DNA from: Sphingomonas aliaeris
GTDB lineage: Bacteria; Pseudomonadota; Alphaproteobacteria; Sphingomonadales; Sphingomonadaceae
Assembly: GCF_016743815.1 (NCBI RefSeq)
Contig: NZ_CP061035.1
Location: 498,501 to 562,500 of the forward strand
Direction of reading: 5' to 3'
DNA length: 64,000 bases
Part shown: positions 1-64,000 of the stretch, in pieces
Layout of the letters: each line of letters starts with the position of its first letter
Position numbering within the stretch: position 1 is the first letter of the stretch
Translations under genes and position numbers: made by a program
The notes under the pieces: generated by a model
Database searches by the model: none
Seen by the model: only the letters and a program-made list of their open reading frames with translations
Told to the model about the DNA's origin: nothing

Positions 1-1064
1 CCTATTCGGAAGGCTTCCGGACGCCGACCTTCGCCGAAATCGATCCGCGCAGCTCGTTCTCTGGCTTTGTCGGCTATACGCCGGATGCTGCGTTCAAAGC
101 CGCGCACCCGACTAACGCCGGCTATACAGCCAACTATTCCGTGGGCCGTGGTTTCGTTGGCAACCCCAACATTCAGCCCGAGACCTCGCGCAGCTTTACG
201 GTGGGCGCAATCGTGCAGCCGACGCGCTGGTTCACCTTTACCGCCGATTATTTTAACGTGCGGAAATCGGGGCTGATCACGGCGGGCTCGCTCGCTGGTA
301 AGGCGATCACCGAATATTATTCGGTAGCGAACCAGTCTTTCGCGTCAGCAGCGGCGGCTTCGGCCGCAGGGTGTGCAAAGGTCGCGGCTGTGGGCGCGGG
401 CTACTCGTGCAACGTCATCGACGGCGCCGATCCGTTCGCACTCAACGCGCTGCCGCGTCTGCTTGTGCTCAACGCGCCTTATGTGAACGTCAACTATGAC
501 GTGACCACGGGTCTGCAATTCACCGCAACTGCGCAGGTTCCGGTTAGTGAGGCCATCCAGTTCGAAAGCCGTCTCGACTTGCAGGCCACACTGAAGTTCG
601 ATCGTCACCTTGAAGACGGTACCGTGCAGCGTTTCGTCGGGTCCGTCGGTCCCGCCGATCTATCGTCCGGCGGTGGCACGCCGAAGTGGCGCGGCAACTG
701 GCAGAACACTCTGTCGTTCGGCCAGTTCTCGCTAAGCGCGACCACGTACTTCGTTGGCCGCATGAAAGCGGTTGCTACCGACCAAGGTAACCTGGACACC
801 TCGTGTGCCGCTTCGGTTTATAAGGATGCCAACGGAGGAAATTCGTTCTGCAAAATCGACAGCTTCATATATGCCGACCTTAATGCCACCGTGCGAGTGA
901 ACGACAAGTTCAGCTTCTTCGGCTTCGTCGGCAACTTCACCAACGCGGGCGCGCCGTTCTATCCGAACACCTTCTACACCACGCAGCCGAACTATCTGGC
1001 TTCGTGGCACCTGCCCGGTCTGATCGGCCGGACGTTCCGTGCCGGCGCAAACTTCAAGTTCTGA
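1..1064 (+). CDS. TonB-dependent receptor, C-terminal part (5' end outside window)
   Basis: The reading frame is open from the first bases (codons begin at base 3) and ends in TGA at 1062. About 353 residues are visible. The frame begins with YSEGFRTPTFAEID, the conserved barrel segment (family form SFRAPSLxE) of outer-membrane TonB-dependent receptors. It ends in GRTFRAGANFKF, whose terminal aromatic residue is typical of barrel proteins handled by the BAM complex. Alternating beta-strand segments fill the interval. The plug domain and TonB box lie upstream of the window, so the substrate cannot be inferred. A strong hairpin terminator follows. An out-of-frame start near base 141 is not the true start. 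Confidence 0.9.
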   Translation, partial: YSEGFRTPTFAEIDPRSSFSGFVGYTPDAAFKAAHPTNAGYTANYSVGRGFVGNPNIQPETSRSFTVGAIVQPTRWFTFTADYFNVRKSGLITAGSLAGKAITEYYSVANQSFASAAAASAAGCAKVAAVGAGYSCNVIDGADPFALNALPRLLVLNAPYVNVNYDVTTGLQFTATAQVPVSEAIQFESRLDLQATLKFDRHLEDGTVQRFVGSVGPADLSSGGGTPKWRGNWQNTLSFGQFSLSATTYFVGRMKAVATDQGNLDTSCAASVYKDANGGNSFCKIDSFIYADLNATVRVNDKFSFFGFVGNFTNAGAPFYPNTFYTTQPNYLASWHLPGLIGRTFRAGANFKF

Positions 1065-1086
1065 TGTAACATCAGGGCGGACGATC

Positions 1087-1113
1087 GGGCGGCTCCTTCG
1101 GGGCCGCCCTTTT
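1087..1113 (+). terminator. Rho-independent terminator of the TonB receptor
   Basis: A 7-bp perfect GC stem (GGGCGGC and GCCGCCC) with a short loop is followed by TTTT. It begins 22 bases after the receptor stop codon. Confidence 0.85.
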
Positions 1114-1146
1114 CGTATCAGGTATGCTCGAGCTGATCCTCCCTTC

Positions 1147-1979
1147 AGCTTTGTCAGGCCAACGTGGTAGTCTATCTCGGTCGATGATAAGCTGGCTGTA
1201 TGAACCGCAAATCTCGAGCGCTGCCCGCGAGCCCGTTTCGCCGCTTCAACTCGTCGCCCGAAGTCATCCGCTTGGTTGTCATGATGTCTGTCCGTTTTCC
1301 GCTTTCGTTGCGGAACGTGGAAGACCTGCTGTTCGAACGAGGCATCGACATCTGCCACGAAACGGTACGCCAGTGGTGGAACAGGTTCGGCCCGATGTTT
1401 GTCGGCGACATCAGCCGGCAGTTCGTGTCGCTTATGCAAGGGTTCCGCCACTGGCAGTGGCACCTTGATGAGATGAAGCTGACGGCGAGATGGTTTACCT
1501 CTGGCACGCCGCCGATCACAAGGGAGAGATCCTCGAGAGCTACATCACGAACGCCCACGACAAGGATGCGGCACTGCGCTTCATGAAGAAGGCACTCAGG
1601 CGTCACGGCGCACCCGAAAAGATCACGACCGATGGTTTGCGAAGTTACGGTGCTGCAATGAATGAGCTGGGCAACGAAGACAAAAGGGAGGTCGGCCGCT
1701 GGACCGACAACCGGGTGGAAAACATCCTCCTGTGTTTCCGAAGGCGGAAGCGCGCAATGCTCCGATTCAGGCGAATGAAGACGCTACAGAAGTTCGCCAG
1801 GGTGCATGCCAACGTCCACAACCACTTCAATCACGAGCGCCACCTGATCGACCGCCAGACCTACAAGGAACGACGCTCAGCCGCACTGGCTGAGTGGAGC
1901 AAAATCGCGAGCTAAGCCGCTAGGCTCAAAGAACGACCTGCACCGTGTGAAGAGCGGTTCGCATTAGACTGACAGCACC
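1147..1979 (+). mobile_element. Degenerate IS6-family insertion sequence, copy 1
   Basis: The element of about 830 bp is bounded on the right by ggttcgcattagactgacag followed by cacc. The same end recurs at 6085-6107. The left end is proposed at about 1147 (agctttgtcaggccaacg), because it resembles both the complement of the right end and the left end of the fragment at 24996. No 8-bp target duplication was seen. The size fits IS6 elements. The transposase inside is frameshifted, so the copy is not autonomous. Confidence 0.7.
1200..1915 (+). pseudogene. IS6-family DDE transposase, frameshifted
   Basis: Residues from MNRKSRALPASPFRRFNSS through RHWQWHLDEM match the zinc-finger-like N-terminus, helix-turn-helix and first catalytic Asp (HLDEM) of IS6 transposases. 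The frame is then lost at about 1475-1490, where GATGAGATG is followed directly by AAGCTGACGGCGAG. Against the usual sequence HLDEMYVKLNGEMVYLW two codons and one further base are missing. The rest continues in another frame from MVYLW, with the second Asp in ITTDG and Glu in RVEN. The normally conserved NSHLPFRRRE stretch is degraded to NILLCFRRRK. The deletion is not in a homopolymer, so this is probably genuine decay. Confidence 0.85.
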
Positions 1980-3166
1980 GCCAATCAATCATAACAGTTT
2001 TCTAGCTTCGCCGTTCTTCGCGTGAAGCGGCTCGAAAGCGTGCGACTGTCCCCTTGTTCTGACCCAGGAGAAAGCCCGCCTGCGATTTATCTCGATGAAC
2101 GGCACAAAACGGTCGAGGTATCGATCTCGGCCTGTAATGACCGACTGACGGGCCTTCGAGCGTTGCGCCCTTTACTGCTACGTCAATCTATCAGGAAAGA
2201 TCGCCTCAAAATAATAGCGATTTGTGCGATTTGATTGCATCGTTATGTGGACGTCCTGAACAGCAGCTCCGGTCTTCTTGGGCTCGCGATCCGCGGGCGG
2301 GCGTGCGCGAGAAGCTGGTAACCGCTCTTGCCGGGCAAATCGCCGTGCAGTTGAGCGGCGGCAAGCACAAGCCATGGTCGCTGCGAGGTGAGCTCAAGTA
2401 CCGCTTGATCATTGCAGCCGCGCTGGCGGCGCCGACAGCGGCAGCGGCCGCCAAGCGTGGTCGACCACTCTATCGATGAGGCCACGGCTGCCGTCCATGC
2501 CGCGGAGCAAGGCGTGCCGCTCTCCCCGATGCCGGACCGCGGTTCGGCGCGTGTCGCCGTGGTAATTGGGCCGGACGTCGATCACGATGTGATCCGTGCC
2601 GGCATCGCGTGCGGTGCGTGAAAGATCCGGAATCCACTGTCGGTCGAGGTTCAACGCTTCGCATCCGCGATGGATAGCGACGCAAGGACTGGCGGCCTCC
2701 GTTGACCTGTTGGTCAAGCTCGATCGCGCCGCCACGCTAGGCCGGTGCGTCAGCACCAGCGGGATGATGAGCGCTTTGCATTTACCGCGTCACGATCGTG
2801 GGAAGCGTGAAGGACCGAACCGAGGCCGAGCGTCCGCTGCGGATCGAACGTAAAGCCGTCGCGAAGGGGGTAGGTATCTGTGCGGGCTTACTTGCGGTAC
2901 CGGCCTTGTTGGCCGTTCCGCAACCAAAGCATTCTTTGGAGAGGCCGCAAGGAAGACGTAAACGTCAGGAATGACCTTGAGGAAAACCCTCAACTCCAGA
3001 CCGTGATTCCAAAAGCATTCTTTTGCGAGCCCCCGCCCCAATCAAGCCGGTCAGAATCTATGGTCGCATTTGCCCGTACAGGTGGTGGTTTCGCTTCAAT
3101 GACGATTGGTGGGGCGGTTCGTGAATCGACGATCTACTGCACCGATCATCCGCCCCGCCCCACCGC
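1980..3166. other. About 1.2 kb with no recognisable gene
   Basis: Between the IS6 copy and phoX several overlapping GC-rich open frames exist on both strands, but none has a ribosome binding site plus a recognisable domain. One plus-strand stretch near 2770-2970 reads as a basic segment followed by CAGLLAVPALLAVPQP, which could be a remnant of a membrane protein, but I cannot assign it. The region is likely eroded DNA next to an IS element. Confidence 0.5.
3108..3164 (-). repeat. Inverted repeat downstream of phoX, possible terminator
   Basis: GGTGGGGCGG at 3108-3117 is perfectly complementary to CCGCCCCACC at 3155-3164, just after the phoX stop codon (3167-3169 on the minus strand). The loop is 37 bases and no T-run follows, so an intrinsic terminator is possible but not clear. 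Confidence 0.4.
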
Positions 3167-5668
3167 TTACAGGCCGACGATGCCGCCATCGTCCTTCGTG
3201 ATAACTACAGTCGCCGATCGCGGGCGCGACGGGGTGGTCGGGGTGCCGGACTGGCTGGCCGGCCAGCTGCTCGTGATGCTGCCGCCGTTGCCGTTTTCAC
3301 CCGGATGCTGGATGTTGACGAACACCGACTTGCCGTCAGGCGTGGAATATATCCCGGTGATCTCGCATTCGCGCGGACCGACGAGGAACCGGCGCAACGC
3401 GGTGCCCGGTGCCTTGCCGACGCGGGTCGATTGCGTGGCCGAGGTGCCGCCGATCGTGTTGGTGATCGTGCGCGCACTGCCATCGCCGACCACGCCGGGG
3501 ATCGCGGCGAGCATCATGCAGTTGGTCTGGTCGGTAAAGGCGCCGTCGTCGGTCTGAATCCAGAGGACAGGTGTGGTCTGGCCGGTCACGTTGCTCGGCA
3601 GGCCGAACCACAGGCCATCGGGCGATGAGAAGTCGTTTGTCGCATCAAGCCCCGACAGGTTGATGTTGGTGGCGTCCAGGTCGCTGCCTGCGCCAAAGGC
3701 GTAGATATCCCAGGTGAAGCTCGTCGCCTCGGACGTGTCGCCGGATTCGCGCAGGCGTATGACATGCCCGTTGGCATTACCATTGGTCGTTCCGGCCGAG
3801 ACGTTCGGATTGGTCGCTGCAGCGCGCGGATCGCTATAGGCGCGTGGGTTGGCCGCATCGGTGGTGGCGACGGTACGCGAGCTGTTGTTGGTCAGCGTCA
3901 GGTACATCTCACCGGTCGCCGGATTGACTGCGGTCCATTCCGGCCGGTCCATCCGCGTCGCGCCCAGCGCATCGGCGGCGAGCCGGGTGTTGATCAGTAC
4001 GTCTGCTTGATCGGCGAACGGATAAGTCGCGTTTCCGGCGTTAAGCGGCCCCTGTCCGAACACCAGGGGCAGCCACTGGCCCGAGCCGTCGGCATTCAGC
4101 TTTCCGACATACAGCGTGCCTGCATCGAGATACTTGTCGCCGATCGCGAGCCGATTGGCACTGCTTGCGTCGCCCGCAGCCCAGGTCGCGGACGATACGA
4201 ACTTGTAGACATACTCGTTCTGCGCGTCGTCACCCATATAGAAAGCAGGACGCACGCCGGCGATCGTACGGCCGATGACGCAACCTTCGTGGTTCATCCG
4301 GCCGAGCGCAGTGCGTTTGCGCGGCACTGAGCTTGCGTCGAACGGATCGATCTCGACGACCCAGCCATATTGGAACGGCTCATGGCGGAAGTCCCCGCTG
4401 CCGTCGGCAGGGGCGGTCGTGGCGGCAGTGGCGTTCCACCGAGCGTAGAGCGTGCTGCTCGTGTCGGCTGGAGTGACGGTAGACCAGCCGTAATTTCCGG
4501 TGCGCCCCTCCGTGATACCATAGCGCGCCAGTGAAATGTTTTCCTTGGGCGTGCCTGCCGCAGTGCGCACAGCGGCGTCCCCGCTGGCGCGGCGAAAATA
4601 GCCGGCCCAATTCTCTTCGTTGGTGAGATACGTGTTCCACGGCATGGTGCCGTTCGCACAATTGTTGATCGTACCGCGCCCGACCGTTCCGTCGGCCGAA
4701 AAGCGCGTTTTGAGCTGTGCAGCGCCGCGTGCCGGGCCGTTGAAGACCATTGGTGTGTTCGGAGTGATGCGGCGGTTCAGGGCACCAGTGGGCAGGTAGC
4801 TCCAGGCACCAGCGCTGCGGCTGACCTCGATCACGGAAACGCCGTGGCACTCGATCTCCTTCTGCGCCTCGGCCTCGGGGCGGACACCGCCCACGCTCGT
4901 CGCGCCGCTGACGTGAAGATAGGCTTGAGTGATGTTCTCGTGGTTCATGACGAGCAGGCCGCGCGTGCTGTTCGTCGCATCGGGCGTATTGCCTGACGCG
5001 GACAGGCCAAAATAGGTCATGCCGTCGTGATGGTCGCCGGCGCGACGTGCATAATCCGTGTCGTTGCCGTTATTGGCGAAGGCCGGGACTCCCGAGGCGA
5101 TCGGATCGCCCAACCGGTACAGAACCGTGGCGGTATATCCCGCCGGGACGGTAACGATATCGTCGCGGTTCTTCGCGACGGCGGCGAAGCCGATTGCTGC
5201 CGGGCTGACGGTGACGGTCGTGTCCGCACTGCTTGTAGTATTGCTTACGTTGTTCGCTGCGAAACGGAATACCAGGGGCGTCGCCGTGGCGACGCTGGGT
5301 GCGACGAACGTGGCACTGGTTGGGTTGAGAACGGTAAGCGTGACGGGCGGCCCACTAACCTGCGTCCAGGACGATCCAAGGCTGGTCCCATCGATCGTGC
5401 CCGTCAGGGTCACCGTCCGGCCGGATGTCGTCGCGGCATTGGCGCCCGCGCCAACGGTAACGGGCGGAGCTCCGTCCGCGTCGGATGATCCGCACGCCGA
5501 TAGCAGCGCCCCGCCGAACACCGCGGTCGCGGCGGCGGAGATACCGCCGAACAATGTCTGGCGACGCGAATAACGCGACGCGATCAGCTCGTTCAGATGC
5601 GGATTTCCGCTCCGATTCGTGTCAATGTCGCCGTCGTCATAGTCGAGCGTGGCGTCGAACTGCGTCAT
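3167..5668 (-). CDS. phoX: PhoX-type alkaline phosphatase (DUF839), Tat-exported lipoprotein
   Basis: The 833-residue protein begins with a twin-arginine signal (SRRQTLFGG, residues 34-42) that runs into a lipobox, LLSAC with Cys59, so it is probably a Tat-secreted lipoprotein. Residues about 70-160 form a beta-rich Ig/PKD-like stretch (WTQVSGPPVTLTV). The PhoX/DUF839 core follows, with LVMNHENITQAYLH, YLTNEENWAGYF, GRMNHEGCVIG, MDRPEW, SPDGLWFG, PRECEITGIY and IQHPGENG. Several acidic residues of these motifs bind Ca and Fe in the family. PhoX enzymes release phosphate from organic phosphomonoesters outside the cytoplasm. GGGGGA upstream supports the ATG. A tandem Pho box lies 56 bp upstream, which fits phosphate-starvation control. 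A non-enzymatic DUF839 protein is the alternative. Confidence 0.88.
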   Translation of the reverse strand: MTQFDATLDYDDGDIDTNRSGNPHLNELIASRYSRRQTLFGGISAAATAVFGGALLSACGSSDADGAPPVTVGAGANAATTSGRTVTLTGTIDGTSLGSSWTQVSGPPVTLTVLNPTSATFVAPSVATATPLVFRFAANNVSNTTSSADTTVTVSPAAIGFAAVAKNRDDIVTVPAGYTATVLYRLGDPIASGVPAFANNGNDTDYARRAGDHHDGMTYFGLSASGNTPDATNSTRGLLVMNHENITQAYLHVSGATSVGGVRPEAEAQKEIECHGVSVIEVSRSAGAWSYLPTGALNRRITPNTPMVFNGPARGAAQLKTRFSADGTVGRGTINNCANGTMPWNTYLTNEENWAGYFRRASGDAAVRTAAGTPKENISLARYGITEGRTGNYGWSTVTPADTSSTLYARWNATAATTAPADGSGDFRHEPFQYGWVVEIDPFDASSVPRKRTALGRMNHEGCVIGRTIAGVRPAFYMGDDAQNEYVYKFVSSATWAAGDASSANRLAIGDKYLDAGTLYVGKLNADGSGQWLPLVFGQGPLNAGNATYPFADQADVLINTRLAADALGATRMDRPEWTAVNPATGEMYLTLTNNSSRTVATTDAANPRAYSDPRAAATNPNVSAGTTNGNANGHVIRLRESGDTSEATSFTWDIYAFGAGSDLDATNINLSGLDATNDFSSPDGLWFGLPSNVTGQTTPVLWIQTDDGAFTDQTNCMMLAAIPGVVGDGSARTITNTIGGTSATQSTRVGKAPGTALRRFLVGPRECEITGIYSTPDGKSVFVNIQHPGENGNGGSITSSWPASQSGTPTTPSRPRSATVVITKDDGGIVGL

Positions 5669-5723
5669 GTCTGCATCCCCCGGATTGTCGCAAGGACCCT
5701 TGGCTGGGGAAGGCTACGCGCAC

Positions 5724-5763
5724 GTGGCGGAACGGCGACGGTTGCACGACGATCTTGTGACGG
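5724..5763 (-). promoter_or_regulatory. Tandem Pho box upstream of phoX
   Basis: Read on the minus strand, four 7-mers recur every 11 bp: CCGTCAC, TCGTCGT, CCGTCGC and CCGCCAC. This is the 7+4 spacing of PhoB binding sites (consensus CTGTCAT). The array ends 56 bp before the phoX start, where PhoB would replace the -35 contact. The spacing is clear; the match to consensus is moderate. Confidence 0.6.
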
Positions 5764-5883
5764 TTTGGGGACGGGCTACGAGGCACATTCGGTCGTAAGT
5801 TGCATCTGTCCGGCCTGCTATGGACGCGGGGTTGGGAGATCATGGCAAGCCAGACCATCGCCCTTTTCGACGGTGAGAGCCGT

Positions 5884-6107
5884 CGATGCTCAAGTTAGGC
5901 GAATGGAAACGTTACAAAAGTTCGCCAGCGTACACGTTAACGTTTACAACCGCTTCGATCTCGAACGCCATCTTGTTGACCGTCAGACCTGCAAGGAACG
6001 CCTCTCAGCCGCTCCGGCTGAGTGGAGCATTGTCGCAAGCTAGGCGATCGCGCTCAAAGACCGAACTGGATCGTGTGAAGAGCGGTTCGCATTAGACTGA
6101 CGGCACC
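5884..6107 (+). mobile_element. IS6-family 3' fragment, copy 2
   Basis: Only the transposase C-terminus remains (RRMETLQKFASVHVNVYNRF to LSAAPAEWSIVAS), followed by the same right end as copy 1, gcggttcgcattagactgac then ggcacc. Similarity to copy 1 starts near 5884. The terminal base overlaps the last base of the stop codon of the adjacent GH32 gene on the other strand. The fragment is not functional. Confidence 0.8.
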
Positions 6108-7558
6108 TAAAGCCGGATGGACACGTTCCCGCTCAACGCCGTCATACCCAGCGCTGGTGATGTTTTTGGAAACAGGCAGGCCGAATAGACGCGCCGCCCG
6201 CCGTCGATGAATATTTCGACGAGATAGCCATCGAAATGGATGTCGAACGCGATCGTCTGCGTCATCGGCAAAGTGCAGGCGGTGGACCTTGCAAACGCCG
6301 GCGGCAGGCCCGTGGTGGAAGCGCGGCGGGCCCAAATCGAACCTGTTGGGCGGTCCACCTCGATGCTCAGAAGCACTTGGGTGTCGTCACTAAGGTCGAG
6401 GCGGAACCTGGCATCCGTGTCGCTCGTCAGCAATACGCGCTTTGCGGCGGGGGTGTCGAGCGTGAAGATCGGGATGGTTGCCCCGGGAATCGCCTGCGTT
6501 TCGGCAAGGGCTGCCGGCGGGGTGATCTGCTGTGCCGGACGCTGTCCGAGCCGAAGTCGTCCCTTTTCCTCGAAAAGGAAAAGGGTACGCGGCAGGGACT
6601 GTGCCCCGCGCCACGGGTCCGTCGGATAGTCCTTGCCTGTCTGGTGATTGGACATCCAGCCGATCCACAGGGGGCCGGGCCGGTCGGGCGGCAGATCCGA
6701 CCAACTGACCGCGGCGTAGAAATCCGGCCCGAAATCGACGAGATCACCGTCCGGTGCGCCACGTTCCGGATCGACGACGAACTGCGTACCGTCGAAATCC
6801 CCGACGAAATATTGTGCACCCGATCCGCCGTCGACGAAATCGTTGTCGACATCGACCTTCAACACCCAATGGCTTTCGTCCGGGCGCCCGTCGATGGGCA
6901 CGAGGAAGATGTCGGGGCATTCCCATTGACCACTGGTGGCGCCGGCGGGGCCGAATTCGCTCGCCAGCGTCCACGCAAGCAGATCGGTCGAGCGATAGAA
7001 TTGCACCTTGTGTTCGCGGGGCAGCGCGACGGCCATTATCCACGCCGCGGTGTCGGCATGGAAGAAGACCTTGGGATCGCGGAAATGCTCCAAACCCAGA
7101 TCGATGATCGGGTTGCCCGCATAGTGTTTGAATGTCCGCCCGCGATCCAGGCTGTAGGCGATATGCTGCGTCTGGCGCTTCGTCGCATCGTCATGAGCAG
7201 TGAAATAGGCCAGCATTGGGGGGACGGTGCCGTCGCCAAGTCCGCTCGTATCGTTCCAGTCGATCACGCAGCAGCCGGAAAAGATCATCTGGTCGGTTTC
7301 GGGAATGGCGACCGGCAGTTCGTCCCAGACCAGCAGATCGGTGCTGACGGCATGACCCCAGCTCATATGGCCCCAGCCGATCCCATGGGGATTGTACTGA
7401 TAGAATAGATGATATTCGCCATCGAAATAGACGAGTCCGTTGGGATCGTTCATCCAGTTCTTGCGAGGCGTGAAATGATGGCGCGGGCGATAGCGTTCGC
7501 CGGATGCGGGAACGGCTTGGCTAGAATTAGGGCCAGGAATGGGGGTTTGCTGGTTCAT
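6107..7558 (-). CDS. Cytoplasmic GH32 beta-fructosidase (sucrose/fructooligosaccharide hydrolase)
   Basis: The 483-residue protein has no signal peptide. All three GH32 catalytic motifs are present: WMNDPNG with nucleophile Asp38, FRDP with Asp161 stabilising the transition state, and WECPD with acid/base Glu213. A C-terminal beta-sandwich follows (VEIFIDGGRRVYS). It should release fructose from sucrose or short fructans imported by the ABC system encoded just upstream (7595-11997). It is the last gene of the operon. The protein stops at NVSIRL exactly where an IS6 right end begins, a few residues short of the usual GH32 C-terminus, so the IS may have trimmed the last strand. The start ATG has only a weak ribosome binding site and lies 36 bp after the ATPase stop. 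Confidence 0.9.
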   Translation of the reverse strand: MNQQTPIPGPNSSQAVPASGERYRPRHHFTPRKNWMNDPNGLVYFDGEYHLFYQYNPHGIGWGHMSWGHAVSTDLLVWDELPVAIPETDQMIFSGCCVIDWNDTSGLGDGTVPPMLAYFTAHDDATKRQTQHIAYSLDRGRTFKHYAGNPIIDLGLEHFRDPKVFFHADTAAWIMAVALPREHKVQFYRSTDLLAWTLASEFGPAGATSGQWECPDIFLVPIDGRPDESHWVLKVDVDNDFVDGGSGAQYFVGDFDGTQFVVDPERGAPDGDLVDFGPDFYAAVSWSDLPPDRPGPLWIGWMSNHQTGKDYPTDPWRGAQSLPRTLFLFEEKGRLRLGQRPAQQITPPAALAETQAIPGATIPIFTLDTPAAKRVLLTSDTDARFRLDLSDDTQVLLSIEVDRPTGSIWARRASTTGLPPAFARSTACTLPMTQTIAFDIHFDGYLVEIFIDGGRRVYSACLFPKTSPALGMTALSGNVSIRL

Positions 7559-7594
7559 CAGGGGATCCGTGAGAAAATGACTGTCGGGGGCAGG

Positions 7595-8710
<1,116 letters not shown>

Positions 8711-8719
8711 ATGGTCTCC

Positions 8720-9607
8720 TCAGCCCTTGACGCCGCTGCCCACCACGCTGCGGACGAACCAGAGCTGGAAGACGATGAAGGCAATCAGGACTGGAACGGT
8801 GATGACGGCGGCATAGGCCATGACTTCGCCCCAGGCGGTCGTGCGTCCGAAGAACTGCTGCATCCCGACCATCAGCGGTCGAGCGGCCATCCCCGGCACG
8901 GTCACGACCGGCCATAGATATTGGTTCCACATCGCCAGCGCCTGAAGGATGCTAACAGTGGCGAAGACGGGGGCCGACGATGGCAGGATAACGTGCCGAT
9001 AAACCTGCAGCGGCGTGGCCCCGTCGACATAGGCGGCTTCGTCGAAGTCCTTCGGAATATCGCGGAAGAATTGATAGAACAGGAATATCGAGAATGCGTT
9101 GGACACGAATGGCACAATCTGCACGTACAGTGTGTCGAGCCAGGACCGGGTGAGCACCAGCCCGTCGGCAGTGAAGGCCAGCCCGGGCAATTTGGCGACG
9201 AGCAGCATCAGCGGCACCGTGATAGCCTCGAACGGCACGATCAGCAGGATGACGAGCACGGTCAGCGCCGCCTCCTTCCCGCGCCATTCGAGACGCGCGA
9301 GGCTGAAGGCGGCGAGGCTGTTGACGATCAGGCCGGTGCCCACCGTAAAGACGGTGATGAACACCGAATTGAACAGGAAATGACCGATATCGCCGCGTCC
9401 GAACACGTTCGCATAGTTTTCGGTCGTCAAGTCGCCCACCGGCAGAAGCGCGCGCATCGATTCGAGATCCGCGAAGATCGCGTCATTGCCCTTGAACGAT
9501 GCGCTGAGCATGAAAAGGAACGGGAAGATGAAGATCATCCCGAGCAGCGCCATCAACGCATAGATTGCAAAGCGCAGCGCGACGAACCGGTACGTGCGGG
9601 GTGTCAT
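8720..9607 (-). CDS. Carbohydrate ABC transporter permease (MalG-like)
   Basis: The 295-residue integral membrane protein begins at MTPRTYRFVALRF and has about six hydrophobic helices. The EAA loop that contacts the ATPase reads DEAAYVDGATPLQVYRHVIL. The start ATG overlaps the stop of the upstream permease (ATGA), so the pair is translationally coupled. The frame stays open for another 1.6 kb upstream, but that extension has no domain and overlaps two real genes, so the ATG at 9607 is chosen. It forms the inner-membrane channel with the permease at 9604-10680. Confidence 0.93.
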   Translation of the reverse strand: MTPRTYRFVALRFAIYALMALLGMIFIFPFLFMLSASFKGNDAIFADLESMRALLPVGDLTTENYANVFGRGDIGHFLFNSVFITVFTVGTGLIVNSLAAFSLARLEWRGKEAALTVLVILLIVPFEAITVPLMLLVAKLPGLAFTADGLVLTRSWLDTLYVQIVPFVSNAFSIFLFYQFFRDIPKDFDEAAYVDGATPLQVYRHVILPSSAPVFATVSILQALAMWNQYLWPVVTVPGMAARPLMVGMQQFFGRTTAWGEVMAYAAVITVPVLIAFIVFQLWFVRSVVGSGVKG

Positions 9608-10680
9608 CTGGACCACCGCCGCTGCAGTGCCTGCTGGATCAGGATGAGCCCTGCGATCAACACGAAATAGACCACCGACACGGTCGATCCGTAGGCGATA
9701 TTCTCTTCCCGCACCCCGCGCTGGATCGCGTGGAACATGACGGTGGAGGTTGCGCCCTGCGGCCCGCCCTGCGTCATCACGTCGACCTGCGTAAATAGCC
9801 CCAGGGCGGCGATCGTCGTAACGATCATGACGAACGCGATGGTCTGGCGCAGACCCGGCAGCGTGACGTGGCGGAAGCGCTGCCATGCGGTTGCACCGTC
9901 GATGCGGGCGGCGTCGTACAGTTCCTGCGAGATGCCCTGCAGTCCCGCCAGGAAAATCAGCATCTGGAAACCGGCACCTTGCCACGCCGACATAATGACG
10001 ATCGCCGGCATCGCGGTATGCGGGTTGCCGAGCCAGTCGATTCGTGGTGCGGAGCCGAAGCTGAGCAATGACAGTAGCGTATTGAAAAGGCCCAAATCGC
10101 GATCGAACAGGAACGCCCATACGATCGACACGACGACCATCGACATCACAACCGGCGAGAAATAGATCGCGCGAAACAGCGTCTGTCCACGCAGCCCGGC
10201 ATTGACGAGCAAGGCGAGCGACAACGCCACGAAGCATTGCAACGGAACGACCATTGCTGCGAACGCGAAGGTGTTGATCAGCGCCCCCAGAAATGCCGGG
10301 TCTTTCGCGACGATCGCGATCCGCCGCCGGCCTACGAATATTTCGGTCATCGGACGATAATCGCGATAGGCTGGGTCGGTGCGCGTGATCGATCGGACGC
10401 GGTCGTAGGCCGGGCGACCATCGGGGCCGACGATCGTCTTCCCGATTGAGTCCGTTAACGGCGATTGGACGATATAGCTGACCGACAGCAGCCGTTGATA
10501 ATTGCGCAGTCCGACGAACCGGCCGGCTTCGGGCGAAACGAGCCGCTGGTCGGTGAAAGTCAGCAGCAGCGCGAGGACGAACGGCACCACCACGAATACC
10601 AGCAGCCCGAGCAGCGCCGGCGCACCGAGCAGCATCGCCATGCGCGCGCCGCTCGTGCGTTTGCGTCCCGCGATCATCAT
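9604..10680 (-). CDS. Carbohydrate ABC transporter permease (MalF-like)
   Basis: From the ATG at 10680 (MMIAGRKRTSGARMAMLLG) the protein is 358 residues, with an N-terminal helix, a long periplasmic loop (about residues 55-140) and further helices. The EAA loop reads YDAARIDGATAWQRFRHVTL. As the sequence stands, the frame is continuous with the upstream substrate-binding protein. However, removing one base of the G7 run at 10724-10730 gives the binding protein its own stop, overlapping this ATG as ATGA. That is the same arrangement seen with the next permease, so I treat it as a separate gene. Confidence 0.85.
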   Translation of the reverse strand: MMIAGRKRTSGARMAMLLGAPALLGLLVFVVVPFVLALLLTFTDQRLVSPEAGRFVGLRNYQRLLSVSYIVQSPLTDSIGKTIVGPDGRPAYDRVRSITRTDPAYRDYRPMTEIFVGRRRIAIVAKDPAFLGALINTFAFAAMVVPLQCFVALSLALLVNAGLRGQTLFRAIYFSPVVMSMVVVSIVWAFLFDRDLGLFNTLLSLLSFGSAPRIDWLGNPHTAMPAIVIMSAWQGAGFQMLIFLAGLQGISQELYDAARIDGATAWQRFRHVTLPGLRQTIAFVMIVTTIAALGLFTQVDVMTQGGPQGATSTVMFHAIQRGVREENIAYGSTVSVVYFVLIAGLILIQQALQRRWSR

Positions 10681-11997
10681 CGGCCGGCACCCGAAACGGC
10701 GGGAGCCGGACCGGCGACGGAGAGGGGGGGCGGCGCGATATCCGCGATTGTCGGCGATCGACTGGTCGATCGCATCGGCGGCATCGTCTAGGGCATCCTG
10801 TGGATCGGCTCCATCCATGATGTCGCGCATCGCGCCGAAGAAGCTGGACGATATCATCGAAAAGGCCGGGGTCGCGGGGCGGGAGCGGGCGAAGCGCTGC
10901 ATCAGATCGAAGAAGATTCGGCTTTTTCCGCCCGGACGGAAATCGACTGAGAGCGCGGCGCCCGCCTCGGTCACCGGCACCATTCCGGCCGCGTCCGCCA
11001 TCGCGGCGATTTCGCGCGGCTGCATCATGAAGCGGATGAATTCGCCCGCCCCGGTCGGATGCGGGCAGGATCTGCTGACCGCCCATTGCCAGCTGCCACC
11101 GCCGATCACAGCGCCACGACCGAAATCGGGCGGGGGCAGGATCAGCAGATCGTCGCCGACCCGGGCGCGATAGTCCGGCGCCCACCAATTGCCGGTATAG
11201 GCCATTGCCGCGCGCCCCTTTACGAAGGCGTTCTCGTCCGGTTCTCGGCGATTGACATAGTCCGACACGAATAGCGACCGGAACCAGGTCGCGAACGCCT
11301 GCGCCTGCGGACCGTTCAGCGTACCATCCGCCCGCATGATCGTCCGGTCGATCAGATCGCCGCCGAATCCCTGCAGGATCGGGCTAAAGGCATAGGTCCA
11401 CCAATCCGCCTTGGTATCGCGGGTCGAGAGGTCGAGCGGATAGGTATAGCGACCCGTTGCCTTCAGGCGCGCCAATATCCCGTCGAATTCCGGCAGCGTC
11501 CAGGGGCGGTCGAGCGTCGGCACGCGCGCGTCGATCGCAGCCAGTGCGGAGCGACGGGTGAACAGCGCGAGCGCGGCATCGAACTGTCCGACCGAATAGA
11601 TGCGGCTCCGATATGTGCCCTTGCCCGATGCGCTGACCGGGGCCAGTGTTTCGGCCGGAACGAGATCGTCGATCGGGCGGATGTGGCCGCCCCAAACGAA
11701 GCTCGCCACCATCGGCTGGTCGACCGTCAACACGCACGGCATCCGCCCGGCCATCGATGCTGCAACGACCGACTGGCTGTACGCCCCCTGCGGCAGCGAT
11801 TGCGCGGTGATGTGCCAGCGCGACTGCGATGCGTTGAAGCGGGCGATCGCCTCGGTGTTCGCGGCCTCCTCGGTCTCGCCAGCCTGATGTTTCCACAAGG
11901 CGAGTTCGGTCGGCCCGCTGGTGGCGGATGGCCGGGCGCATCCGCCGAGCGCCATTGCCAGCGCAATGGCGTACTTGATGCGGAAATCAGCGGTCAT
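10677..11997 (-). CDS. Sugar-binding lipoprotein of the ABC transporter (frame error near 3' end)
   Basis: The signal peptide ends in a lipobox, ALGGC with Cys20, which anchors the protein on the periplasmic face. The rest resembles MalE-type extracellular solute-binding proteins (ELALWKHQAGETEEAANTEA, DLIDRTIMRADG, AMAYTGNWWAPDY, GGGSWQWAVSRSC). In the given sequence the frame runs on into the permease without a stop. With six instead of seven G at 10724-10730 the protein would end SVAGPAPAVSGAGR and stop at 10677-10679, overlapping the permease start. A real fusion would put a periplasmic domain on the cytoplasmic N-terminus of a MalF-type permease, which is topologically awkward. The start overlaps the fructokinase end by 11 bp. 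Confidence 0.85.
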
Positions 11998-12902
11998 CGG
12001 CGCGCACGGTTCGTGCCAGCATCAACGCGCCGACCAGCCCTGGCGAGGGCTCGTTCAGCACTGGCGGAGCGATGAACGTGGCAGGATCCGCACTCCGGCG
12101 GTCCAGCGCATAGCCGGCCATCATCCGGTCGAACTGCGCGCGAACCCGGTCGTGCAGGCCAGGGCGTTCCATCACGCCGCCGCCGAGGACGATCCGGTCG
12201 GGTCGCACGCTGTAGGTCAAATTGACGCACAGGCACGCGGCATAGTGCGCCTGGTGGTCCCAGCCGGGATGATCGTCGGGAAGATTTTCGGCGGCCACGT
12301 CCCAGCGCTCGGCCATCGCAGGGCCGCAGGCGAGCCCTTCAAGGCAATCGTGATGATATGGGCAGGCGCCTGCGAAACCTTCGTCGCCCGGTGCGCGGGG
12401 AACGCGGATATGCCCCGCCTCGGGGCGGGATCCGTCAGTATCCATACGATGACGATCCGCATATCCGACCCCGATACCGGTGCCGATCGTGACATAGCAC
12501 AACCGGTCCAGGCCGATACCGGCACCATTCCGCAGTTCGGCAAGGGCGGCGCATTGCACGTCGGTATCGATCGCCACGGGTGCGTCGATCATATTTGCGA
12601 TCCGCCCCCCGCATATCGACGCCGGACCAGCCCGGTTTCGGCGTGGTGGTGAGGCATCCGTATCCGGAGGATACGGTGTCGAGATCCAGCGGTCCGAAGC
12701 TGGCGATCCCGCCAGCCTTGATCGGCCCATGAGAGGCCCGCTGTCCGGCGAAGAATGCCGCTATCTCCTCGAACGTTGCGTCTGGGGTTCGAGTGGTGAA
12801 GCGCGCCTGGGCAAGAACGTCACCGCTCGACGTAGCGACGGCGCACAGGATCTTTGTCCCGCCCGCCTCCACGCCTGCGATAAGGGATTCCGCTGCCGCC
12901 AC
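11987..12902 (-). CDS. ROK-family fructokinase, interrupted by a homopolymer frameshift
   Basis: The N-terminal part, from a GTG start, shows the ATP-binding motif GVEAGGTKILCAV and the stretch GGIASFGPLDL and TPKPGWSGVDM. The C-terminal part in another frame continues IANMIDAPVAIDTDVQCAALAE. It then has the second phosphate motif YVTIGTGIGVGY, the zinc-site region EAGHIRVP...CPYHHDCLEGLACGPA and GGGVM. The break is in the C6 run at 12605-12610; with five C the join reads VDMRGRIANMIDAPVA, as expected for the family. It phosphorylates fructose released by the GH32 enzyme. It follows the receptor gene after 11 bp and precedes the ABC genes with overlap. Total length would be about 304 residues. 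Confidence 0.85.
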
Positions 12903-12913
12903 CGAACCCGCCG

Positions 12914-15784
12914 TCAGAACCGGAAGTTGATTGCCATGCGACCCGTCCGTCCGAACAGGGGACGCGCGACGCCGCGATTGCCGATGCCGTTCGGCGCCTT
13001 CAGGTCGAAGAACAACGGATCGCCTTCGGTAAAGGACAATTGGTTCGTCAGGTTCGCGACATGGAACTGGATAGACAGTTTCCGGGTGATGTCGATCAAC
13101 GCCCCGGCGTTGACGATGTAATAGGACGGGTACAGCGTGACGTTCTGATCCTGCGAATTCGAGTAGCGTTCCGATCGATATTCGTACTGGCCGAACAGCT
13201 TCACCGGCAATCCGGTGAGCGGCTTCAGATCCCAGCGCGGCTGGATATTCAGCGTCACCGTCGCCTGACGCCCCTCACGCCGGCCGTCCTGGCTGACGGT
13301 AGCATATTGATAGCTGTTCCCGACCTGATTCACGATCGTATAGCTCGATCCGTTGACGCGCGGATTCTGCAGGACGACGTTCGCTTTGATATCGAACCCC
13401 GGGACGAATTGCGGGCGCAGCATCACTTCCAGTTCCGCGCCGTAATTGGTTGTGCCCAGCGAATAAGGCTGGAACACGTTCGGGCAGGACGTGATCGTCG
13501 CCGTCGTCGCTACGGTGCCCCCGGCGGTGCATACCGGCGCGTTGATATCCTGATATATGTTGATCAGGGTGCGCGGCGTGAACTTGTTGTAGAAGCCCGT
13601 CGCCGACGCATCGAACCAGCGCGACTGGAAGCGAACGCCACCTTCATACTGGTCGATATGTTCGACCGGATCGGCCAGCGGCGCGGATTGTGCAAAGGCA
13701 ACACCGTCGTTGAAGCTCGGCAGGCGGAACGATTGCGACGCCAAGGCATAGACCGCCAGATTGCGCTTCAACGCGTAGTTAGCGCCGACCGACCAGCCGT
13801 GACCGGAATAGCGTTCATCGAGATATTGTGCCGGCCCGAGCGTCTGTACCTGCGTATAGGCACGATTGCCGGTCGCCGCACCGCCCGGCAGGAAGCTGGT
13901 GCAGCAGACACGGTTCCGGAACGCCACGTTCAACTGCTCGGTCTCCCAACGGAAACCTGCATCGATACGTAGCCGGCGATCGAACAATTCCCAGTGATCC
14001 TGCACGAACCCGGCGAAATTCTCGGCCTTGCCCTTGGCCGCATTGCCGGCAAATCCGGGCAGATAGCTGCCGTTCAGCGACAGGGACTGGCCGACCTTGT
14101 TGCCGTTGCGATCGATGATGTACAAGTCGACCAGTTCGCTGGGTTCCGCCAGCGTCGTGATGGTAAGACTCTGCTGGAAATCGTAATCGTCTTTATTGTT
14201 GCTGTGATAGACGCCGAACGTCAGGTGATGATCACCCCATAGCGAGATGTCCTTCTGGATCTTCAGGTTCTGCGTCGCGCTCATCAGCTTGGATTTGACG
14301 ATCCACGGGATCTGGAAGCTGAGGTTGCTGTTCGCCGCGATCGGCTGTCCGTCGCTGACGTTGAATGCGCCGATATAGCCGCCCGGTCCTCCGATCGTCT
14401 GGTTGGCGCCGTATTGCGCACGCAGCTGTTCGAAATTGCTGAATCCCGCATCGAGCAACGGCTGGCGGTACAGACGATTGAAGTCAGCGCCACTCAGCCC
14501 GTTGAAATAGGTCGCCAGGATATTGCGGTTGTAGAATGGCGCATTGTTCGGGGTGTTTTCCGCGACCTGGAAGTTGGCATCGAACGCCGGCTGCAGCACG
14601 TCGCCGATAAACCGGTTGGCCAGGAACGTCGAGGCGGGTGCGGCGTCGTTGCCGGCGAACAGCGCGTTGAACCCGCTGCTGCCCTTCGTATAGTTCGCGT
14701 CGAAATCGAACCGCCAGCCGGAATCCAGTTCCTTCGAGAATTTACCGGTGATCGTGGTAAATTTCGGACGAATGCCGTCGGCCAAATCCGCACGCGTGAC
14801 GTTGCCGTCATTGTCAATCTGCGTGACGTAGCGGTTGGGTTTGGATAGCAGGCTGCCGTCCTGAAAGTTGATGCCGATCGGTTTTACGGTATCGCTGTCG
14901 ATGCGGATCGGATTTTCCGGAGTGCCCGGCACGGTGAAGCCCGGCACTTCGATCGGCAAATTGTTGTAGACCGCGTTCCGGTCGTCCAGGCGCGACGCAT
15001 ACAGGCCGAAATTCGTCTTACCGTCGGTGCTGCTATACGTCAGGTTGCCGCGAATCTGTCCGCCCTTGTCGGCGGTGTAGCCGACATCGCGCAGGCCGTC
15101 AGAGGTGCGGAAGAAGCCGCCGACCGCGAAGTGCAGATTATCGTTGATCGGTCCGGAAACGAACACGTCGTTGCGCACGAAGCCGTAGGTCGCGAGTTCC
15201 AGCTTGTACCCGCCCTCGAACCGGTCGCCACCCGTCTTGGTGACATAGTTGACGATCGCGCCAAGGCCGTTCGAATACAGGATACCGCCGGGCCCGCCCT
15301 TCACCACTTCGACCCGATCGGTCATCAAGTCGTTGGAGAAAAAGACGTCGTTATTGGCGAAGGGAACGTCGGAATCCTGATAGACGGGCAGGCCGTCTAT
15401 CAACTGCGGCGCGTAGCGGTATCCGCTGCTCGGCAGGCCGCGCACCGTGACATTGTTGCTGCGTTCGCCAGCCGTGCTGCCCTCCGCGAAGAAACCCGGA
15501 ATGTTGTTAAGCAGGTCCGCGGTGCTGAGTGGAGCAAGCCGCTGGATATCCGCCTGATCCAGCGTATCGACCGTGAAGGTCGTGTCGAGTTTGCGCGTTT
15601 TCTGCACCACACCGGTCACGACGACTTCGCCCTGATCGGATTGATCGTCGGCCGACGGTCGATCAGGCGAGGACGGCGCGGCGGGAACTGCCTGCTGTGC
15701 CTGCGCGGACGACGCAGCGCTTACCGCGAGGGCGAGCGCCGACACGGAATAACGAACCAAATCGCGGGAAAACCGGTCTTTCAT
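12914..15784 (-). CDS. TonB-dependent receptor of the fructan/sucrose locus
   Basis: The 956-residue outer-membrane protein has a signal peptide ending in AQA, a TonB-box-like EVVVTG, a plug domain with NNVTVRGL and RVEVVKGGPGG, and a long barrel ending GRTGRMAINFRF. The start MKDRFSRD is chosen because GGGAGGAAG lies just upstream; an ATG four codons earlier sits inside that site. It is the first gene of the seven-gene minus-strand operon that ends with the cytoplasmic GH32 enzyme. It therefore probably imports sucrose or fructooligosaccharides across the outer membrane. Tandem LacI-type operators lie 94-132 bp upstream. Confidence 0.92.
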   Translation of the reverse strand: MKDRFSRDLVRYSVSALALAVSAASSAQAQQAVPAAPSSPDRPSADDQSDQGEVVVTGVVQKTRKLDTTFTVDTLDQADIQRLAPLSTADLLNNIPGFFAEGSTAGERSNNVTVRGLPSSGYRYAPQLIDGLPVYQDSDVPFANNDVFFSNDLMTDRVEVVKGGPGGILYSNGLGAIVNYVTKTGGDRFEGGYKLELATYGFVRNDVFVSGPINDNLHFAVGGFFRTSDGLRDVGYTADKGGQIRGNLTYSSTDGKTNFGLYASRLDDRNAVYNNLPIEVPGFTVPGTPENPIRIDSDTVKPIGINFQDGSLLSKPNRYVTQIDNDGNVTRADLADGIRPKFTTITGKFSKELDSGWRFDFDANYTKGSSGFNALFAGNDAAPASTFLANRFIGDVLQPAFDANFQVAENTPNNAPFYNRNILATYFNGLSGADFNRLYRQPLLDAGFSNFEQLRAQYGANQTIGGPGGYIGAFNVSDGQPIAANSNLSFQIPWIVKSKLMSATQNLKIQKDISLWGDHHLTFGVYHSNNKDDYDFQQSLTITTLAEPSELVDLYIIDRNGNKVGQSLSLNGSYLPGFAGNAAKGKAENFAGFVQDHWELFDRRLRIDAGFRWETEQLNVAFRNRVCCTSFLPGGAATGNRAYTQVQTLGPAQYLDERYSGHGWSVGANYALKRNLAVYALASQSFRLPSFNDGVAFAQSAPLADPVEHIDQYEGGVRFQSRWFDASATGFYNKFTPRTLINIYQDINAPVCTAGGTVATTATITSCPNVFQPYSLGTTNYGAELEVMLRPQFVPGFDIKANVVLQNPRVNGSSYTIVNQVGNSYQYATVSQDGRREGRQATVTLNIQPRWDLKPLTGLPVKLFGQYEYRSERYSNSQDQNVTLYPSYYIVNAGALIDITRKLSIQFHVANLTNQLSFTEGDPLFFDLKAPNGIGNRGVARPLFGRTGRMAINFRF

Positions 15785-15874
15785 ACTTCCTCCCATCGCC
15801 CTCTTCGTGGCGTGCCCTGCTTTTTAAAGCCTAATCGTGCCGAAAAACGGGTCGGCACAGCCTAGATGTCGCTC

Positions 15875-15919
15875 AAATTGTCGACGTCGTCAATTTAATA
15901 ATGACAACGTCGACAATTT
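15875..15919. promoter_or_regulatory. Tandem LacI-family operators between receptor operon and lacI-type gene
   Basis: Two palindromes, TTGTCGACGTCGTCAA (15878-15893) and ATGACAACGTCGACAA (15901-15916), have centres 23 bp apart. Together they form a larger inverted repeat with 13-bp arms (15875-15887 and 15907-15919). A third, near-perfect copy lies upstream of the secreted GH32 gene. The central CG with flanking symmetric half-sites is typical of LacI-family operators. Confidence 0.75.
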
Positions 15920-15995
15920 CGCTGACGGCTGGTCTGGCACTTGCGCCGCACGACCAATATCGATCTACCAGCAGCGGTCTGTCGGAGAATTTTGC

Positions 15996-17011
15996 GTGCA
16001 AACGATAAGGGATGTCGCCGCGATGGCGGGGGTGTCGGACAAGACCGTATCGCGGGTCGTGAACGGCGAGCCGAATGTCAGTGCGAAGACGCGCGAGCGG
16101 GTCGAGGAAGCCATTGCGGCGCTAGAGTACATCCCGAACATGGGCGCCAGACTGACCCGCACCAATCGATCCGGCGTGATCGGGCTGATTACCGACGTCG
16201 TTTCGACGACGCCGAATTCGGTCGACATCATCCGTGGGATCCAGGACCGGATATCGACCGAGAAGCAAAGCCTGCTGATCGCTAACACGTCAGGCACGCG
16301 TGAGGAGGAGCAGCGCGTCTGGCGCACGTTTCAGGAACACCGGATCGACGGCGTCCTGTTTGCCACGATGTATCACCGGCACATTACGTTCGACCCGCCG
16401 AAGCCCGCAATGCCGACGGTTCTGGTCAATTGCACCGCGGAGGGGCGCGACGACGTGCCTGCGGTCGTTCCGGACGATTATCAGGGCGGGCAGGCGGCGG
16501 CGGAATTCGCGCTCGACGCCGGCCATCGACGGATCGGGTTCGTCACGCTCAACCCCTTGATCCTCGCCGCTCGTTTGCGCGGGCAGGCGTTCGAAAAAAC
16601 GATGCAAGAGCGCGGCGTGACGATCCGGCGTGACTGGATCCGGTCGGGCTATGCCGGCGGGGTGGGGGAGGAGCGGATCTGCGCGTTCGATGTCGCCCGC
16701 GACATTCTGTCCGCCCCCGCCGCCGACAGGCCCACTGTGTTACTTGCCGGGAATGACGAGATCGCGATGCAGTGCCTGTTTGCGGCGCATGCCCTGCACC
16801 TGCGCGTTCCGGACGATGTCGCCATCATCGGATTCGATGATTTCCAGAAGATATCCGCGCAGGTCTTCCCCCGCTGACCACGGTGGCCCTGCCATACTAC
16901 GACATCGGCGTTCGTGCAGCGGATATGTTGCTCGGAATATTGGCGGGCACGGCAACGGATCCGGCGACCGAGCGGTTGGCTTGCCCGATCATCGTGCGCG
17001 GATCGGCGTAA
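15996..17011 (+). CDS. LacI-family transcriptional regulator of fructan use, homopolymer frameshift
   Basis: The proposed start is GTG (VQTIRDVAAMAGVSDKTV) with GGAG eight bases upstream. The N-terminal helix-turn-helix (TIRDVAAMAGVSDKTVSRVV) and hinge are followed by a periplasmic-binding-protein-like sensor domain (GVIGLITD, DAGHRRIGFVT, PDDVAIIGFDD). In the given sequence it stops at 16877 after QVFPR. With one more C in the C5 run at 16868-16872 it continues as PLTTVALPYYDIGVRAADML to a TAA at 17009, the normal family C-terminus. It is divergent from the receptor operon. The matching operators suggest it controls both that operon and the secreted GH32 gene in response to sucrose, fructose or a derivative. 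Confidence 0.87.
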
Positions 17012-17017
17012 ACCGGG

Positions 17018-19312
17018 TCAGCCGTCCGGCGCCAGATCGGCGGTGAATTTGGCTGGACGCAGTGCCCAAGCCTGTACGGTGGCGGGCCCCGCACCGCCGA
17101 TCACGCCGAAGCGCGTACTGTCCTTCTGCGTCGGATAGATGCGAAAGGACGCAGCGGCGGCGTCGTTGATGAATATGTCGACCACGGAATGATCGACGAA
17201 GACGTGAAACTTGCGCGGCGGCCCGAATGCGGTCGCGTCATAGGCTCCCGTGATAATCTTCGGTCCCTCGTCATCCGTGCCGAGCGTCGAACGCGACTTG
17301 TCCAGCGTAAGTGTCATCTTTGCCGGGTCGTAAACCAGTCGCGTGATTTCCCTGCCATCCGCCGATGCCGCAAGAAACACGCCGTACGGTGCGATCTGCT
17401 CGCCCGATCCGACATCCACTATGATTTCGGTGCTGCGGCCGAGATCGCCAGCTGGACGATCCGCGCCGCCCCCGTTCAGGGTTTGCGAGATCGCTTGCGC
17501 CGGGTTGCGCAAGGTCTCCAGCGCCGGAAGCGGAGATTGGCCAAGCGTCTTGCCGTCGGGCAACAGACGCCAGATGCGCGGCAGGCCGAACGTATGCGCC
17601 CAGCCTGCCCGTTTCTGCGCCTCGGTCGATCGGCGCTCGTCGACGATGCCGATGCCGACCAGATTACCCTGCGCATCCCGGTCGACCGTCGGGCTGAGAT
17701 GTCCGGGCAGCACGTCCAGCATGTGCGGGCGCAGGTCATCAGGCTGGAACGTCTTCCCGTCCCAGCGCCCGATCCAATACACCGCACGCGTCGTCGGATC
17801 GCCATATTTGGTGACCGCGCCGCCGATCGGATTGGCGACAAGGATATGCTTGCCCTGTCCGAGCGCTTCGAACACCGGCATTTCCCAGATGTCGGAACCC
17901 ACGTCCATCTTGTCGAACGGGGCAATGCGTGGCTGCTTCTTCCAGCATTTGATGTCGTCGATATCGGCGCAGCGGTAATAGGCGATGCCGCCGCCTTTGC
18001 CCGGCATCGCGGCACCGACGAACATGCGCCACTCATTGTCCTCCTGCCAGACATAGGGATCGCGGAAGTCGCGCAGTCCCTTCGCGTCGATTACGGGGCC
18101 GCGTTTGCGCCATGTACGCAAATCGCGATCGGCACTGATTGCGACGGATATTCCGGGATTATAAATCGGCGAGTGGTTGACGCTGGTATAAAAAGCGTAG
18201 GCGACGCCGCGCGGTCCGGTCACGACGTCGCCGGACCAGATGCCTTTCATGTCGAACCCGAATTCGGGGGTTTGTAGGGTCGGCCACAGCGCATCTGGAA
18301 GATACGTCCAGTCGACCAGATCGCGGCTCGCCATATGACCCCAATGCATTTCGGTCTTGTAGGGGCCGTTAGGCGTACGTTGGTAGAACATATGCCATTC
18401 ACCGCCCCGTCGGATTAGCCCGTGCGGCTCGTTGGTCCAGTTGGCACTCGGCATTGCGTGGAAGACGGGGCGTTGTAGGTCGTCCGCAAAACGGGTCGCA
18501 GGGACGACGAGCGACCGGGTGACCGGCGGGGTCGCCGCGCTCGCGTCGATACGGATTGTGTCCGGCGATCGAGCACCGACGCTCACCCGAACATCGTCGA
18601 ACGCGCCGTTCACGCCATTGACGCGAAATATGCCGAGCGTCGCGTCGCGCCAACTGCGCGCGACCTGAAATGAGACAGATGCAGGGCGGAGCGCCTTGCC
18701 CGCGCCGGTGGCGACACGGCCGACCTCGCGGCCGTCGAGATACAGTATCGCCGCCCCCGCCGCCGGATCGAACGTCGCCGCAATATGGGCCCAAGTTCCT
18801 ACCGGAAAAGGCTCCGGCGCATTCACCTGCCGATTGCCGGCCGCCGTAGAGACGCGAAACCCCCATCGCCCGTAGCTGTCGACGAAGATGTCGAAGCCGG
18901 TATCCGTCGTCGCCTGCTGCATCAGCGCGGCCGGCCGGAGGCTGTTGACCGGTGCCTCGATGTCCGACGGTAGGCTTTCCAGCGCGACCCACCCTTCGAT
19001 CGTAAAGCCGGCGTTCGGTGAAAGCTTCAGGCTGGTCGATAGCCAACTGGAGAATCCATCGCTGCGCCAGGCTAGTCCGCGTATACCGGGGACGAAATCC
19101 GGTTTCGTGAACTGCGTTTCGAATTTTACTTGAGAAGTGGAAGGTATGTTGGCAGCTGTGGCGGCGTCATCAAAGCTAAGATCGATCAGCACATTTTTTT
19201 CTGCAGCTTGCGCGATTGCACCCGGTGAAAAACTGATCAATGCGGCAGCCGTAATTCCAGACAGGAGCCCGCTCTTTACGAGGTATTGAAATCCTGTGGT
19301 GCCCATCGCCAT
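17018..19312 (-). CDS. Secreted LamG-like plus GH32 fructan hydrolase with variant nucleophile motif
   Basis: A signal peptide (cleavage after AIAQA, about residue 36) is followed by a LamG/concanavalin-like domain (about residues 55-240, FTIEGWVALES and LGIFRVNGVNGAFDDV) and a GH32 domain. The usual WMNDPNG reads WTNEPHG, with Glu at about residue 295 in place of the nucleophile Asp. The transition-state motif FRDPYV (about 417) and acid/base Glu in IWEMP (about 474) are kept. A C-terminal beta-sandwich carries VDHSVVDIFIN. It probably cuts fructan outside or in the periplasm, supplying the transporter encoded nearby. A near-perfect LacI operator lies 61 bp upstream. Start alternatives at 19306 and 19336 exist. 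Confidence 0.85.
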   Translation of the reverse strand: MAMGTTGFQYLVKSGLLSGITAAALISFSPGAIAQAAEKNVLIDLSFDDAATAANIPSTSQVKFETQFTKPDFVPGIRGLAWRSDGFSSWLSTSLKLSPNAGFTIEGWVALESLPSDIEAPVNSLRPAALMQQATTDTGFDIFVDSYGRWGFRVSTAAGNRQVNAPEPFPVGTWAHIAATFDPAAGAAILYLDGREVGRVATGAGKALRPASVSFQVARSWRDATLGIFRVNGVNGAFDDVRVSVGARSPDTIRIDASAATPPVTRSLVVPATRFADDLQRPVFHAMPSANWTNEPHGLIRRGGEWHMFYQRTPNGPYKTEMHWGHMASRDLVDWTYLPDALWPTLQTPEFGFDMKGIWSGDVVTGPRGVAYAFYTSVNHSPIYNPGISVAISADRDLRTWRKRGPVIDAKGLRDFRDPYVWQEDNEWRMFVGAAMPGKGGGIAYYRCADIDDIKCWKKQPRIAPFDKMDVGSDIWEMPVFEALGQGKHILVANPIGGAVTKYGDPTTRAVYWIGRWDGKTFQPDDLRPHMLDVLPGHLSPTVDRDAQGNLVGIGIVDERRSTEAQKRAGWAHTFGLPRIWRLLPDGKTLGQSPLPALETLRNPAQAISQTLNGGGADRPAGDLGRSTEIIVDVGSGEQIAPYGVFLAASADGREITRLVYDPAKMTLTLDKSRSTLGTDDEGPKIITGAYDATAFGPPRKFHVFVDHSVVDIFINDAAAASFRIYPTQKDSTRFGVIGGAGPATVQAWALRPAKFTADLAPDG

Positions 19313-19372
19313 CCATCCCGTATGTGCAACACGCATTGTCGCTGCCCGTCGCGCTTACCACAATCAGTGAAA

Positions 19373-19388
19373 TTGTCGACGTCGACAT
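19373..19388. promoter_or_regulatory. LacI-family operator upstream of secreted GH32 gene
   Basis: TTGTCGACGTCGACAT contains the perfect 14-bp palindrome TGTCGACGTCGACA. The 16-mer shares the first eleven bases of the operator at 15878-15893, linking the secreted enzyme to the same regulator. Confidence 0.75.
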
Positions 19389-19513
19389 TCGCTTGGTGGG
19401 GGAGGCTGCTGTTTGCCGGAGGCGTTCGGTTGTGAGTCGCGCAGCCATGACGATGTCATTGGCGGCAGGATCGCACCATCGTAAGCGTTCGACGGAACTG
19501 GTTGAAGACGACG

Positions 19514-20302
19514 TTACCGCCGGCCGGTTGCACGCAGCGCGCCAGTGCCGTTTGCAAGGCTGTGCAGGATGCGGAAGCGGGCTTCGATCAGGCTGAAGAT
19601 GCCGAAGCCGAACAGGCCGATGGCGATCACGATATCCGTGGGGCTGTTGAGCCAGGACAACGCCTCGGCAAAGCCACCCGCCTGACTGGCCTCATGGCTG
19701 AACCCGGCCTTCAGCAATAGGTAGGCGCAAATCAGGAACACGATTCCCCGCGCAGCATAGCCAGCACGACCGCTCCAGCGTGCCCAGGCTTTGTCGGCGA
19801 TCCTTGGTTCCAAATGTTTCAGGAAGCTCGCTTTTGCCGCCTTGACCAGTTGAAGCAAGCCGATGACGACAAGCAGGGCGCCACCGATCATCACGATGAC
19901 CGCGCCGCCGGGTAGCTCGAGCGCAGTCTGCGTTCCTGCCTCCGTCCCATCGCTTGATGCATGCAGACCGCGGATCAGTCGCACCGCCTGCCAGGTGAGC
20001 AGAAGGTGCACGACTCCGCTCAGTCCGGCACCGACCCGCTCCATGATTCCTTTACGATCCGTGCCGTGCCGCTCGACATCGAATGCTGCGTCGAGCAGCC
20101 GCCATAGACCATAGGCGGCCAGCCCGGCCGCCATGACGATCAGCAGTAGGCGCCCGGCACCGTCGCCGACATATTCAAGTGCCCCGGCGGGATCCTCGGC
20201 TCGCCCCGCGCGGATTACGAGGAACGCGATAACGAGATAGAGTATGCCGCGGGTGGCGAAGCCGATCCGGGTCAGCATAGTCAGTCTATCATTTATGTTC
20301 AT
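19514..20302 (-). CDS. DUF1206 multi-pass membrane protein
   Basis: The 262-residue protein, starting MNINDRLTMLTRIG, has six predicted membrane helices arranged as three repeats. Each repeat begins with the basic-glycine signature of DUF1206 (RIGFATRGILYLVIAFL, RVGAGLSGVVHLLLTW, RAGYAARGIVFLICAYL). The function of the family is unknown. An upstream in-frame extension lacks family similarity and was left out. It is a monocistronic minus-strand gene after the fructan locus. Confidence 0.88.
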   Translation of the reverse strand: MNINDRLTMLTRIGFATRGILYLVIAFLVIRAGRAEDPAGALEYVGDGAGRLLLIVMAAGLAAYGLWRLLDAAFDVERHGTDRKGIMERVGAGLSGVVHLLLTWQAVRLIRGLHASSDGTEAGTQTALELPGGAVIVMIGGALLVVIGLLQLVKAAKASFLKHLEPRIADKAWARWSGRAGYAARGIVFLICAYLLLKAGFSHEASQAGGFAEALSWLNSPTDIVIAIGLFGFGIFSLIEARFRILHSLANGTGALRATGRR

Positions 20303-20632
20303 TGATGTCTTTCGTGAGGGGCTTGGAGGCGGTTCGCCCCTTTTATAAGTGGCATGCCCATGCTTACCGTCATTGGCGTAGTAGATCGGCAACTCCCGGG
20401 TGGGGCAAGGGTCAACAAGAGCGGTATAAGATCTCGCCGCGCTCACGCCTGCTGACGCTTGTTCCTTGAGGTGTCAGCGAGGCTATTGATGTTACCACGG
20501 CGAAACGCGTTTCCGGGTGAAACGCGACCCGCATGAAGCTATGCCGAACGTCCGGTACTTCGAGGCGGGGGGTGCTGACCGGCGAGCTGGCTTACCTCCA
20601 GAGAAACACCAAGCAGACTTCCTACGCTCCAC
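20303..20632. other. Intergenic stretch without a supported gene
   Basis: These 330 bases separate the DUF1206 gene start from the 3' end of the nitrilase-GNAT gene. A short plus-strand frame reads RDPHEAMPNVRYFEAGG, faintly like the tail of an alpha/beta hydrolase, but it is too short to call. Nothing else was recognised. Confidence 0.4.
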
Positions 20633-22240
20633 TCAGCCTCCTCCAGGCGCCTTGGTGCCTCGCGGTTTCGATTCCGGCGTGATGCTTTCCCGTTTACCGC
20701 CTTCCTTCCACTCGATCCGGTAGAGATCGAAGCGGCGATCCGCGAGGTTGCGGACCGTACCTTCGGCCCGTGCCCATGTCAGGTCCGCCAGGTTGACGTC
20801 GGCTATCGTTACCGTTTCGATATTCTCGCTCGCCTCGGCTGCGATGCCGTCGCGTGCGAACGGAAAGTCGCAAGGGGTGAGAATGCATGACTGGGCGTAT
20901 TGGATATCCATATTGTCGACGCCCGGCAGGTTGCCGACATTGCCCGAAAGCACGACAAAGCACTGGTTTTCGATAGCCCGCGCCTGCGCGCAATACCGCA
21001 CCCGCATGTATCCCTGCCGATTGTCCGTGCAGAAGGGGACGAAGATGATGCGGGCGCCTTCATCGACCAGGCGTCGCGCAAGTTCGGGGAACTCGCTGTC
21101 GTAGCAAATGAGAACGCCGATCGGACCGACATCAGTCTGGATCACGTCAACCGAATTCCCGCCTTTGATCTTCCACCAATAGGCTTCGTTCGGTGTCGGG
21201 TGAATCTTTTCCTGGGAATGGATCGACCCGTCGCGCAGGCAGACATAGGCGATGTTCTGAACGCTTCCATCCTCGACCCGCGTGGGATGTGATCCCCCGA
21301 TGATATTGATGTTGTACCGCAATGCCATCCGCGACAGCTCGGCGACGATCGGCGCGCGGTGTTCCGTCATCCGGTCGATCGCCTGCATCGGCGTCAGAAC
21401 CTCAGGCTCGAACGAGAGCAATGACATGGTGAACAGTTCCGGGAACACCACGAAGTCCGAGCGATATTCCGCCGCGACATCCACGAAATATTCGACGTTC
21501 TTCACGAACGCGGCAAAGTCGTCGACAGCCCGTGCCTGAAACTGCACGGTTGCCAGCCTGACGCTTTCGACATCGCGCGGGACGCGGAAGGCCGGCGGCT
21601 CGGTCGGATCGACGTACGGGTTGCGCCACACCATGTGCGCGGCGAACCCGTCGGATGCCTTGTCGAATGGCAGATACCGTTCCAGCACGCCGATGGGCGT
21701 AAAACCGTTCGACAGCTGGAAGCCGATGACCTGATCGCGAAGCTCGCCGGCCTCGACGCGTGCAAGATAGTCTTCCGGGCCCGCGACCCTGGCCTTCGCG
21801 CGAGCATAGCCTGGCATCCTTCCGCCGAACATGATTCCGCGCAATTCCAGCCGCTCGGCCAGCGCCCGACGCGCTTCGTAGAGCCGCTTGCCTATGCGCA
21901 GCCCACGATGACGTTCGTCGACCGCCATCTCGATCCCGTACAACCAGTCGCCGGTCGCATCGTGACGACTGCCGAACCCGTTGCCCGTGATCGTTGCCCA
22001 GTCATGCGCGGACAAGGCGATGGCTTCATCGATGCGCGACGAGGCGCAATAGCCGACGATCGTGCCCTCGAAGACCGCAACGAACTGGCCCTGCGGAAAA
22101 TTGTTGATCTGGCCACTGACCTGGCCTGCACTATAATTCTCGATCCCCGGATAGGCGCGGCTGATCAGGGTCAGGATCCCCGCGACGTCGGTCGGGACGG
22201 CGACGCGAACCTCGAGGGTTGCGGGGGTTTTGCTAGGCAT
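20633..22240 (-). CDS. GNAT acetyltransferase-carbon-nitrogen hydrolase fusion
   Basis: The 535-residue protein has an N-terminal GNAT domain (about residues 8-210; acetyl-CoA loop region ERHRGLRIGKRLYEAR). A nitrilase-superfamily domain follows from about residue 230. The nitrilase triad is visible as Glu in VVFPELF, Lys in SQEKIHPTPNE and Cys in GVLICYDSEFPE. Such fusions occur widely in proteobacteria and are thought to hydrolyse an amide and modify an amine, but the substrate is not known. GGAG lies 8 bases before the ATG. The small unknown gene at 22280-22596 is 39 bp upstream on the same strand and may be co-transcribed. Confidence 0.9.
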   Translation of the reverse strand: MPSKTPATLEVRVAVPTDVAGILTLISRAYPGIENYSAGQVSGQINNFPQGQFVAVFEGTIVGYCASSRIDEAIALSAHDWATITGNGFGSRHDATGDWLYGIEMAVDERHRGLRIGKRLYEARRALAERLELRGIMFGGRMPGYARAKARVAGPEDYLARVEAGELRDQVIGFQLSNGFTPIGVLERYLPFDKASDGFAAHMVWRNPYVDPTEPPAFRVPRDVESVRLATVQFQARAVDDFAAFVKNVEYFVDVAAEYRSDFVVFPELFTMSLLSFEPEVLTPMQAIDRMTEHRAPIVAELSRMALRYNINIIGGSHPTRVEDGSVQNIAYVCLRDGSIHSQEKIHPTPNEAYWWKIKGGNSVDVIQTDVGPIGVLICYDSEFPELARRLVDEGARIIFVPFCTDNRQGYMRVRYCAQARAIENQCFVVLSGNVGNLPGVDNMDIQYAQSCILTPCDFPFARDGIAAEASENIETVTIADVNLADLTWARAEGTVRNLADRRFDLYRIEWKEGGKRESITPESKPRGTKAPGGG

Positions 22241-22279
22241 GATGCACTCCAGAATATTTATTGCAGTCGGGGCAGGCGA

Positions 22280-22596
22280 TCATTCGCCGTTCGCATCGAC
22301 GGTAAACACCATCGGTTTGCCGCGCGATGCGGGCTCCCATCCAGCGGATAAGGCCGCACGAACGCCCCGCGCGGCAATTGCGTCGGAGATCTGGGAACGT
22401 CCCTTGGGTAACCCTTCAACAGTCGTTTGGGGGTAGGAAACTCCAGTATCGCTTCGCGTTGGGAATCGACCTGCCGCAATGAAACGCACATGCCTTTCCA
22501 CCCATCCGCGGTAAGTTGTGGCTCGCGCACAAGCTGCCACTCATATTCCGAGCCGTCTATTTCAACGATGCCGACGAAATTGCGTATCTGGGCCAT
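22280..22596 (-). CDS. Conserved-looking small protein of unknown function, homopolymer frameshift
   Basis: From MAQIRNFVGIVEIDGSEYEW the frame reads about 55 residues and then leaves into a basic, unlikely tail. A second frame resumes PQTTVEGLPKGRSQISDAIA and ends GKPMVFTVDANGE at 22280. Adding one base to the G5 run at 22429-22433 joins the two into a coherent protein of about 105 residues. I do not recognise the family. The arrangement 39 bp before the GNAT-nitrilase gene suggests an operon. Confidence 0.6.
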
Positions 22597-22792
22597 GATG
22601 CGGCGTAGCAGGTCTGCGAGCCCTTTCCATCCAAAGCCGCGATCCGGCCGGATCACAGCGGACAACATTCCGCTTCCTCAGGAGCGGACATAAGCCAGAT
22701 ATGATTTGATCGCGCGCCGTGTTAGCGAGCGCGGAAGATCGGAAGATGCGCAAACCGCAATCTACTCGGAAAGAAAATGCCGCCGTTGCGAT

Positions 22793-23785
22793 ATGAACGT
22801 GGTTGATACGACCCTGGAAATGGTCGGCTGGAATAGCTTCTTCAGTGATCAGGTGTCCGCTTTTGAGGCGGTACAATGCCGTCCTGTCCGGGTGATGGCT
22901 GTCCATCGCGGCAAGATTGCCGTTCTGGGCGAAGGCGAACCGCTTTCCGTTACGCCCTATATTGCCGGCGCTTCGCCTTCGGACGATCATCCAACGGTCG
23001 GCGACTGGTTGCTGATCGATCGTGCGACGGCAGAGCCGCTCCGCGTGCTCACGCGGAAGAATCTCTTCAAACGGCGCGCTCCGGTTGATCGCCAGAGGGA
23101 CCAGATGATCGCCGCCAATATCGATACTGTGTTCATCGTCGCGTCCTGCAACCAGGATTTCAGCGTCGCGCGGCTCGAGCGGTATCTGGTGCTGGCGCGC
23201 GAAGCCAGGGTGTCGCCAGTCGTGGTGCTCACCAAGACAGACCTGGCCGCAAACCCCAGCGACTATGCAGCAGCCGTACGTGCGATCGAGCCGGGCCTGC
23301 GCGTCGAAATGGTCGATGGCCGCGACGCTGTCGACGCGGTTCGGCTGGCGTCTTATTGTGGCCTTGGCCAGACCGTGGCGCTGCTTGGATCCTCGGGGGT
23401 CGGAAAATCGACCCTCGTGAATACCTTGCTGGGCTCTGAGAACATCGCCACCCAAGCTATTCGCGCCGGTGACGATACGGGCCGACACACCACCACCGTA
23501 CGTGAAATGCATCGGCTCGCTTACGGGGGGTGGCTGCTCGATACGCCCGGCATGCGGGAGCTGCAATTATCGGATGCCAGCGGCGGTATCGCCGAGGTGT
23601 TTGACGATTTTATCCTCACGGCGGAACGCTGCCGGTTTGCCGACTGCCGGCACGGGAGCGAACCCGACTGCGCGGTGCAGACAGCGATCGCGAATGGCAT
23701 TTTGACGGACGACCGGTTCTCCCGCTGGCAGCGGCTTGCGCGGGAGGACATAGTCACCCCGGTCTATCCTAGGCGGCGGCGCTAG
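22793..23785 (+). CDS. rsgA: Ribosome small-subunit-dependent GTPase RsgA
   Basis: The 330-residue protein shows the circularly permuted GTPase order of RsgA/YjeQ. An N-terminal OB-fold is followed by G4 (VVLTKTD), G1 (GSSGVGKST) and G3 (DTPGMRE). A C-terminal zinc-knuckle follows with CRFADCRHGSEPDC. It acts in late maturation of the 30S subunit. MNVVDTTLEMVGWNSFF is taken as the start; an in-frame extension 29 codons upstream is less likely. The ribosome binding site is weak. Confidence 0.93.
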   Translation: MNVVDTTLEMVGWNSFFSDQVSAFEAVQCRPVRVMAVHRGKIAVLGEGEPLSVTPYIAGASPSDDHPTVGDWLLIDRATAEPLRVLTRKNLFKRRAPVDRQRDQMIAANIDTVFIVASCNQDFSVARLERYLVLAREARVSPVVVLTKTDLAANPSDYAAAVRAIEPGLRVEMVDGRDAVDAVRLASYCGLGQTVALLGSSGVGKSTLVNTLLGSENIATQAIRAGDDTGRHTTTVREMHRLAYGGWLLDTPGMRELQLSDASGGIAEVFDDFILTAERCRFADCRHGSEPDCAVQTAIANGILTDDRFSRWQRLAREDIVTPVYPRRRR

Positions 23786-24304
23786 GGGCGGAGCGTCGTG
23801 TAAGGGGGCCTCGCCGTGTCCGTTTGAACAAACGTTCGCCTCGTGCCGATCATCACCGGGAAGCGGACAGGCCGTTTTCCAACGGATGAGAACGCTCGTT
23901 CATATGGTCGGGCTGCTGATCGAACTGTTTAACCATGTGCTTCCCGACAAGCCACTTAGCCATGAACAGCGCACCCATTTATCGCATGACGCACAGAACC
24001 CCTCTGGCGCTAGAGGCACGTGGTCCATGAACCCCGAAGGCGACGGTGGGCCGATCGGATATGTACAGTGCACCTCCGGCTTAGCCGCCACAACCGGCCT
24101 TCTTCGTTACACCTGCGCATCGTAACTAATCACCGTAAATGGTTTTAAAAGTGTAAGAAATTCTTACACCGTAACTGCGGCGCTCGGTAAAATGCCTAGA
24201 AATCTACAGTTGGCACGGTTCATGCTACTTTCATTGCATCAGCGCCGAGGCGCCTCGACGTTTCGCCGCTCTTACTTTGATTATAATAATTCCGGAGACC
24301 GACC
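23786..24304. other. 519-bp intergenic region upstream of the CTERM gene
   Basis: No coding sequence was supported. A 79-codon plus-strand frame (23886-24125) has no recognisable domain. The AT-rich part near 24120-24180 and TTTGATTATAATAATTCC just before the GGAGA of the next gene probably carry the promoter of the PEPxxWA-CTERM gene. Confidence 0.4.
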
Positions 24305-24895
24305 ATGAAGACCATGACCAAATTGATGCTCGCCGCGACTGTCGCAATTTCCGGTATCTCGGCGGCGACGACGGCTAATGCTGCGATCGTGACCTACACC
24401 TTCTCGGGCGTGTTCAACGGCTCCATCGATGGCCGGGAGTTCTCGAACTCGCAGGCTACCTTCACCGGCATCGGCGACACCAACAATGCGTTCTTCCAGC
24501 AAGACGCCAACTTCGTGCCGCTCTCGTCCTTTACCGCGGTTTCCGGCGGCACGACCTTTGATTTTGGCGCCGGCTTCAACTTCTGGTCGAGCCCGACGTT
24601 CGGTACGTCCGGCTTCAAGACCGGCGACGACTTCATCGCTTTCACCGGCCTCGGCAATTACGCCAACCCGTCCAACCTCGCTCCGACTCCCGTCAGCGTC
24701 TACTTCTACGCTACGCAGCCGTTCGCGAGTTCGCAGGGCGCTGTCGTAATCACGAATGCAACTCAGACTTCGTTTTCGGCGTCGGTTGCTGCGGTGCCTG
24801 AGACGGCTACCTGGGGCATGATGATCCTGGGCTTTGGCATGATCGGTGCGGCTTCGCGGAGCCGCAAGGTCAAGACCACGGTCAAGTTCGCCTAA
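24305..24895 (+). CDS. PEPxxWA-CTERM sorting-domain protein
   Basis: The 196-residue protein has a signal peptide (cleavage after ANA, about residue 27), an Asn/Phe/Gly-rich beta region, and a C-terminal VPETATWGMMILGFGMIGAA followed by SRSRK. That tail is the PEPxxWA-CTERM signal common in sphingomonads. Such proteins are exported and, in the model for this family, recognised by an exosortase. GGAGA lies upstream and a strong terminator follows, so the gene is probably monocistronic. The role of the mature part is unknown. Confidence 0.9.
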   Translation: MKTMTKLMLAATVAISGISAATTANAAIVTYTFSGVFNGSIDGREFSNSQATFTGIGDTNNAFFQQDANFVPLSSFTAVSGGTTFDFGAGFNFWSSPTFGTSGFKTGDDFIAFTGLGNYANPSNLAPTPVSVYFYATQPFASSQGAVVITNATQTSFSASVAAVPETATWGMMILGFGMIGAASRSRKVKTTVKFA

Positions 24896-24920
24896 ACCTC
24901 ACGTCCAAGAGTCACATAAA

Positions 24921-24949
24921 GCCGCTGGCCTTCGGGCCGGCGGCTTTTT
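24921..24949 (+). terminator. Rho-independent terminator after the CTERM gene
   Basis: The stem GCCGCTGGCC / GGCCGGCGGC closes a TTCG tetraloop and is followed by TTTTT, 25 bases after the stop codon. Confidence 0.93.
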
Positions 24950-24995
24950 GCTGCCAAGCGCAGTCGATCCAACGCTAACGCCAACCGATATTCAG

Positions 24996-25198
24996 GGCTC
25001 TGCCAGACGAAATGTACTGTTCGCTAGGGGGCGGATCGAGCTGTCGGCATGCCCCGCCCCCCGCAAGCCTGCCAGCTCGTTTCTCTATTTCAACTCATCG
25101 CCGGAGGTGATCCGCCTGATAGTGATGATGTACGTTTACTACCACTGTCGCTGCGCAACGTGGGGGACCTCATTTTCGAGCGGCATCGACATCTGCCA
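24996..25198 (+). mobile_element. IS6-family 5' fragment, copy 3
   Basis: A degenerate left end (ggctctgccagacgaaatgt, starting near 24996) is followed about 90 bp later by remains of the transposase N-terminus. These read FNSSPEVIRLIVMMYV, then PLSLRNVGDLIFER in another frame, then a truncated GIDIC. The fragment stops near 25198. Its left end pairs imperfectly with the complement of the right ends at 1979 and 6107. It is not functional, and it lies just outside the ferredoxin gene that closes the P450 operon. Confidence 0.75.
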
Positions 25199-25260
25199 GC
25201 AACCTGCTGCCGTTGGTATCCCATCATGATTTTGCTTGGTCAGCGAACGTTATTAAAACG

Positions 25261-25578
25261 TCATTCCTCGGGGGCAATGGTCACTCTCATGCCGTCCGTC
25301 GCGTCAGTGATCGATATCTGGCAGGAAAGCCGGGAATTGGGTTGGCGACGATCGGAACTGCCAAGAAGTTCGTTCTCGTCGTCACTGATCATCGGCAGAT
25401 CCGCAACTCCGGCACCGTCGACGTATACGTGACATGTCGCGCACGAGAGACAGCCGCCGCATAACGCAAGCATCTCGTCGAAGCCGGCGTCTCTGATCGC
25501 CTCCATGACGCTCAGCCCCGGCTCGGCATCGAGAACGGCTTCCGCTCCGCTCCGGTCGACGACAATCAATTTCGGCAT
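25261..25578 (-). CDS. 2Fe-2S ferredoxin (adrenodoxin/putidaredoxin type)
   Basis: The 105-residue protein, starting [11 protein letters not shown] after AGAGGA, has the cluster-binding pattern [14 protein letters not shown] plus a distal LSC. An extra Cys sits inside the first loop. This vertebrate-type ferredoxin family passes electrons to class I P450s. It is the last gene of the minus-strand operon headed by the P450 at 29087-30349, so it is the likely redox partner. No ferredoxin reductase is encoded in the window. Confidence 0.92.
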
Positions 25579-25615
25579 GCGATATCCTCTGGTCGATAGG
25601 TTGATAGCTCGATGC

Positions 25616-26443
25616 TCACAGATCCTCACCCCCATCCATGCGAATGCATTGCCCCGTCAGATAGGACGCCTGATCCGAGGCCAGGAAAGCGAACATATCG
25701 CCGGCTTCGCGCAGCGATCCGGGGCGCTGCATAGGTGTGTTGAGCATGTGACTGCGGCCGATGCTGGCGAGCATTTCGCTCTGGGTCTGCGGTTCGCCGT
25801 CGGACGGCGACTGCAGCCAGTCCTGATGATCGGCATAAGTGCCATCGCCGACCCAGCCGATCCGCACATAGTTCGCGCGGATGTTGGCCGCGGCCTCTTC
25901 CGCGGCGATATGCCGCATCATCGCCTCGACCGCGCCTTTGGACATGCCCGACGCTCCGTTATACAGCGCAAGCCGGCCGACATCGACCGTCGTGGTACAG
26001 GCGATCGAACCACCGCCGCTCTTGCGCATACGCTGCACACTGCTTCGGAACAGCCGGAAATAGGCCAGCGCGTCGTTCGCGAAGAAGTCATCGATCTGTT
26101 CGGGCGTATAATCGACCGTCTTGGCGAACCGCGGCGAAGCGCCCGCCGTGGTGATCACCGAGTGAACGCGGCCCGTCCATGCCTCCACCTCGTCGAGCGC
26201 CGCCTCGATCTCGTCCGGGTTGCGCATATCCATGCGCCGCGCACGGACCCGAAAGCCCTTTGCGCCGAGTTCCGCGACCAGCGCCGCAGCCTTCGCCTCG
26301 CTGTTGCGTCCCTCTGCTCCCAGATAGGTGAACAGGACCGGCACGCCTGCGCGGCCCAGCCCTTCCACCACGCCCTGGCCGATGGAGCCGGTGCCGCCCG
26401 CCAACAGAGCGCCGCCGGGAGGGTAGGTGTACGAGATCGTCAT
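25616..26443 (-). CDS. SDR-family oxidoreductase with altered catalytic Tyr
   Basis: The 275-residue Rossmann protein has a cofactor loop ([10 protein letters not shown]) and ends [13 protein letters not shown], like classical SDRs. In the usual YxxxK position it reads SGMSK ([16 protein letters not shown]), so the catalytic Tyr appears replaced by Ser or displaced by an insertion. It lies between the ferredoxin (37 bp downstream) and another SDR (58 bp upstream) in the P450 operon. It may oxidise or reduce a P450 product, or have lost redox activity. Confidence 0.85.
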
Positions 26444-26501
26444 CGTCTGTCGTCCTTGTGCGGGATCGTTGCGCCACCTGCGCTGGAGACGGGCGGTCGG
26501 T

Positions 26502-27241
26502 TCAAAGGTGCATGCCGCCGCTGACCTGGATGACCTGCCCGGTGATCCAGCTATTGTCCGGCGATGCGAGGAAGGTGACAGCTCGCGCGATATCGTCGGG
26601 CGTTCCCAATCGGCCGAAAGCCGTGAGGCCTTTGATCGCCGCCATCATCTGGTCGTTGTCCTTGATTCCGCTCAGGAAATCCGAGTCCGTCGCGCCGGGT
26701 GCGACCCCGTTCACTCTGATGCCGCGCGGAGCGAGATCGGCGGCGAGCGACAGCGTGAAGGCGTTCTGCGCTGCCTTCGACATGGCATAGGCGATGACGG
26801 ACGGGTAGGCGACCATCGACACCATCGATGATATGTTGATGATCGCGCCGTGATCGCTGATCGTCGGCACAAGTGCCTGTGTCAGGAAGAACGCGCCGCG
26901 GACATTTGTCGAGAAGATCGTGTCGAAATCATCCTCGGTCGTATGCTCCAGCGTTCGCTGGAGGCCCATCCCTGCATTGTTGACCAGGATGTCGATACAC
27001 GGGCCGCTGGTCGCCACGAGCGACCGGATACCTGATGTGTCGCGCAAATCGGCATGCGCGCAGCGTGCGCTGCCGCCCGCTTCGGTGATGAGGTGGACGG
27101 TTTCCTCCGCCCGCTCCCGCCCGTTCGCATAATGGACGATCACATCGGCACCCGCTGCCGCCAGATGGCGAGCGATCGCGCGACCGATACCCCCGACGCA
27201 CCCGTGACCAGCGCCGTCTTTCCTGCAAGGTCCGCCGCCAT
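26502..27241 (-). CDS. SDR-family oxidoreductase, homopolymer frameshift near 5' end
   Basis: The start is MAADLAGKTALVTGASG. With one more base in the C5 run at 27190-27194 it continues GIGRAIARHLAAAGADVIV, giving an intact TGxxxGxG cofactor motif. As given, the first 17 codons are out of frame with the rest. Later motifs are normal: ILVNNAGMG, INISSMVSM, YAMSK and GQVIQVSGGMHL. The length would be about 247 residues. It sits in the P450 operon and probably acts on a hydroxylated intermediate. Confidence 0.87.
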
Positions 27242-27401
27242 GATCATCCTCCCCGTGGTATTGATCGTTCAGGATCGTGGGCGCTGCGATCCGGTTGCGA
27301 CATCTGCTTGTCCTGTAATGGATGCCGCTGGTTCGCGGTCGGTCCATCGGCAGCCATGTTGCCGTCGATCATGGACGTTTTGTCCCGTTCTCAACCGGCG
27401 T

Positions 27402-28214
27402 TCAGACCGTCGACAGGGCACGATCGAGTTCGTCCTTCGACAAATACGTACCGGCATATGCCTCGCGGGCCTTGCTCTCGCGTGCGGCGGCTTCCGGGGT
27501 CGGATCGATGACGTCCTCGACACGCAGCCGCTCTATGCGCGATTGCCAGGCCCCGATTTCCAGTTTCTCCACTTGGGCCGACAGATCGCACGACGACTGT
27601 GAATCATGGCGTTGCGCCCAGGCTTTCAAGGCAGGTGAGCGGTCGGTCATGCCGTAGATTGCCACCACCGGAAACTCGGTCGTCGAGGGCAGGTGTTGAA
27701 CCTCGTGCAGACTGAAAAGGCTCGCGCTGCCAAAGCCGGGCATGGCGAGTGTATCCGGCGCATGAACTTCCTCGAACCACTTGCGGAAGGTGGCAAAATC
27801 GCTCTTGGGTTGGATCAAGGCCGTCAGTATCTCCGATCCACGTCGAAACCCGGCTTCGCGGGTCCATCCATGAGACAGATACTCCGGCTTGTAAAAGTAG
27901 TCGCGCAGTCCCGTGAAATCGCCGTCGCGCGAGATTTCCATTCTGGGCGTGCAGGCGTATTCGAGGTGGCCGTCCACGGACCGCCGCGCCGAGTTCCACT
28001 CGTAGATCGTGTGCGCCCACAAAGCTGGCGCGGTGGCTTTGCCGTCCAGGACCGGTTGCTCTTCGCCGATGCAAAATCGCTGCGTTGCGAGGGCACTGTC
28101 CAGACGCATCGCGTCGCGGATGTGGATGTTGGTGTACCAGTCGTCGAACTCGAACAATCGCCCCTCGACCGGGTTCTGATAGACTAGCAGGATGCTTTCC
28201 AAGGTATCGGCCAC
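27402..28214 (-). CDS. Tandem EthD-like (dimeric alpha/beta barrel) protein of unknown function
   Basis: GTG at 28214 is chosen because AGGAG lies seven bases upstream and the next gene upstream ends at 28249. The 270-residue protein has two similar halves. The first holds YQNPVEGRLFEFDDWYTNIH (about residues 11-30) and the second RKWFEEVHAPDTLAMPGFGSA (positions about 175-195). The pattern of DW or WF, then H, then a loop is that of EthD/DUF4286-type ferredoxin-like barrels. Members occur in P450 and ether or steroid degradation clusters, but their biochemical role is unclear. It is encoded between two SDRs in the P450 operon. Confidence 0.7.
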   Translation of the reverse strand: MADTLESILLVYQNPVEGRLFEFDDWYTNIHIRDAMRLDSALATQRFCIGEEQPVLDGKATAPALWAHTIYEWNSARRSVDGHLEYACTPRMEISRDGDFTGLRDYFYKPEYLSHGWTREAGFRRGSEILTALIQPKSDFATFRKWFEEVHAPDTLAMPGFGSASLFSLHEVQHLPSTTEFPVVAIYGMTDRSPALKAWAQRHDSQSSCDLSAQVEKLEIGAWQSRIERLRVEDVIDPTPEAAARESKAREAYAGTYLSKDELDRALSTV

Positions 28215-28248
28215 AACATCTCCTGTTGGTTCGTATGCTGCAAATGAA

Positions 28249-29028
28249 TTACGCCTCGGGTGCACCGGGCAGGAATGGCGTGTAGGTGCCGATCGTCTGC
28301 CCGCCGTCCACGGCGAGTTCCGATCCACACATGTAGGAGGAATCGTCGCTGGCCAGGAACAGGCTGACCCGCGCCACCTCGATGGGTTCACCGATCCGCT
28401 GTATCGGCTGACCCGTGTAATATTTTCCGAGGTTTTCGACCGGCTCGTCCGTGATGTTGCCCATCGGCGTATTGATGCCGCCGGGATAGACCGAGTTGAC
28501 GCGAACCCCCCGGTGGCCCAGTTCCAGTGCGGCGGTTTTGGTCAGCCCGCGAAGGGCCCATTTGCTGGATGTGTAAGCGGCGAGACCGTTCAGGCCGAAG
28601 AGGCCGGAGGACGAGACGATGTTGACGATCGAACCCTTGCCCTTTTCGATCATGACCGGTGCGACGGACTTCATGCCGAGCCACGGCCCGATCAGATTGA
28701 TGGCTAGGACCTGTTCGAAAACGCCTTGCTCCAGGTCGAGCAGAGCCGCCGGCCGGTTGATGCCAGCGTTGTTTATGAGCACGTCGATGCCGCCCCACCG
28801 GGCTACGGTGTCGGTGACCACCGCCTGCCAATTGTCGGCATCCGATACGTCCAGCTTCGCAAAAACAGCGTTCGCGCCGATCGTGGCGGCCACGGATCGG
28901 CCTTCGTCGGTCACGTCGGCGACGACCACACGCGCGCCGTGTTCTGCAAAGAGACGAGCCGTTGCCTCTCCCTGACCGCGCGACGCCCCCGTGACGATGG
29001 CAACCCTGCCGTCCAACTTACCGCTCAT
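28249..29028 (-). CDS. SDR-family NAD(P)-dependent dehydrogenase
   Basis: The 259-residue protein begins MSGKLDGRVAIVTGAS after AAGGAC. TGASRGQG binds the cofactor, VLINNAGI, IVSSSG and YTSSK form the active site, and it ends in the SDR C-terminal region (MCGSELAVDGGQ). A longer upstream frame has no similarity and overlaps the P450 gene, so it was rejected. It follows the P450 by 58 bp and probably oxidises the hydroxylated product to a ketone. Confidence 0.92.
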   Translation of the reverse strand: MSGKLDGRVAIVTGASRGQGEATARLFAEHGARVVVADVTDEGRSVAATIGANAVFAKLDVSDADNWQAVVTDTVARWGGIDVLINNAGINRPAALLDLEQGVFEQVLAINLIGPWLGMKSVAPVMIEKGKGSIVNIVSSSGLFGLNGLAAYTSSKWALRGLTKTAALELGHRGVRVNSVYPGGINTPMGNITDEPVENLGKYYTGQPIQRIGEPIEVARVSLFLASDDSSYMCGSELAVDGGQTIGTYTPFLPGAPEA

Positions 29029-29086
29029 GCAATGTCCTTTCCGACAGGCTTCCTTGCGGGCCTTGATTTCGGGATATCCGGGTTGT

Positions 29087-30349
29087 TCACCGATGAACCC
29101 GCTCGGCAGGGTCGAACGTGATTTCCAGGCTACCGATGGTGTGGAACAGCAGGCTTGGCTGATAGGACGTGTCGCTGCCGTCCACGATCTCGATATTGTG
29201 GAGCCGCTTGAGAAGTTGGCGGAACCCGATGACCAGTTCTTTCCGCGCGAGCATCTGGCCCAGGCACCGATGCACGCTGGGTGCGCCGAAGGCGATGTGC
29301 GTGCGCGCATTCTTGCGCCGTATGTCGAACCGGTCGGGGTCCTCGAAGCGCTTGGGGTCGCGGTTGCCGCCGTCGTAGCGCAGCAACAGGGTGGAACCGG
29401 CAGGTATGTCGGTGCCCGCCAAGGTCATATCCTCGCGTGCGATGCGCCACATCGACGACGCCGGAGTTTCGTAACGCAGGATTTCTTCCACCGCATTGTC
29501 GAAGAGCGAAGGATCGTCGATCAGCGCCTGCATCTGGTCGGGATGGCGGAGCAATTGCACCAGGCCGCTCATCAGCGTGTTGCGCGTGGTCTCGTTCCCC
29601 GCGACCGCGATCTCGAACGCCAGCGCCGCGGCCTCGATGTCATCGAACGGCTGGACGCCGTCGACCTGCACGCAGACGAGGTTGGAGATCAGGTCGTCCT
29701 GTGGTTCGACGCGCCGCGCTGCCACCGTTTCATGAAGATAGCGGCGAAAGTCGACGATATCGTGCGCTGCATGGATCTCGTCTTCCTTTGTTCCCGTTCG
29801 TCCCACGATCGTGACGACCGCGTCGGACCATTTCTTGACCTTGTCATATTTGTCCCGCGGCAGCCCGAGAATGTCCGCGATGATGTATGTCGGCAGCAGC
29901 ACCGCAAATTCGTCAACGAAGTTGCACCGGCCCTTCTCGATGAACCCGTCGATCAGTGTGTCGGTCAAGGCTTCGATGACGGGCGTCAGGTGCGACACTC
30001 GGCCGGTGGCGAACACGGCGTTGACGAGCGAGCGATAGCGCGTGTGATCGGGCGCGTCGCTGCCCAGCAGCAGCGTGGCCCGCAGCGGCGCCTGCTCTAG
30101 GATTTCGGCCACCTCCGGATGGTTGTTACCCGCCACGAACAAATGGCCGAAGTCGTTGGAAAAGGCATCGGTACGCTTGGCGATCTGCTCGATGATGACC
30201 ATGTCGGTGACGACGAAGATCGTGCGTCCGGCCGGATCTACAGTTCGCATGACCGGCGCATGCGTCCTGAATTCGGCCATAAGGGGGAAAGGATTGGCGA
30301 GTGTTTCGCGATCGTAGAAATCGGCTGAGGTCTGGGGCGGGTTCATCAT
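29087..30349 (-). CDS. Cytochrome P450
   Basis: The 420-residue soluble bacterial P450 has the I-helix oxygen-binding motif AGNETTR (about residue 250), the ExxR motif in EEILRYETP, and the heme loop FGAPSVHRCLG with the ligand Cys near residue 362. The loop has Ala-Pro-Ser-Val where GxG is more usual. It probably hydroxylates a hydrophobic substrate. It is the first gene of a six-gene minus-strand operon with three SDRs, an EthD-like protein and a ferredoxin. AAGGA precedes the doubled ATG. Confidence 0.93.
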   Translation of the reverse strand: MMNPPQTSADFYDRETLANPFPLMAEFRTHAPVMRTVDPAGRTIFVVTDMVIIEQIAKRTDAFSNDFGHLFVAGNNHPEVAEILEQAPLRATLLLGSDAPDHTRYRSLVNAVFATGRVSHLTPVIEALTDTLIDGFIEKGRCNFVDEFAVLLPTYIIADILGLPRDKYDKVKKWSDAVVTIVGRTGTKEDEIHAAHDIVDFRRYLHETVAARRVEPQDDLISNLVCVQVDGVQPFDDIEAAALAFEIAVAGNETTRNTLMSGLVQLLRHPDQMQALIDDPSLFDNAVEEILRYETPASSMWRIAREDMTLAGTDIPAGSTLLLRYDGGNRDPKRFEDPDRFDIRRKNARTHIAFGAPSVHRCLGQMLARKELVIGFRQLLKRLHNIEIVDGSDTSYQPSLLFHTIGSLEITFDPAERVHR

Positions 30350-30913
30350 CTATCCTTCGCTTGCGGGGACCGCGCGATCGTCATGTTCCCGCACGGGCGG
30401 GTAAAGACCGGGACGTACGGGGGCATGACCGGAAGAGACGTCGTCGCGTCCCCTGCGATGCTGTTTCGCTCGCTTCCATCATAACGATCGCCATCGATCG
30501 GCTCGAACGCATCCGCATTCGGCCGCGATGGCTGTGCGGCGACGTGGAAGACGTCGTCGGCGTGCGATGAATCCGGGTTTTGCGATAGCAGGGCAGTATG
30601 TCGGCGAAGACGTCGTGACGCGAAGTCCGATGATCGGTCGAGTGCCAACACAGCTTGGACAAAGCTGCCACGGATTGACTTGCCATGCGCGGGGCAAACC
30701 GACATCGAACCTCTCCAGTTCTTTTGCTCTGCCTGCGGTTACATGCTCATCAGCATTTTGCAGTGCTTCGTATAACGTCCGGTCTATGTGAGTTTGGCAA
30801 AGGTCGCGATCGATTTAATTGCCGCGACCGGCAATTCGATCGCAACGCGCTTGCTTTCGGCGATACCTCCGCTGTGTCGGTAAGGCAGCGGCCGCCGCTC
30901 CGCCGGTCGCTGG
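30350..30913. other. 564-bp region between P450 start and TetR stop
   Basis: No supported gene. It must carry the promoter of the P450 operon. GGTCGCG and CGCGACC form a hairpin with 7-bp arms near 30802-30830 that could end the tetR transcript. Only a weak match (10 of 18) to the local operator motif was found, at 30594-30611. Confidence 0.4.
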
Positions 30914-31561
30914 CTATCGGTGGTTCGTGTCCCGGCCGAATGCGTGTTCGAGCATCAGGCTGGCATCGTTGATCCACGTCTCCTGATCGAATGCGGTTCC
31001 GTTCTGCCCTGCCTCGAACATCGGCGCGCAGGCCATCGGACCGGTCGTCAGGCTCATGATGCTCAGGATGGCGGTGGGGATATTGAGATCATAGTGGTAT
31101 CGTCCGTTTGCAACACAGCTTCGGATCATTCGCATCATGCGAACCACGGTCTTCTTCGCTGTTCTGCTTCTGAAATTTCCGATCAATACGGAATTCGGTC
31201 GGAGCGCCTCAATGACCATGATGCTGCCCGCTTCGTACAGAGGCGGATTGTAGTAGATCTCGACCAGGGCGCGTATGATCGGTCCCGCGGCGCCCTTCGT
31301 TGGATCGAACGACCGCTCGACTTCAGCCATTTTTTCGTCGGTATGGCGCGCAAGCACGTCACTGACCGCTGCCAGAAGCCCGTCCTTGTCGCCAAAATAA
31401 TAACGGATCATGCTGGGTTGCGTGCCTGCGATTTTCGCGACTTCGCCCATCGTGATGTCGACGTGGCTTTTGATCCTGAGCAGCGCGAACGTCGCATCGA
31501 GCAAGGCGTTGCTGACACCTCCTGCCTCACTGTTCGGCGGCCTGCCGCGCTTGCTCGTCAC
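30914..31561 (-). CDS. TetR-family transcriptional regulator
   Basis: A GTG start (VTSKRGRPPNS) preceded by GGAGAGAGG gives 215 residues. The N-terminal helix-turn-helix reads ITMGEVAKIAGTQPSMIRYY, followed by the conserved FGDKDGLLAAV. The C-terminal ligand domain is divergent. It is transcribed away from an acyl-CoA synthetase gene. The 241-bp gap holds one copy of an 18-bp palindrome that recurs in front of many genes to 60.8 kb, so it is the leading candidate for a regulator of the whole island, probably released by a pathway CoA-ester or substrate. Confidence 0.88.
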   Translation of the reverse strand: MTSKRGRPPNSEAGGVSNALLDATFALLRIKSHVDITMGEVAKIAGTQPSMIRYYFGDKDGLLAAVSDVLARHTDEKMAEVERSFDPTKGAAGPIIRALVEIYYNPPLYEAGSIMVIEALRPNSVLIGNFRSRTAKKTVVRMMRMIRSCVANGRYHYDLNIPTAILSIMSLTTGPMACAPMFEAGQNGTAFDQETWINDASLMLEHAFGRDTNHR

Positions 31562-31772
31562 GACCTCTCTCCTTCGTACGACGTTATAGGCTGATGTCCG
31601 GAACACGGCATCGGAAAGATATTTGCAATGATCGAGGTGCCGAGCGTCACCCCCACCAGCATGCGCGGTTTTTCGCCCGGGCACCGCGCAAGCATCGACT
31701 TATCCGACGCCGGCGGTGTCCGATCAGCGCCGCATCCCTGGATTGTTGCCAGTTCGCCTAGAACCATTAAAG

Positions 31773-31790
31773 TAGCACGCTAGCTTACGA
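31773..31790. promoter_or_regulatory. 18-bp palindromic operator, site 1
   Basis: TAGCACGCTAGCTTACGA matches 15 of 18 positions of TGGTAMGCYRGCKTACCA. It ends 12 bp before the ATG of the acyl-CoA synthetase at 31803, in the divergent tetR region, a position suited to repression. Confidence 0.7.
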
Positions 31791-31802
31791 AAAGGATTGG
31801 CG

Positions 31803-33329
31803 ATGGACGCATTGCGGTCATGGGCGGAACGGCAGCCAAATAAACTCGCCGCAGCGATGGCGACCTCTTCGGAGCAACTTACATATGCCGAACTCGATCA
31901 GGAAGCGGATCGCGTTGCATGCATGCTCCAGGGCTTGGGAATCCCCGAAGGTGGCACCATTGCCTTGCTGCACGAAAACAATCTGCGAACGCTCAGCTTG
32001 TGGTGGGGCGCCCGTCGCGCCGGCCTGTACTATGTGCCGCTGGGTACCTCGCTACGCCCTGCCGATCTTGCCTTCATTGTAGAGGATTGCGCCGCATCCG
32101 CGGTTTTCGTCACCCGAGGGCTTGAGCAACAGGGGGTGGCATTGGCCGCCGAACTCGGCAATAATCAAGACACCCCGATTTATTGTGATGGTCCTTCTGC
32201 AGTGTTGAAGGACTTTTCCATCTTACTTGAGGGTTCATGCGTGAAACCTCGCCCTGCCGCTCTATTCGGCCGGGAGATGATCTATTCATCCGGTACAACC
32301 GGCCGGCCAAAGGGCATCCGACGCGACCTTTCGTCGGTGGAAAATGCTATGGTCTTGCCGGAATTGGAACGCCGGATGCGGCAGGTGTACCAGATCGACG
32401 AACGGACGATATACCTGTCTTTGGCGCCGCTGTATCACGCCACAGGCCGTTTTCTGAACCGTGCGATAGAGTCCGGCGGTAGCGTCGTGATCCTGCCGAA
32501 GTTCAATCCTCAGGACGCCCTGGCAACAATCGAGAGGTTCGCCGTCTCGCACACCCAATGGGTGCCCACCATGTTCAGCCGGTTGCTGGCGCTGCCGGAG
32601 GAGATACGTAGCCGATACGATCTTTCGAGCCACAAGGTCGCATTGCACGCGGCTGCGCCGTGCCCGATACCTGTCAAGCGAGCGATGATCGAATGGTGGG
32701 GTCTGATAGTAGACGAATATTATGGCGGGTCCGAGAATGCCGGAGTCACATTTATTTCCGCACGTGAATGGCTTGAACGACCCGGCTCGGTCGGACGATC
32801 GATTACCGGCAGGATACATATCCTGGCGGATGACGACACCTTTTCGGAACTCCCGGTCGGACAAACCGGCTTGATATATTTCGAAGGTGGTCTGAACTTC
32901 CAGTATACCACGGGGGGTGATACCCCATCGGTTCGCGGTGATCTGTCGACTTATGGAGATCTGGGTCATGTCGATGAAGATCAGTATTTATTCATCAGCG
33001 ACCGGAGGAGCGATCTTATAATATCAGGCGGCGTCAATATTTATCCAAAAGAGGTAGAACTTGTAATCGAGACATATCCTTCGGTCAGGGAGGTCGCCGT
33101 GATTGGTGTTCCGGATCCGGAATTTGGACAGCAAGTCAAGGCTGTCGTCTGTATGGCCAACGACATTGAGGATAGGCCGTCCCTTGAAAGGGCATTGATG
33201 CAATTCTGTCGTGAAAATCTCTCGAGTATAAAGTGCCCTAAAGGCATCGTTTTCATCGACGAGCTTCCACGTAACGAAAACGGCAAGCTGCTGAAACGCA
33301 CATTGCGCGACCGGTTCTCGGCCCCCTGA
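31803..33329 (+). CDS. AMP-dependent acyl-CoA synthetase (ligase 1)
   Basis: The 508-residue adenylate-forming enzyme has the P-loop YSSGTTGRPKGIRRD (about residue 162), EYYGGSENAG, the hinge region YLFISDRRSDLIISGGVN and the C-terminal catalytic Lys in NENGKLLKRTLRD. Such enzymes activate carboxylates to acyl-CoA through an acyl-AMP. AAGGA lies six bases before the ATG; a TTG two codons upstream is less likely. The gene heads a plus-strand run with an MFS transporter and a second ligase, and an operator site lies just before it. Confidence 0.92.
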   Translation: MDALRSWAERQPNKLAAAMATSSEQLTYAELDQEADRVACMLQGLGIPEGGTIALLHENNLRTLSLWWGARRAGLYYVPLGTSLRPADLAFIVEDCAASAVFVTRGLEQQGVALAAELGNNQDTPIYCDGPSAVLKDFSILLEGSCVKPRPAALFGREMIYSSGTTGRPKGIRRDLSSVENAMVLPELERRMRQVYQIDERTIYLSLAPLYHATGRFLNRAIESGGSVVILPKFNPQDALATIERFAVSHTQWVPTMFSRLLALPEEIRSRYDLSSHKVALHAAAPCPIPVKRAMIEWWGLIVDEYYGGSENAGVTFISAREWLERPGSVGRSITGRIHILADDDTFSELPVGQTGLIYFEGGLNFQYTTGGDTPSVRGDLSTYGDLGHVDEDQYLFISDRRSDLIISGGVNIYPKEVELVIETYPSVREVAVIGVPDPEFGQQVKAVVCMANDIEDRPSLERALMQFCRENLSSIKCPKGIVFIDELPRNENGKLLKRTLRDRFSAP

Positions 33330-33381
33330 GGGTCTGCTCTGCCCGACAATTAATATGTTGCAACGAAAAATCTGCCCGATA

Positions 33382-33399
33382 AAGTACGCTAGATAACTA
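33382..33399. promoter_or_regulatory. 18-bp palindromic operator, site 2
   Basis: AAGTACGCTAGATAACTA matches 13 of 18 positions of the motif and lies 32 bp before the MFS transporter start. Confidence 0.55.
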
Positions 33400-33431
33400 T
33401 CGGCAAATTCAATGCCGTTCGGAGAGGCGGC

Positions 33432-34760
33432 ATGATCAGCGCGCAATCAGAGATACCCCGTCTGACCAACCGAACCTGGTTGATGACCGTGCTCGTTGGG
33501 GTGTACGCCTCGAATTTCGTTGACCGAATGATCCTCAATGTCCTGCAACAGCCGATCAAGGCGGAGTTGCACTTGCAGGACTGGCAACTCGGCATGCTGA
33601 GCGGAACCACTTTCGCCTTCTTCTACGCCTTTCTCGGGCTGTACGTCGCGCGGGTTGCGGAACATGGCGATCGTACGAAGGTGGCTGCGGCCTGCATCTT
33701 GCTGTGGTCGGTCATGACAGCCATTTGCGGGTTCGCCACGCAATTCTTTCACCTGCTTTTGTTGCGAATCGGCGTGGCGGTTGGCGAGGCCGGTGCGACG
33801 CCGACCGGGCAAAGCCTGATTTCAGATTATTACGAACCGGAAAAGCGCGCCGGTGCGCTGGCGATTTTCCAATCGGGGAACACGCTGGGACACGTGTTGG
33901 GTGCCGTCCTGGGCGGCGTCGTCGGACAGGCGTGGGGCTGGCGCTGGGCCTTCATCATTGCGGGCGCGCCTGGGCTGATCCTTGCCGCGCTGATGCTGTT
34001 TACCATCCGGGAGCCGCGCCGCATGGCGGGCGCCCGCGAGCCGGTCCCCGATCTGAAAGTCGTCGCCAGCGCGCTGTTCGGCAAGCGGACCTTTCGCTGG
34101 ATGGCACTCGGTACAGCGGCCACGCTCTTCGCCTCCTATTCGATTTCGAGCTTTATCTCCCCGCACTTGATGCGCTCCTACGGCGTCAGCCTGCAGACCG
34201 CCGGTCTGTTGGGGGGTGTGGGGGGCGGTTTGATGCTGGGCGTCGGGACCCTGATCGGCGGTTTTTCCGCACAAGCGCTCGCTCGCTCTGATCGTTCCTG
34301 GTTACTTCGTGTACCTGGAATCACGCTGTTGGCTGCAGGCCCACTCTGCGTGCTGACGTTTTCCGGGCTTGCGCTGGAAGTGACGATCACCGCGTTTTTG
34401 CTGATGAATTTATGCGTCGGCACATTCCAGGGGCCGGTGTTTGCCATCAATCACTCGCTCGTATCGGCACGGATGCGTGCCACGGCAAGTGCGATATTGC
34501 TTCTGTTGATCACGCTCGGCGGATTAGGTCTCGGGCCTTTGCTGATTGGCATCGCCAGTGATCGGTTGGCCTCGATGTCGTTTGGGGGCGAAAACTTCGC
34601 AACGGTTTGCGCCGGCGGTTCAAGTCCACTCGAAGCCTGCGCTCTCGCGTCCGCAGAAGGACTCAGGCTGGCATTGATCAGTTGCTGCCTCGTCTTCGCG
34701 TTCGCCGGGATTTGTTTTCTTCGCAGTACGCGCACCATTGCCGCCGATGTACTGGACTAA
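33432..34760 (+). CDS. MFS transporter (spinster-like)
   Basis: The 442-residue protein has about 12 membrane helices. Family signatures include NFVDRMILNVLQQPIK in helix 1, the loop 2-3 region YVARVAEHGDRTKV, and RIGVAVGEAGATPTGQSLIS in helix 4-5. It belongs to the group seen in sphingomonad aromatic and steroid clusters and probably moves an organic acid across the inner membrane. GGAGAGGCGG precedes the ATG. It lies between two acyl-CoA synthetases, 20 bp before the second. Confidence 0.9.
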   Translation: MISAQSEIPRLTNRTWLMTVLVGVYASNFVDRMILNVLQQPIKAELHLQDWQLGMLSGTTFAFFYAFLGLYVARVAEHGDRTKVAAACILLWSVMTAICGFATQFFHLLLLRIGVAVGEAGATPTGQSLISDYYEPEKRAGALAIFQSGNTLGHVLGAVLGGVVGQAWGWRWAFIIAGAPGLILAALMLFTIREPRRMAGAREPVPDLKVVASALFGKRTFRWMALGTAATLFASYSISSFISPHLMRSYGVSLQTAGLLGGVGGGLMLGVGTLIGGFSAQALARSDRSWLLRVPGITLLAAGPLCVLTFSGLALEVTITAFLLMNLCVGTFQGPVFAINHSLVSARMRATASAILLLLITLGGLGLGPLLIGIASDRLASMSFGGENFATVCAGGSSPLEACALASAEGLRLALISCCLVFAFAGICFLRSTRTIAADVLD

Positions 34761-34780
34761 CACCTTTCGAGGAAGATCAG

Positions 34781-36345
34781 ATGGATATTGATGCGTTGCG
34801 AGTACCCACTTTGCACGAGGTGGTGACACAGCACGCTGCGCGCAATCCGAACGGAAATGCGATTCGGTTCGAAGGCGCAGTGCTTAGCTACGCAGCACTG
34901 GATCGCCTCGCCAATCGCTTGGCCAACACCCTGCGGCGGGAAGGGTTGGGCCTGAACGACCGACTTGTCTTCATCGGTCGAAATAGCGACGCGTTGCCCG
35001 TCATCGCGCTGGCCGCAAATAAGATCGGCGCCGTTCCCGTGCCGCTCAACTGGCGACTGGCAAAGGCGGAAGTCGTGGCCTTGATCAAGGACGCGGAAGC
35101 ACGGATCATTTTCGTCGAACCGGAGTTCGAGGAGATGGTGGCGGACTTGGTGGCGCCGGCCCAAGGTTCCATGCGTATCGTGTCTGCGCGGTCGCTATTC
35201 GCCGCCGATAACAAGCTCGACCACCATGACACGCTGGCCGACCCGGTCACCGATCCGCTGGGGATCGCGGTACAGATCTACACCTCGGGCACGACCGGCA
35301 TGCCAAAGGGCGTGATGCTGACCCATAGAGGTCTCCTGGGAATCAATGCTCTGCGCGCCGATCATCTGCCGTGGGATACCTGGAGCGAGAATGACGTGAC
35401 CCTGGTTTCGGCACCGATTGGTCATGTCGGGGCCTATGGCATGCTCGTGCGCGCGCTGTTTTTTGGCGGCGCGGCTATAATTCAGGAGATTTTCGACGCG
35501 GATCAGGTGTTGGATGCCATAGAGCGGCACGGGGTGAGCAAGATTGCGCTGGTTCCCACGGCTATCAAAATTCTTGTCGAACATCCGCGGGCCGACAAGG
35601 TCGATTATCGGCGGATAGACACAATCATCTATGGCGCATCGCCGATCACGCAAAGTCTTTTGCGACAGGCAATCGACGTTTTCCAATGCCGGTTTGCCCA
35701 AAGCTATGGGATGAGCGAGACAAGCGGCCCTGTGGTGGCTCTTTCGCCCGAAGATCACGAGCCTCCGGAAAACCCTAGACTGATATCGGCAGGGCGTGCC
35801 TTGCCTGGTACGATTGTCCGGATTCTCGACGCAAGTGGGAACGAAGTGGCTTTAGGCGATGTGGGCGAGATATGTGTCCGGTCTATCGCCAATATGGCTG
35901 GTTACTGGAAAAACGCCGAAGCGACCGCGGCTGCCTTTGCCGAGAACGGCTTTTTACGGACCGGGGACGCGGGCTACATGGACGCCGATGGCTATGTTTA
36001 CGTCTCTTCGCGCGTCAAGGACATGATCATTTCCGGAGCGGAAAATATCTATCCGATTGAAGTCGAAAACGCCATTGCAAGCCATCCCGATGTTGGTGAG
36101 GTCGCTGTGATAGGCGTTCCCGACGACTATTGGGGGAGGCGGTGAAAGCCATCGTCAGCCCAAAAGCAGGTCGTCACATCGAACCGGCGTCTATCATACA
36201 ATGGACCCGCGATCGTATCGCCGGTTACAAGGCGCCGAAGTCTGTCGATGTTGTACAAAGCCTCCCGTGTAACGCCACAGGAAAGATCAACAAGCAGGAG
36301 CTCAGGAAGAATTACTGGCCATCGGCTGGGCGAGACATCAATTAG
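34781..36345 (+). CDS. AMP-dependent acyl-CoA synthetase (ligase 2), homopolymer frameshift
   Basis: From MDIDALRVPTLHEVV the protein shows YTSGTTGMPKGVMLTH (about residue 166), QSYGMSETSG, RTGDAGYMDADGYVYVSSRV and ISGAENIYPIEVENAI. As given, it stops at 36145 after GVPDDYWGRR. One further G in the G5 run at 36132-36136 restores WGEAVKAIVSPKAG and the C-terminal catalytic Lys in NATGKINKQELRK, ending at 36345 (about 521 residues). GAGGAAG lies upstream. Close in type to the ligase at 54086, but with a different acid-binding pocket, so the two probably act on different pathway acids. Confidence 0.88.
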
Positions 36346-36902
36346 AGTTGAAGAGAATCGGTATCCAGAAGCTGGCTAGGTGTGTTGGGAATACCGGCGC
36401 GGCATATAGTCTTCTCTTGCCCATGATTGAAAGGACGGCTGCTGCAGTACTGGGTCGGAGTTTGCGCCGCGTAGCGCGGCATGATCCGAAAGGCATTGCA
36501 CGGTACCGCATCCAGGGATGGGGAGATGTCGAGCGTCTAATCAGGTCCGACAAAAGCGATATGGACTTCGAGCCTCGTGCCGTCTGAAGCGAGACATAAT
36601 CAGTTCGGATTTCCGCACGTATCGGTCAAAGTTCACGCAGGATCCGCCGGAGTTCAGCGATTGCGGTCCGGGCCAGTTATCGCAGAGGCGCGTCGCAGGT
36701 GAAAGGTATGCGGCTTTGCAGGATCGACCCGCATTGTAACCCGACCCCCTCGATGGCCACAGCTGCATAGTTTTCTGTTTGGCTGCTTGAAGGGCGGGCG
36801 CCGAGTACGCCATGTTTCAGGATAGGAGACGACAGTGTTTATCTGCCGTCCCGCATCGCTACTTTCGTTCTCTGAAGTTATCGCTGCTGGTCGGCAGCCT
36901 GA
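36346..36902. other. 557-bp region between convergent ligase and receptor genes
   Basis: No gene, clear terminator or RNA was recognised. Short frames near 36348-36587 and 36541-36813 lack domains and ribosome binding sites. Confidence 0.4.
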
Positions 36903-39900
36903 TTAGAATTTCTGGCTGACCCCGAGCTTCACGGTTGCGCCAAGCGGGGACGCGGTAAACGGGTCGTAATTCTGGTCGAGTCTTGCAAACGGCGGATTTC
37001 TGTTAAAGACATTCTGACCGGTGATGGCCACGGTCGTTCCGCTGGGCAGATTTACGCGATACGTGACATCAATGGTTGGGAACGCCGCCAGATTTTTACC
37101 GCCGGTCACCGACGATCCGGCGAGATTCGCCGTGTTGGGCCCGAATATTGCAGCGCCGCGCTGATCCGTGTATTTTCCGATATAATTCAGCTGTAGGCGA
37201 AGTGCGTGAATCCCGCCCTCATATTGTAAAAACGCCTGACCCTTAAGCTTGGGTAGAGGGTAGGCCGTAGTCTGATAGTTGAGAAGCCCCGCGGCATCGA
37301 AGGCGGGCTGAACCACGATTCCTTCAACGGTCTGGTCCGCAATCTTGTACTCGAACGTATAAGAGCCGTTCGCACCGATCGTGGCATTACCTCCACCGAC
37401 AGGAGTCTTGAACTGGGCTTGGAAATCGACCCCGGACGTCCGCACGTCTGCCGAATTGATAAGGAATGTGCGCAGGCGTTGAACATTGGCTACACCGCAG
37501 CCAGCAGCGCTGAACGTAAAGCGGGCCAGAAGGTTGGCGAAAGCCGGATTGCTACAGTTTGCGGTTCCAGACGCGCCGAACACGGCATTGACTATGCCTT
37601 GTACCGGTTCAGACTCGAGCGGCCCCTTGAAATCGTATCGCCAGTAATCGATGCTGGCGGTTAATCCGCCGGCGTCGACGATCACACCGCCGTTATATGT
37701 GGTCGCATTTTCCGGTTTGAGTTCAGGGTTGCCGACGACGTCGACCGCACGGAACGTCCCGTTGATGCCTTGAAGGGTCGTCAGTGTTCCCACCAGTGAC
37801 TGGGAGGGCGGTGATCGGAAAGTCGTTCCTGCACCGCCGCGAAGCGAAAGCCAGTCGTTTATTTTGATTTTGATACGCGCCTGTGGATCCAGGGTGGAAC
37901 CGATAACACCACGATAATCTTCGTAGCGTGCCGAAAGCTGAACGTTGATGAATGACGTGATCGGGAGCTGCAGTTCCACGAATCCCGCATAGACATCGCT
38001 TTGGCTGGCGCGATCGAAGTCCGATCCGATAAAACCGAGACCTCCGGTTTGTATCTGGCAGGTGGCAGCAGGATTCAAAATCCTCCCCGGACATGGGTAT
38101 ACGCCGAGGCTGCGTGTCGCACTGTATGCGATGCTGTAGGTGTTCTTGCGGTACTGCCCACCGACGGCAAAGCCGGTGTCGCCACCAGGCAGTTGCAGCC
38201 CGGATTTACCACTGATCACAGCATCGACGACGTAGAGCGCTGTGCGACTATGGGCCCGCGTAGGCCGATAGAAGTTCGCGATGGTCGCGCTATCATTGAT
38301 CAGTCCAGCGCCCGGTGTGAGGTCGTAACCGGCAGGATTTCTAATGCCTGCGTAGTTGGCATTCGACACCCCGGTGATCGTGTTCCCTGGAATACCCGTC
38401 GAAAACGGATTGAAGAATGTGCAGCCGTTCTTACCAGCAAGCGCTGTGATCTGAGCCGGCGTTAGCACGGCACGCGATGCGGTGGTGGCATAGGCACAAT
38501 TTGGTCCGCCAAAACCCGCCAAGGCATTCTGGAGTAAGTCGACAAAGTTGTCGTTGCCGTCGACCCATCGATCGTACTGCGAATATGTCCCGCCCAGATC
38601 CATGCTGATATGGGGGGCAAGGTCGTACGTCAGGCCGGCGGTCAACCGTACTGACTCGGACTCCCGTCCGGCCCGGGCGGACCCTCGGTCGTTGTCCGTC
38701 GCGAATAACGGATTTCCGCCGACGAGAAACGGGCGGAATAATACCGGAAGCGAAGTGGCAGGCGAAACAGGTAGGCCCGACGCATCGATGTTGCAGCCAG
38801 CCGATGCTCCATAGGTCGTGCAATAGTCGCGAAGCGCGGGAGAATAGGTCGGAATCACGTACATCCCCGAGCCCCCGCCCTGCGCGTTCGCGGAGGGCGC
38901 CTGGGTGGGCAAAACGCTGGGGGTGGTCGAATAGAGCGCTCGACTCCAACCGTAGAGCGCCGACAGGTTAAGCTTCAGGCTGTCTGTCAGGTCGAACTTC
39001 GCATCGAGATAAGCTTGGTACCTATTTTCCGGATTCACCAGATTTGTGTATAAACCATACTGTGTAGAGCAGCGATCCGTCGTCGAGCCGGTCAAACTGC
39101 GAAACCCGCCAAGCGACGTGCATCCGAGATCGGCGCGGTAGGCGGATCCGCCGGTTGGTCCGTTGAAATCGAAATTACCGGGGCTACCCCCTCCGGTATA
39201 TCCGCCCTGTGGATTGTCGGCGTAAGGCCGTGTAGTGTAGTCGCGATCGATACTCTCTAGCGTAGAGCGGTGTTGATAGCCGAATGCCGCCAGGAACGTA
39301 AAACCGTCGCCACTGTGACCGAAGCTTATTGCGCCATCATAGTCGCCTGCGGACCCCCGGATATGTCGATAGGATCCAGACGCAAGAAAGCCTTCTTGCT
39401 CGCGCGTGATAAAATTGACCACGCCCCCGATGGCGTCCGAACCGTACGTCGCCGCAGCGCCGTCCTTCAGAATCTCGATCCGGCCGATCGCACCCGACGG
39501 CAGTAAGTTTACGTCGACGGCTGGTATGTTCAATCCAGCATTCACCAGACGCTTTCCGTTCAGCAAAACGAGCGTTCGTGCGGGCCCCAAACCGCGAAGA
39601 TTGATATTTGCGACACCCTCCGCACCGTTGGCGCGTGAGTCTCCTTGATTGGATTCGCCGACGACTCCGCTCGATACGGAAAGATTCTTTATGAGGTCGA
39701 GGGCGGACGGCGATCCCTGGTTCTGCAATTCGCGTGCGCCGATCACATCCACTGGCACTGCGGAATCCTCTCTGGACCCGCGAATCAACGAACCGGTTAC
39801 GATAATGTTTTCCGTACCGGAGTCAGCCGTATCGGGCAGTGGCTCCGGATCGACAGGTAGCTGGCCGGCGATCTGGCTATCAGCGTTCACGGCCGGCTGT

Positions 39901-40010
39901 GAATTCTGTGATCCCGGCCCGGGGGTGCCGATTTGCGCCGATGCGGACGAATGCCAACCGATAACCCATACAGCCGCACTTGTGCATAACAGTGTCCGCA
40001 CCATCATCAT
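36903..40010 (-). CDS. Large TonB-dependent receptor of the catabolic island
   Basis: The 1035-residue protein starts at a triple ATG (MMMVRTLLCTSAAV) with GGGGATGG upstream. It has a signal peptide ending SASAQ, the TonB-box-like ENIIVTGSLIRG, and the plug motifs VNLLPSGAIGRIEILKDGAA and TYGSDAIGGVVNFITR. The barrel ends in LGVSQKF. This subtype is abundant in sphingomonads. An operator-like site 68 bp upstream links it to the island, so it may import the pathway substrate. It is divergent from the second receptor. Confidence 0.9.
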   Translation of the reverse strand: MMMVRTLLCTSAAVWVIGWHSSASAQIGTPGPGSQNSQPAVNADSQIAGQLPVDPEPLPDTADSGTENIIVTGSLIRGSREDSAVPVDVIGARELQNQGSPSALDLIKNLSVSSGVVGESNQGDSRANGAEGVANINLRGLGPARTLVLLNGKRLVNAGLNIPAVDVNLLPSGAIGRIEILKDGAAATYGSDAIGGVVNFITREQEGFLASGSYRHIRGSAGDYDGAISFGHSGDGFTFLAAFGYQHRSTLESIDRDYTTRPYADNPQGGYTGGGSPGNFDFNGPTGGSAYRADLGCTSLGGFRSLTGSTTDRCSTQYGLYTNLVNPENRYQAYLDAKFDLTDSLKLNLSALYGWSRALYSTTPSVLPTQAPSANAQGGGSGMYVIPTYSPALRDYCTTYGASAGCNIDASGLPVSPATSLPVLFRPFLVGGNPLFATDNDRGSARAGRESESVRLTAGLTYDLAPHISMDLGGTYSQYDRWVDGNDNFVDLLQNALAGFGGPNCAYATTASRAVLTPAQITALAGKNGCTFFNPFSTGIPGNTITGVSNANYAGIRNPAGYDLTPGAGLINDSATIANFYRPTRAHSRTALYVVDAVISGKSGLQLPGGDTGFAVGGQYRKNTYSIAYSATRSLGVYPCPGRILNPAATCQIQTGGLGFIGSDFDRASQSDVYAGFVELQLPITSFINVQLSARYEDYRGVIGSTLDPQARIKIKINDWLSLRGGAGTTFRSPPSQSLVGTLTTLQGINGTFRAVDVVGNPELKPENATTYNGGVIVDAGGLTASIDYWRYDFKGPLESEPVQGIVNAVFGASGTANCSNPAFANLLARFTFSAAGCGVANVQRLRTFLINSADVRTSGVDFQAQFKTPVGGGNATIGANGSYTFEYKIADQTVEGIVVQPAFDAAGLLNYQTTAYPLPKLKGQAFLQYEGGIHALRLQLNYIGKYTDQRGAAIFGPNTANLAGSSVTGGKNLAAFPTIDVTYRVNLPSGTTVAITGQNVFNRNPPFARLDQNYDPFTASPLGATVKLGVSQKF

Positions 40011-40078
40011 CCATCCCCTATCGCCATACTCTGCTGCAACTCGAGCGACTTGCCGCGTCTTATTAGATCGCCAGGCAA

Positions 40079-40096
40079 TAGTGTGCCTGCTTACCT
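40079..40096. promoter_or_regulatory. 18-bp palindromic operator, site 11
   Basis: TAGTGTGCCTGCTTACCT matches 13 of 18 positions of the motif and lies 68 bp before the minus-strand TonB receptor start. Confidence 0.5.
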
Positions 40097-40514
40097 GTTT
40101 TGTCAATTCGGCGTATCTTTTGGCGAGCGAGCGTTCGCTCCAGCGTCCGTCTAGACATCATACCGACTTGGGACCCGGAGCAGTGCTCCGGTCGAAAAAT
40201 AGGGCTCGCATAGACATTTGGCACGCAAGTGCGTGAGGACGGTGCGGCAGGTCGATGCGCCGGCGCACGCCGATACCAACTCAAGGGGGGCTGCCATGGA
40301 GAGCAGACTATGGCGCACCAATTAGTGCTGTGGAGGTGGGGCTGGCGCGGTCGACCGATGCGCCGCCATCGGGTTGTCTACGATCCCGATCACGTCCCAA
40401 AAGTTGCCACCGCGCCGGACGGTTTGGGCCCGAATAGTTTCGGCTTCACGCCCGAGGCTGTCTAGCTGTTCGCATCTAAGCCTCGTCAGGAAGCGTCTCA
40501 ACGCCCTTGACAAC

Positions 40515-40532
40515 TAGTAACCCTGCGTATCA
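40515..40532. promoter_or_regulatory. 18-bp palindromic operator, site 10
   Basis: TAGTAACCCTGCGTATCA matches 14 of 18 positions of the motif and lies 42 bp before the plus-strand TonB receptor. The rest of the 564-bp divergent region (40011-40574) holds no supported gene. Confidence 0.6.
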
Positions 40533-40574
40533 TACACGGCTCGATCGGTAACAGCCGGTGGAACGGGGAGAGAG

Positions 40575-42962
40575 ATGGTGCAGAGTGCACGTTCGTTGTA
40601 TCTGACAGGTATAGCATCGCTGGTTTGGGCGATGCCGGCTTTGGCGCAAACCCAGACCTCCGCCGATCCCGCAGAGCCCGCGGCCGGGCAAATCGCCGGA
40701 TCCCCCACCGTACAGGCTGATGCGCCCGCAGCAGCCGAGACATCAGACAGCAACCTCAGCGAGATCGTCGTAACCGCGCAAAAAAGGTCTGAAAGGCTAC
40801 AGCGCGTACCTATCGCGGTTACCGCGATCAGCAGCACGGTGCTGACCCAGGCGGGGCTCGGCCTGTCAGAGGATCTGCCAAGACTGACGCCGGGTTTGAC
40901 GGTCAACCGGAACGCGAATTTCGTAGGCCTGTTTCTGCGAGGCGTGGGCACGCAATTTGCGAATCCTGGCCTCGAATCCAGTGTCGCTACCTATCAGGAC
41001 GACACGTATATGCCCCGCACCGCGACGGCGGCGTTCGCGTTCAACGACATCGAGCGGATCGAGGTTCTGAAGGGCCCGCAGGGGACATTGTACGGCCGTA
41101 ATGCGGCTGCCGGTGCTGTGCGCATCATCACCAACGATCCGAAAATGGGCTTGTGGGAGGGGAATGCCTCCGTTCAATATGGCCGGTACAATCGGACCGG
41201 TGCGGATGCGGTCATCAATGCGCCGATCGGCGATTCCGTCGCCTTGCGCATCTCCGCAATGTACGATGCCAATGACGGATACGTCACGAGCATCAATCCG
41301 ACGACGCCAAGGTTGCAAAGTCGCAACGTATGGCACGTCAACGGGAAATTGCTCTGGAACGCTACCGACAATCTATCGATCAAATTGTCCGGAGATATTG
41401 GTCGCAAATTCGATCATGAAGGCCAAGCCTTCATCAGCATCGATTCCACATGCCCCGGACTGATTGCAGCATGCCTGGGGGGCAGAGGTGGCAACGGGAC
41501 GCTGGTTTCCGGGCAGGACGGGCCAGCGCGGGGCGATTTCCCTGGTTCGAAGTTCGACACGCGTGATGCCGGCGCAGCGTTGCGGGCCGATCTGACGACC
41601 GGGATCGGTACGGTGTCGTCGATCACCACCTATCGCTATTATAAATTCACCGGCCTGGCGGATCTGGATACTGCCAATATTCCTTTTCAGCATGCACTTA
41701 CCGACGGCGAAAACACCAAATCCTATTCGCAGGAATTCCAGCTCGTCTCGGACAACACGAAAAAGCTGAAATACGTATTCGGGTTGTTTTACTACAAAGA
41801 GAAATCAGGAAGCAATTTCAGCGTCTCCGGTATCGCGATCAACCAGCAACTGGGTGGACCGTTTACGGCGGTCAACGGAAACGTTCGTACTCAGCCCCGA
41901 CTGAACGCCCTGAGCGACTTCGATATCGAATCCTATGCGCCTTATGGAGAGGCCACCTACGATTTCCTCGATTGGTTGGGGCTGACGGTGGGCCTTCGTT
42001 ATACCAGCGAACGCAAGACCCAGAACTCTCAGGACCTGCGGATCATCATTCCGCAGGCCGGAGTAAACGTTTCGGCATTCGGCACGCCCTTCGGACCGCG
42101 CGAAGCGAAGTTCGACAAGCTCACGCCGAGAGTTAGCATCAACGTAAAGCCCTCGCGCGATCTGCTTTTCTACGCCAGCTTCAGCCGCGGATTCAAATCC
42201 GGCGGTATCAATTCGCCCGATTTCGCCCGTTCGCCAATCATATTGCCCGAAGTGCTCGACAGCTACGAGCTGGGCGCGAAAACGGAATTCGGCAACGTCC
42301 GTCTGAACGGATCCGCTTTCTATTATGATTACAGCAATTTGCAGGTGACTATAACAAGTGCGCAATGTGGTGGTTCATGCGTTTTCAACGCGGCGAATGC
42401 GACGATCAAGGGGGTGGAAGCCGATACGGAATGGGCACCGACCAGCGCGCTGAATCTCGGTGCCGGATTCAGCTACCTCGACACCAAGTTCAAGAACTTC
42501 GCGGCTGGCCAGTCATTCGTACCTGCCTCGGGCACGGCAGCGTGCACGGCAGCGACCGCGACGCCGAATCCCGCGGATGACGGGGCATGCCTGGGCTATT
42601 CGCTTATCACCAAGGACCAGAGCGGCAGGCCGTTGCCCCAGGCGCCCAAGCTGACGACCTATGTGCGCGGCAGTTACACGGCCGAGTTGCCGAACGGTGC
42701 CAAGTTGCGCTTCAACGCATTGTGGAACCATACGGGCAGGTACTTCTATGGTCCTGATGCGACCTTCGGCATCGAGCCGTCGAAAGACCTGGTATCCGGG
42801 GCGATCACTTTTATCACCGCTGACGATTTCTCGCTCAGCGTCTTCGGCGACAATCTTCTGGACGACAAGTACAACACCCAGTTTGCACGGCAACAGACCG
42901 GCGGCTGGACCGTCCCGGGCATGCCGCGCACCTGGGGCGTGAAGCTCGCAAAGAAGTTCTAA
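40575..42962 (+). CDS. TonB-dependent receptor (FecA-like subtype common in degradation clusters)
   Basis: The 795-residue protein has a signal peptide (ALAQT), the TonB-box-like LSEIVVTAQKRSERLQRVPI, and the plug motifs RIEVLKGPQGTLYGRNA and AGAVRIITNDP. The barrel contains FYASFSRGFKSGG and ends WGVKLAKKF. GGGGAGAGAG precedes the ATG. Receptors with this VVTAQKR signature are the usual outer-membrane gate for aromatic, terpenoid or steroid substrates in sphingomonads. A terminator follows directly. Confidence 0.93.
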   Translation: MVQSARSLYLTGIASLVWAMPALAQTQTSADPAEPAAGQIAGSPTVQADAPAAAETSDSNLSEIVVTAQKRSERLQRVPIAVTAISSTVLTQAGLGLSEDLPRLTPGLTVNRNANFVGLFLRGVGTQFANPGLESSVATYQDDTYMPRTATAAFAFNDIERIEVLKGPQGTLYGRNAAAGAVRIITNDPKMGLWEGNASVQYGRYNRTGADAVINAPIGDSVALRISAMYDANDGYVTSINPTTPRLQSRNVWHVNGKLLWNATDNLSIKLSGDIGRKFDHEGQAFISIDSTCPGLIAACLGGRGGNGTLVSGQDGPARGDFPGSKFDTRDAGAALRADLTTGIGTVSSITTYRYYKFTGLADLDTANIPFQHALTDGENTKSYSQEFQLVSDNTKKLKYVFGLFYYKEKSGSNFSVSGIAINQQLGGPFTAVNGNVRTQPRLNALSDFDIESYAPYGEATYDFLDWLGLTVGLRYTSERKTQNSQDLRIIIPQAGVNVSAFGTPFGPREAKFDKLTPRVSINVKPSRDLLFYASFSRGFKSGGINSPDFARSPIILPEVLDSYELGAKTEFGNVRLNGSAFYYDYSNLQVTITSAQCGGSCVFNAANATIKGVEADTEWAPTSALNLGAGFSYLDTKFKNFAAGQSFVPASGTAACTAATATPNPADDGACLGYSLITKDQSGRPLPQAPKLTTYVRGSYTAELPNGAKLRFNALWNHTGRYFYGPDATFGIEPSKDLVSGAITFITADDFSLSVFGDNLLDDKYNTQFARQQTGGWTVPGMPRTWGVKLAKKF

Positions 42963-42972
42963 AAGGGGGGAA

Positions 42973-43009
42973 GGGGTGCGGTCGCGAGAGTGACTGCACC
43001 CCCTTTTTT
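42973..43009 (+). terminator. Rho-independent terminator after TonB receptor
   Basis: GGGGTGCGGTC and GACTGCACCCC form an 11-bp stem with one mismatch. They are followed by C and six T, beginning 10 bases after the stop codon. Confidence 0.9.
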
Positions 43010-43322
43010 GAAAGCCCGGTCGTCGCGGGGATCAGCCGTTTACGCGTGTCGACATTCGCCACGCGAACGAGAGGTCGGGACGATCTTGTCGTCCACTGCC
43101 CGGAACTTGCCATATTCGGGCGTGTTATCGAGCACTAAAATCGGCGCGCGAGCCGGCGTCCTCACGGCGGCGGTGGAACTCGGCTACAACCGCCGAATAC
43201 GCCTGCCCATGACAGAAAAAGTCTTCTTTGGGGACGTCACCGGGTCGGCGTTTATCATACTGCTATCGGCGTAGCGCATGACGATGAAGAAGTCGGTCAG
43301 AGGGCTGGCGAGCGGCAATCGG
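43010..43322. other. Intergenic region without supported features
   Basis: About 310 bases between the receptor terminator and the 3' end of the phosphotransferase gene. A 95-codon plus-strand frame has no domain. Confidence 0.4.
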
Positions 43323-44645
43323 TCATGATGTCTCCGCCCGTTCAGTTCGCGCCGAGGCGAACCGGCGCAGAGTGTCGCCGATGCCGTCCGTTCGCCACGC
43401 GTTCAGAAAGTTGTTGAGGATCTGCAACTGCGCGCGCGCCAGAAAGTGATCGCGGATGATCGGATCCCTGCGGTCCGCCGCCTGCGCATATTCGGGGCAA
43501 TGCTGGGCGATGACCGTTGGCGCATCGATAATCCAGGCCAGCCCAAGAAGCGCGGTGGACAATTGCACCAGATCGTCGAGCCGCGCGACATCGATCGCCG
43601 GACCGCCGGTCGATCGATAGGTATCGACCAGCAGGTGCAGGAGTTCAGCCCGGTGAAGATTGACGAAGTCGATCTCGGCCGAACAGACCATCCCGAAAAA
43701 GGCTTGGGCCAAGTTCATCTGGCCGACGCTGCCCCAGTCGAGCAATCCTGCCTTGAGACCATCCCCATCCTGCCGGAACCAGGCATTATCGATGTTCATG
43801 TTCCAGTGGCAGAGCGCGACGTAGTCCCGGTCGCGCGCGAGTTCGTCCCGGATTGCGTCTTCCAGCCCTATCGCGATTTCGGCCTCCTGGGCGAGGCGGT
43901 CGAGGAATGCGGGATCGCCGAGCCCGTCCTGCAGCAGGGTCGGGTTGCGTCGCGCGAATTCGCGCAGCGCCGCGATCTTGCCCGGCAAAGCATCGCGGCC
44001 GAACGGGATGCGGCTGCCATGATCCTCGGTCGGTACATAGGGAAAGTTCTTCTCCAGATCGCCTAGCGCGCCCGCTTTGTGCCGCCCCGCGAGCGTGCCC
44101 ATCGCGCGCGCCAGTTCCCGGTAATATGGCAGCGGATCGTCGAGTTCGTAATCAAGGCATTTGTCGAGCGCGGACTCGATATCGCCTTCGCCAAACGCGA
44201 TACGCTCAGTGATCAGCAATCCGGCGGGGATCGCCGCATCATAATCCGCGAAATAGCATTTCGCGACGTCGATCGGAAAATTCTCGCGTCGCGACAGCAG
44301 CGCGAAATGCACTTCGGGTGCCATGATGGGCGTGAAGAGTTCGCGTAGGGGATCGCCGAAATCGCGTGGGAACTTCACGAACAGGTGCTGGTGAAGGCTT
44401 GCGTCGCTGCGCGTATATTCCACGTCGAGAAGCAGTTTCCGGCCCATGCCGCCACCAAAGAATTCGGTCGCGGCATTTATGGCGGCGACCGCATTGTCGT
44501 GCGCCAGTGCTCCGCTTGCGTGGAACGCGGTGGTCAGGAAAGCTGGTCCCCCGTCCAGCAAGGCGGCAATCGACGTCGGGAAATCAACGCCGAGTTCGCG
44601 CCCTGTGGCGAGCCTTGGTGGCTCGCTCTCGATGGAATCATCCAT
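43323..44645 (-). CDS. Atypical aminoglycoside-phosphotransferase-fold protein
   Basis: The 440-residue protein, starting MDDSIESEPPRL, has the APH/choline-kinase fold layout. Phosphate and nucleotide region residues FVKFPRDF lie near residue 90. In the catalytic loop CHWNMNIDNAWF the usual HxDxxxxN Asp is Asn. The metal-binding segment GLLDWGSVGQMNLAQAFFG follows. Related proteins accompany CoA-dependent degradation clusters in sphingomonads and actinobacteria, but their substrate is unknown. The start overlaps the stop of the Gfo/Idh gene by 8 bp, so the two are co-expressed. Confidence 0.75.
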   Translation of the reverse strand: MDDSIESEPPRLATGRELGVDFPTSIAALLDGGPAFLTTAFHASGALAHDNAVAAINAATEFFGGGMGRKLLLDVEYTRSDASLHQHLFVKFPRDFGDPLRELFTPIMAPEVHFALLSRRENFPIDVAKCYFADYDAAIPAGLLITERIAFGEGDIESALDKCLDYELDDPLPYYRELARAMGTLAGRHKAGALGDLEKNFPYVPTEDHGSRIPFGRDALPGKIAALREFARRNPTLLQDGLGDPAFLDRLAQEAEIAIGLEDAIRDELARDRDYVALCHWNMNIDNAWFRQDGDGLKAGLLDWGSVGQMNLAQAFFGMVCSAEIDFVNLHRAELLHLLVDTYRSTGGPAIDVARLDDLVQLSTALLGLAWIIDAPTVIAQHCPEYAQAADRRDPIIRDHFLARAQLQILNNFLNAWRTDGIGDTLRRFASARTERAETS

Positions 44646-45744
44646 CGGTGATGTCGATCGATCGCCCTCCGGCCGCCGCCGAGGCTTCAATCGCCGCGAT
44701 CATGCGGTGACGTGCGACCGCCGCATCGAAGGAAGGCGCGAGACGCGATCCGGTCGCGATGTCGTTCGCAAGCTGGCGGTAGCTGCGATAGACATTGCCG
44801 ATAACGGCGGGCAGATCTGCATCGCCGCTATACTTTGCCGGAACCGAAAGCGGTGCGAGTGCTTCTCCCGATCGTGCGCCGCTGATCTGCAGGTCGGCGA
44901 GCTGTGCATGCCCCACGGGTCCACTGATCTGCAGGTCTCCGGCGGTGCCGTTGATCTCGAGCAGAAAACCCGTCCCGGCGGGCATCCCACCGCGATAATG
45001 GACCGACAGCAAGGCGCCGCCCTTCAGCACGCCGTGCAGCATGATCTGGTCCGGTGCCGTCAGTGGCACGGTGCGGTTCTCGCCCAGCACGAGCTGCTCG
45101 GTACGGCGATTGCCCAGTCGTGCGCTGACCTGGACCAGATCGCCAAGGATCTGCGCAACGCCGTCCAACGTGTGGCCGAGCGGGATCGTCAGCATCGTCG
45201 CGCCGTTCGTCACGTCGGCGTTATAGGCGTCCGCCGGTGGGACGACCGGACCCCAGACGCCGCCATTGCCGATCAGCGTGGCGGATAGCACCTCCCCGAC
45301 ATAACCGTCGGCGATCAGATCGCGGGCATAGGCCAGTTCGGGCGCGAACCGCGCCTGCATGCCGCATGTTGCGACGACACCGGCTGCTCTCGCCGCGTCC
45401 GCCATCTCGATCGCTTCGTCCAATCCGTTGCCGAGCGGCCATTCGCAATAGACGTGTTTCCCGGCGGCCAGTGCCGTGCGGACCAAGGCGAGATGGGCCG
45501 GCACCTTGACGGTGACCGCAACCAGATCGACCGCGTCGCACGCGCACAGATCCTCAACCGAGGCGAAATGTCGCGGAATGTCGTAATGCTCGGCGGCCGC
45601 GCGCGCGCTTTCGATGCGGGTCGTGGAGACCGCTTCGATGCGATACTGATCGGGCAACAGTCGCAGGGCCGGGACATGTGCGATGGCGCCCCAGCTACGA
45701 TCCGGTTGAATTCCAATGATGCCGACGCCGATTGCCTTGGCCAT
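44638..45744 (-). CDS. Gfo/Idh/MocA-family oxidoreductase
   Basis: The 368-residue protein has an N-terminal Rossmann domain (VGIIGIQPDRSWGAIAHVPA). CEWPLG stands at the position of the family's EKP motif, and the C-terminal alpha/beta domain contains LSVHYRGGMPAGTGFLLEI. The family oxidises or reduces hydroxyls of sugars, inositols or other polyols with NAD(P). It is divergent from an SDR, and an operator site lies between them, 43 bp before its ATG. Confidence 0.88.
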   Translation of the reverse strand: MAKAIGVGIIGIQPDRSWGAIAHVPALRLLPDQYRIEAVSTTRIESARAAAEHYDIPRHFASVEDLCACDAVDLVAVTVKVPAHLALVRTALAAGKHVYCEWPLGNGLDEAIEMADAARAAGVVATCGMQARFAPELAYARDLIADGYVGEVLSATLIGNGGVWGPVVPPADAYNADVTNGATMLTIPLGHTLDGVAQILGDLVQVSARLGNRRTEQLVLGENRTVPLTAPDQIMLHGVLKGGALLSVHYRGGMPAGTGFLLEINGTAGDLQISGPVGHAQLADLQISGARSGEALAPLSVPAKYSGDADLPAVIGNVYRSYRQLANDIATGSRLAPSFDAAVARHRMIAAIEASAAAGGRSIDITDG

Positions 45745-45787
45745 ACGCTCTCCGTTCTACACTGTTGAAGCGCACATCGCGCTGATG

Positions 45788-45805
45788 TAGTATGCTGGCT
45801 AACTT
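45788..45805. promoter_or_regulatory. 18-bp palindromic operator, site 3
   Basis: TAGTATGCTGGCTAACTT matches 13 of 18 positions of the motif. It lies between the divergent Gfo/Idh gene and the SDR at 45826. Confidence 0.6.
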
Positions 45806-45825
45806 AATGCAAAAGGTTGGAGTGG

Positions 45826-46668
45826 ATGGCAAGGATATTGGTCGTCGGCGGCGCCGGCGGGGTCGGTTCGGCCGTCGTAAGACAGCGCATCGCCGCTGGT
45901 GATGCGGTTTCTGCGACGGTGTTGAACGATGCCGAGGCTTCGAAAGTAGCAGCGGTGCACGGCACCTCTGTCGCAACGCATCGCCTAGATCTGTCGCATC
46001 CTGATTCGGTGGTGGCCGGGCTTCAGCCGGCGTTGGCGTCGGGGATCGACGCCATCGTGGTGTGCGTGGCCGTCTCACCGTACGGCCCGTCGGAAACGAC
46101 GCCGCTCGATGTTTACCGCCGAACGATGGACATCAACCTGCTGTCGGCGGCAGCAATCTACCAGGCGGCGATGCCGGCTTTGCGCGCTAGTCAGGGGCGG
46201 CTTGTCTACATCACGTCGATGGCAGGCAAGGCGGCTATGCCGTTCATCGGCCCTTACGCCGCATCCAAGTTCGCGCTGGAGGGGCTTGGCGACGTGATGC
46301 GCCGGGAGGCTGCGCCGCAGGGCGTGAAGATCAGCATGATCGAGCCGGGCGGTATCAAGACGCCGATGATGGAAGAGCAACTCGCTTCGATCGATAGTCG
46401 GATCGCCGGTTTGTCGGCGGAGGAATCGGAGCGCTACGGCGCGCTGTACCGCCAGTTCAAGATGTTGTCGGCCGAGGCTTATGTGCAAGGCGCGTCGAGC
46501 GCGGATGAGGTAGCGGAATCGGTGGGTGCCGCGCTCGACGATGCGCAGCCGAAAGCGCGGTATATCGTCGGTGCGGGCGCGGAGCAGTTGATCGGCATGG
46601 CGCGGACGCTGAGCGATGCGGAACTGGATGGTGCCTTTGCCCAGATGTACGCCGCGGTAGACGCATGA
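45826..46668 (+). CDS. SDR-family oxidoreductase
   Basis: MARILVVGGAGGVGSAVV opens a 280-residue SDR with a shortened cofactor motif (GGAGGVG), active-site Ser in YITSMAG and YAASK. The tail beyond the fold includes SAEAYVQGASSADEVAES and RYIVGAGAEQLIGMA, typical of the group that resembles retinol or sterol dehydrogenases. GGAG lies upstream; a GTG/ATG three codons earlier is less likely. It is followed after 51 bp by the Rieske ferredoxin gene. Confidence 0.88.
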   Translation: MARILVVGGAGGVGSAVVRQRIAAGDAVSATVLNDAEASKVAAVHGTSVATHRLDLSHPDSVVAGLQPALASGIDAIVVCVAVSPYGPSETTPLDVYRRTMDINLLSAAAIYQAAMPALRASQGRLVYITSMAGKAAMPFIGPYAASKFALEGLGDVMRREAAPQGVKISMIEPGGIKTPMMEEQLASIDSRIAGLSAEESERYGALYRQFKMLSAEAYVQGASSADEVAESVGAALDDAQPKARYIVGAGAEQLIGMARTLSDAELDGAFAQMYAAVDA

Positions 46669-46719
46669 TCCTATGCCAAGACGCCCGGCGTCGCTGATGG
46701 GTCGGGCGAGCGCGAGACG

Positions 46720-47046
46720 ATGGATCGGGAGCAACCGGTGCCGCAGATAATGCTCCCGATACCATCGATCGCGGTCGGCCGGTCTGCGGTCGTCGATGTT
46801 GACGGGACCCAGATACTGTTATGCCGGACCGCCGCCGGACTACATGCCACGCGGGGCACATGCCCGCACCAGAACAAGTCGCTGGAGGGCGCGCGGGTAC
46901 GCGGCGTACTGGTGATGTGCCCGTGGCATGGGGCCATGTTCGATCTGGATACCGGGACGTCGCGGTCACCGCAACTCACGGATCGACCGTTAAGAATCTA
47001 TCGGTGCGTCGAGCAGGACGGCGAGGTGATGATCGACCTCGACTGA
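46720..47046 (+). CDS. Rieske-type ferredoxin
   Basis: The 108-residue protein has one Rieske 2Fe-2S site, CPHQNKSLEG and CPWHGAMFDLDTG, with two Cys and two His as ligands. It resembles ferredoxin components of ring-hydroxylating oxygenases and probably feeds electrons to the Rieske oxygenase at 48017-49414. It converges with the flavodoxin-like gene, with 4 bp between stop codons. The start is uncertain; GTG at 46738 is an alternative. Confidence 0.87.
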   Translation: MDREQPVPQIMLPIPSIAVGRSAVVDVDGTQILLCRTAAGLHATRGTCPHQNKSLEGARVRGVLVMCPWHGAMFDLDTGTSRSPQLTDRPLRIYRCVEQDGEVMIDLD

Positions 47047-47050
47047 GCGG

Positions 47051-47680
47051 CTATCGCCGCGCCGCTTCTATCATAGTACGTACGATGGCCGGCACGCGGG
47101 CGAGCGATGCGTCCGACAGTCCGTAGCGGGGAAGTGGGATGCCAAACAGCCGCCGCCGCCCAGAGTCGGTGCGGAACAGGTATGTCACGGTCTGGATAAG
47201 GCTGCCGATCTGGCTGCCGAAATGGATCAGCCCGTCCTGACCGACAAAGCGTCCGCCACGCGCCTCGCCGAGACGCCGAACCTCGGCCGTATTCTTTTCC
47301 CAAAGGCGGCGGCAGACGGCGATCACGCCGAATGCGCGTCCGTCCAAAATCGCTGCGGCGTCAGATTCCATGAAAGACCGCACCGGCACCGCCGGCATTC
47401 CGCCCCATGTGTTGCTAAAGAGAAAAACGAGATCATAATCTCCGGTGATCGCCTCCGGTGGATCGTAGCGCATGGCGAAGGTCTTGCCTTGCTGCGCCGC
47501 ATCCGCCCAGAATTTCGCGGCAGCGATATCGAAGGGGCGGTGCGGGGCCTCGCCCGGTTCCGCGAAATCGATCGCACAGAGTGTCGGCGTCACCCCAAGG
47601 GAGCGGCAAGCGCTCACCGCCGCCTCTGCCGCGCGCTTCGCTTCACCGGTGAAGCTGTAATAGAGCAAAAGACAATTCAT
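47051..47680 (-). CDS. Flavodoxin-like protein
   Basis: From MNCLLLYYSFTGEAKRAAEA the 209-residue protein has the FMN phosphate loop (YSFTGEAKRA) and the ring-binding stretch LVFLFSNTWGGMPA. It lacks a dialkylrecorsinol-type C-terminal domain. It could be an FMN electron carrier or NAD(P)H:quinone-type reductase serving the neighbouring Rieske system. In-frame codons upstream are present, but there is no good ribosome binding site for either start. Confidence 0.75.
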   Translation of the reverse strand: MNCLLLYYSFTGEAKRAAEAAVSACRSLGVTPTLCAIDFAEPGEAPHRPFDIAAAKFWADAAQQGKTFAMRYDPPEAITGDYDLVFLFSNTWGGMPAVPVRSFMESDAAAILDGRAFGVIAVCRRLWEKNTAEVRRLGEARGGRFVGQDGLIHFGSQIGSLIQTVTYLFRTDSGRRRLFGIPLPRYGLSDASLARVPAIVRTMIEAARR

Positions 47681-47889
47681 GGTTGCAACACCTGCATCAT
47701 GGTTGGGCGGAGTACGAACAGGGAGGAGCAAAATCTCCGGCTGTCGTTTCTCTGCGCGCGTGTCCAGCACCGACCGAAACCGCGCGGACTGTGAGCCGCT
47801 GCATAGGGGCGATCGTCACTTTCGGATCGGATGCAGGCGATGTGTCAATTTCCAATCCACCCAATCCTGTCAGCAGCGCCCAACAATAA

Positions 47890-47907
47890 ACGTGCGCTTG
47901 CGTACTA
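47890..47907. promoter_or_regulatory. 18-bp palindromic operator, site 4
   Basis: ACGTGCGCTTGCGTACTA matches 13 of 18 positions of the motif, 109 bp before the Rieske oxygenase start and 209 bp before the divergent flavodoxin-like start. Nothing else was recognised in the 336-bp gap. Confidence 0.55.
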
Positions 47908-48016
47908 GATACAGGTTCATTATGTCAATGTCGCAACGTTGGAATCGTGCGGTAAGCGCATGGGAACCGGTGAGCTGCAAACGCCTCGAAGCGTAGCCTT
48001 GCGAAGGAGAGAGAGT

Positions 48017-49414
48017 GTGAAGATCGACGTTACCGCGATTCAGAAGGGTGCCGTCACATCGGTCAGCCCGCTCTACTCGGACCTGCTGAAAACGGATACG
48101 CGTGTGCCGCACCCCGCGTTCGCCGCCACCGGCGAGTTCATCGTCGACGGCGGCCCCGTGCCGCGCAGCCGCTACATCGATCGCGCGTTCGCCAAACTCG
48201 AGATGGATCACCTTTGGATGAAGACCTGGCAGGTCGTCGGACGCGAGGAGGATATTCCCGAGATCGGCGATCGCTTCGTCTACAACGTCGGCAACAAATC
48301 GTTCATCATCGTTCGAACGGCTGAAAACAGCGTCAAAGCGCTGTACAACAGCTGCCTGCATCGCGGCACCCGCCTATGTGCCGGCGAGGGCGCAGGCCCG
48401 GTCATCCGCTGTCCGTTTCACGGTTGGACGTGGAACGCCGATGGCAGCATCAAGGAGTTGCCGGGCCGCTGGGACTTCCCGGAGGTGACGGACGAGAAAT
48501 TCCGTCTGCCAGAGGCGCAATGCGCGGTCTGGGGAGGCAACATCTTCATCAATCCCGATCTCAACGCGGGCCCACTGGAGCCGGCACTCGGCATCCTGGT
48601 CGATCACTTCAAGGATTACGAGTTCGCCGACCGATGGACCGCGGTCCATGTGCGCAAGAAGGTGCGCGGCAATTGGAAGCTTGCGGCCGAAGCATTCCTG
48701 GAAGGCTGGCATCTGAGCGAAACGCACAGCCAGGCGCAGTCTTTCAACGGCGACAGCAACTCGCAATACGACATCTGGGAGGATGACGACGCCCAAATCA
48801 GCCGTTCGATCACACCATCGGGCGTGCCGAGCCCGGAACTGGGCGAGGATGCGTCCGTACGTCAGGCGGTGATCGACCTTATCCACGCGGTCACGCCTCC
48901 GGGCATGGAACTGCCCAACTTCGAGCAGGTGGAAACGATCGACCGCGCTTATGGCGCAGAGCATCGTCGCCGCGTGTTGAACGCGATGACGGGGCGAGAC
49001 AGCTCCGACGCGTCCGACGCCTGGATGCTCGATGCTGCGCAATATTACATGTTTCCCAACTTCTTCCCGTGGCTGGGGGAGGGCGCGCCGCTCTGGTATC
49101 AGTTCATGCCTTATGGCGATGATCCGGCCGAATGCATCTTCGAAGTGCGATTCCTTCTGCCGATGCCAGCGAACGGAGAAAGGCCGCCCAAGTCTCCGGT
49201 CGTCGAAATTGACTTCGACGAGACGTTCCGCAGCCAGAATGCGGGCTTCGGCCTGTTCGACGAGGTATTCGACCAGGATATGTCGAACGTGCCCCTGATC
49301 CAGAAGGGTTGCGAAACCGGATCGCCCGACAGCAAGTACGTATATTTCGGCACCTATCAGGAGTGCCGCTTGAAGGCACTTCATGCCCGTTTGGCAAAGA
49401 TGGTCGGCGTTTGA
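48017..49414 (+). CDS. Rieske non-heme iron oxygenase, alpha subunit
   Basis: GTG at 48017 follows AAGGAG and yields 465 residues. The Rieske centre reads CLHRGTRLC and CPFHGWTWN (about residues 113-140). The mononuclear iron site is suggested by NWKLAAEAFLEGWHLSETH (about residues 215-235). The family oxygenates aromatic rings or demethylates and hydroxylates alicyclic substrates. No beta subunit gene is present, so it is probably a homo-oligomeric KshA/VanA-like or carnitine-type enzyme. The Rieske ferredoxin at 46720 is the likely partner. Confidence 0.92.
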   Translation: MKIDVTAIQKGAVTSVSPLYSDLLKTDTRVPHPAFAATGEFIVDGGPVPRSRYIDRAFAKLEMDHLWMKTWQVVGREEDIPEIGDRFVYNVGNKSFIIVRTAENSVKALYNSCLHRGTRLCAGEGAGPVIRCPFHGWTWNADGSIKELPGRWDFPEVTDEKFRLPEAQCAVWGGNIFINPDLNAGPLEPALGILVDHFKDYEFADRWTAVHVRKKVRGNWKLAAEAFLEGWHLSETHSQAQSFNGDSNSQYDIWEDDDAQISRSITPSGVPSPELGEDASVRQAVIDLIHAVTPPGMELPNFEQVETIDRAYGAEHRRRVLNAMTGRDSSDASDAWMLDAAQYYMFPNFFPWLGEGAPLWYQFMPYGDDPAECIFEVRFLLPMPANGERPPKSPVVEIDFDETFRSQNAGFGLFDEVFDQDMSNVPLIQKGCETGSPDSKYVYFGTYQECRLKALHARLAKMVGV

Positions 49415-49427
49415 CATAAGGATACGC

Positions 49428-49462
49428 TGGCGCTGCATGATCCGGCCAATCGTGCAGCGCCA
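49428..49462 (+). terminator. Hairpin after the Rieske oxygenase gene
   Basis: TGGCGCTGCA and TGCAGCGCCA are perfectly complementary 10-bp arms with a 15-base loop, 14 bases after the stop. No T-run follows, so termination by this hairpin is plausible but unproven. Confidence 0.5.
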
Positions 49463-49710
49463 CTGTTGCCTGTGCCGGCGGCGACTGCGCCACGACCCAT
49501 CTATTCTCGCGATCGTCATTCGTTCTGCACGAAGGCGCTGAGGGATTGGCTGCGTTGAGCGTTCACGAATCGCCGCGCATGCTGCCCCGCCATCAATCGA
49601 GCGCCGAAGCCGACTATCCCGGCGCGGCATCTTGTCTTCCACGTAAGCACGGTATTGGCCGTCTCACCGAAAGCTTGCGCTGGACAACGCTACAGACGGC
49701 CTTGCAAATA

Positions 49711-49728
49711 TAGTACGTAGGCGTATCA
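49711..49728. promoter_or_regulatory. 18-bp palindromic operator, site 5
   Basis: TAGTACGTAGGCGTATCA matches 14 of 18 positions of the motif and lies 51 bp before the FAD dehydrogenase start. The remaining 49463-49779 stretch holds no supported gene. Confidence 0.65.
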
Positions 49729-49779
49729 TATCGGTGTCATTGAAAGCACCCGGATTGCCGGGGCAGGCGGAGAGCGAGC

Positions 49780-51204
49780 ATGGCGGACTTCGATGTAATC
49801 ATAGTGGGCGGTGGCGGCGCAGGGCTGTCGGCGGCCATCGAGGCGACGGAGGCCGGCGCGTCCTGCATCGTGCTGGAGGCGGATACCAAGTTGGGCGGCG
49901 CGACTGCGCTGTCGGCAGGCGTGTTCTACGCCGCCAATACCTCGGTGCAACGCGAGGCGGGAATCGCCGATGATACCGCTGACGCGATGTTCGAATATGT
50001 CATGGCGGTCAATCAATGGGCGGTAAAACCTGACATCTTTCGCATCATTTGCGATGAGAGCGGGCCGACGATTGAGTGGTTGCGCGGGCTGGGCACGCGC
50101 TTCCCGCCCCAATTCCTCGTCAAGTCGGGCGTCGAGAGCGTTGCGCGCGGGCATTCGAGCGAGGGCGCGGGCGGCGGCATCGCCGATGCGCTGATCAACA
50201 AGGCCGGCGCACTCGGTATCGAAACTGCGCTGGACACGCGGGTCGAGCGCCTGCTGGTCGAGGACGGTCGCGTCGTCGGCGTGCGGGCGGGGGGCATGGA
50301 CCTGCGCGCACCGGTGATCATCGTCACCACCGGTGGCTTTGGCAACAGCGCGACGATGCGAGAGAAGCACTTCCCGAGTGCGGCACAGCATGGCGAATGG
50401 ACCTGGGCGGTGCATGATCCCGCTCCGTTCATCCTGGGCGATGGACTTACGATGGGCGAGCAGGTCGGGGCCGCGATCGTCGGTCACGACACCGGGCTGG
50501 TGCTGCCGACATCGGGTGTCGGCAAATTTGTCGAGGCATTTCTGCCCCCTTGGGTGATGCTGGTCAATGAAGAGGGGCGGCGCTTCGTCCCGGAGGTCGC
50601 GGCTTATACGATCTGCGGCTATCTGATCAACGAACAGACCAATGCGCATGCCTATGCCATTTTCGACGAACCGACGCTGATCGAGGCGAGCAACGACGTC
50701 AGCTACCTCGATCCCTACAATTCCGGGCTGGCGACACCGACCTGGGAAGAACGCACGATCCGCTCGCGGCTCACCGAAGGAAAGGTGTTCAGCGCGCCAG
50801 CTCTGGAGGCATTGGGCGAGCAATGTGGCGTCGACGGCGTGGCTCTCGCCGAGACCGCGCGGCGTTACAACGAAGACATCGCCGAGGGCATTGATCGGCA
50901 ATACTTCAAGAAGGCCAAGAAGTTGTTCCCCGTGGCCAACGCCCCTTTCTATGCGGTCGAAGTGCGCGCGGCGATTATCGGCGTGACCGGTGCCGGGCTG
51001 GACGTGGATCGCGAATGCAGGGTGCTCGACGGAGAGGGGCGGACCATTCCCGGCTTGTACGCTGCGGGCGAGGTGCTGGGTGTCATTCACGGACGGCGCT
51101 ACGCCGGCGGTGGGCTCAGCATCGGGCCGGCGGTCATCCTGGGACGCAAGGCGGGGCAGAATGCGGCGATCGCCGCGCGCCAGGCCGCGTTGATCGACGC
51201 TTGA
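49780..51204 (+). CDS. FAD-dependent oxidoreductase (fumarate reductase/ketosteroid-dehydrogenase-like)
   Basis: The 474-residue protein has the N-terminal FAD motif DVIIVGGGGAGLSAAIEA, the GGATALSAG region, and the C-terminal FAD segment GLYAAGEVLGVIHGRRYAGG. This is the FAD_binding_2 family, including 3-ketosteroid delta-1-dehydrogenases, fumarate reductases and related desaturases. It is shorter than typical KstD, so I do not assign that name. It could introduce a double bond next to a carbonyl. GGAGAGCGAGC precedes the ATG. The next gene starts inside its stop codon. Confidence 0.87.
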   Translation: MADFDVIIVGGGGAGLSAAIEATEAGASCIVLEADTKLGGATALSAGVFYAANTSVQREAGIADDTADAMFEYVMAVNQWAVKPDIFRIICDESGPTIEWLRGLGTRFPPQFLVKSGVESVARGHSSEGAGGGIADALINKAGALGIETALDTRVERLLVEDGRVVGVRAGGMDLRAPVIIVTTGGFGNSATMREKHFPSAAQHGEWTWAVHDPAPFILGDGLTMGEQVGAAIVGHDTGLVLPTSGVGKFVEAFLPPWVMLVNEEGRRFVPEVAAYTICGYLINEQTNAHAYAIFDEPTLIEASNDVSYLDPYNSGLATPTWEERTIRSRLTEGKVFSAPALEALGEQCGVDGVALAETARRYNEDIAEGIDRQYFKKAKKLFPVANAPFYAVEVRAAIIGVTGAGLDVDRECRVLDGEGRTIPGLYAAGEVLGVIHGRRYAGGGLSIGPAVILGRKAGQNAAIAARQAALIDA

Positions 51205-51974
51205 GCGGCGGTTTCGCCAGCGTCGATGTCGCGGACGGCATTGCCACGGTAACGCTGCGACGGGCTGAACGGCGCAACGCGCTGCATCCGGCCGCGCATC
51301 ACGAACTGGCGGAACATTGGGATCGGTTGGCGGCCGATCCTACGCTGCGCGTGGTTATTTTGACGGGTGAGGGGCCGGTATTCTGTGCCGGTTACGATCT
51401 GCTCGACAATCTTGATACGGGGGTGATGGACCTCCCCGCCAGCGGTTTCGGCGGTTTGACGCGACGCACGGATTTTCCGGTCCCGCTGATCGCCGCGGTC
51501 AATGGCCCGGCGATGGGCGGCGGGTTCGAAATGGCACTGGCCTGCGACCTGATCGTGGCGAGCGACACCGCGCGGTTCGCGCTTCCCGAACCGAAAGTCG
51601 GCTGGGCTGCGCTTGGCGGCGGCATACAGCGGCTCCCGCGCGCAATCGGTATCAAGCAGGCGATGGGCATGATCCTGACGGGGCGTACCATCGACGCGGA
51701 AGAGGCGCTTGCGCTTGGTCTGATCAACGATGTGGCACCCGCCGAACTTCTCATCGACGCGGCGCGGCGTTGGGCCGGGCAGATCGTCGCCTGCGCGCCG
51801 ATCGCAGTGCGATGCAGCAAGCAGGCGGCGTATGCGGGGCTCGATATGCCGCTCGCGGCGGCGCTCGATCCCGCGAATCATCCGCTCGCATCCGCAGTGT
51901 TGGCCAGCGATGATGCTGAGGAGGGGAAGCGCGCGTTCGCAGATCGCCGTCCTCCTCGATGGAGAAATCAGTGA
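51201..51974 (+). CDS. Enoyl-CoA hydratase/isomerase family protein (1)
   Basis: A TTG start overlapping the upstream stop (TTGA) gives 257 residues. Crotonase-fold motifs include TGEGPVFCAGYDL, which forms the first oxyanion-hole strand, and AAVNGPAMGGGFEMALACDL, which carries the second oxyanion Gly. The acidic residues of a classical hydratase are not obvious (PEPKVGWAALGGG), so isomerase or lyase activity is possible. The C-terminus EGKRAFADRRPPRW is typical of the family. It is coupled to the FAD enzyme gene. Confidence 0.87.
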   Translation: MSGGFASVDVADGIATVTLRRAERRNALHPAAHHELAEHWDRLAADPTLRVVILTGEGPVFCAGYDLLDNLDTGVMDLPASGFGGLTRRTDFPVPLIAAVNGPAMGGGFEMALACDLIVASDTARFALPEPKVGWAALGGGIQRLPRAIGIKQAMGMILTGRTIDAEEALALGLINDVAPAELLIDAARRWAGQIVACAPIAVRCSKQAAYAGLDMPLAAALDPANHPLASAVLASDDAEEGKRAFADRRPPRWRNQ

Positions 51975-51991
51975 CCCAAAAGACGCAAACA

Positions 51992-52009
51992 AGGTTTGCT
52001 GGCGTACTA
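51992..52009. promoter_or_regulatory. 18-bp palindromic operator, site 6
   Basis: AGGTTTGCTGGCGTACTA matches 14 of 18 positions of the motif, 176 bp before the SDR start at 52186 and inside the 211-bp gap that separates two gene groups. Confidence 0.6.
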
Positions 52010-52185
52010 AATTTGTGCGAGATATATATGGAATCGCCGACGGCGTAAGCAGCAACAATCTAGCCGCGATCTGATCTGGCGCAGCGGATGATGGGTGTGT
52101 GCTTACGTCGATGAAGATCAGATCCACGCGGTGCGGAATGCTTCCCGAGCCTTCGCACCGACGCCGACGAACGAGAGGAATGAGA

Positions 52186-53088
52186 ATGAGTCTGTTGGAA
52201 GGTCGCGTCGCGATCGTTACTGGTGCCGGACGCGGTCTGGGCCGCGCGCACGCGCTGAAGCTCGCGGAACATGGCGCGAAGTTGGTGATCAACGATCTTG
52301 GGTCGTCCTCGTCGGGTGAAGGTGTCGATCAGACTCCGGCGCAGGAGGTTGTCGCTGCGATCGAGGCGATGGGGGGGCAGGCGGTCGTCAACACGTCCGA
52401 CGTCTCGAACTGGAATGCTGCGCAGGAGATGGTGCAGCAGGCCGTCGACACGTTCGGTCGGCTCGACGTGCTGGTCAATAATGCCGGCATCCTGCGCGAT
52501 CGCATGCTCGTCAACATGACCGAAGACGAATGGGATACCGTGGTGAAGGTGCATCTGAAGGGCACGTTCGCACCGATCCACCACGCCGCCAATTACTGGC
52601 GGCTGGAATCGAAGGCGGGACGGCCGGTCGATGCGCGCATCATCAACACTACGTCGCACTCCGCGCTGTTCGCCAACATCGGTCAGGCGAACTACGCTTC
52701 GGCAAAGGGCGGGATCGCCACGCTGACGCAGCTCGCCGCACGCGAACTGGGACGGATCGGCGTCACGGTCAACGCAATCGCACCACGCGCCGAAACGCGC
52801 ATGACCGCCGGCCTTAGCGAAGGCCAGAGCGAAGAACGCATGGCGCGGCGCGACCCGGAATGGATCGCGGCGATGGTCGCCTGGCTCGCCAGCCCGGAAT
52901 CGAAAAGCATCTCCGGCCGGATTTTCGAAACCTGGGGCTATGGTTATTCGGTGATCGAAAGCTGGCAGCATGGGCCGCAGATGGAAGCGAGCCGGGACCC
53001 GACCGAAATCGGCGAGGGCGTGAAGCGCATCGCAGGGTTCGCGCGCCCCAATGCCGGGATCGATCGCAACACTTGGCTCAACCCGTAA
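52186..53088 (+). CDS. SDR of the multifunctional-enzyme (HSD17B4-like) type
   Basis: The ATG at 52186 is chosen because GAGAGG lies seven bases upstream; another ATG is two codons earlier. The 300-residue protein has TGAGRGLGRA, VLVNNAGILRDRM, TSHSAL and YASAK. GILRD and the long C-terminal extension (WGYGYSVIESWQHGPQ) are typical of 3-hydroxyacyl-CoA dehydrogenase domains of peroxisomal multifunctional enzyme 2 and bacterial relatives. It would oxidise the 3-hydroxyacyl-CoA made by the hydratase-2 protein at 55820-56674. Confidence 0.9.
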   Translation: MSLLEGRVAIVTGAGRGLGRAHALKLAEHGAKLVINDLGSSSSGEGVDQTPAQEVVAAIEAMGGQAVVNTSDVSNWNAAQEMVQQAVDTFGRLDVLVNNAGILRDRMLVNMTEDEWDTVVKVHLKGTFAPIHHAANYWRLESKAGRPVDARIINTTSHSALFANIGQANYASAKGGIATLTQLAARELGRIGVTVNAIAPRAETRMTAGLSEGQSEERMARRDPEWIAAMVAWLASPESKSISGRIFETWGYGYSVIESWQHGPQMEASRDPTEIGEGVKRIAGFARPNAGIDRNTWLNP

Positions 53089-53103
53089 GAACTGGGGACG
53101 AAA

Positions 53104-53334
53104 ATGGCTACCGAAGTATTGCTGCCCAAACTGGGCTTCTCGATGAACGAGGGTGAACTTGTCGAGTGGATGGTGGCGGACGGCGCGCAAGTAACCGCCG
53201 GCGAACCCCTGTTCGCGCTGGAGAGCGATAAATCGACCAACGAGGTCGAAGCGCCCGCCTCCGGCACGCTGAAAATCCTCAAGCAGGCGGGCGAGACATA
53301 TGAAGTCGGTACGGTCATCGGCGAGATCGGGTGA
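53104..53334 (+). CDS. Free-standing lipoyl-domain protein
   Basis: The 76-residue protein is a complete biotin/lipoyl-attachment domain: LPKLGFSMNEGELVEWMV at the N-terminus and the modification Lys in ESDKSTNEVEAPASG at about residue 42. Glu-Ser-Asp-Lys fits lipoylation rather than biotinylation. It normally forms the N-terminus of 2-oxoacid dehydrogenase E2 subunits. Here it is a separate protein whose stop overlaps the start of the E2 catalytic-domain gene (TGATG). GGGGACG lies upstream. Confidence 0.9.
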   Translation: MATEVLLPKLGFSMNEGELVEWMVADGAQVTAGEPLFALESDKSTNEVEAPASGTLKILKQAGETYEVGTVIGEIG

Positions 53335-54089
53335 TGCGTGATGTCCCGTCGATCCTGGCAGGACTGGCCCCGATCCCGGATGCCGACTTCGCCGAATTCG
53401 GCGACGTCGAGGTCGCAGCCCTGTCGAAGATCCAGCAGCTGACCGGCGCGTTCCTCGGGCGTAACTGGGTCACGATTCCCCATGTCACGCATCATGACGA
53501 GGTCGACGTCACCGAAGTCGAAGCGCGCCGTATCGCCTGGAATGCCGCCAATCCGTCATCCAAAGTCACGCCGGTCGCATTGGTCGTGTGTGGCATGGCA
53601 CGCGCGCTCGCCGAACATCCCAAGTTCAACAGTTCGCTAGGCGCCGACGGCAAGACCATCGTGCAGAAGCGCTATATCAATATCGGCGTGGCGGTGGATA
53701 CGCCCAAGGGGCTGCTGGTGCCCGTGCTGAAGGGCGTCGATGGCAAGTCTCTGGTGGAAATTGCGGGAGAACTGGCTGCCACGGCAGAGAAGGCCCGCAA
53801 CCGGGGATTGCCTATGTCGGAGATGTCGGGGGGTAGCATGACGCTGTCGTCGCTTGGCCATATCGGCGGCACGGCCTTCACGCCGATCATCAACGCGCCG
53901 GAAGTTGCGGTGTTGGGTGCACTGGCAATCCAGCAGCGGCCTGGCCCGGGGATCGACGGCGGAATAGAATGGCGTAAGATGCTACCGCTGTCGCTCAGCT
54001 ACGACCACCGCGTCATCAACGGCGCGGACGCCGCACGTTTCGTCCGGTCGGTGGGCGCGGCGATGGCCAATCCCGCGCTGTTCGGATGA
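53334..54089 (+). CDS. 2-oxoacid dehydrogenase E2 catalytic domain (acyltransferase) without lipoyl domain
   Basis: The 251-residue protein starts MRDVPSILAGL and aligns only with the trimer-forming catalytic core of E2 acyltransferases (EVAALSKIQQLTGAFLGRNW, IPHVTHHDEVDVTE, SYDHRVINGADAARF). The active-site His lies in DHRVINGA; Asn at the last catalytic position also occurs in some pyruvate-type E2. There is no clear peripheral-subunit-binding domain. No E1 or E3 gene is in the window. It probably transfers an acyl group from the separate lipoyl protein to CoA, but its partner enzymes are unknown. Confidence 0.88.
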   Translation: MRDVPSILAGLAPIPDADFAEFGDVEVAALSKIQQLTGAFLGRNWVTIPHVTHHDEVDVTEVEARRIAWNAANPSSKVTPVALVVCGMARALAEHPKFNSSLGADGKTIVQKRYINIGVAVDTPKGLLVPVLKGVDGKSLVEIAGELAATAEKARNRGLPMSEMSGGSMTLSSLGHIGGTAFTPIINAPEVAVLGALAIQQRPGPGIDGGIEWRKMLPLSLSYDHRVINGADAARFVRSVGAAMANPALFG

Positions 54090-55675
54090 GCGAGATGGTC
54101 ACGAAACGCGCCCGGTCCACTGCGCCGGCGCTGGACCTGACCAACCTGATGCTACCCGGAGATTATCCCAGCCATCACGCCGCGCGTGCGCCGGGAGCGC
54201 TGGCGATCGTCTGCGGTTCTCGACGCTGGACCTATGCCGAACTCGACCGGGCCTGCGACGCTTTCGTGACGGTGCTGCGCGACTATGGCATCGGTCCCGG
54301 CGACCGGATCGCTTATCACGGCAAGAACAGCGACCTGTATTTCCCGGTGTTGTTCGGGGCGATGCGTGCCGGCGTGGTGCTGGTACCCGTTAATTGGCGC
54401 AATACGGCGATCGAGACCCGTCACGTCCTCGACGATAGCGGATCGAAGCTGATTATCGTCGACGCCGAATTTGTGTCGATCGTCCAGGCGGCGAGCGAGG
54501 CTGTGCCGATTCTGCTGGTCGATGACGACGCCGGCGCTGACAATCTGCGCGTACGCCTCGAGAGGACCCAGCCTGCGGAACGCCATCCGATGCAGGCCGA
54601 TGCCACGGCGTTGCAACTGTACACCAGCGGTACCACCGGCCGGCCCAAGGGCGTTCTAACCACCCAGTTCGCGATTGCGGCGCAGCGGCAGGCCGAACGC
54701 GAAAGTGGTCACTTCGACGACTGGCGGGACGACGAAACGCTGTTCTCGCCACTACCGAATTTCCACATCGGCGGAATGTCCTGGGCGCTTACCGCGTTCG
54801 TGCGCGGGTTGCCGCTGATCATCACCGCCGATCCTTCACCCCCGGCAATCCTGAACGCGATCATCGAACATGGGGCGACGCGATCGTTCATGGTGCCGAC
54901 GCTGGTGCGGGCTTTGATCGACGAGATGCAGGCCCGCGGGCTCGAGCGATCGAGCCTGCGCGGTATCCATTATGGTGCGGCGGCGATGGACCCGCACTTG
55001 CTCGACCGATCGGTCGACACACTGGGTTGCCGGTTTCTGCAATATTACGGCATGACCGAGCTTGGCGGCAGCGTCACCATTCTCGGTCCGACCTATCACG
55101 ATACGCGACGTCCGCATCTGTTGCGCTCCGTCGGACGACCGATGCCCGGTTTCACGATCGAGATCCGTAGCCCCGACGCCGAACCGGTGGCGGTCGACAC
55201 TCCCGGCGAAATCTGGATCAGGGGCCCAAGCGTCACTGCGGGCTATTGGCAGCGTCCGGAGGCAACGGCCGAGGCGCTGGTCGACGGCTGGTACCGATCC
55301 GGCGATGGCGGGCGAATCGACGAAGACGGCTTTCTTTATCTGACCGACCGGATCAAGGACATGATCGTGTCGGGTGGCGAAAATGTCTATCCCGCCGAAG
55401 TGGAAGCGGCGCTGCGTGAGCATCCTGCGGTGCTGGATTGCGCGGTCTTCGGCCTGCCTCACGACAAGTGGGGTGAGGGGGTGACGGCGGCGGTCGAAGT
55501 GCGACCGAACCATTCCGTCACGGCGGACGCGCTGATCGCATTCGCACGGGGGCATCTCGCGGCCTATAAAATTCCGCGACGGATCGAGTTGGACATCGTG
55601 CTGCCACGCACCGCGACGGGAAAGGTACAGCGCGGGGCGCTGCGGGCGACGTTCGCCGAAAAGACGCGCGATTGA
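54086..55675 (+). CDS. AMP-dependent acyl-CoA synthetase (ligase 3)
   Basis: The 529-residue enzyme has YTSGTTGRPKGVLTT (about residue 179), QYYGMTELGG, YRSGDGGRIDEDGFLYLTDR, VSGGENVYPAEVEAAL and the C-terminal catalytic Lys in RTATGKVQRGALR. Its ATG overlaps the E2 stop as ATGA, so it is the last gene of the 52186-55675 operon. It activates a pathway carboxylic acid to its CoA thioester. Confidence 0.93.
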   Translation: MSEMVTKRARSTAPALDLTNLMLPGDYPSHHAARAPGALAIVCGSRRWTYAELDRACDAFVTVLRDYGIGPGDRIAYHGKNSDLYFPVLFGAMRAGVVLVPVNWRNTAIETRHVLDDSGSKLIIVDAEFVSIVQAASEAVPILLVDDDAGADNLRVRLERTQPAERHPMQADATALQLYTSGTTGRPKGVLTTQFAIAAQRQAERESGHFDDWRDDETLFSPLPNFHIGGMSWALTAFVRGLPLIITADPSPPAILNAIIEHGATRSFMVPTLVRALIDEMQARGLERSSLRGIHYGAAAMDPHLLDRSVDTLGCRFLQYYGMTELGGSVTILGPTYHDTRRPHLLRSVGRPMPGFTIEIRSPDAEPVAVDTPGEIWIRGPSVTAGYWQRPEATAEALVDGWYRSGDGGRIDEDGFLYLTDRIKDMIVSGGENVYPAEVEAALREHPAVLDCAVFGLPHDKWGEGVTAAVEVRPNHSVTADALIAFARGHLAAYKIPRRIELDIVLPRTATGKVQRGALRATFAEKTRD

Positions 55676-55819
55676 TCCTTGCCGGGAGCGGTTGCAGCTG
55701 ACAGCTGAACGACGCGACGGATCACGCCAGTCGGGCGGGGTCGGTTCGCAACCCGGCGCCGCCGGCCGGTGCGGCGGCACCGGCTCGGCACGGACCGGAG
55801 CGCCTCAGACGTCTTATTA

Positions 55820-56674
55820 TCAGGCGTATCGTGCCGAGCATCGATCGAGAACGATCTCGTCACGCTCTTCGACGACCGCGCGGAACATCACTAAGCCGGC
55901 CGCTTCTTCGAAGAAGTCGATCCGGATCGTTTCGCCTGGCATCACAGGCTTTGAGAACCGCGTGAACATACCAGTCAATCGCGCCGGATCATTGTCGCAA
56001 TATGACGCGAGGACCGCGCGGCAGGCGATACCGTTGGTGCAGAGACCATGCAGGATCGGCGCCGCAAACCCCGCCTTGGCGGCGATGGCGGGATCGGCGT
56101 GCAACGGGTTCCAGTCGCCGCTCAGGCGGTAGATCAACGCCTGGCGCGGCAGCGTCGGGATCGACACCGAACGATCGGGCGCGCGATCGGGTAACAGCCC
56201 CGCGGCTGCCGGCGGGGTGCCGAACCCGCCTTCTCCGCCATTCCCGCGCAGGAACAGCGTGGATCGGACGGTGGCGACATGCGCGCCGGACGCGCTGTCG
56301 TACAATGCCTTTTCCTGATGGAGCAGCGCGCCGCGGCCTGCGCCCTTATCCTCCAATGCCGCGACCCTGTATTCCCCGCGCATGCGACTTGTGGGCGGCA
56401 GCGGCTGGTGGATCGTAAAATCCTGTTCGGCATGCAGGATCTTGACCCAGTCGATGCCGAATTCCGGTCGTTGCGCCCAGAAACCCGGGTGGCACAGGAG
56501 GTTGACGTAGGACGGCACGCTCCGCAAACCGCCTTCGTAAACGAAGGGTAGTTCGGACGCATCCAGTGGGTCGGAACCATAGCCTAGGCCCAGCGCGTAC
56601 AATATCGTCTCGCGCTTACCATATTCTTGTTCGATCGCATCGATGTGCATCGTGCGCAGCGCTTCAACATCCAT
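55820..56674 (-). CDS. MaoC-like hydratase 2 (double hot-dog 2-enoyl-CoA hydratase)
   Basis: The 284-residue protein has an N-terminal hot-dog half and a C-terminal half with the hydratase-2 motif YRLSGDWNPLHADP, whose Asp and His are catalytic. GFAAPILHGLCTNG follows. It is the size and form of the hydratase domain of peroxisomal MFE-2 and of bacterial hydratases for bulky acyl chains. It makes (R)-3-hydroxyacyl-CoA, the substrate type of the SDR at 52186. GGAG precedes the ATG. It is the third gene of a minus-strand operon. Confidence 0.92.
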   Translation of the reverse strand: MDVEALRTMHIDAIEQEYGKRETILYALGLGYGSDPLDASELPFVYEGGLRSVPSYVNLLCHPGFWAQRPEFGIDWVKILHAEQDFTIHQPLPPTSRMRGEYRVAALEDKGAGRGALLHQEKALYDSASGAHVATVRSTLFLRGNGGEGGFGTPPAAAGLLPDRAPDRSVSIPTLPRQALIYRLSGDWNPLHADPAIAAKAGFAAPILHGLCTNGIACRAVLASYCDNDPARLTGMFTRFSKPVMPGETIRIDFFEEAAGLVMFRAVVEERDEIVLDRCSARYA

Positions 56675-56686
56675 AATAAAACTCCG

Positions 56687-57721
56687 TCAGGCGTCGCCGA
56701 TGAAAATCAGCTTCTTGCCGCTGTTCGTGCCGGCAAAGAGGGTTTCGAGCGCCCCTGTAATCTGGTCGAAACCGGGTTCGATATCTTCGTCATAAGCGAG
56801 CGCGCCGTCGTCGATCAGGTCGGACAGCGCATCGATCGCGGCGCCGAAACGTGCGACGTGATCGAAGATGTAGAAGCCGCTCCATGTCAGCACGCGTGTG
56901 AGGATTTCGCGCTCGGGACGCCAGCCAGCGGGCGGGGGTGACCAGTTGGCCGTGGCGGCCGTGCCGCATTGGATGATGCGGCCGTGCTTCGCCATCGCAC
57001 GGATCGCATGGTCCGCGATCCAACCGCCTGTATTGTCGAAATAGATCGAGAACCCTGTCGGCGCGGCGGCGGCAAGAACTGTCGGGAGATCGATACTCTT
57101 GTAGTTGAACGCCGCGTGGTAGCCGTAGCGCGACGTGCATCGTGCGACCTTTTCGTCGCTGCCGGTCAGGCCGATAACGCGGCTGCCCTGCGCGCGGGCG
57201 ATCTGCCCGACGACGCTGCCGACTGCGCCCGCCGAGGTGGACACCAAGACGGTATCGTCCGGTCCGGGTGGTGCAAGATCGGCAAGGGCGAGCCAGGCCG
57301 TAACGCCCGGCATGCCCAGTACCCCCGCATAGGATGAGGCTGCTGCGCGGGGGATGGGCACGTGCGAAAGAAGATCATCGCGCGTCGCGGCAGCGAAATC
57401 CTGCCAGCCGAGAAAGCCATAGACGAGGTCGCCGGGCTTGATGGTCGCCTCGCGACTCTCCTGTACGACGCCCACGGAAAGGGCACGCATCGGCGCGCCC
57501 AGAGCCATGACCGCCGGGTTGGCCGCCCAGCCGCGCTGTACCGGATCGGCCGACAGATAGAGGTTGCGCACCAGGAACTGGCCGTCGCTGATCACCGGCA
57601 CGGCATCGCTGACGATATCGAAGTCCGTAGCCAACGGCACGCCATCGGGCCGGCGTCCGAGCACGACGCGGCGGTTTTTGCCGGGAATGGTATATTTGGG
57701 AATCACGGCGTGGGCAGCCAT
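56687..57721 (-). CDS. NADP-dependent oxidoreductase of the MDR superfamily (prostaglandin reductase/CurA-like)
   Basis: The 344-residue protein has an N-terminal GroES-like domain (NRRVVLGRRPDGVP and LYLSADPVQRGWA) and a cofactor-binding Rossmann motif VSTSAGAVGSVVGQIA at about residue 160. No zinc ligands are seen. The family reduces alpha,beta-unsaturated ketones or enones. ATG at 57721 overlaps the YciI gene by 19 bp. GTG at 57706, which forms a GTGA overlap with the YciI stop, is an equally good start. Confidence 0.9.
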   Translation of the reverse strand: MAAHAVIPKYTIPGKNRRVVLGRRPDGVPLATDFDIVSDAVPVISDGQFLVRNLYLSADPVQRGWAANPAVMALGAPMRALSVGVVQESREATIKPGDLVYGFLGWQDFAAATRDDLLSHVPIPRAAASSYAGVLGMPGVTAWLALADLAPPGPDDTVLVSTSAGAVGSVVGQIARAQGSRVIGLTGSDEKVARCTSRYGYHAAFNYKSIDLPTVLAAAAPTGFSIYFDNTGGWIADHAIRAMAKHGRIIQCGTAATANWSPPPAGWRPEREILTRVLTWSGFYIFDHVARFGAAIDALSDLIDDGALAYDEDIEPGFDQITGALETLFAGTNSGKKLIFIGDA

Positions 57722-57999
57722 TCACCGATCGCCGGGCGAATTGCCACGATCTGCTCCGTGCCGGCGAAGATCCCCGCCGCCGTGAACGGGTCGCCTGCGA
57801 TCAACGCCTGTGCCGCTGCCAGATCGGACGTTTCGATCAGGAAACTGCTGCCGCATGGCCGGTCCTCGTCGAGCATCGCGCCGGCCACCTTCACGACGTC
57901 CCGCCGGGCCGCCCAATAATCCAGATGGTCCTGCCGATGCGCAATTCTGAGATCGAGCGCGCCGGGGCGGTCTGGCGCAAGGATCAGGAAATAGGGCAT
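57703..57999 (-). CDS. YciI-family protein
   Basis: The 98-residue protein is a complete YCII ferredoxin-like domain: MPYFLILAPDRPGALDLR, the conserved HLDYWAA with His, GSSFLIE and AGDPFTAAGIF with Asp. The putative His-Asp pair is kept. Family members are small and mostly uncharacterised; some act as dehydrochlorinase-like or muconolactone-isomerase-like enzymes. GGAGAG precedes the ATG. It heads the operon with the enone reductase and hydratase. Confidence 0.88.
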   Translation of the reverse strand: MPYFLILAPDRPGALDLRIAHRQDHLDYWAARRDVVKVAGAMLDEDRPCGSSFLIETSDLAAAQALIAGDPFTAAGIFAGTEQIVAIRPAIGEWLPTP

Positions 58000-58032
58000 G
58001 ATACTCTCCGCGTCGCAAGCGATTCAGCTTGA

Positions 58033-58050
58033 TGGTAAGCCAGCGTACCA
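58033..58050. promoter_or_regulatory. 18-bp palindromic operator, site 7 (best copy)
   Basis: TGGTAAGCCAGCGTACCA is the most symmetric copy and was used to set the consensus. It lies between the divergent YciI (33 bp) and enoyl-CoA hydratase (50 bp) genes and could control both. Confidence 0.75.
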
Positions 58051-58100
58051 ATAAGAGTGTTTCGTGGGAAGGTGCTTTCGACGCCTGAAGGGGAGATGAG

Positions 58101-58898
58101 ATGGATCAGTCACGCTACAAGGCGCTGAAAATCGAGCGGACCGGCCGTGTGCTGACGATCGCGATCGACCTGCCGGACAAGGCGAATGCCGTTACGCACG
58201 AGTTGCACGAGGAAATGGCGCGCGTCTTCGACGATGCTGCCGACGATCCCGACAGCGATGTGATCGTGCTGACCGGCGCAGGGTCGGTTTTCTGTGCCGG
58301 CGGAGATATGAACTGGCTGGCCGACGAACTCCGCGAGGGTCTTTCGCCGTTCGTCATTGAAGCGCGCACGATGAAGCGCATCGTCCACTCGCTGCTGGAT
58401 TGCCCCAAGCCCGTGATCGCCAAGGTCAATGGCGATGCGATGGGCTTCGGCGCGACCATCGCGCTGTTGTGCGATGTGGTATTCGCGGCAGAAGGCGCGC
58501 GTTTCGCCGATCCGCACGTCAAGGTGGGACTGGTGGCGGGGGACGGAGGTGCGCTGATCTGGCCGCAGTTGATTGGCTTCGGCAAGGCCCGCCATTACCT
58601 GCTGACCGGCGACGCCATCGAGGCTAGCGAGGCCGAGCGATTAGGATTGATCGCCTTTGCGGTTGCGCCGGATGCACTGGATGACGCGGTCGCGAAATAT
58701 ACCGACCGGATGGCGCGGGGCGCGCAGACGGCAATCCGCTACACGAAGGTGACGACCAACATCGCGCTGAAGCAGTTGCTCACATCGGTGTTCGAGGCGG
58801 GGGTCGCCTATGAAGGACTGTCGCGCCATACCGACGATTATCGCGAGGGCGTTACCGCGTTCCTGGAGAAGCGACGGCCCGGATTTACCGGGCGCTAG
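58101..58898 (+). CDS. Enoyl-CoA hydratase/isomerase family protein (2)
   Basis: The 265-residue crotonase-fold protein has TGAGSVFCAGGDMNWLADEL and KVNGDAMGFGATIALLCDV, which form the oxyanion hole, and PHVKVGLVAGDGGALIWPQL. GGGGAGATGAG precedes the ATG. It belongs to the group next to hydratases acting on branched or cyclic enoyl-CoA. It faces away from the YciI operon, with an operator site between. Confidence 0.9.
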   Translation: MDQSRYKALKIERTGRVLTIAIDLPDKANAVTHELHEEMARVFDDAADDPDSDVIVLTGAGSVFCAGGDMNWLADELREGLSPFVIEARTMKRIVHSLLDCPKPVIAKVNGDAMGFGATIALLCDVVFAAEGARFADPHVKVGLVAGDGGALIWPQLIGFGKARHYLLTGDAIEASEAERLGLIAFAVAPDALDDAVAKYTDRMARGAQTAIRYTKVTTNIALKQLLTSVFEAGVAYEGLSRHTDDYREGVTAFLEKRRPGFTGR

Positions 58899-59059
58899 GG
58901 GAGGGGCCGTCCCGCGCGGCAAGCGTTCGGCAGCGCATTGACGGAGCGGTTCGGCGCAATGCCGCGAAAAACAGACGTCGGCGCTTATGCTGTCGCCTCA
59001 GTGTTTTGGATCGGCATAGCGGTTTAGCAGGTTCGGTGCGCTTGCGGTTCCGGGATCGC

Positions 59060-59623
59060 CTACAGATCGTCCTCCGCGGATTTCAGCAGACTACCGAATT
59101 CCTCGGTTTTTCCGTTCAGCGCGGCTTCCTCGTGGATATCCTTGAGATTGAGCTTTATCTTGAACATGACCTTCTCGGCGATCTTCGCTTCCTCGGCCGA
59201 AACGCCGCGCATAATGCGTTTGTTCGCTTTCGAGGCGACAGCGATCATCAACCGGATCGTCTCATAGCCCTGTTCGGTGATGAATACCCGTCGTGCGCGT
59301 CCATCGCTACTGTCCGCCCGGCGCTCGATATGCCCGGTCGTCTCCATGCGCTCCAGCAGGCCGCCGGCGGTCACCTTGCCTATCTCGAGCAGGCGCGCGA
59401 GGTCGACCTGGGTCATGCCCATATTGCCGCTGCGGGACAGTGCACTCAGCATCGCCCATTGCGAGCGAGTGATGCCGTACGGCCGCATAATATCATCCAT
59501 AATGATGCGGCGCAGTCGTGAAACGTCGTGGATGAGGTATCCGAAGCGGAATTGTTTTGCGGACGGGCGCCGGACCGGCTCAGCTTCTCCATCTTCGACA
59601 CTTAACGTAACTTTGGTATCCAT
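59060..59623 (-). CDS. MarR-family transcriptional regulator
   Basis: The ATG at 59623 gives 187 residues; a GTG ten codons earlier is possible. The winged helix-turn-helix is complete: ITRSQWAMLSALSRSGNMG, TQVDLARLLEIGKVTAGGLLE and the wing with HIERRADSSDGRARRVFIT. MarR proteins often sense aromatic acids or their CoA esters. It converges with the hydratase at 58101 and diverges from the hydratase at 59884. It is the second candidate for the protein that binds the 18-bp palindromes, or it may control only its neighbours. Confidence 0.9.
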   Translation of the reverse strand: MDTKVTLSVEDGEAEPVRRPSAKQFRFGYLIHDVSRLRRIIMDDIMRPYGITRSQWAMLSALSRSGNMGMTQVDLARLLEIGKVTAGGLLERMETTGHIERRADSSDGRARRVFITEQGYETIRLMIAVASKANKRIMRGVSAEEAKIAEKVMFKIKLNLKDIHEEAALNGKTEEFGSLLKSAEDDL

Positions 59624-59844
59624 GTTTGCGCGCTCACTACTTTGACGAGCCACTTGATATGACAGCCTCGATTGAGAGGCAATCCGCCGCGCACCGCGGC
59701 CTACCGTTTAAATCACATTCTGATTGAGCCGATAACGGCAAACACCTCGTATTACCGATATTTCGTCAGCCCTTTAGTTATGATTTTCGTTCGAGTCCGA
59801 AACATGGATCAAGCTGCAGGCATTGACACGCAGCGGCTTTGAAA

Positions 59845-59862
59845 TAGTAAGCCTACATACCA
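59845..59862. promoter_or_regulatory. 18-bp palindromic operator, site 8
   Basis: TAGTAAGCCTACATACCA matches 14 of 18 positions of the motif. It lies 21 bp before the hydratase start at 59884 and 221 bp before the marR start. Confidence 0.65.
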
Positions 59863-59883
59863 TCCTCAAAGAAAGGAACGGCG

Positions 59884-60714
59884 TTGGGTGTCAAGGCCGA
59901 CGATATAATCGAATATGAGGGGTTTGGCGTCTCGGTTTCCGAAGGCGTACTGACGATAAGCCTGAACCGCCCGGAGCTTGGCAATGCGTTGCCAAGCGCG
60001 GCCATTCCCCAGCTCGATGCGCTGTTTCGTCAGATCGGCGCGCGGGCCGATGTTCGGGTCTTGCTGATCCGTGGCGAAGGTGCCTCCTTTTGCGCGGGGG
60101 GCGACGTCAAAGGGTTCGCCGAAACGATCGATCATTCGCCAGAGGTGCGACGCACGGATTATTTTGCGCGAATGGACCGTGCCCGATCGCAGATGGAGGC
60201 TTATCTCGCCTTGCAATGTCCGGTGATCGTCGCTTGTCAGGGTGCTGTGGCCGGGGCGGCCGTGGCCTATCCGTTGGGCGCCGATATCGCGCTGGCGGAG
60301 CCGGGTGCGCGCTTTGTCTTCCCGCATCAGCGCCTGGGTCTGCCACCTGACGGCGGGCTGACCTATCTGCTTCCTCGCATCGTCGGCGTGCGCAAGGCGT
60401 CGGAACTCGCGCTGACGGCGGCGACGATCGATGCGGCGGAGGCGCTGAGGATCAGGATCGTCAGCCGGATCGTGCCGGCTGACGTATTGCAGCAGGAAGC
60501 TTTTTCGATCGCGCGGCGCATTGCTGCGGCTCCGCGCGGCGCGGTTCGCCGCGCACGGGCGCTGTTGCGCGAGTCGCTGGCGCACACTGCAAGCGAGCAG
60601 CTCTCGGCGGAACGCGATGCGATCGCGGATTCGGTGGCCGAGCCCGATTTCGAGGAGGGCGTACGCGCATTCATGGACAAGCGGCGCGCGGTTTTCCCCT
60701 CGACTCGAGAGTGA
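59884..60714 (+). CDS. Enoyl-CoA hydratase/isomerase family protein (3)
   Basis: A TTG start with AAAGGA seven to eight bases upstream gives 276 residues. RGEGASFCAGGDVKGFAE and CQGAVAGAAVAYPLGADI form the crotonase oxyanion hole, and PHQRLGLPPDGGLTYLLPRI follows. Asp replaces the more usual Glu in the P-D-G-G segment, a feature of isomerase-like members. It is encoded 118 bp before the acyl-CoA dehydrogenase, each with its own operator-like site. Confidence 0.88.
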   Translation: MGVKADDIIEYEGFGVSVSEGVLTISLNRPELGNALPSAAIPQLDALFRQIGARADVRVLLIRGEGASFCAGGDVKGFAETIDHSPEVRRTDYFARMDRARSQMEAYLALQCPVIVACQGAVAGAAVAYPLGADIALAEPGARFVFPHQRLGLPPDGGLTYLLPRIVGVRKASELALTAATIDAAEALRIRIVSRIVPADVLQQEAFSIARRIAAAPRGAVRRARALLRESLAHTASEQLSAERDAIADSVAEPDFEEGVRAFMDKRRAVFPSTRE

Positions 60715-60773
60715 TGCGATTGGTGCGGGGTTTGTGGCGGCACATCGTGCCGGTTGCGCGACCGATCGGAAGA

Positions 60774-60791
60774 TAGTAAGCAAGCGAACGA
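60774..60791. promoter_or_regulatory. 18-bp palindromic operator, site 9
   Basis: TAGTAAGCAAGCGAACGA matches 14 of 18 positions of the motif and lies 41 bp before the acyl-CoA dehydrogenase start. Confidence 0.6.
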
Positions 60792-60832
60792 ATAAAAACA
60801 TGCGGCATCGTGCCGCGGTACCGATGGAGAGA

Positions 60833-62002
60833 ATGTTGGACATCAGGTTGTCCGAAGAGCAGGAGGCGATCCGCGACGGCGTGAAGCGGGTCTGCGACCA
60901 GTTCGGCGACGAATATTGGTCGAAGAAAGACCAGGAAAAGGCCTTTCCCTTCGAATTCCACAAAGCGATGGCCGATGCCGGCTGGCTCGGCATTACGATG
61001 CCGGAGGATCTGGGTGGCGCGAATCTCGGCGTCACCGAGGCGGCTATCATGATGCACGAGGTGGCGGCCAGCGCAGGCGGCTATTCTGCCGCTTCGACGA
61101 TCCACCTGAACATCTTCGGGCCTCATGCGGTCGTGGTCAATGGAACCGCTGAGCAGAAGGATCGCATGCTGCGGCCGCTGATTGCCGGCGTGGACAAGGC
61201 ATGTTTTGGCGTGACCGAACCGGACGCCGGGCTGGACACCACCAGCATCAAGACCTTCGCGACCAAGGTGGATGGCGGCTACCGCGTGACCGGGCGCAAG
61301 ATCTGGACGTCCTCGGGGCAGGTCGCGAACAAGATCCTCTTGCTGACGCGCACCACGCCCAAGGAGGAGTGCCGCAAGCCCACCGACGGTATGACGCTGT
61401 TCTACACCGATCTCGATCGCGATCAGGTCGAGGTGCGTCGAATCGACAAGATGGGCCGCAATGCCGTCGACTCGAATGCCACCTTCATCGACGATTATTT
61501 CGTGCCTGATGCCGATCGCATCGGCGAGGAAGGCAAGGGCTTTCACTATATCATGCACAGCCTGAACCCCGAGCGGGTGCTGGTCGGTATCGAGGCGGTC
61601 GGCCTCGGGCGCGGCGCACTGGCGCGAGCCGCGCGCTACGCTGGCGATCGTAGTGTGTTCGGGCGACTGATCGGGCAGAATCAAGGCATCCAGCATCCGC
61701 TCGCAGAGAACTGGATCTACCTCGAGAGCGCCTACTGGATGATCATGCGCGCCGCCTATCTCTACGATAACGGCCTGCCGTGTGGCGCGGAGGCCAATGC
61801 CGGTAAGTTCCTGGGTGGTCGGGCCGCATTCGACGCCTGCACGCGCGCCGTGATGACGCACGGCGGTATGGGCTATTCGACGGAGTATCAGGTCGAACGG
61901 CTGTTCCGCGAATCCATCCTGCTGCGCATCGCGCCGATCACCGAACAGTTGATCTTGAGCTTCATCGCCGAGCGGCAGCTCGGCTTGCCCAAATCCTATT
62001 GA
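60833..62002 (+). CDS. Acyl-CoA dehydrogenase
   Basis: From MLDIRLSEEQEAIRDGV the protein has 389 residues; GGAGAGA directly precedes this ATG, and an ATG three codons earlier is possible. FAD and substrate motifs include CFGVTEPDAGLDTTS, KIWTSSGQVANKI, RSVFGRLIGQNQGIQHPLAE and MTHGGMGYSTEYQVERLFRE. The C-terminus RIAPITEQLILSFIAERQLG replaces the usual GTSEIQ stretch and is shared by dehydrogenases of terpenoid and branched-acid clusters. It makes the 2-enoyl-CoA for the hydratases. It starts a run with the thiolase-type genes. Confidence 0.93.
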   Translation: MLDIRLSEEQEAIRDGVKRVCDQFGDEYWSKKDQEKAFPFEFHKAMADAGWLGITMPEDLGGANLGVTEAAIMMHEVAASAGGYSAASTIHLNIFGPHAVVVNGTAEQKDRMLRPLIAGVDKACFGVTEPDAGLDTTSIKTFATKVDGGYRVTGRKIWTSSGQVANKILLLTRTTPKEECRKPTDGMTLFYTDLDRDQVEVRRIDKMGRNAVDSNATFIDDYFVPDADRIGEEGKGFHYIMHSLNPERVLVGIEAVGLGRGALARAARYAGDRSVFGRLIGQNQGIQHPLAENWIYLESAYWMIMRAAYLYDNGLPCGAEANAGKFLGGRAAFDACTRAVMTHGGMGYSTEYQVERLFRESILLRIAPITEQLILSFIAERQLGLPKSY

Positions 62003-62010
62003 GAGAATCG

Positions 62011-63450
62011 ATGAGCGAATTTGGTATCACGGCGTTCGGCGCATACGTTCCCCGTCTCAGGATCGATCGTGCGATCATCGCCGATGCGCACAAATGGGCG
62101 GTGCCCGGACTCAAGGGGCAGGCGAAGGGATCTCGGGCCTTTGCCAGCTGGGACGAGGATGCGATCACCATGGCGGTAGAAGCCGCGCGCGACGCGCTGG
62201 GTGACGGCGGCGCGAGCCGGATCACGGCGGTGCGGCTAGCTTCGACCAATCTGCCCTATGCCGATCTGCAGAATGCCGCGATCGTCGCGGGGGCGCTCGA
62301 CGTACCACCGAACGCGGCGACTTCGGATTCGACCGGTTCCCAGCGCGCAGGTACGTCGGCGTTGCTGCAGGCGCTGCAAGGCGGCGGAACATCGCTGGTG
62401 ATCGGTTCGGACAATCCATCGGCCAAGCCCGCGAGCACGCAGGAACTCAGTTTCGGTGCCGGCGCGGCGGCGTTCCTGGTCGGCAGCGACCGGATCGTCG
62501 CGCGCTTGATCGGCGCGGCATCGGTAACGTCGGTGTTCGTCGATCACTTCCGCGCCGCCCATGCCGAAAGCGATTATAACTGGGAGGAACGCTGGGTCCG
62601 CGACGAGGGATATGGCAAGATCGTGCCAGCCGGCGTGAAGGCGGCGTTGGCCGACGCGCAACTCTCGATCGGCGACATCCAGCATTTCGTCATGCCCTCC
62701 TACCTCCGCGGGTCGGCCGATGCGGTCGCCAAGAAGCTGCGCTTCGAGGGTGAGGTCGCGAACGCACTCGACGCCGGCATCGGTTACGCCGGTGCGGCAC
62801 AGGCGTTGCTGATGCTCGCCGCGACGCTCGAAAAGGCACAGCCGGGCGATCGTATCCTGCTGGTCGGCTTCGGCCAGGGTGTCGACGTTCTGGTGTTCCA
62901 GGTAACCGATGCGATCGCGCAGGCCAAACCCGCGCGCGGCGTCGCGGGTTCGATTGCCGAGGGCGTGGCGACCGACAGCTACCTGCGGATGTTGTCCTTC
63001 GACGGCGGGCTCGACATGGAATGGGGCATGCGGTCGGAAAAGAGCGGCAAGACCGCGCTGACCGAGCAGTTCCGTTCGGCCGGCCAGCTAGAAAGCTTCA
63101 ACGCCGGCCAGTGCGGCGCATGCGCCACCGTCCAGTTCCCGCAGCTGCAATATTGCGTGAAATGCCACGCGCCGAGCGCCGGGTTCGAACAGATATCGCT
63201 ACGTGACGCATCGGCCAAGGTGCTGACATCGACCGCCGACTGGCTGTCCTACCACCCCGCACCGCCGCTCTACGTTGGCTTCGTCCAGTTCGACAACGGC
63301 GCGCGCATGCTGATGGAAATGGTGGACATCGGCCGCGATGGCATTGCGGCGGGTCAGCCGTTGCGCATGGTCTATCGCATCAAGGAGAAAGACCGGCAGC
63401 GTGGCTACAACCGGTATTTCTGGAAATCCACGCCGCTGCTGGCGGCCTGA
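62011..63450 (+). CDS. HMG-CoA-synthase-like/DUF35 OB-fold fusion, apparently lacking the nucleophilic Cys
   Basis: The 479-residue protein joins two modules. Residues about 1-310 have the thiolase fold of HMG-CoA synthase/KAS III (GAYVPRLRIDRAIIADAHKW, RLASTNLPYADLQNA, GAGAAAFLVGSD). At the position of the nucleophile, where relatives read ACYGGTAAL, it has SQRAGTSAL, so Cys seems replaced by Gln. From about residue 350 a DUF35 domain follows, with a rubredoxin-like zinc knuckle (CGAC and CVKC) and an OB-fold (SYHPAPPLYVGFVQFDNG). In archaea, HMG-CoA synthase, DUF35 and thiolase are separate chains of one complex; here two are fused and the thiolase gene is 12 bp downstream. The start is MSEFGITAFG. 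Confidence 0.87.
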   Translation: MSEFGITAFGAYVPRLRIDRAIIADAHKWAVPGLKGQAKGSRAFASWDEDAITMAVEAARDALGDGGASRITAVRLASTNLPYADLQNAAIVAGALDVPPNAATSDSTGSQRAGTSALLQALQGGGTSLVIGSDNPSAKPASTQELSFGAGAAAFLVGSDRIVARLIGAASVTSVFVDHFRAAHAESDYNWEERWVRDEGYGKIVPAGVKAALADAQLSIGDIQHFVMPSYLRGSADAVAKKLRFEGEVANALDAGIGYAGAAQALLMLAATLEKAQPGDRILLVGFGQGVDVLVFQVTDAIAQAKPARGVAGSIAEGVATDSYLRMLSFDGGLDMEWGMRSEKSGKTALTEQFRSAGQLESFNAGQCGACATVQFPQLQYCVKCHAPSAGFEQISLRDASAKVLTSTADWLSYHPAPPLYVGFVQFDNGARMLMEMVDIGRDGIAAGQPLRMVYRIKEKDRQRGYNRYFWKSTPLLAA

Positions 63451-63462
63451 GGAGCAACGAAC

Positions 63463-64000
63463 ATGGCCACGGGAATCAAGGACAAGGTCGCAATCCTCGG
63501 CATGGGCTGCTCGAAGTTTGGCGAGCGGTGGGACGCGGGCTCGCCCGAACTCATGGCAGAGGCGTTCGAGGAAGCGCTTGCCGATGCAGGGATCGAGCGC
63601 AATCAGATCGATGCGGCATGGTTCGGGGTGTGGGGCGACGGTATCAACGTCGGCAACTCGTCGATCCCCGCGGCGATGGCGCTGCGGCTGGAGGGTATCC
63701 CGGTAAGCCGTGTCGAGAATATGTGTGCGACGGGCACCGAGGCGCTGCGCGGCGCGGTTTATGCGGTCGCCAGCGGTGCGGCGGACATAGCGCTGGCGAT
63801 CGGCGCCGAGAAGCTGAAGGATACCGGTTTCGGTGGGTTGCCGCCGCCCTTCAAGGGGACGTTCAACGACATGTGGATGCCGATGGGCTCCGCACCCGCG
63901 GGCTTCGCTCAGCTCGCCCCCCTATTACCGGGCGAAGTACGGCACCACGGCAGAGGATCTGAAGCGGGCGATCAGCCATGTGTCATGGAAGAGCCATCAG
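63463..64000 (+). CDS. SCPx-type thiolase/acetyl-CoA acetyltransferase, 3' end outside window, homopolymer frameshift
   Basis: The visible part begins MATGIKDKVAILGMGCSKFG after GGAGCAACGAAC. It contains the nucleophile Cys in VENMCATGTEALRGA and the family stretch DIALAIGAEKLKDTGFG. At the C6 run 63917-63922 the frame becomes implausible; with five C it continues YYRAKYGTTAEDLKRAIS to the window end, as in relatives. This non-decarboxylating thiolase group cleaves 3-ketoacyl-CoA or, with DUF35 partners, performs retro-aldol cleavage of hydroxyacyl-CoA. Its neighbour at 62011 is the probable partner. Confidence 0.88.
   Translation, partial: MATGIKDKVAILGMGCSKFGERWDAGSPELMAEAFEEALADAGIERNQIDAAWFGVWGDGINVGNSSIPAAMALRLEGIPVSRVENMCATGTEALRGAVYAVASGAADIALAIGAEKLKDTGFGGLPPPFKGTFNDMWMPMGSAPAGFAQLAPLLPGEVRHHGRGSEAGDQPCVMEEPS

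Follow-up and report, generated by a model that had tools for sequence, protein, structure and literature searches.

Why do catabolic operons scattered over one part of the Sphingomonas aliaeris genome share an 18-bp palindrome in front of their genes, and which protein reads it? The window considered here is the whole stretch of 64,000 nucleotides from contig NZ_CP061035.1 (positions 498,501 to 562,500). A preliminary description had listed 11 palindromes in it and proposed that they tie the operons into one local regulon. The observation is real: all 11 were found where they had been placed, and the match counts to the proposed consensus (15, 13, 13, 14, 13, 13, 14, 14, 18, 14 and 14 of 18) were exact in every case. 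We put the probability at roughly 0.8 that these palindromes serve as operators for the MarR/SlyA-type regulator encoded in the cluster itself, which would probably act as a repressor and let go in response to a pathway intermediate. The predicted operator sites are as follows.

Site 1, 31773..31790, between a TetR gene (minus) and the AMP-ligase gene at 31797 (plus); leave-one-out rank 10-11
Site 2, 33382..33399, precedes the MFS transporter gene at 33432
Site 3, 40079..40096, precedes the TonB receptor gene 36903-40106 (minus)
Site 4, 40515..40532, precedes the TonB receptor gene at 40575, whose Novosphingobium ortholog also has an upstream site
Site 5, 45788..45805, between a Gfo/Idh oxidoreductase gene (minus) and the SDR gene at 45817 (plus)
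Site 6, 47890..47907, precedes the Rieske oxygenase gene, about 110 bp from its likely start, GTG 48017
Site 7, 49711..49728, precedes the FAD dehydrogenase gene at 49780
Site 8, 51992..52009, precedes the genes for SDR (52099), lipoyl (53104), E2 (53331) and ligase (54086) proteins
Site 9, 58033..58050, an 18/18 match between the YCII gene at 57703 (minus) and the enoyl-CoA hydratase gene at 58101 (plus)
Site 10, 59845..59862, between the MarR gene (minus) and the enoyl-CoA hydratase gene at 59884 (plus)
Site 11, 60774..60791, precedes the acyl-CoA dehydrogenase gene

Two gene models, 60521-62002 and 36903-40106, were judged over-long and shortened ahead of the intergenic count and the shuffles, so that two of the listed sites become intergenic in the count. 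The acyl-CoA dehydrogenase most likely starts at ATG 60833 rather than at TTG 60521, and site 3, which lies within the first 28 nt of the over-long, TTG-start frame, is therefore probably part of a 5′ leader. With these models, the window has 25 positions that reach at least 13 against the proposed consensus, 15 of them intergenic (the 11 listed and 4 others) and 10 coding. At 14 or more there are 8 positions, namely 7 listed sites and 20580, and all 8 are intergenic. Dinucleotide shuffles of the 9.85 kb of intergenic DNA gave a mean of 2.0 positions at the lower threshold (maximum 7 in 300) and 0.24 at the higher (maximum 2). Because of these counts, we agree with the original judgement that a 13/18 match is weakly selective on its own and that matches of 14 or more are far above chance.

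The 10 coding matches at 13/18 are what favours a reading without operators, in which the palindromes would be repeats or would arise by chance in upstream DNA rich in A/T. The consensus had also been suspected of being partly circular. Leave-one-out scoring, in which each listed site was ranked by a symmetric matrix built from the other ten, removes that worry: every listed site ranks between 2 and 11 among about 64,000 positions and outscores all unlisted positions in the window. A matrix built from 79 sites of five other clusters places the 11 sites, together with C1:568782 and the weak site C1:570143, as the top 13 of 124 kb, although this ranking is not fully independent, since the 79 sites were themselves chosen with the window matrix.

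Comparison of the sites also refines the motif. The palindrome itself stands, with a core of TA(A/C)GC-NN-GC(T/G)TA, but the TGG...CCA ends of the proposed consensus are a minority form and reflect a bias to site 58033; TAGTAMGC-NN-GCKTACTA, with A/T flanks, is the majority form. The pyrimidine-purine (YR) centre that had been described is weak in this comparison.

Across the 4.26 Mb genome, the proposed consensus proved a poor probe (12 places at three or fewer mismatches, with just 2 inside the window); it was dropped and replaced by the looser pattern WRGTAHGCNNGCDTACYW. This pattern has 23 genome-wide matches: 11 in the window, 1 at 6.3 kb past its end and 11 scattered elsewhere, such that 12 of the 23 fall within one 38.5 kb stretch. 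The regulon extends beyond the window end. By our own open reading frame prediction, eight of the scattered matches lie inside reading frames, one lies 13 nt inside a predicted start, one overlaps a predicted start and one precedes a second MarR gene at a distance of 13 bp; the product of that gene is 32% identical to the cluster MarR. Reversed patterns, used as a control, gave 39 matches against 12 for the proposed consensus and 82 against 23 for the looser pattern in this genome, and 9, 27, 24 and 59 against 7, 30, 11 and 52 in four foreign genomes. Reversed totals thus equal or exceed the pattern totals in four of five genomes, which means that total counts say little and that clustering is what matters; our guess is that the reversed pattern is a poor control, with CG standing where the motif has GC. 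Six of the seven matches in Brevundimonas lie on the 56 kb cluster contig. The metagenome-assembled genomes (MAGs) are less clustered, with 5 of 11 matches on the cluster contig in one and at least 2 of 52 in the other.

The matrix scan of related genomes that had been proposed found sites in five related clusters: 11 in Brevundimonas, 19 in Novosphingobium, 28 in a Sphingomonadales MAG, 13 in a Sinobacteraceae MAG and 8 on a Sphingobium plasmid. The permuted-matrix control covers the first four, where the 11, 19, 28 and 13 sites above 13 bits compare with permuted means of 0.5, 1.0, 2.7 and 1.5 (maxima 4, 5, 15 and 9 of 100). In these four clusters, 8, 17, 26 and 12 of the sites, respectively, lie between genes or close to a predicted start. 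All 8 sites of the annotated Sphingobium stretch are intergenic, where the intergenic share is 7%. The Rieske ortholog has an upstream site in all four foreign genomes, and the upstream DNA around it looks unconserved by eye. Acyl-CoA dehydrogenase orthologs have one in four genomes, in one of them only if the predicted start is too early, and Brevundimonas sites 33930 and 35490 are arranged like window sites 9 (58033) and 10 (59845). Given this recurrence before operons of related clusters, one regulator very probably uses the palindrome as its switch. Together with the concentration of 12 of 23 matches in 38.5 kb, the recurrence supports the idea of one local regulon. The leave-one-out ranks, permuted matrices, shuffles and Rieske-upstream recurrence in other genera already contradict an origin by chance or repetition, which we regard as highly improbable.

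Two candidate binders are encoded in the window:

30914..31684, minus strand, TetR-family regulator encoded at the edge of the cluster, without conservation alongside the motif (TetR_N 24.3 bits, cutoff 24)
59060..59653, minus strand, MarR/SlyA-type regulator, proposed to bind every site (Pfam MarR_2, 1.2e-12)

The half-sites had been said to suit a TetR dimer, which would make the TetR protein the master regulator and the palindromes its operators. Its gene diverges from the ligase gene with site 31773 in between, and a palindrome of this length is possible for TetR proteins too. The Sphingobium plasmid encodes a TetR protein of 32% identity (84.8 bits) some 19 kb away from the examined stretch, and unrelated TetR_N proteins occur in or near the Novosphingobium cluster and both MAG clusters. 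Against this, four motif-bearing genomes found independently of either regulator contain no match to the TetR protein above 32.2 bits. Matches at 1e-15 occur in only 3 of 298 family genomes, its own included; the loci of the other two have no site above 9.6 bits, and neither the 56 kb Brevundimonas contig nor the 40 kb Sphingobium stretch encodes a TetR_N protein at an E value of 0.001. Since the motif occurs in those four genomes without a TetR ortholog, we rejected this protein as the binder and consider its role as master regulator improbable.

The MarR protein, which the preliminary description had listed for testing, becomes the preferred binder: a homolog adjoins cluster genes in all five foreign genomes (77-80% identity in Brevundimonas, 57% in the Sphingomonadales MAG, 40% in Novosphingobium, 38% in the Sinobacteraceae MAG and 63% in Sphingobium), the last not being independent evidence because that cluster was found via MarR. 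In the Sinobacteraceae MAG, the MarR and Rieske genes are on different contigs. Computation shows the tie to MarR over TetR, along with the sites themselves, how they concentrate in the cluster and how they recur before orthologs. The protein contains a MarR winged helix domain (PF12802, 48.2 bits; PF01047, 33.2 bits; both over cutoffs). Its nearest solved chain is SlyA (3q5f, 4.8e-13), and its score of 64.2 bits against the NCBIfam SlyA model, under the cutoff of 120, makes it SlyA-like but not SlyA.

Four of six genomes have a site near the MarR gene, at its presumed promoter: S. aliaeris, Brevundimonas, Sphingobium and Novosphingobium (where it lies upstream of YCII-MarR). In the two MAGs, the DNA upstream of the MarR gene scores no better than 11.5 and 10.6 bits, short of a good site. 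Among 29 MarR-homolog loci, 10 have a site of 12 or more bits within -350..+40 (permuted mean 0.51, maximum 5 of 200) and 19 have none near the gene. Of the 11 closest homologs (L018-L028, 40-49% identity), one has such a site and one falls just short (11.7 bits). Wider regions around four of the closest hold 3, 8, 6 and 1 sites of 13 or more bits as raw counts without a control. Loci L022-L032 have no site near the gene, reaching at most 6.4 bits. The half-site in Novosphingobium is mostly GTT instead of GTA, and its recognition helix, placed by eye on a SlyA alignment, reads KVTLSG as against KVT[AVL]GG in the five others, a covariation seen in this one genome only.

That MarR binds the sites and represses rather than activates is our inference, as is the nature of ligand and substrate. 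Most likely, a MarR dimer would sit on each operator, over or beside the promoter, and keep about a dozen operons off. Predicted targets span uptake (TonB receptors, MFS), CoA ligases, oxygenase, dehydrogenases, beta-oxidation and core-operon genes, among them:

31797..33329, plus strand, AMP-dependent acid-CoA ligase
47939..49414, plus strand, Rieske oxygenase alpha subunit
49780..51204, plus strand, FAD_binding_2 dehydrogenase, flavocytochrome c/ketosteroid-dehydrogenase-like
61999..63450, plus strand, HMG-CoA-synthase-like protein of the conserved core operon, a predicted target by operon with site 60774

The MarR gene itself is probably under its own repression, and release would probably occur on a substrate-derived acid or acyl-CoA. 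A P450 gene at 29087-30349 has no site of its own; the nearest solved structures are steroid C26-monooxygenases, which is only a hint.

The MarR protein could instead be an activator, or an anti-silencer like SlyA, which activates by antagonising H-NS according to the excerpted text of PMC5797941. Site-to-start distances, which range between about 10 and 120 bp, fit that possibility. Promoter-like matches number 4 in the scanned stretch against 2.2 in shuffles, and one of the five sites there lies on such a match: site 7, covered by the sigma-70-like TTGCAA-16-TATCAT at 49702-49729. Over 122 oriented site windows (each site counted once per neighbouring gene direction, with Sphingobium contributing 16 of 38 annotated features), the offsets richest in TTGACA-like hexamers include -33, -36 and -31 from the site centre (4, 3 and 3), with 3 each also at -18 and -17 and a mean of 0.82 per offset. 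The case for overlap of sites with promoters is weak, as is the argument that it and the hexamer counts offer against activation. Most characterised MarR proteins are repressors in the account given in part of PMC4737184, and we consider activation unlikely.

The regulon is new, its type already known. SlyA of Salmonella and E. coli, the nearest solved relative by sequence, binds TTAGCAAGCTAA; its site TTAGC-AA-GCTAA, as given in an excerpt of PMC5797941, resembles the motif core in its GC-NN-GC centre with a TA step on either side, and one lies 22 bp upstream of the slyA gene. Unlike SlyA, the cluster MarR would have a longer site (18 bp plus A/T flanks) and a regulon confined mainly to one catabolic cluster. 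CouR of Rhodococcus jostii RHA1, a p-coumaroyl-CoA-responsive MarR repressor, likewise controls catabolic genes, and each of its four promoters carries an inverted repeat (PMC4737184, in part), but its box is cATTGA-N5-TCAATg and those four promoters compare with 12 sites here. Among sphingomonads, the MarR proteins DesR (Sphingobium sp. SYK-6) and Saro_0803 (Novosphingobium aromaticivorans) also regulate catabolic genes from inverted repeats in promoters; in the sections seen of PMC6888825 and PMC10046596, their boxes (GTTTGTGTCACATAC and GCAATA-TATTGC) differ from our motif and their targets number three and one, respectively. The steroid repressor EdcR of Caenibius tardaugens similarly uses local palindromes on a ring-degradation cluster; these overlap promoters, four in all, two with weaker sites (PMC8700777, in part). 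EdcR-type operators were rejected as an identity for the motif, since the palindrome published there, TnnCnnTACnAnTnGTAnnGnnA, differs from the window consensus when compared by eye. No description of the motif or regulon was found among the open-access literature matches listed, which does not prove absence, and nothing in the ketosteroid, bile-salt, abscisate and tomatine literature points to the identity of the substrate.

In its broadest form, our proposal is tentative and somewhat less probable than its negation: a single MarR protein would govern, as master switch, a very large and so far undescribed catabolic regulon that serves a steroid- or terpenoid-like substrate and has 12 sites here and as many as 28 in one MAG, the regulator and its operators would have moved together between alpha- and gammaproteobacteria, and the half-site would have co-evolved with the recognition helix. 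The operator map assigns scattered operons to the pathway, so unknown enzymes become assignable by membership. Once the ligand is known, the MarR-operator pair may serve as a biosensor. Overall, for an uncharacterised catabolic cluster found in several genera, the analysis supplies a probable limit to the regulon, names a candidate regulator and provides a sequence that can be tested.

All eleven 18-bp palindromes proposed in the preliminary description (starting at 31773, 33382, 40079, 40515, 45788, 47890, 49711, 51992, 58033, 59845, and 60774) are present, with coordinates and match counts as originally reported. The consensus offered for them, however, is not the best and requires revision, as it was set on site 58033 and the majority form differs. 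The symmetrised majority of the eleven sites is TAGTA(A/C)GC-NN-GC(G/T)TACTA, with an A/T preference extending ≈3 bp outward beyond the palindrome. Once scored with a symmetric matrix built from these sites, they stand out more than first proposed: when each site is left out of the matrix in turn, every unlisted position in the 64 kb window scores below all of the listed sites. At 14/18 or better to the earlier consensus, the window holds eight positions, all intergenic and seven of them listed, compared with a mean of 0.24 and a maximum of 2 in 300 trials on shuffled intergenic DNA, counted after two over-long gene models had been shortened. The top unlisted palindrome in the window (5918–5935, 14.7 bits), 259 bp upstream of the feature at 3167–5668 and distant from the cluster, is probably a chance match.

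Site-bearing genes and operons, identified by Pfam, with operon membership from gene order
31797, CoA ligase
33432, MFS, and 34607, ligase (one operon)
36903 and 40575, TonB receptors
44638, Gfo/Idh, and 45817, SDR
47939 (likelier start 48017, giving 465 residues), Rieske oxygenase
49780, FAD dehydrogenase, and 51015, hydratase (operon)
52099, SDR, with a free lipoyl domain, E2, and ligase (operon)
YCII, zinc dehydrogenase, and MaoC (operon)
58101 and 59884, hydratases
59060–59653 (−), MarR
60521 (likelier start 60833), acyl-CoA dehydrogenase, with an HMG-CoA-synthase-like protein (core operon)
Beyond the window, core operon: MaoC, CitE-like lyase, another acyl-CoA dehydrogenase, E1 alpha/beta, and BKACE

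The P450 at 29087, whose nearest solved structures are steroid C26-monooxygenases, has no site of its own. The cluster encodes a split 2-oxoacid dehydrogenase complex, with the free lipoyl domain (53104–53334) and E2 core (53331–54089) in one operon and E1 alpha/beta (C1:565687–567710, contig coordinates) in another ≈13 kb away; a free lipoyl protein likewise stands apart in the clusters of Brevundimonas, Novosphingobium, and the Sphingomonadales MAG discussed below. An uncalled ORF at 46720–47046 (+), Rieske-ferredoxin-like by eye (CPHQN and CPWHG), could serve the oxygenase; the gene after it is convergent and matches flavodoxin weakly. Upstream of the cluster, a LacI regulator adjoining a GH32 enzyme that carries a laminin-G-like domain (15837–19336) suggests a separate sugar, perhaps fructan, locus.

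A search of the 4.26 Mb genome with WRGTAHGCNNGCDTACYW, allowing up to two mismatches, returned 23 places: the eleven listed sites, a twelfth at C1:568782, 6.3 kb past the window end and downstream of the core operon, and eleven others scattered elsewhere on the largest contig. The reversed-pattern control gave 82 matches; what tells is therefore the clustering, not the total count. By our own ORF prediction, eight of the scattered places fall within ORFs, one sits 13 nt past a predicted start, and another overlaps such a start. The eleventh lies 13 bp ahead of another MarR gene, 32% identical to that of the cluster, and gave the first hint to the regulator's family. A thirteenth, weaker site (16.3 bits with the window matrix), C1:570143 (window coordinate 71643), lies 1.4 kb after the twelfth and within an ORF predicted on the − strand.

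Scanning with the Rieske protein, an approach limited to close relatives, led to four named genomes: Brevundimonas sp. AAP58 (75% identity), Novosphingobium sp. 18050 (60%), a Sphingomonadales MAG (52%), and a Sinobacteraceae MAG (49%). Sites above 13 bits, found with the matrix from the eleven window sites only, number 11, 19, 28, and 13, respectively, in 56, 80, 160, and 80 kb around the Rieske genes; 100 matrices with permuted half-site columns gave means of 0.5, 1.0, 2.7, and 1.5 and maxima of 4, 5, 15, and 9. Most of these sites (8/11, 17/19, 26/28, and 12/13) are intergenic or lie −150 to +10 bp from a predicted start. In each of the five genomes, our own included, the Rieske gene is preceded by a site, and by eye no conservation is apparent in the rest of its upstream DNA. 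In tallies read off the map rather than counted by script, further orthologs have a site ahead of them: the acyl-CoA dehydrogenase in four genomes (Brevundimonas only if the predicted start is too early), hydratase 59884 in three, hydratase 58101 in two (as second gene in Novosphingobium) and also in Sphingobium, the Gfo/Idh oxidoreductase in two, and TonB receptor 40575 and ligase 31797 in one each. With a stricter pattern applied to whole genomes, Brevundimonas has 7 matches, 6 of them on the cluster contig, and Novosphingobium has 30, of which 10 fall in a 69 kb stretch of a single contig; clustering is weaker in the MAGs (5 of 11 matches on the cluster contig in one, at least 2 of 52 in the other).

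The cluster contains two candidate regulators, MarR and, at its edge, a TetR (30914–31684, −). The preliminary description was right about a real operator set and leaned toward TetR as its binder, a preference that is not supported: a TetR ortholog is absent from the four motif-bearing genomes (best match 32.2 bits), and of 298 genomes of the family only 3, ours among them, have a match. The cluster contig of Brevundimonas yielded no TetR_N protein; the TetR_N proteins that lie within or close to the Novosphingobium cluster and those of the two MAGs are unrelated. Conceivably a TetR plays a minor part as second regulator alongside MarR, given a 32% identical TetR ≈19 kb outside the Sphingobium stretch described below. 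MarR homologs, by contrast, occur in all four foreign genomes, on the cluster contig in Brevundimonas (77–80%), the Sphingomonadales MAG (57%), and Novosphingobium (40%); the Sinobacteraceae homolog (38%) is on a separate 18 kb contig, adjoining an HMG-CoA-synthase-like ortholog that has its own site. Of 29 MarR-homolog loci in the family other than our own, 10, some closely related, have a site of 12 or more bits close upstream (permuted mean 0.51, maximum 5 of 200). The other 19 lack one, and only one of the 11 closest homologs (40–49%) has one; wider regions around four of these 11 hold 3, 8, 6, and 1 sites of 13 or more bits in a scan run with no control. Taken together, we assign a probability of roughly 0.8 to the palindromes being MarR operators. 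The small YCII-domain gene (57703–57999) accompanies MarR, adjacent in Novosphingobium and the Sphingomonadales MAG and one gene away in our cluster and Brevundimonas; in Sphingobium, a 100-residue hypothetical gene lies downstream of MarR.

The nearest solved relative of the cluster MarR is SlyA, whose site is TTAGC-AA-GCTAA (PMC5797941). This site shares the GC-NN-GC centre and adjacent TA step with the motif core, TA(A/C)GC-NN-GC(G/T)TA. Novosphingobium sites mostly have GTT where those of other genomes have GTA, and the recognition helix reads KVTLSG in Novosphingobium, KVTAGG in our MarR, KVTVGG in Brevundimonas, the Sphingomonadales MAG, and Sphingobium, and KVTLGG in the Sinobacteraceae MAG. 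This pairing of half-site and helix changes, a single case seen in sequence, is suggestive.

A plasmid search with MarR returned ten Sphingobium records named Tom... (61.7–62.8% identity), the strains being tomato-root isolates. The region taken for study, from TomTYG46 (AP027325.1), carries MarR, eleven homologs of our cluster genes, and eight motif sites. The record's annotation places every one of the eight between genes, and one lies ≈100 bp ahead of the MarR gene. MarR is the only feature there named as a transcriptional regulator; several others are hypothetical. The cluster core sits on a large plasmid in TomTYG46, and MarR on plasmids of nine more Tom... records. The main text of a tomatine paper on Sphingobium had no match for MarR, Rieske, or acyl-CoA.

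MarR would most likely repress by promoter occupancy, the common mode of MarR proteins (PMC4737184); we consider simple repression somewhat favored as the mode of action. Direct evidence is weak: in a promoter scan of one stretch, one of five sites fell on a promoter-like match, with the scan total near chance. TTGACA-like hexamers show a slight excess at the spacing at which the outer TATAGT of a site could act as their −10 box, and also at two other offsets. By analogy with CouR, an acyl-CoA or acid of the pathway may release MarR. Overall, the operator set is real and recurs together with its cluster; its details are new, its type a familiar one.
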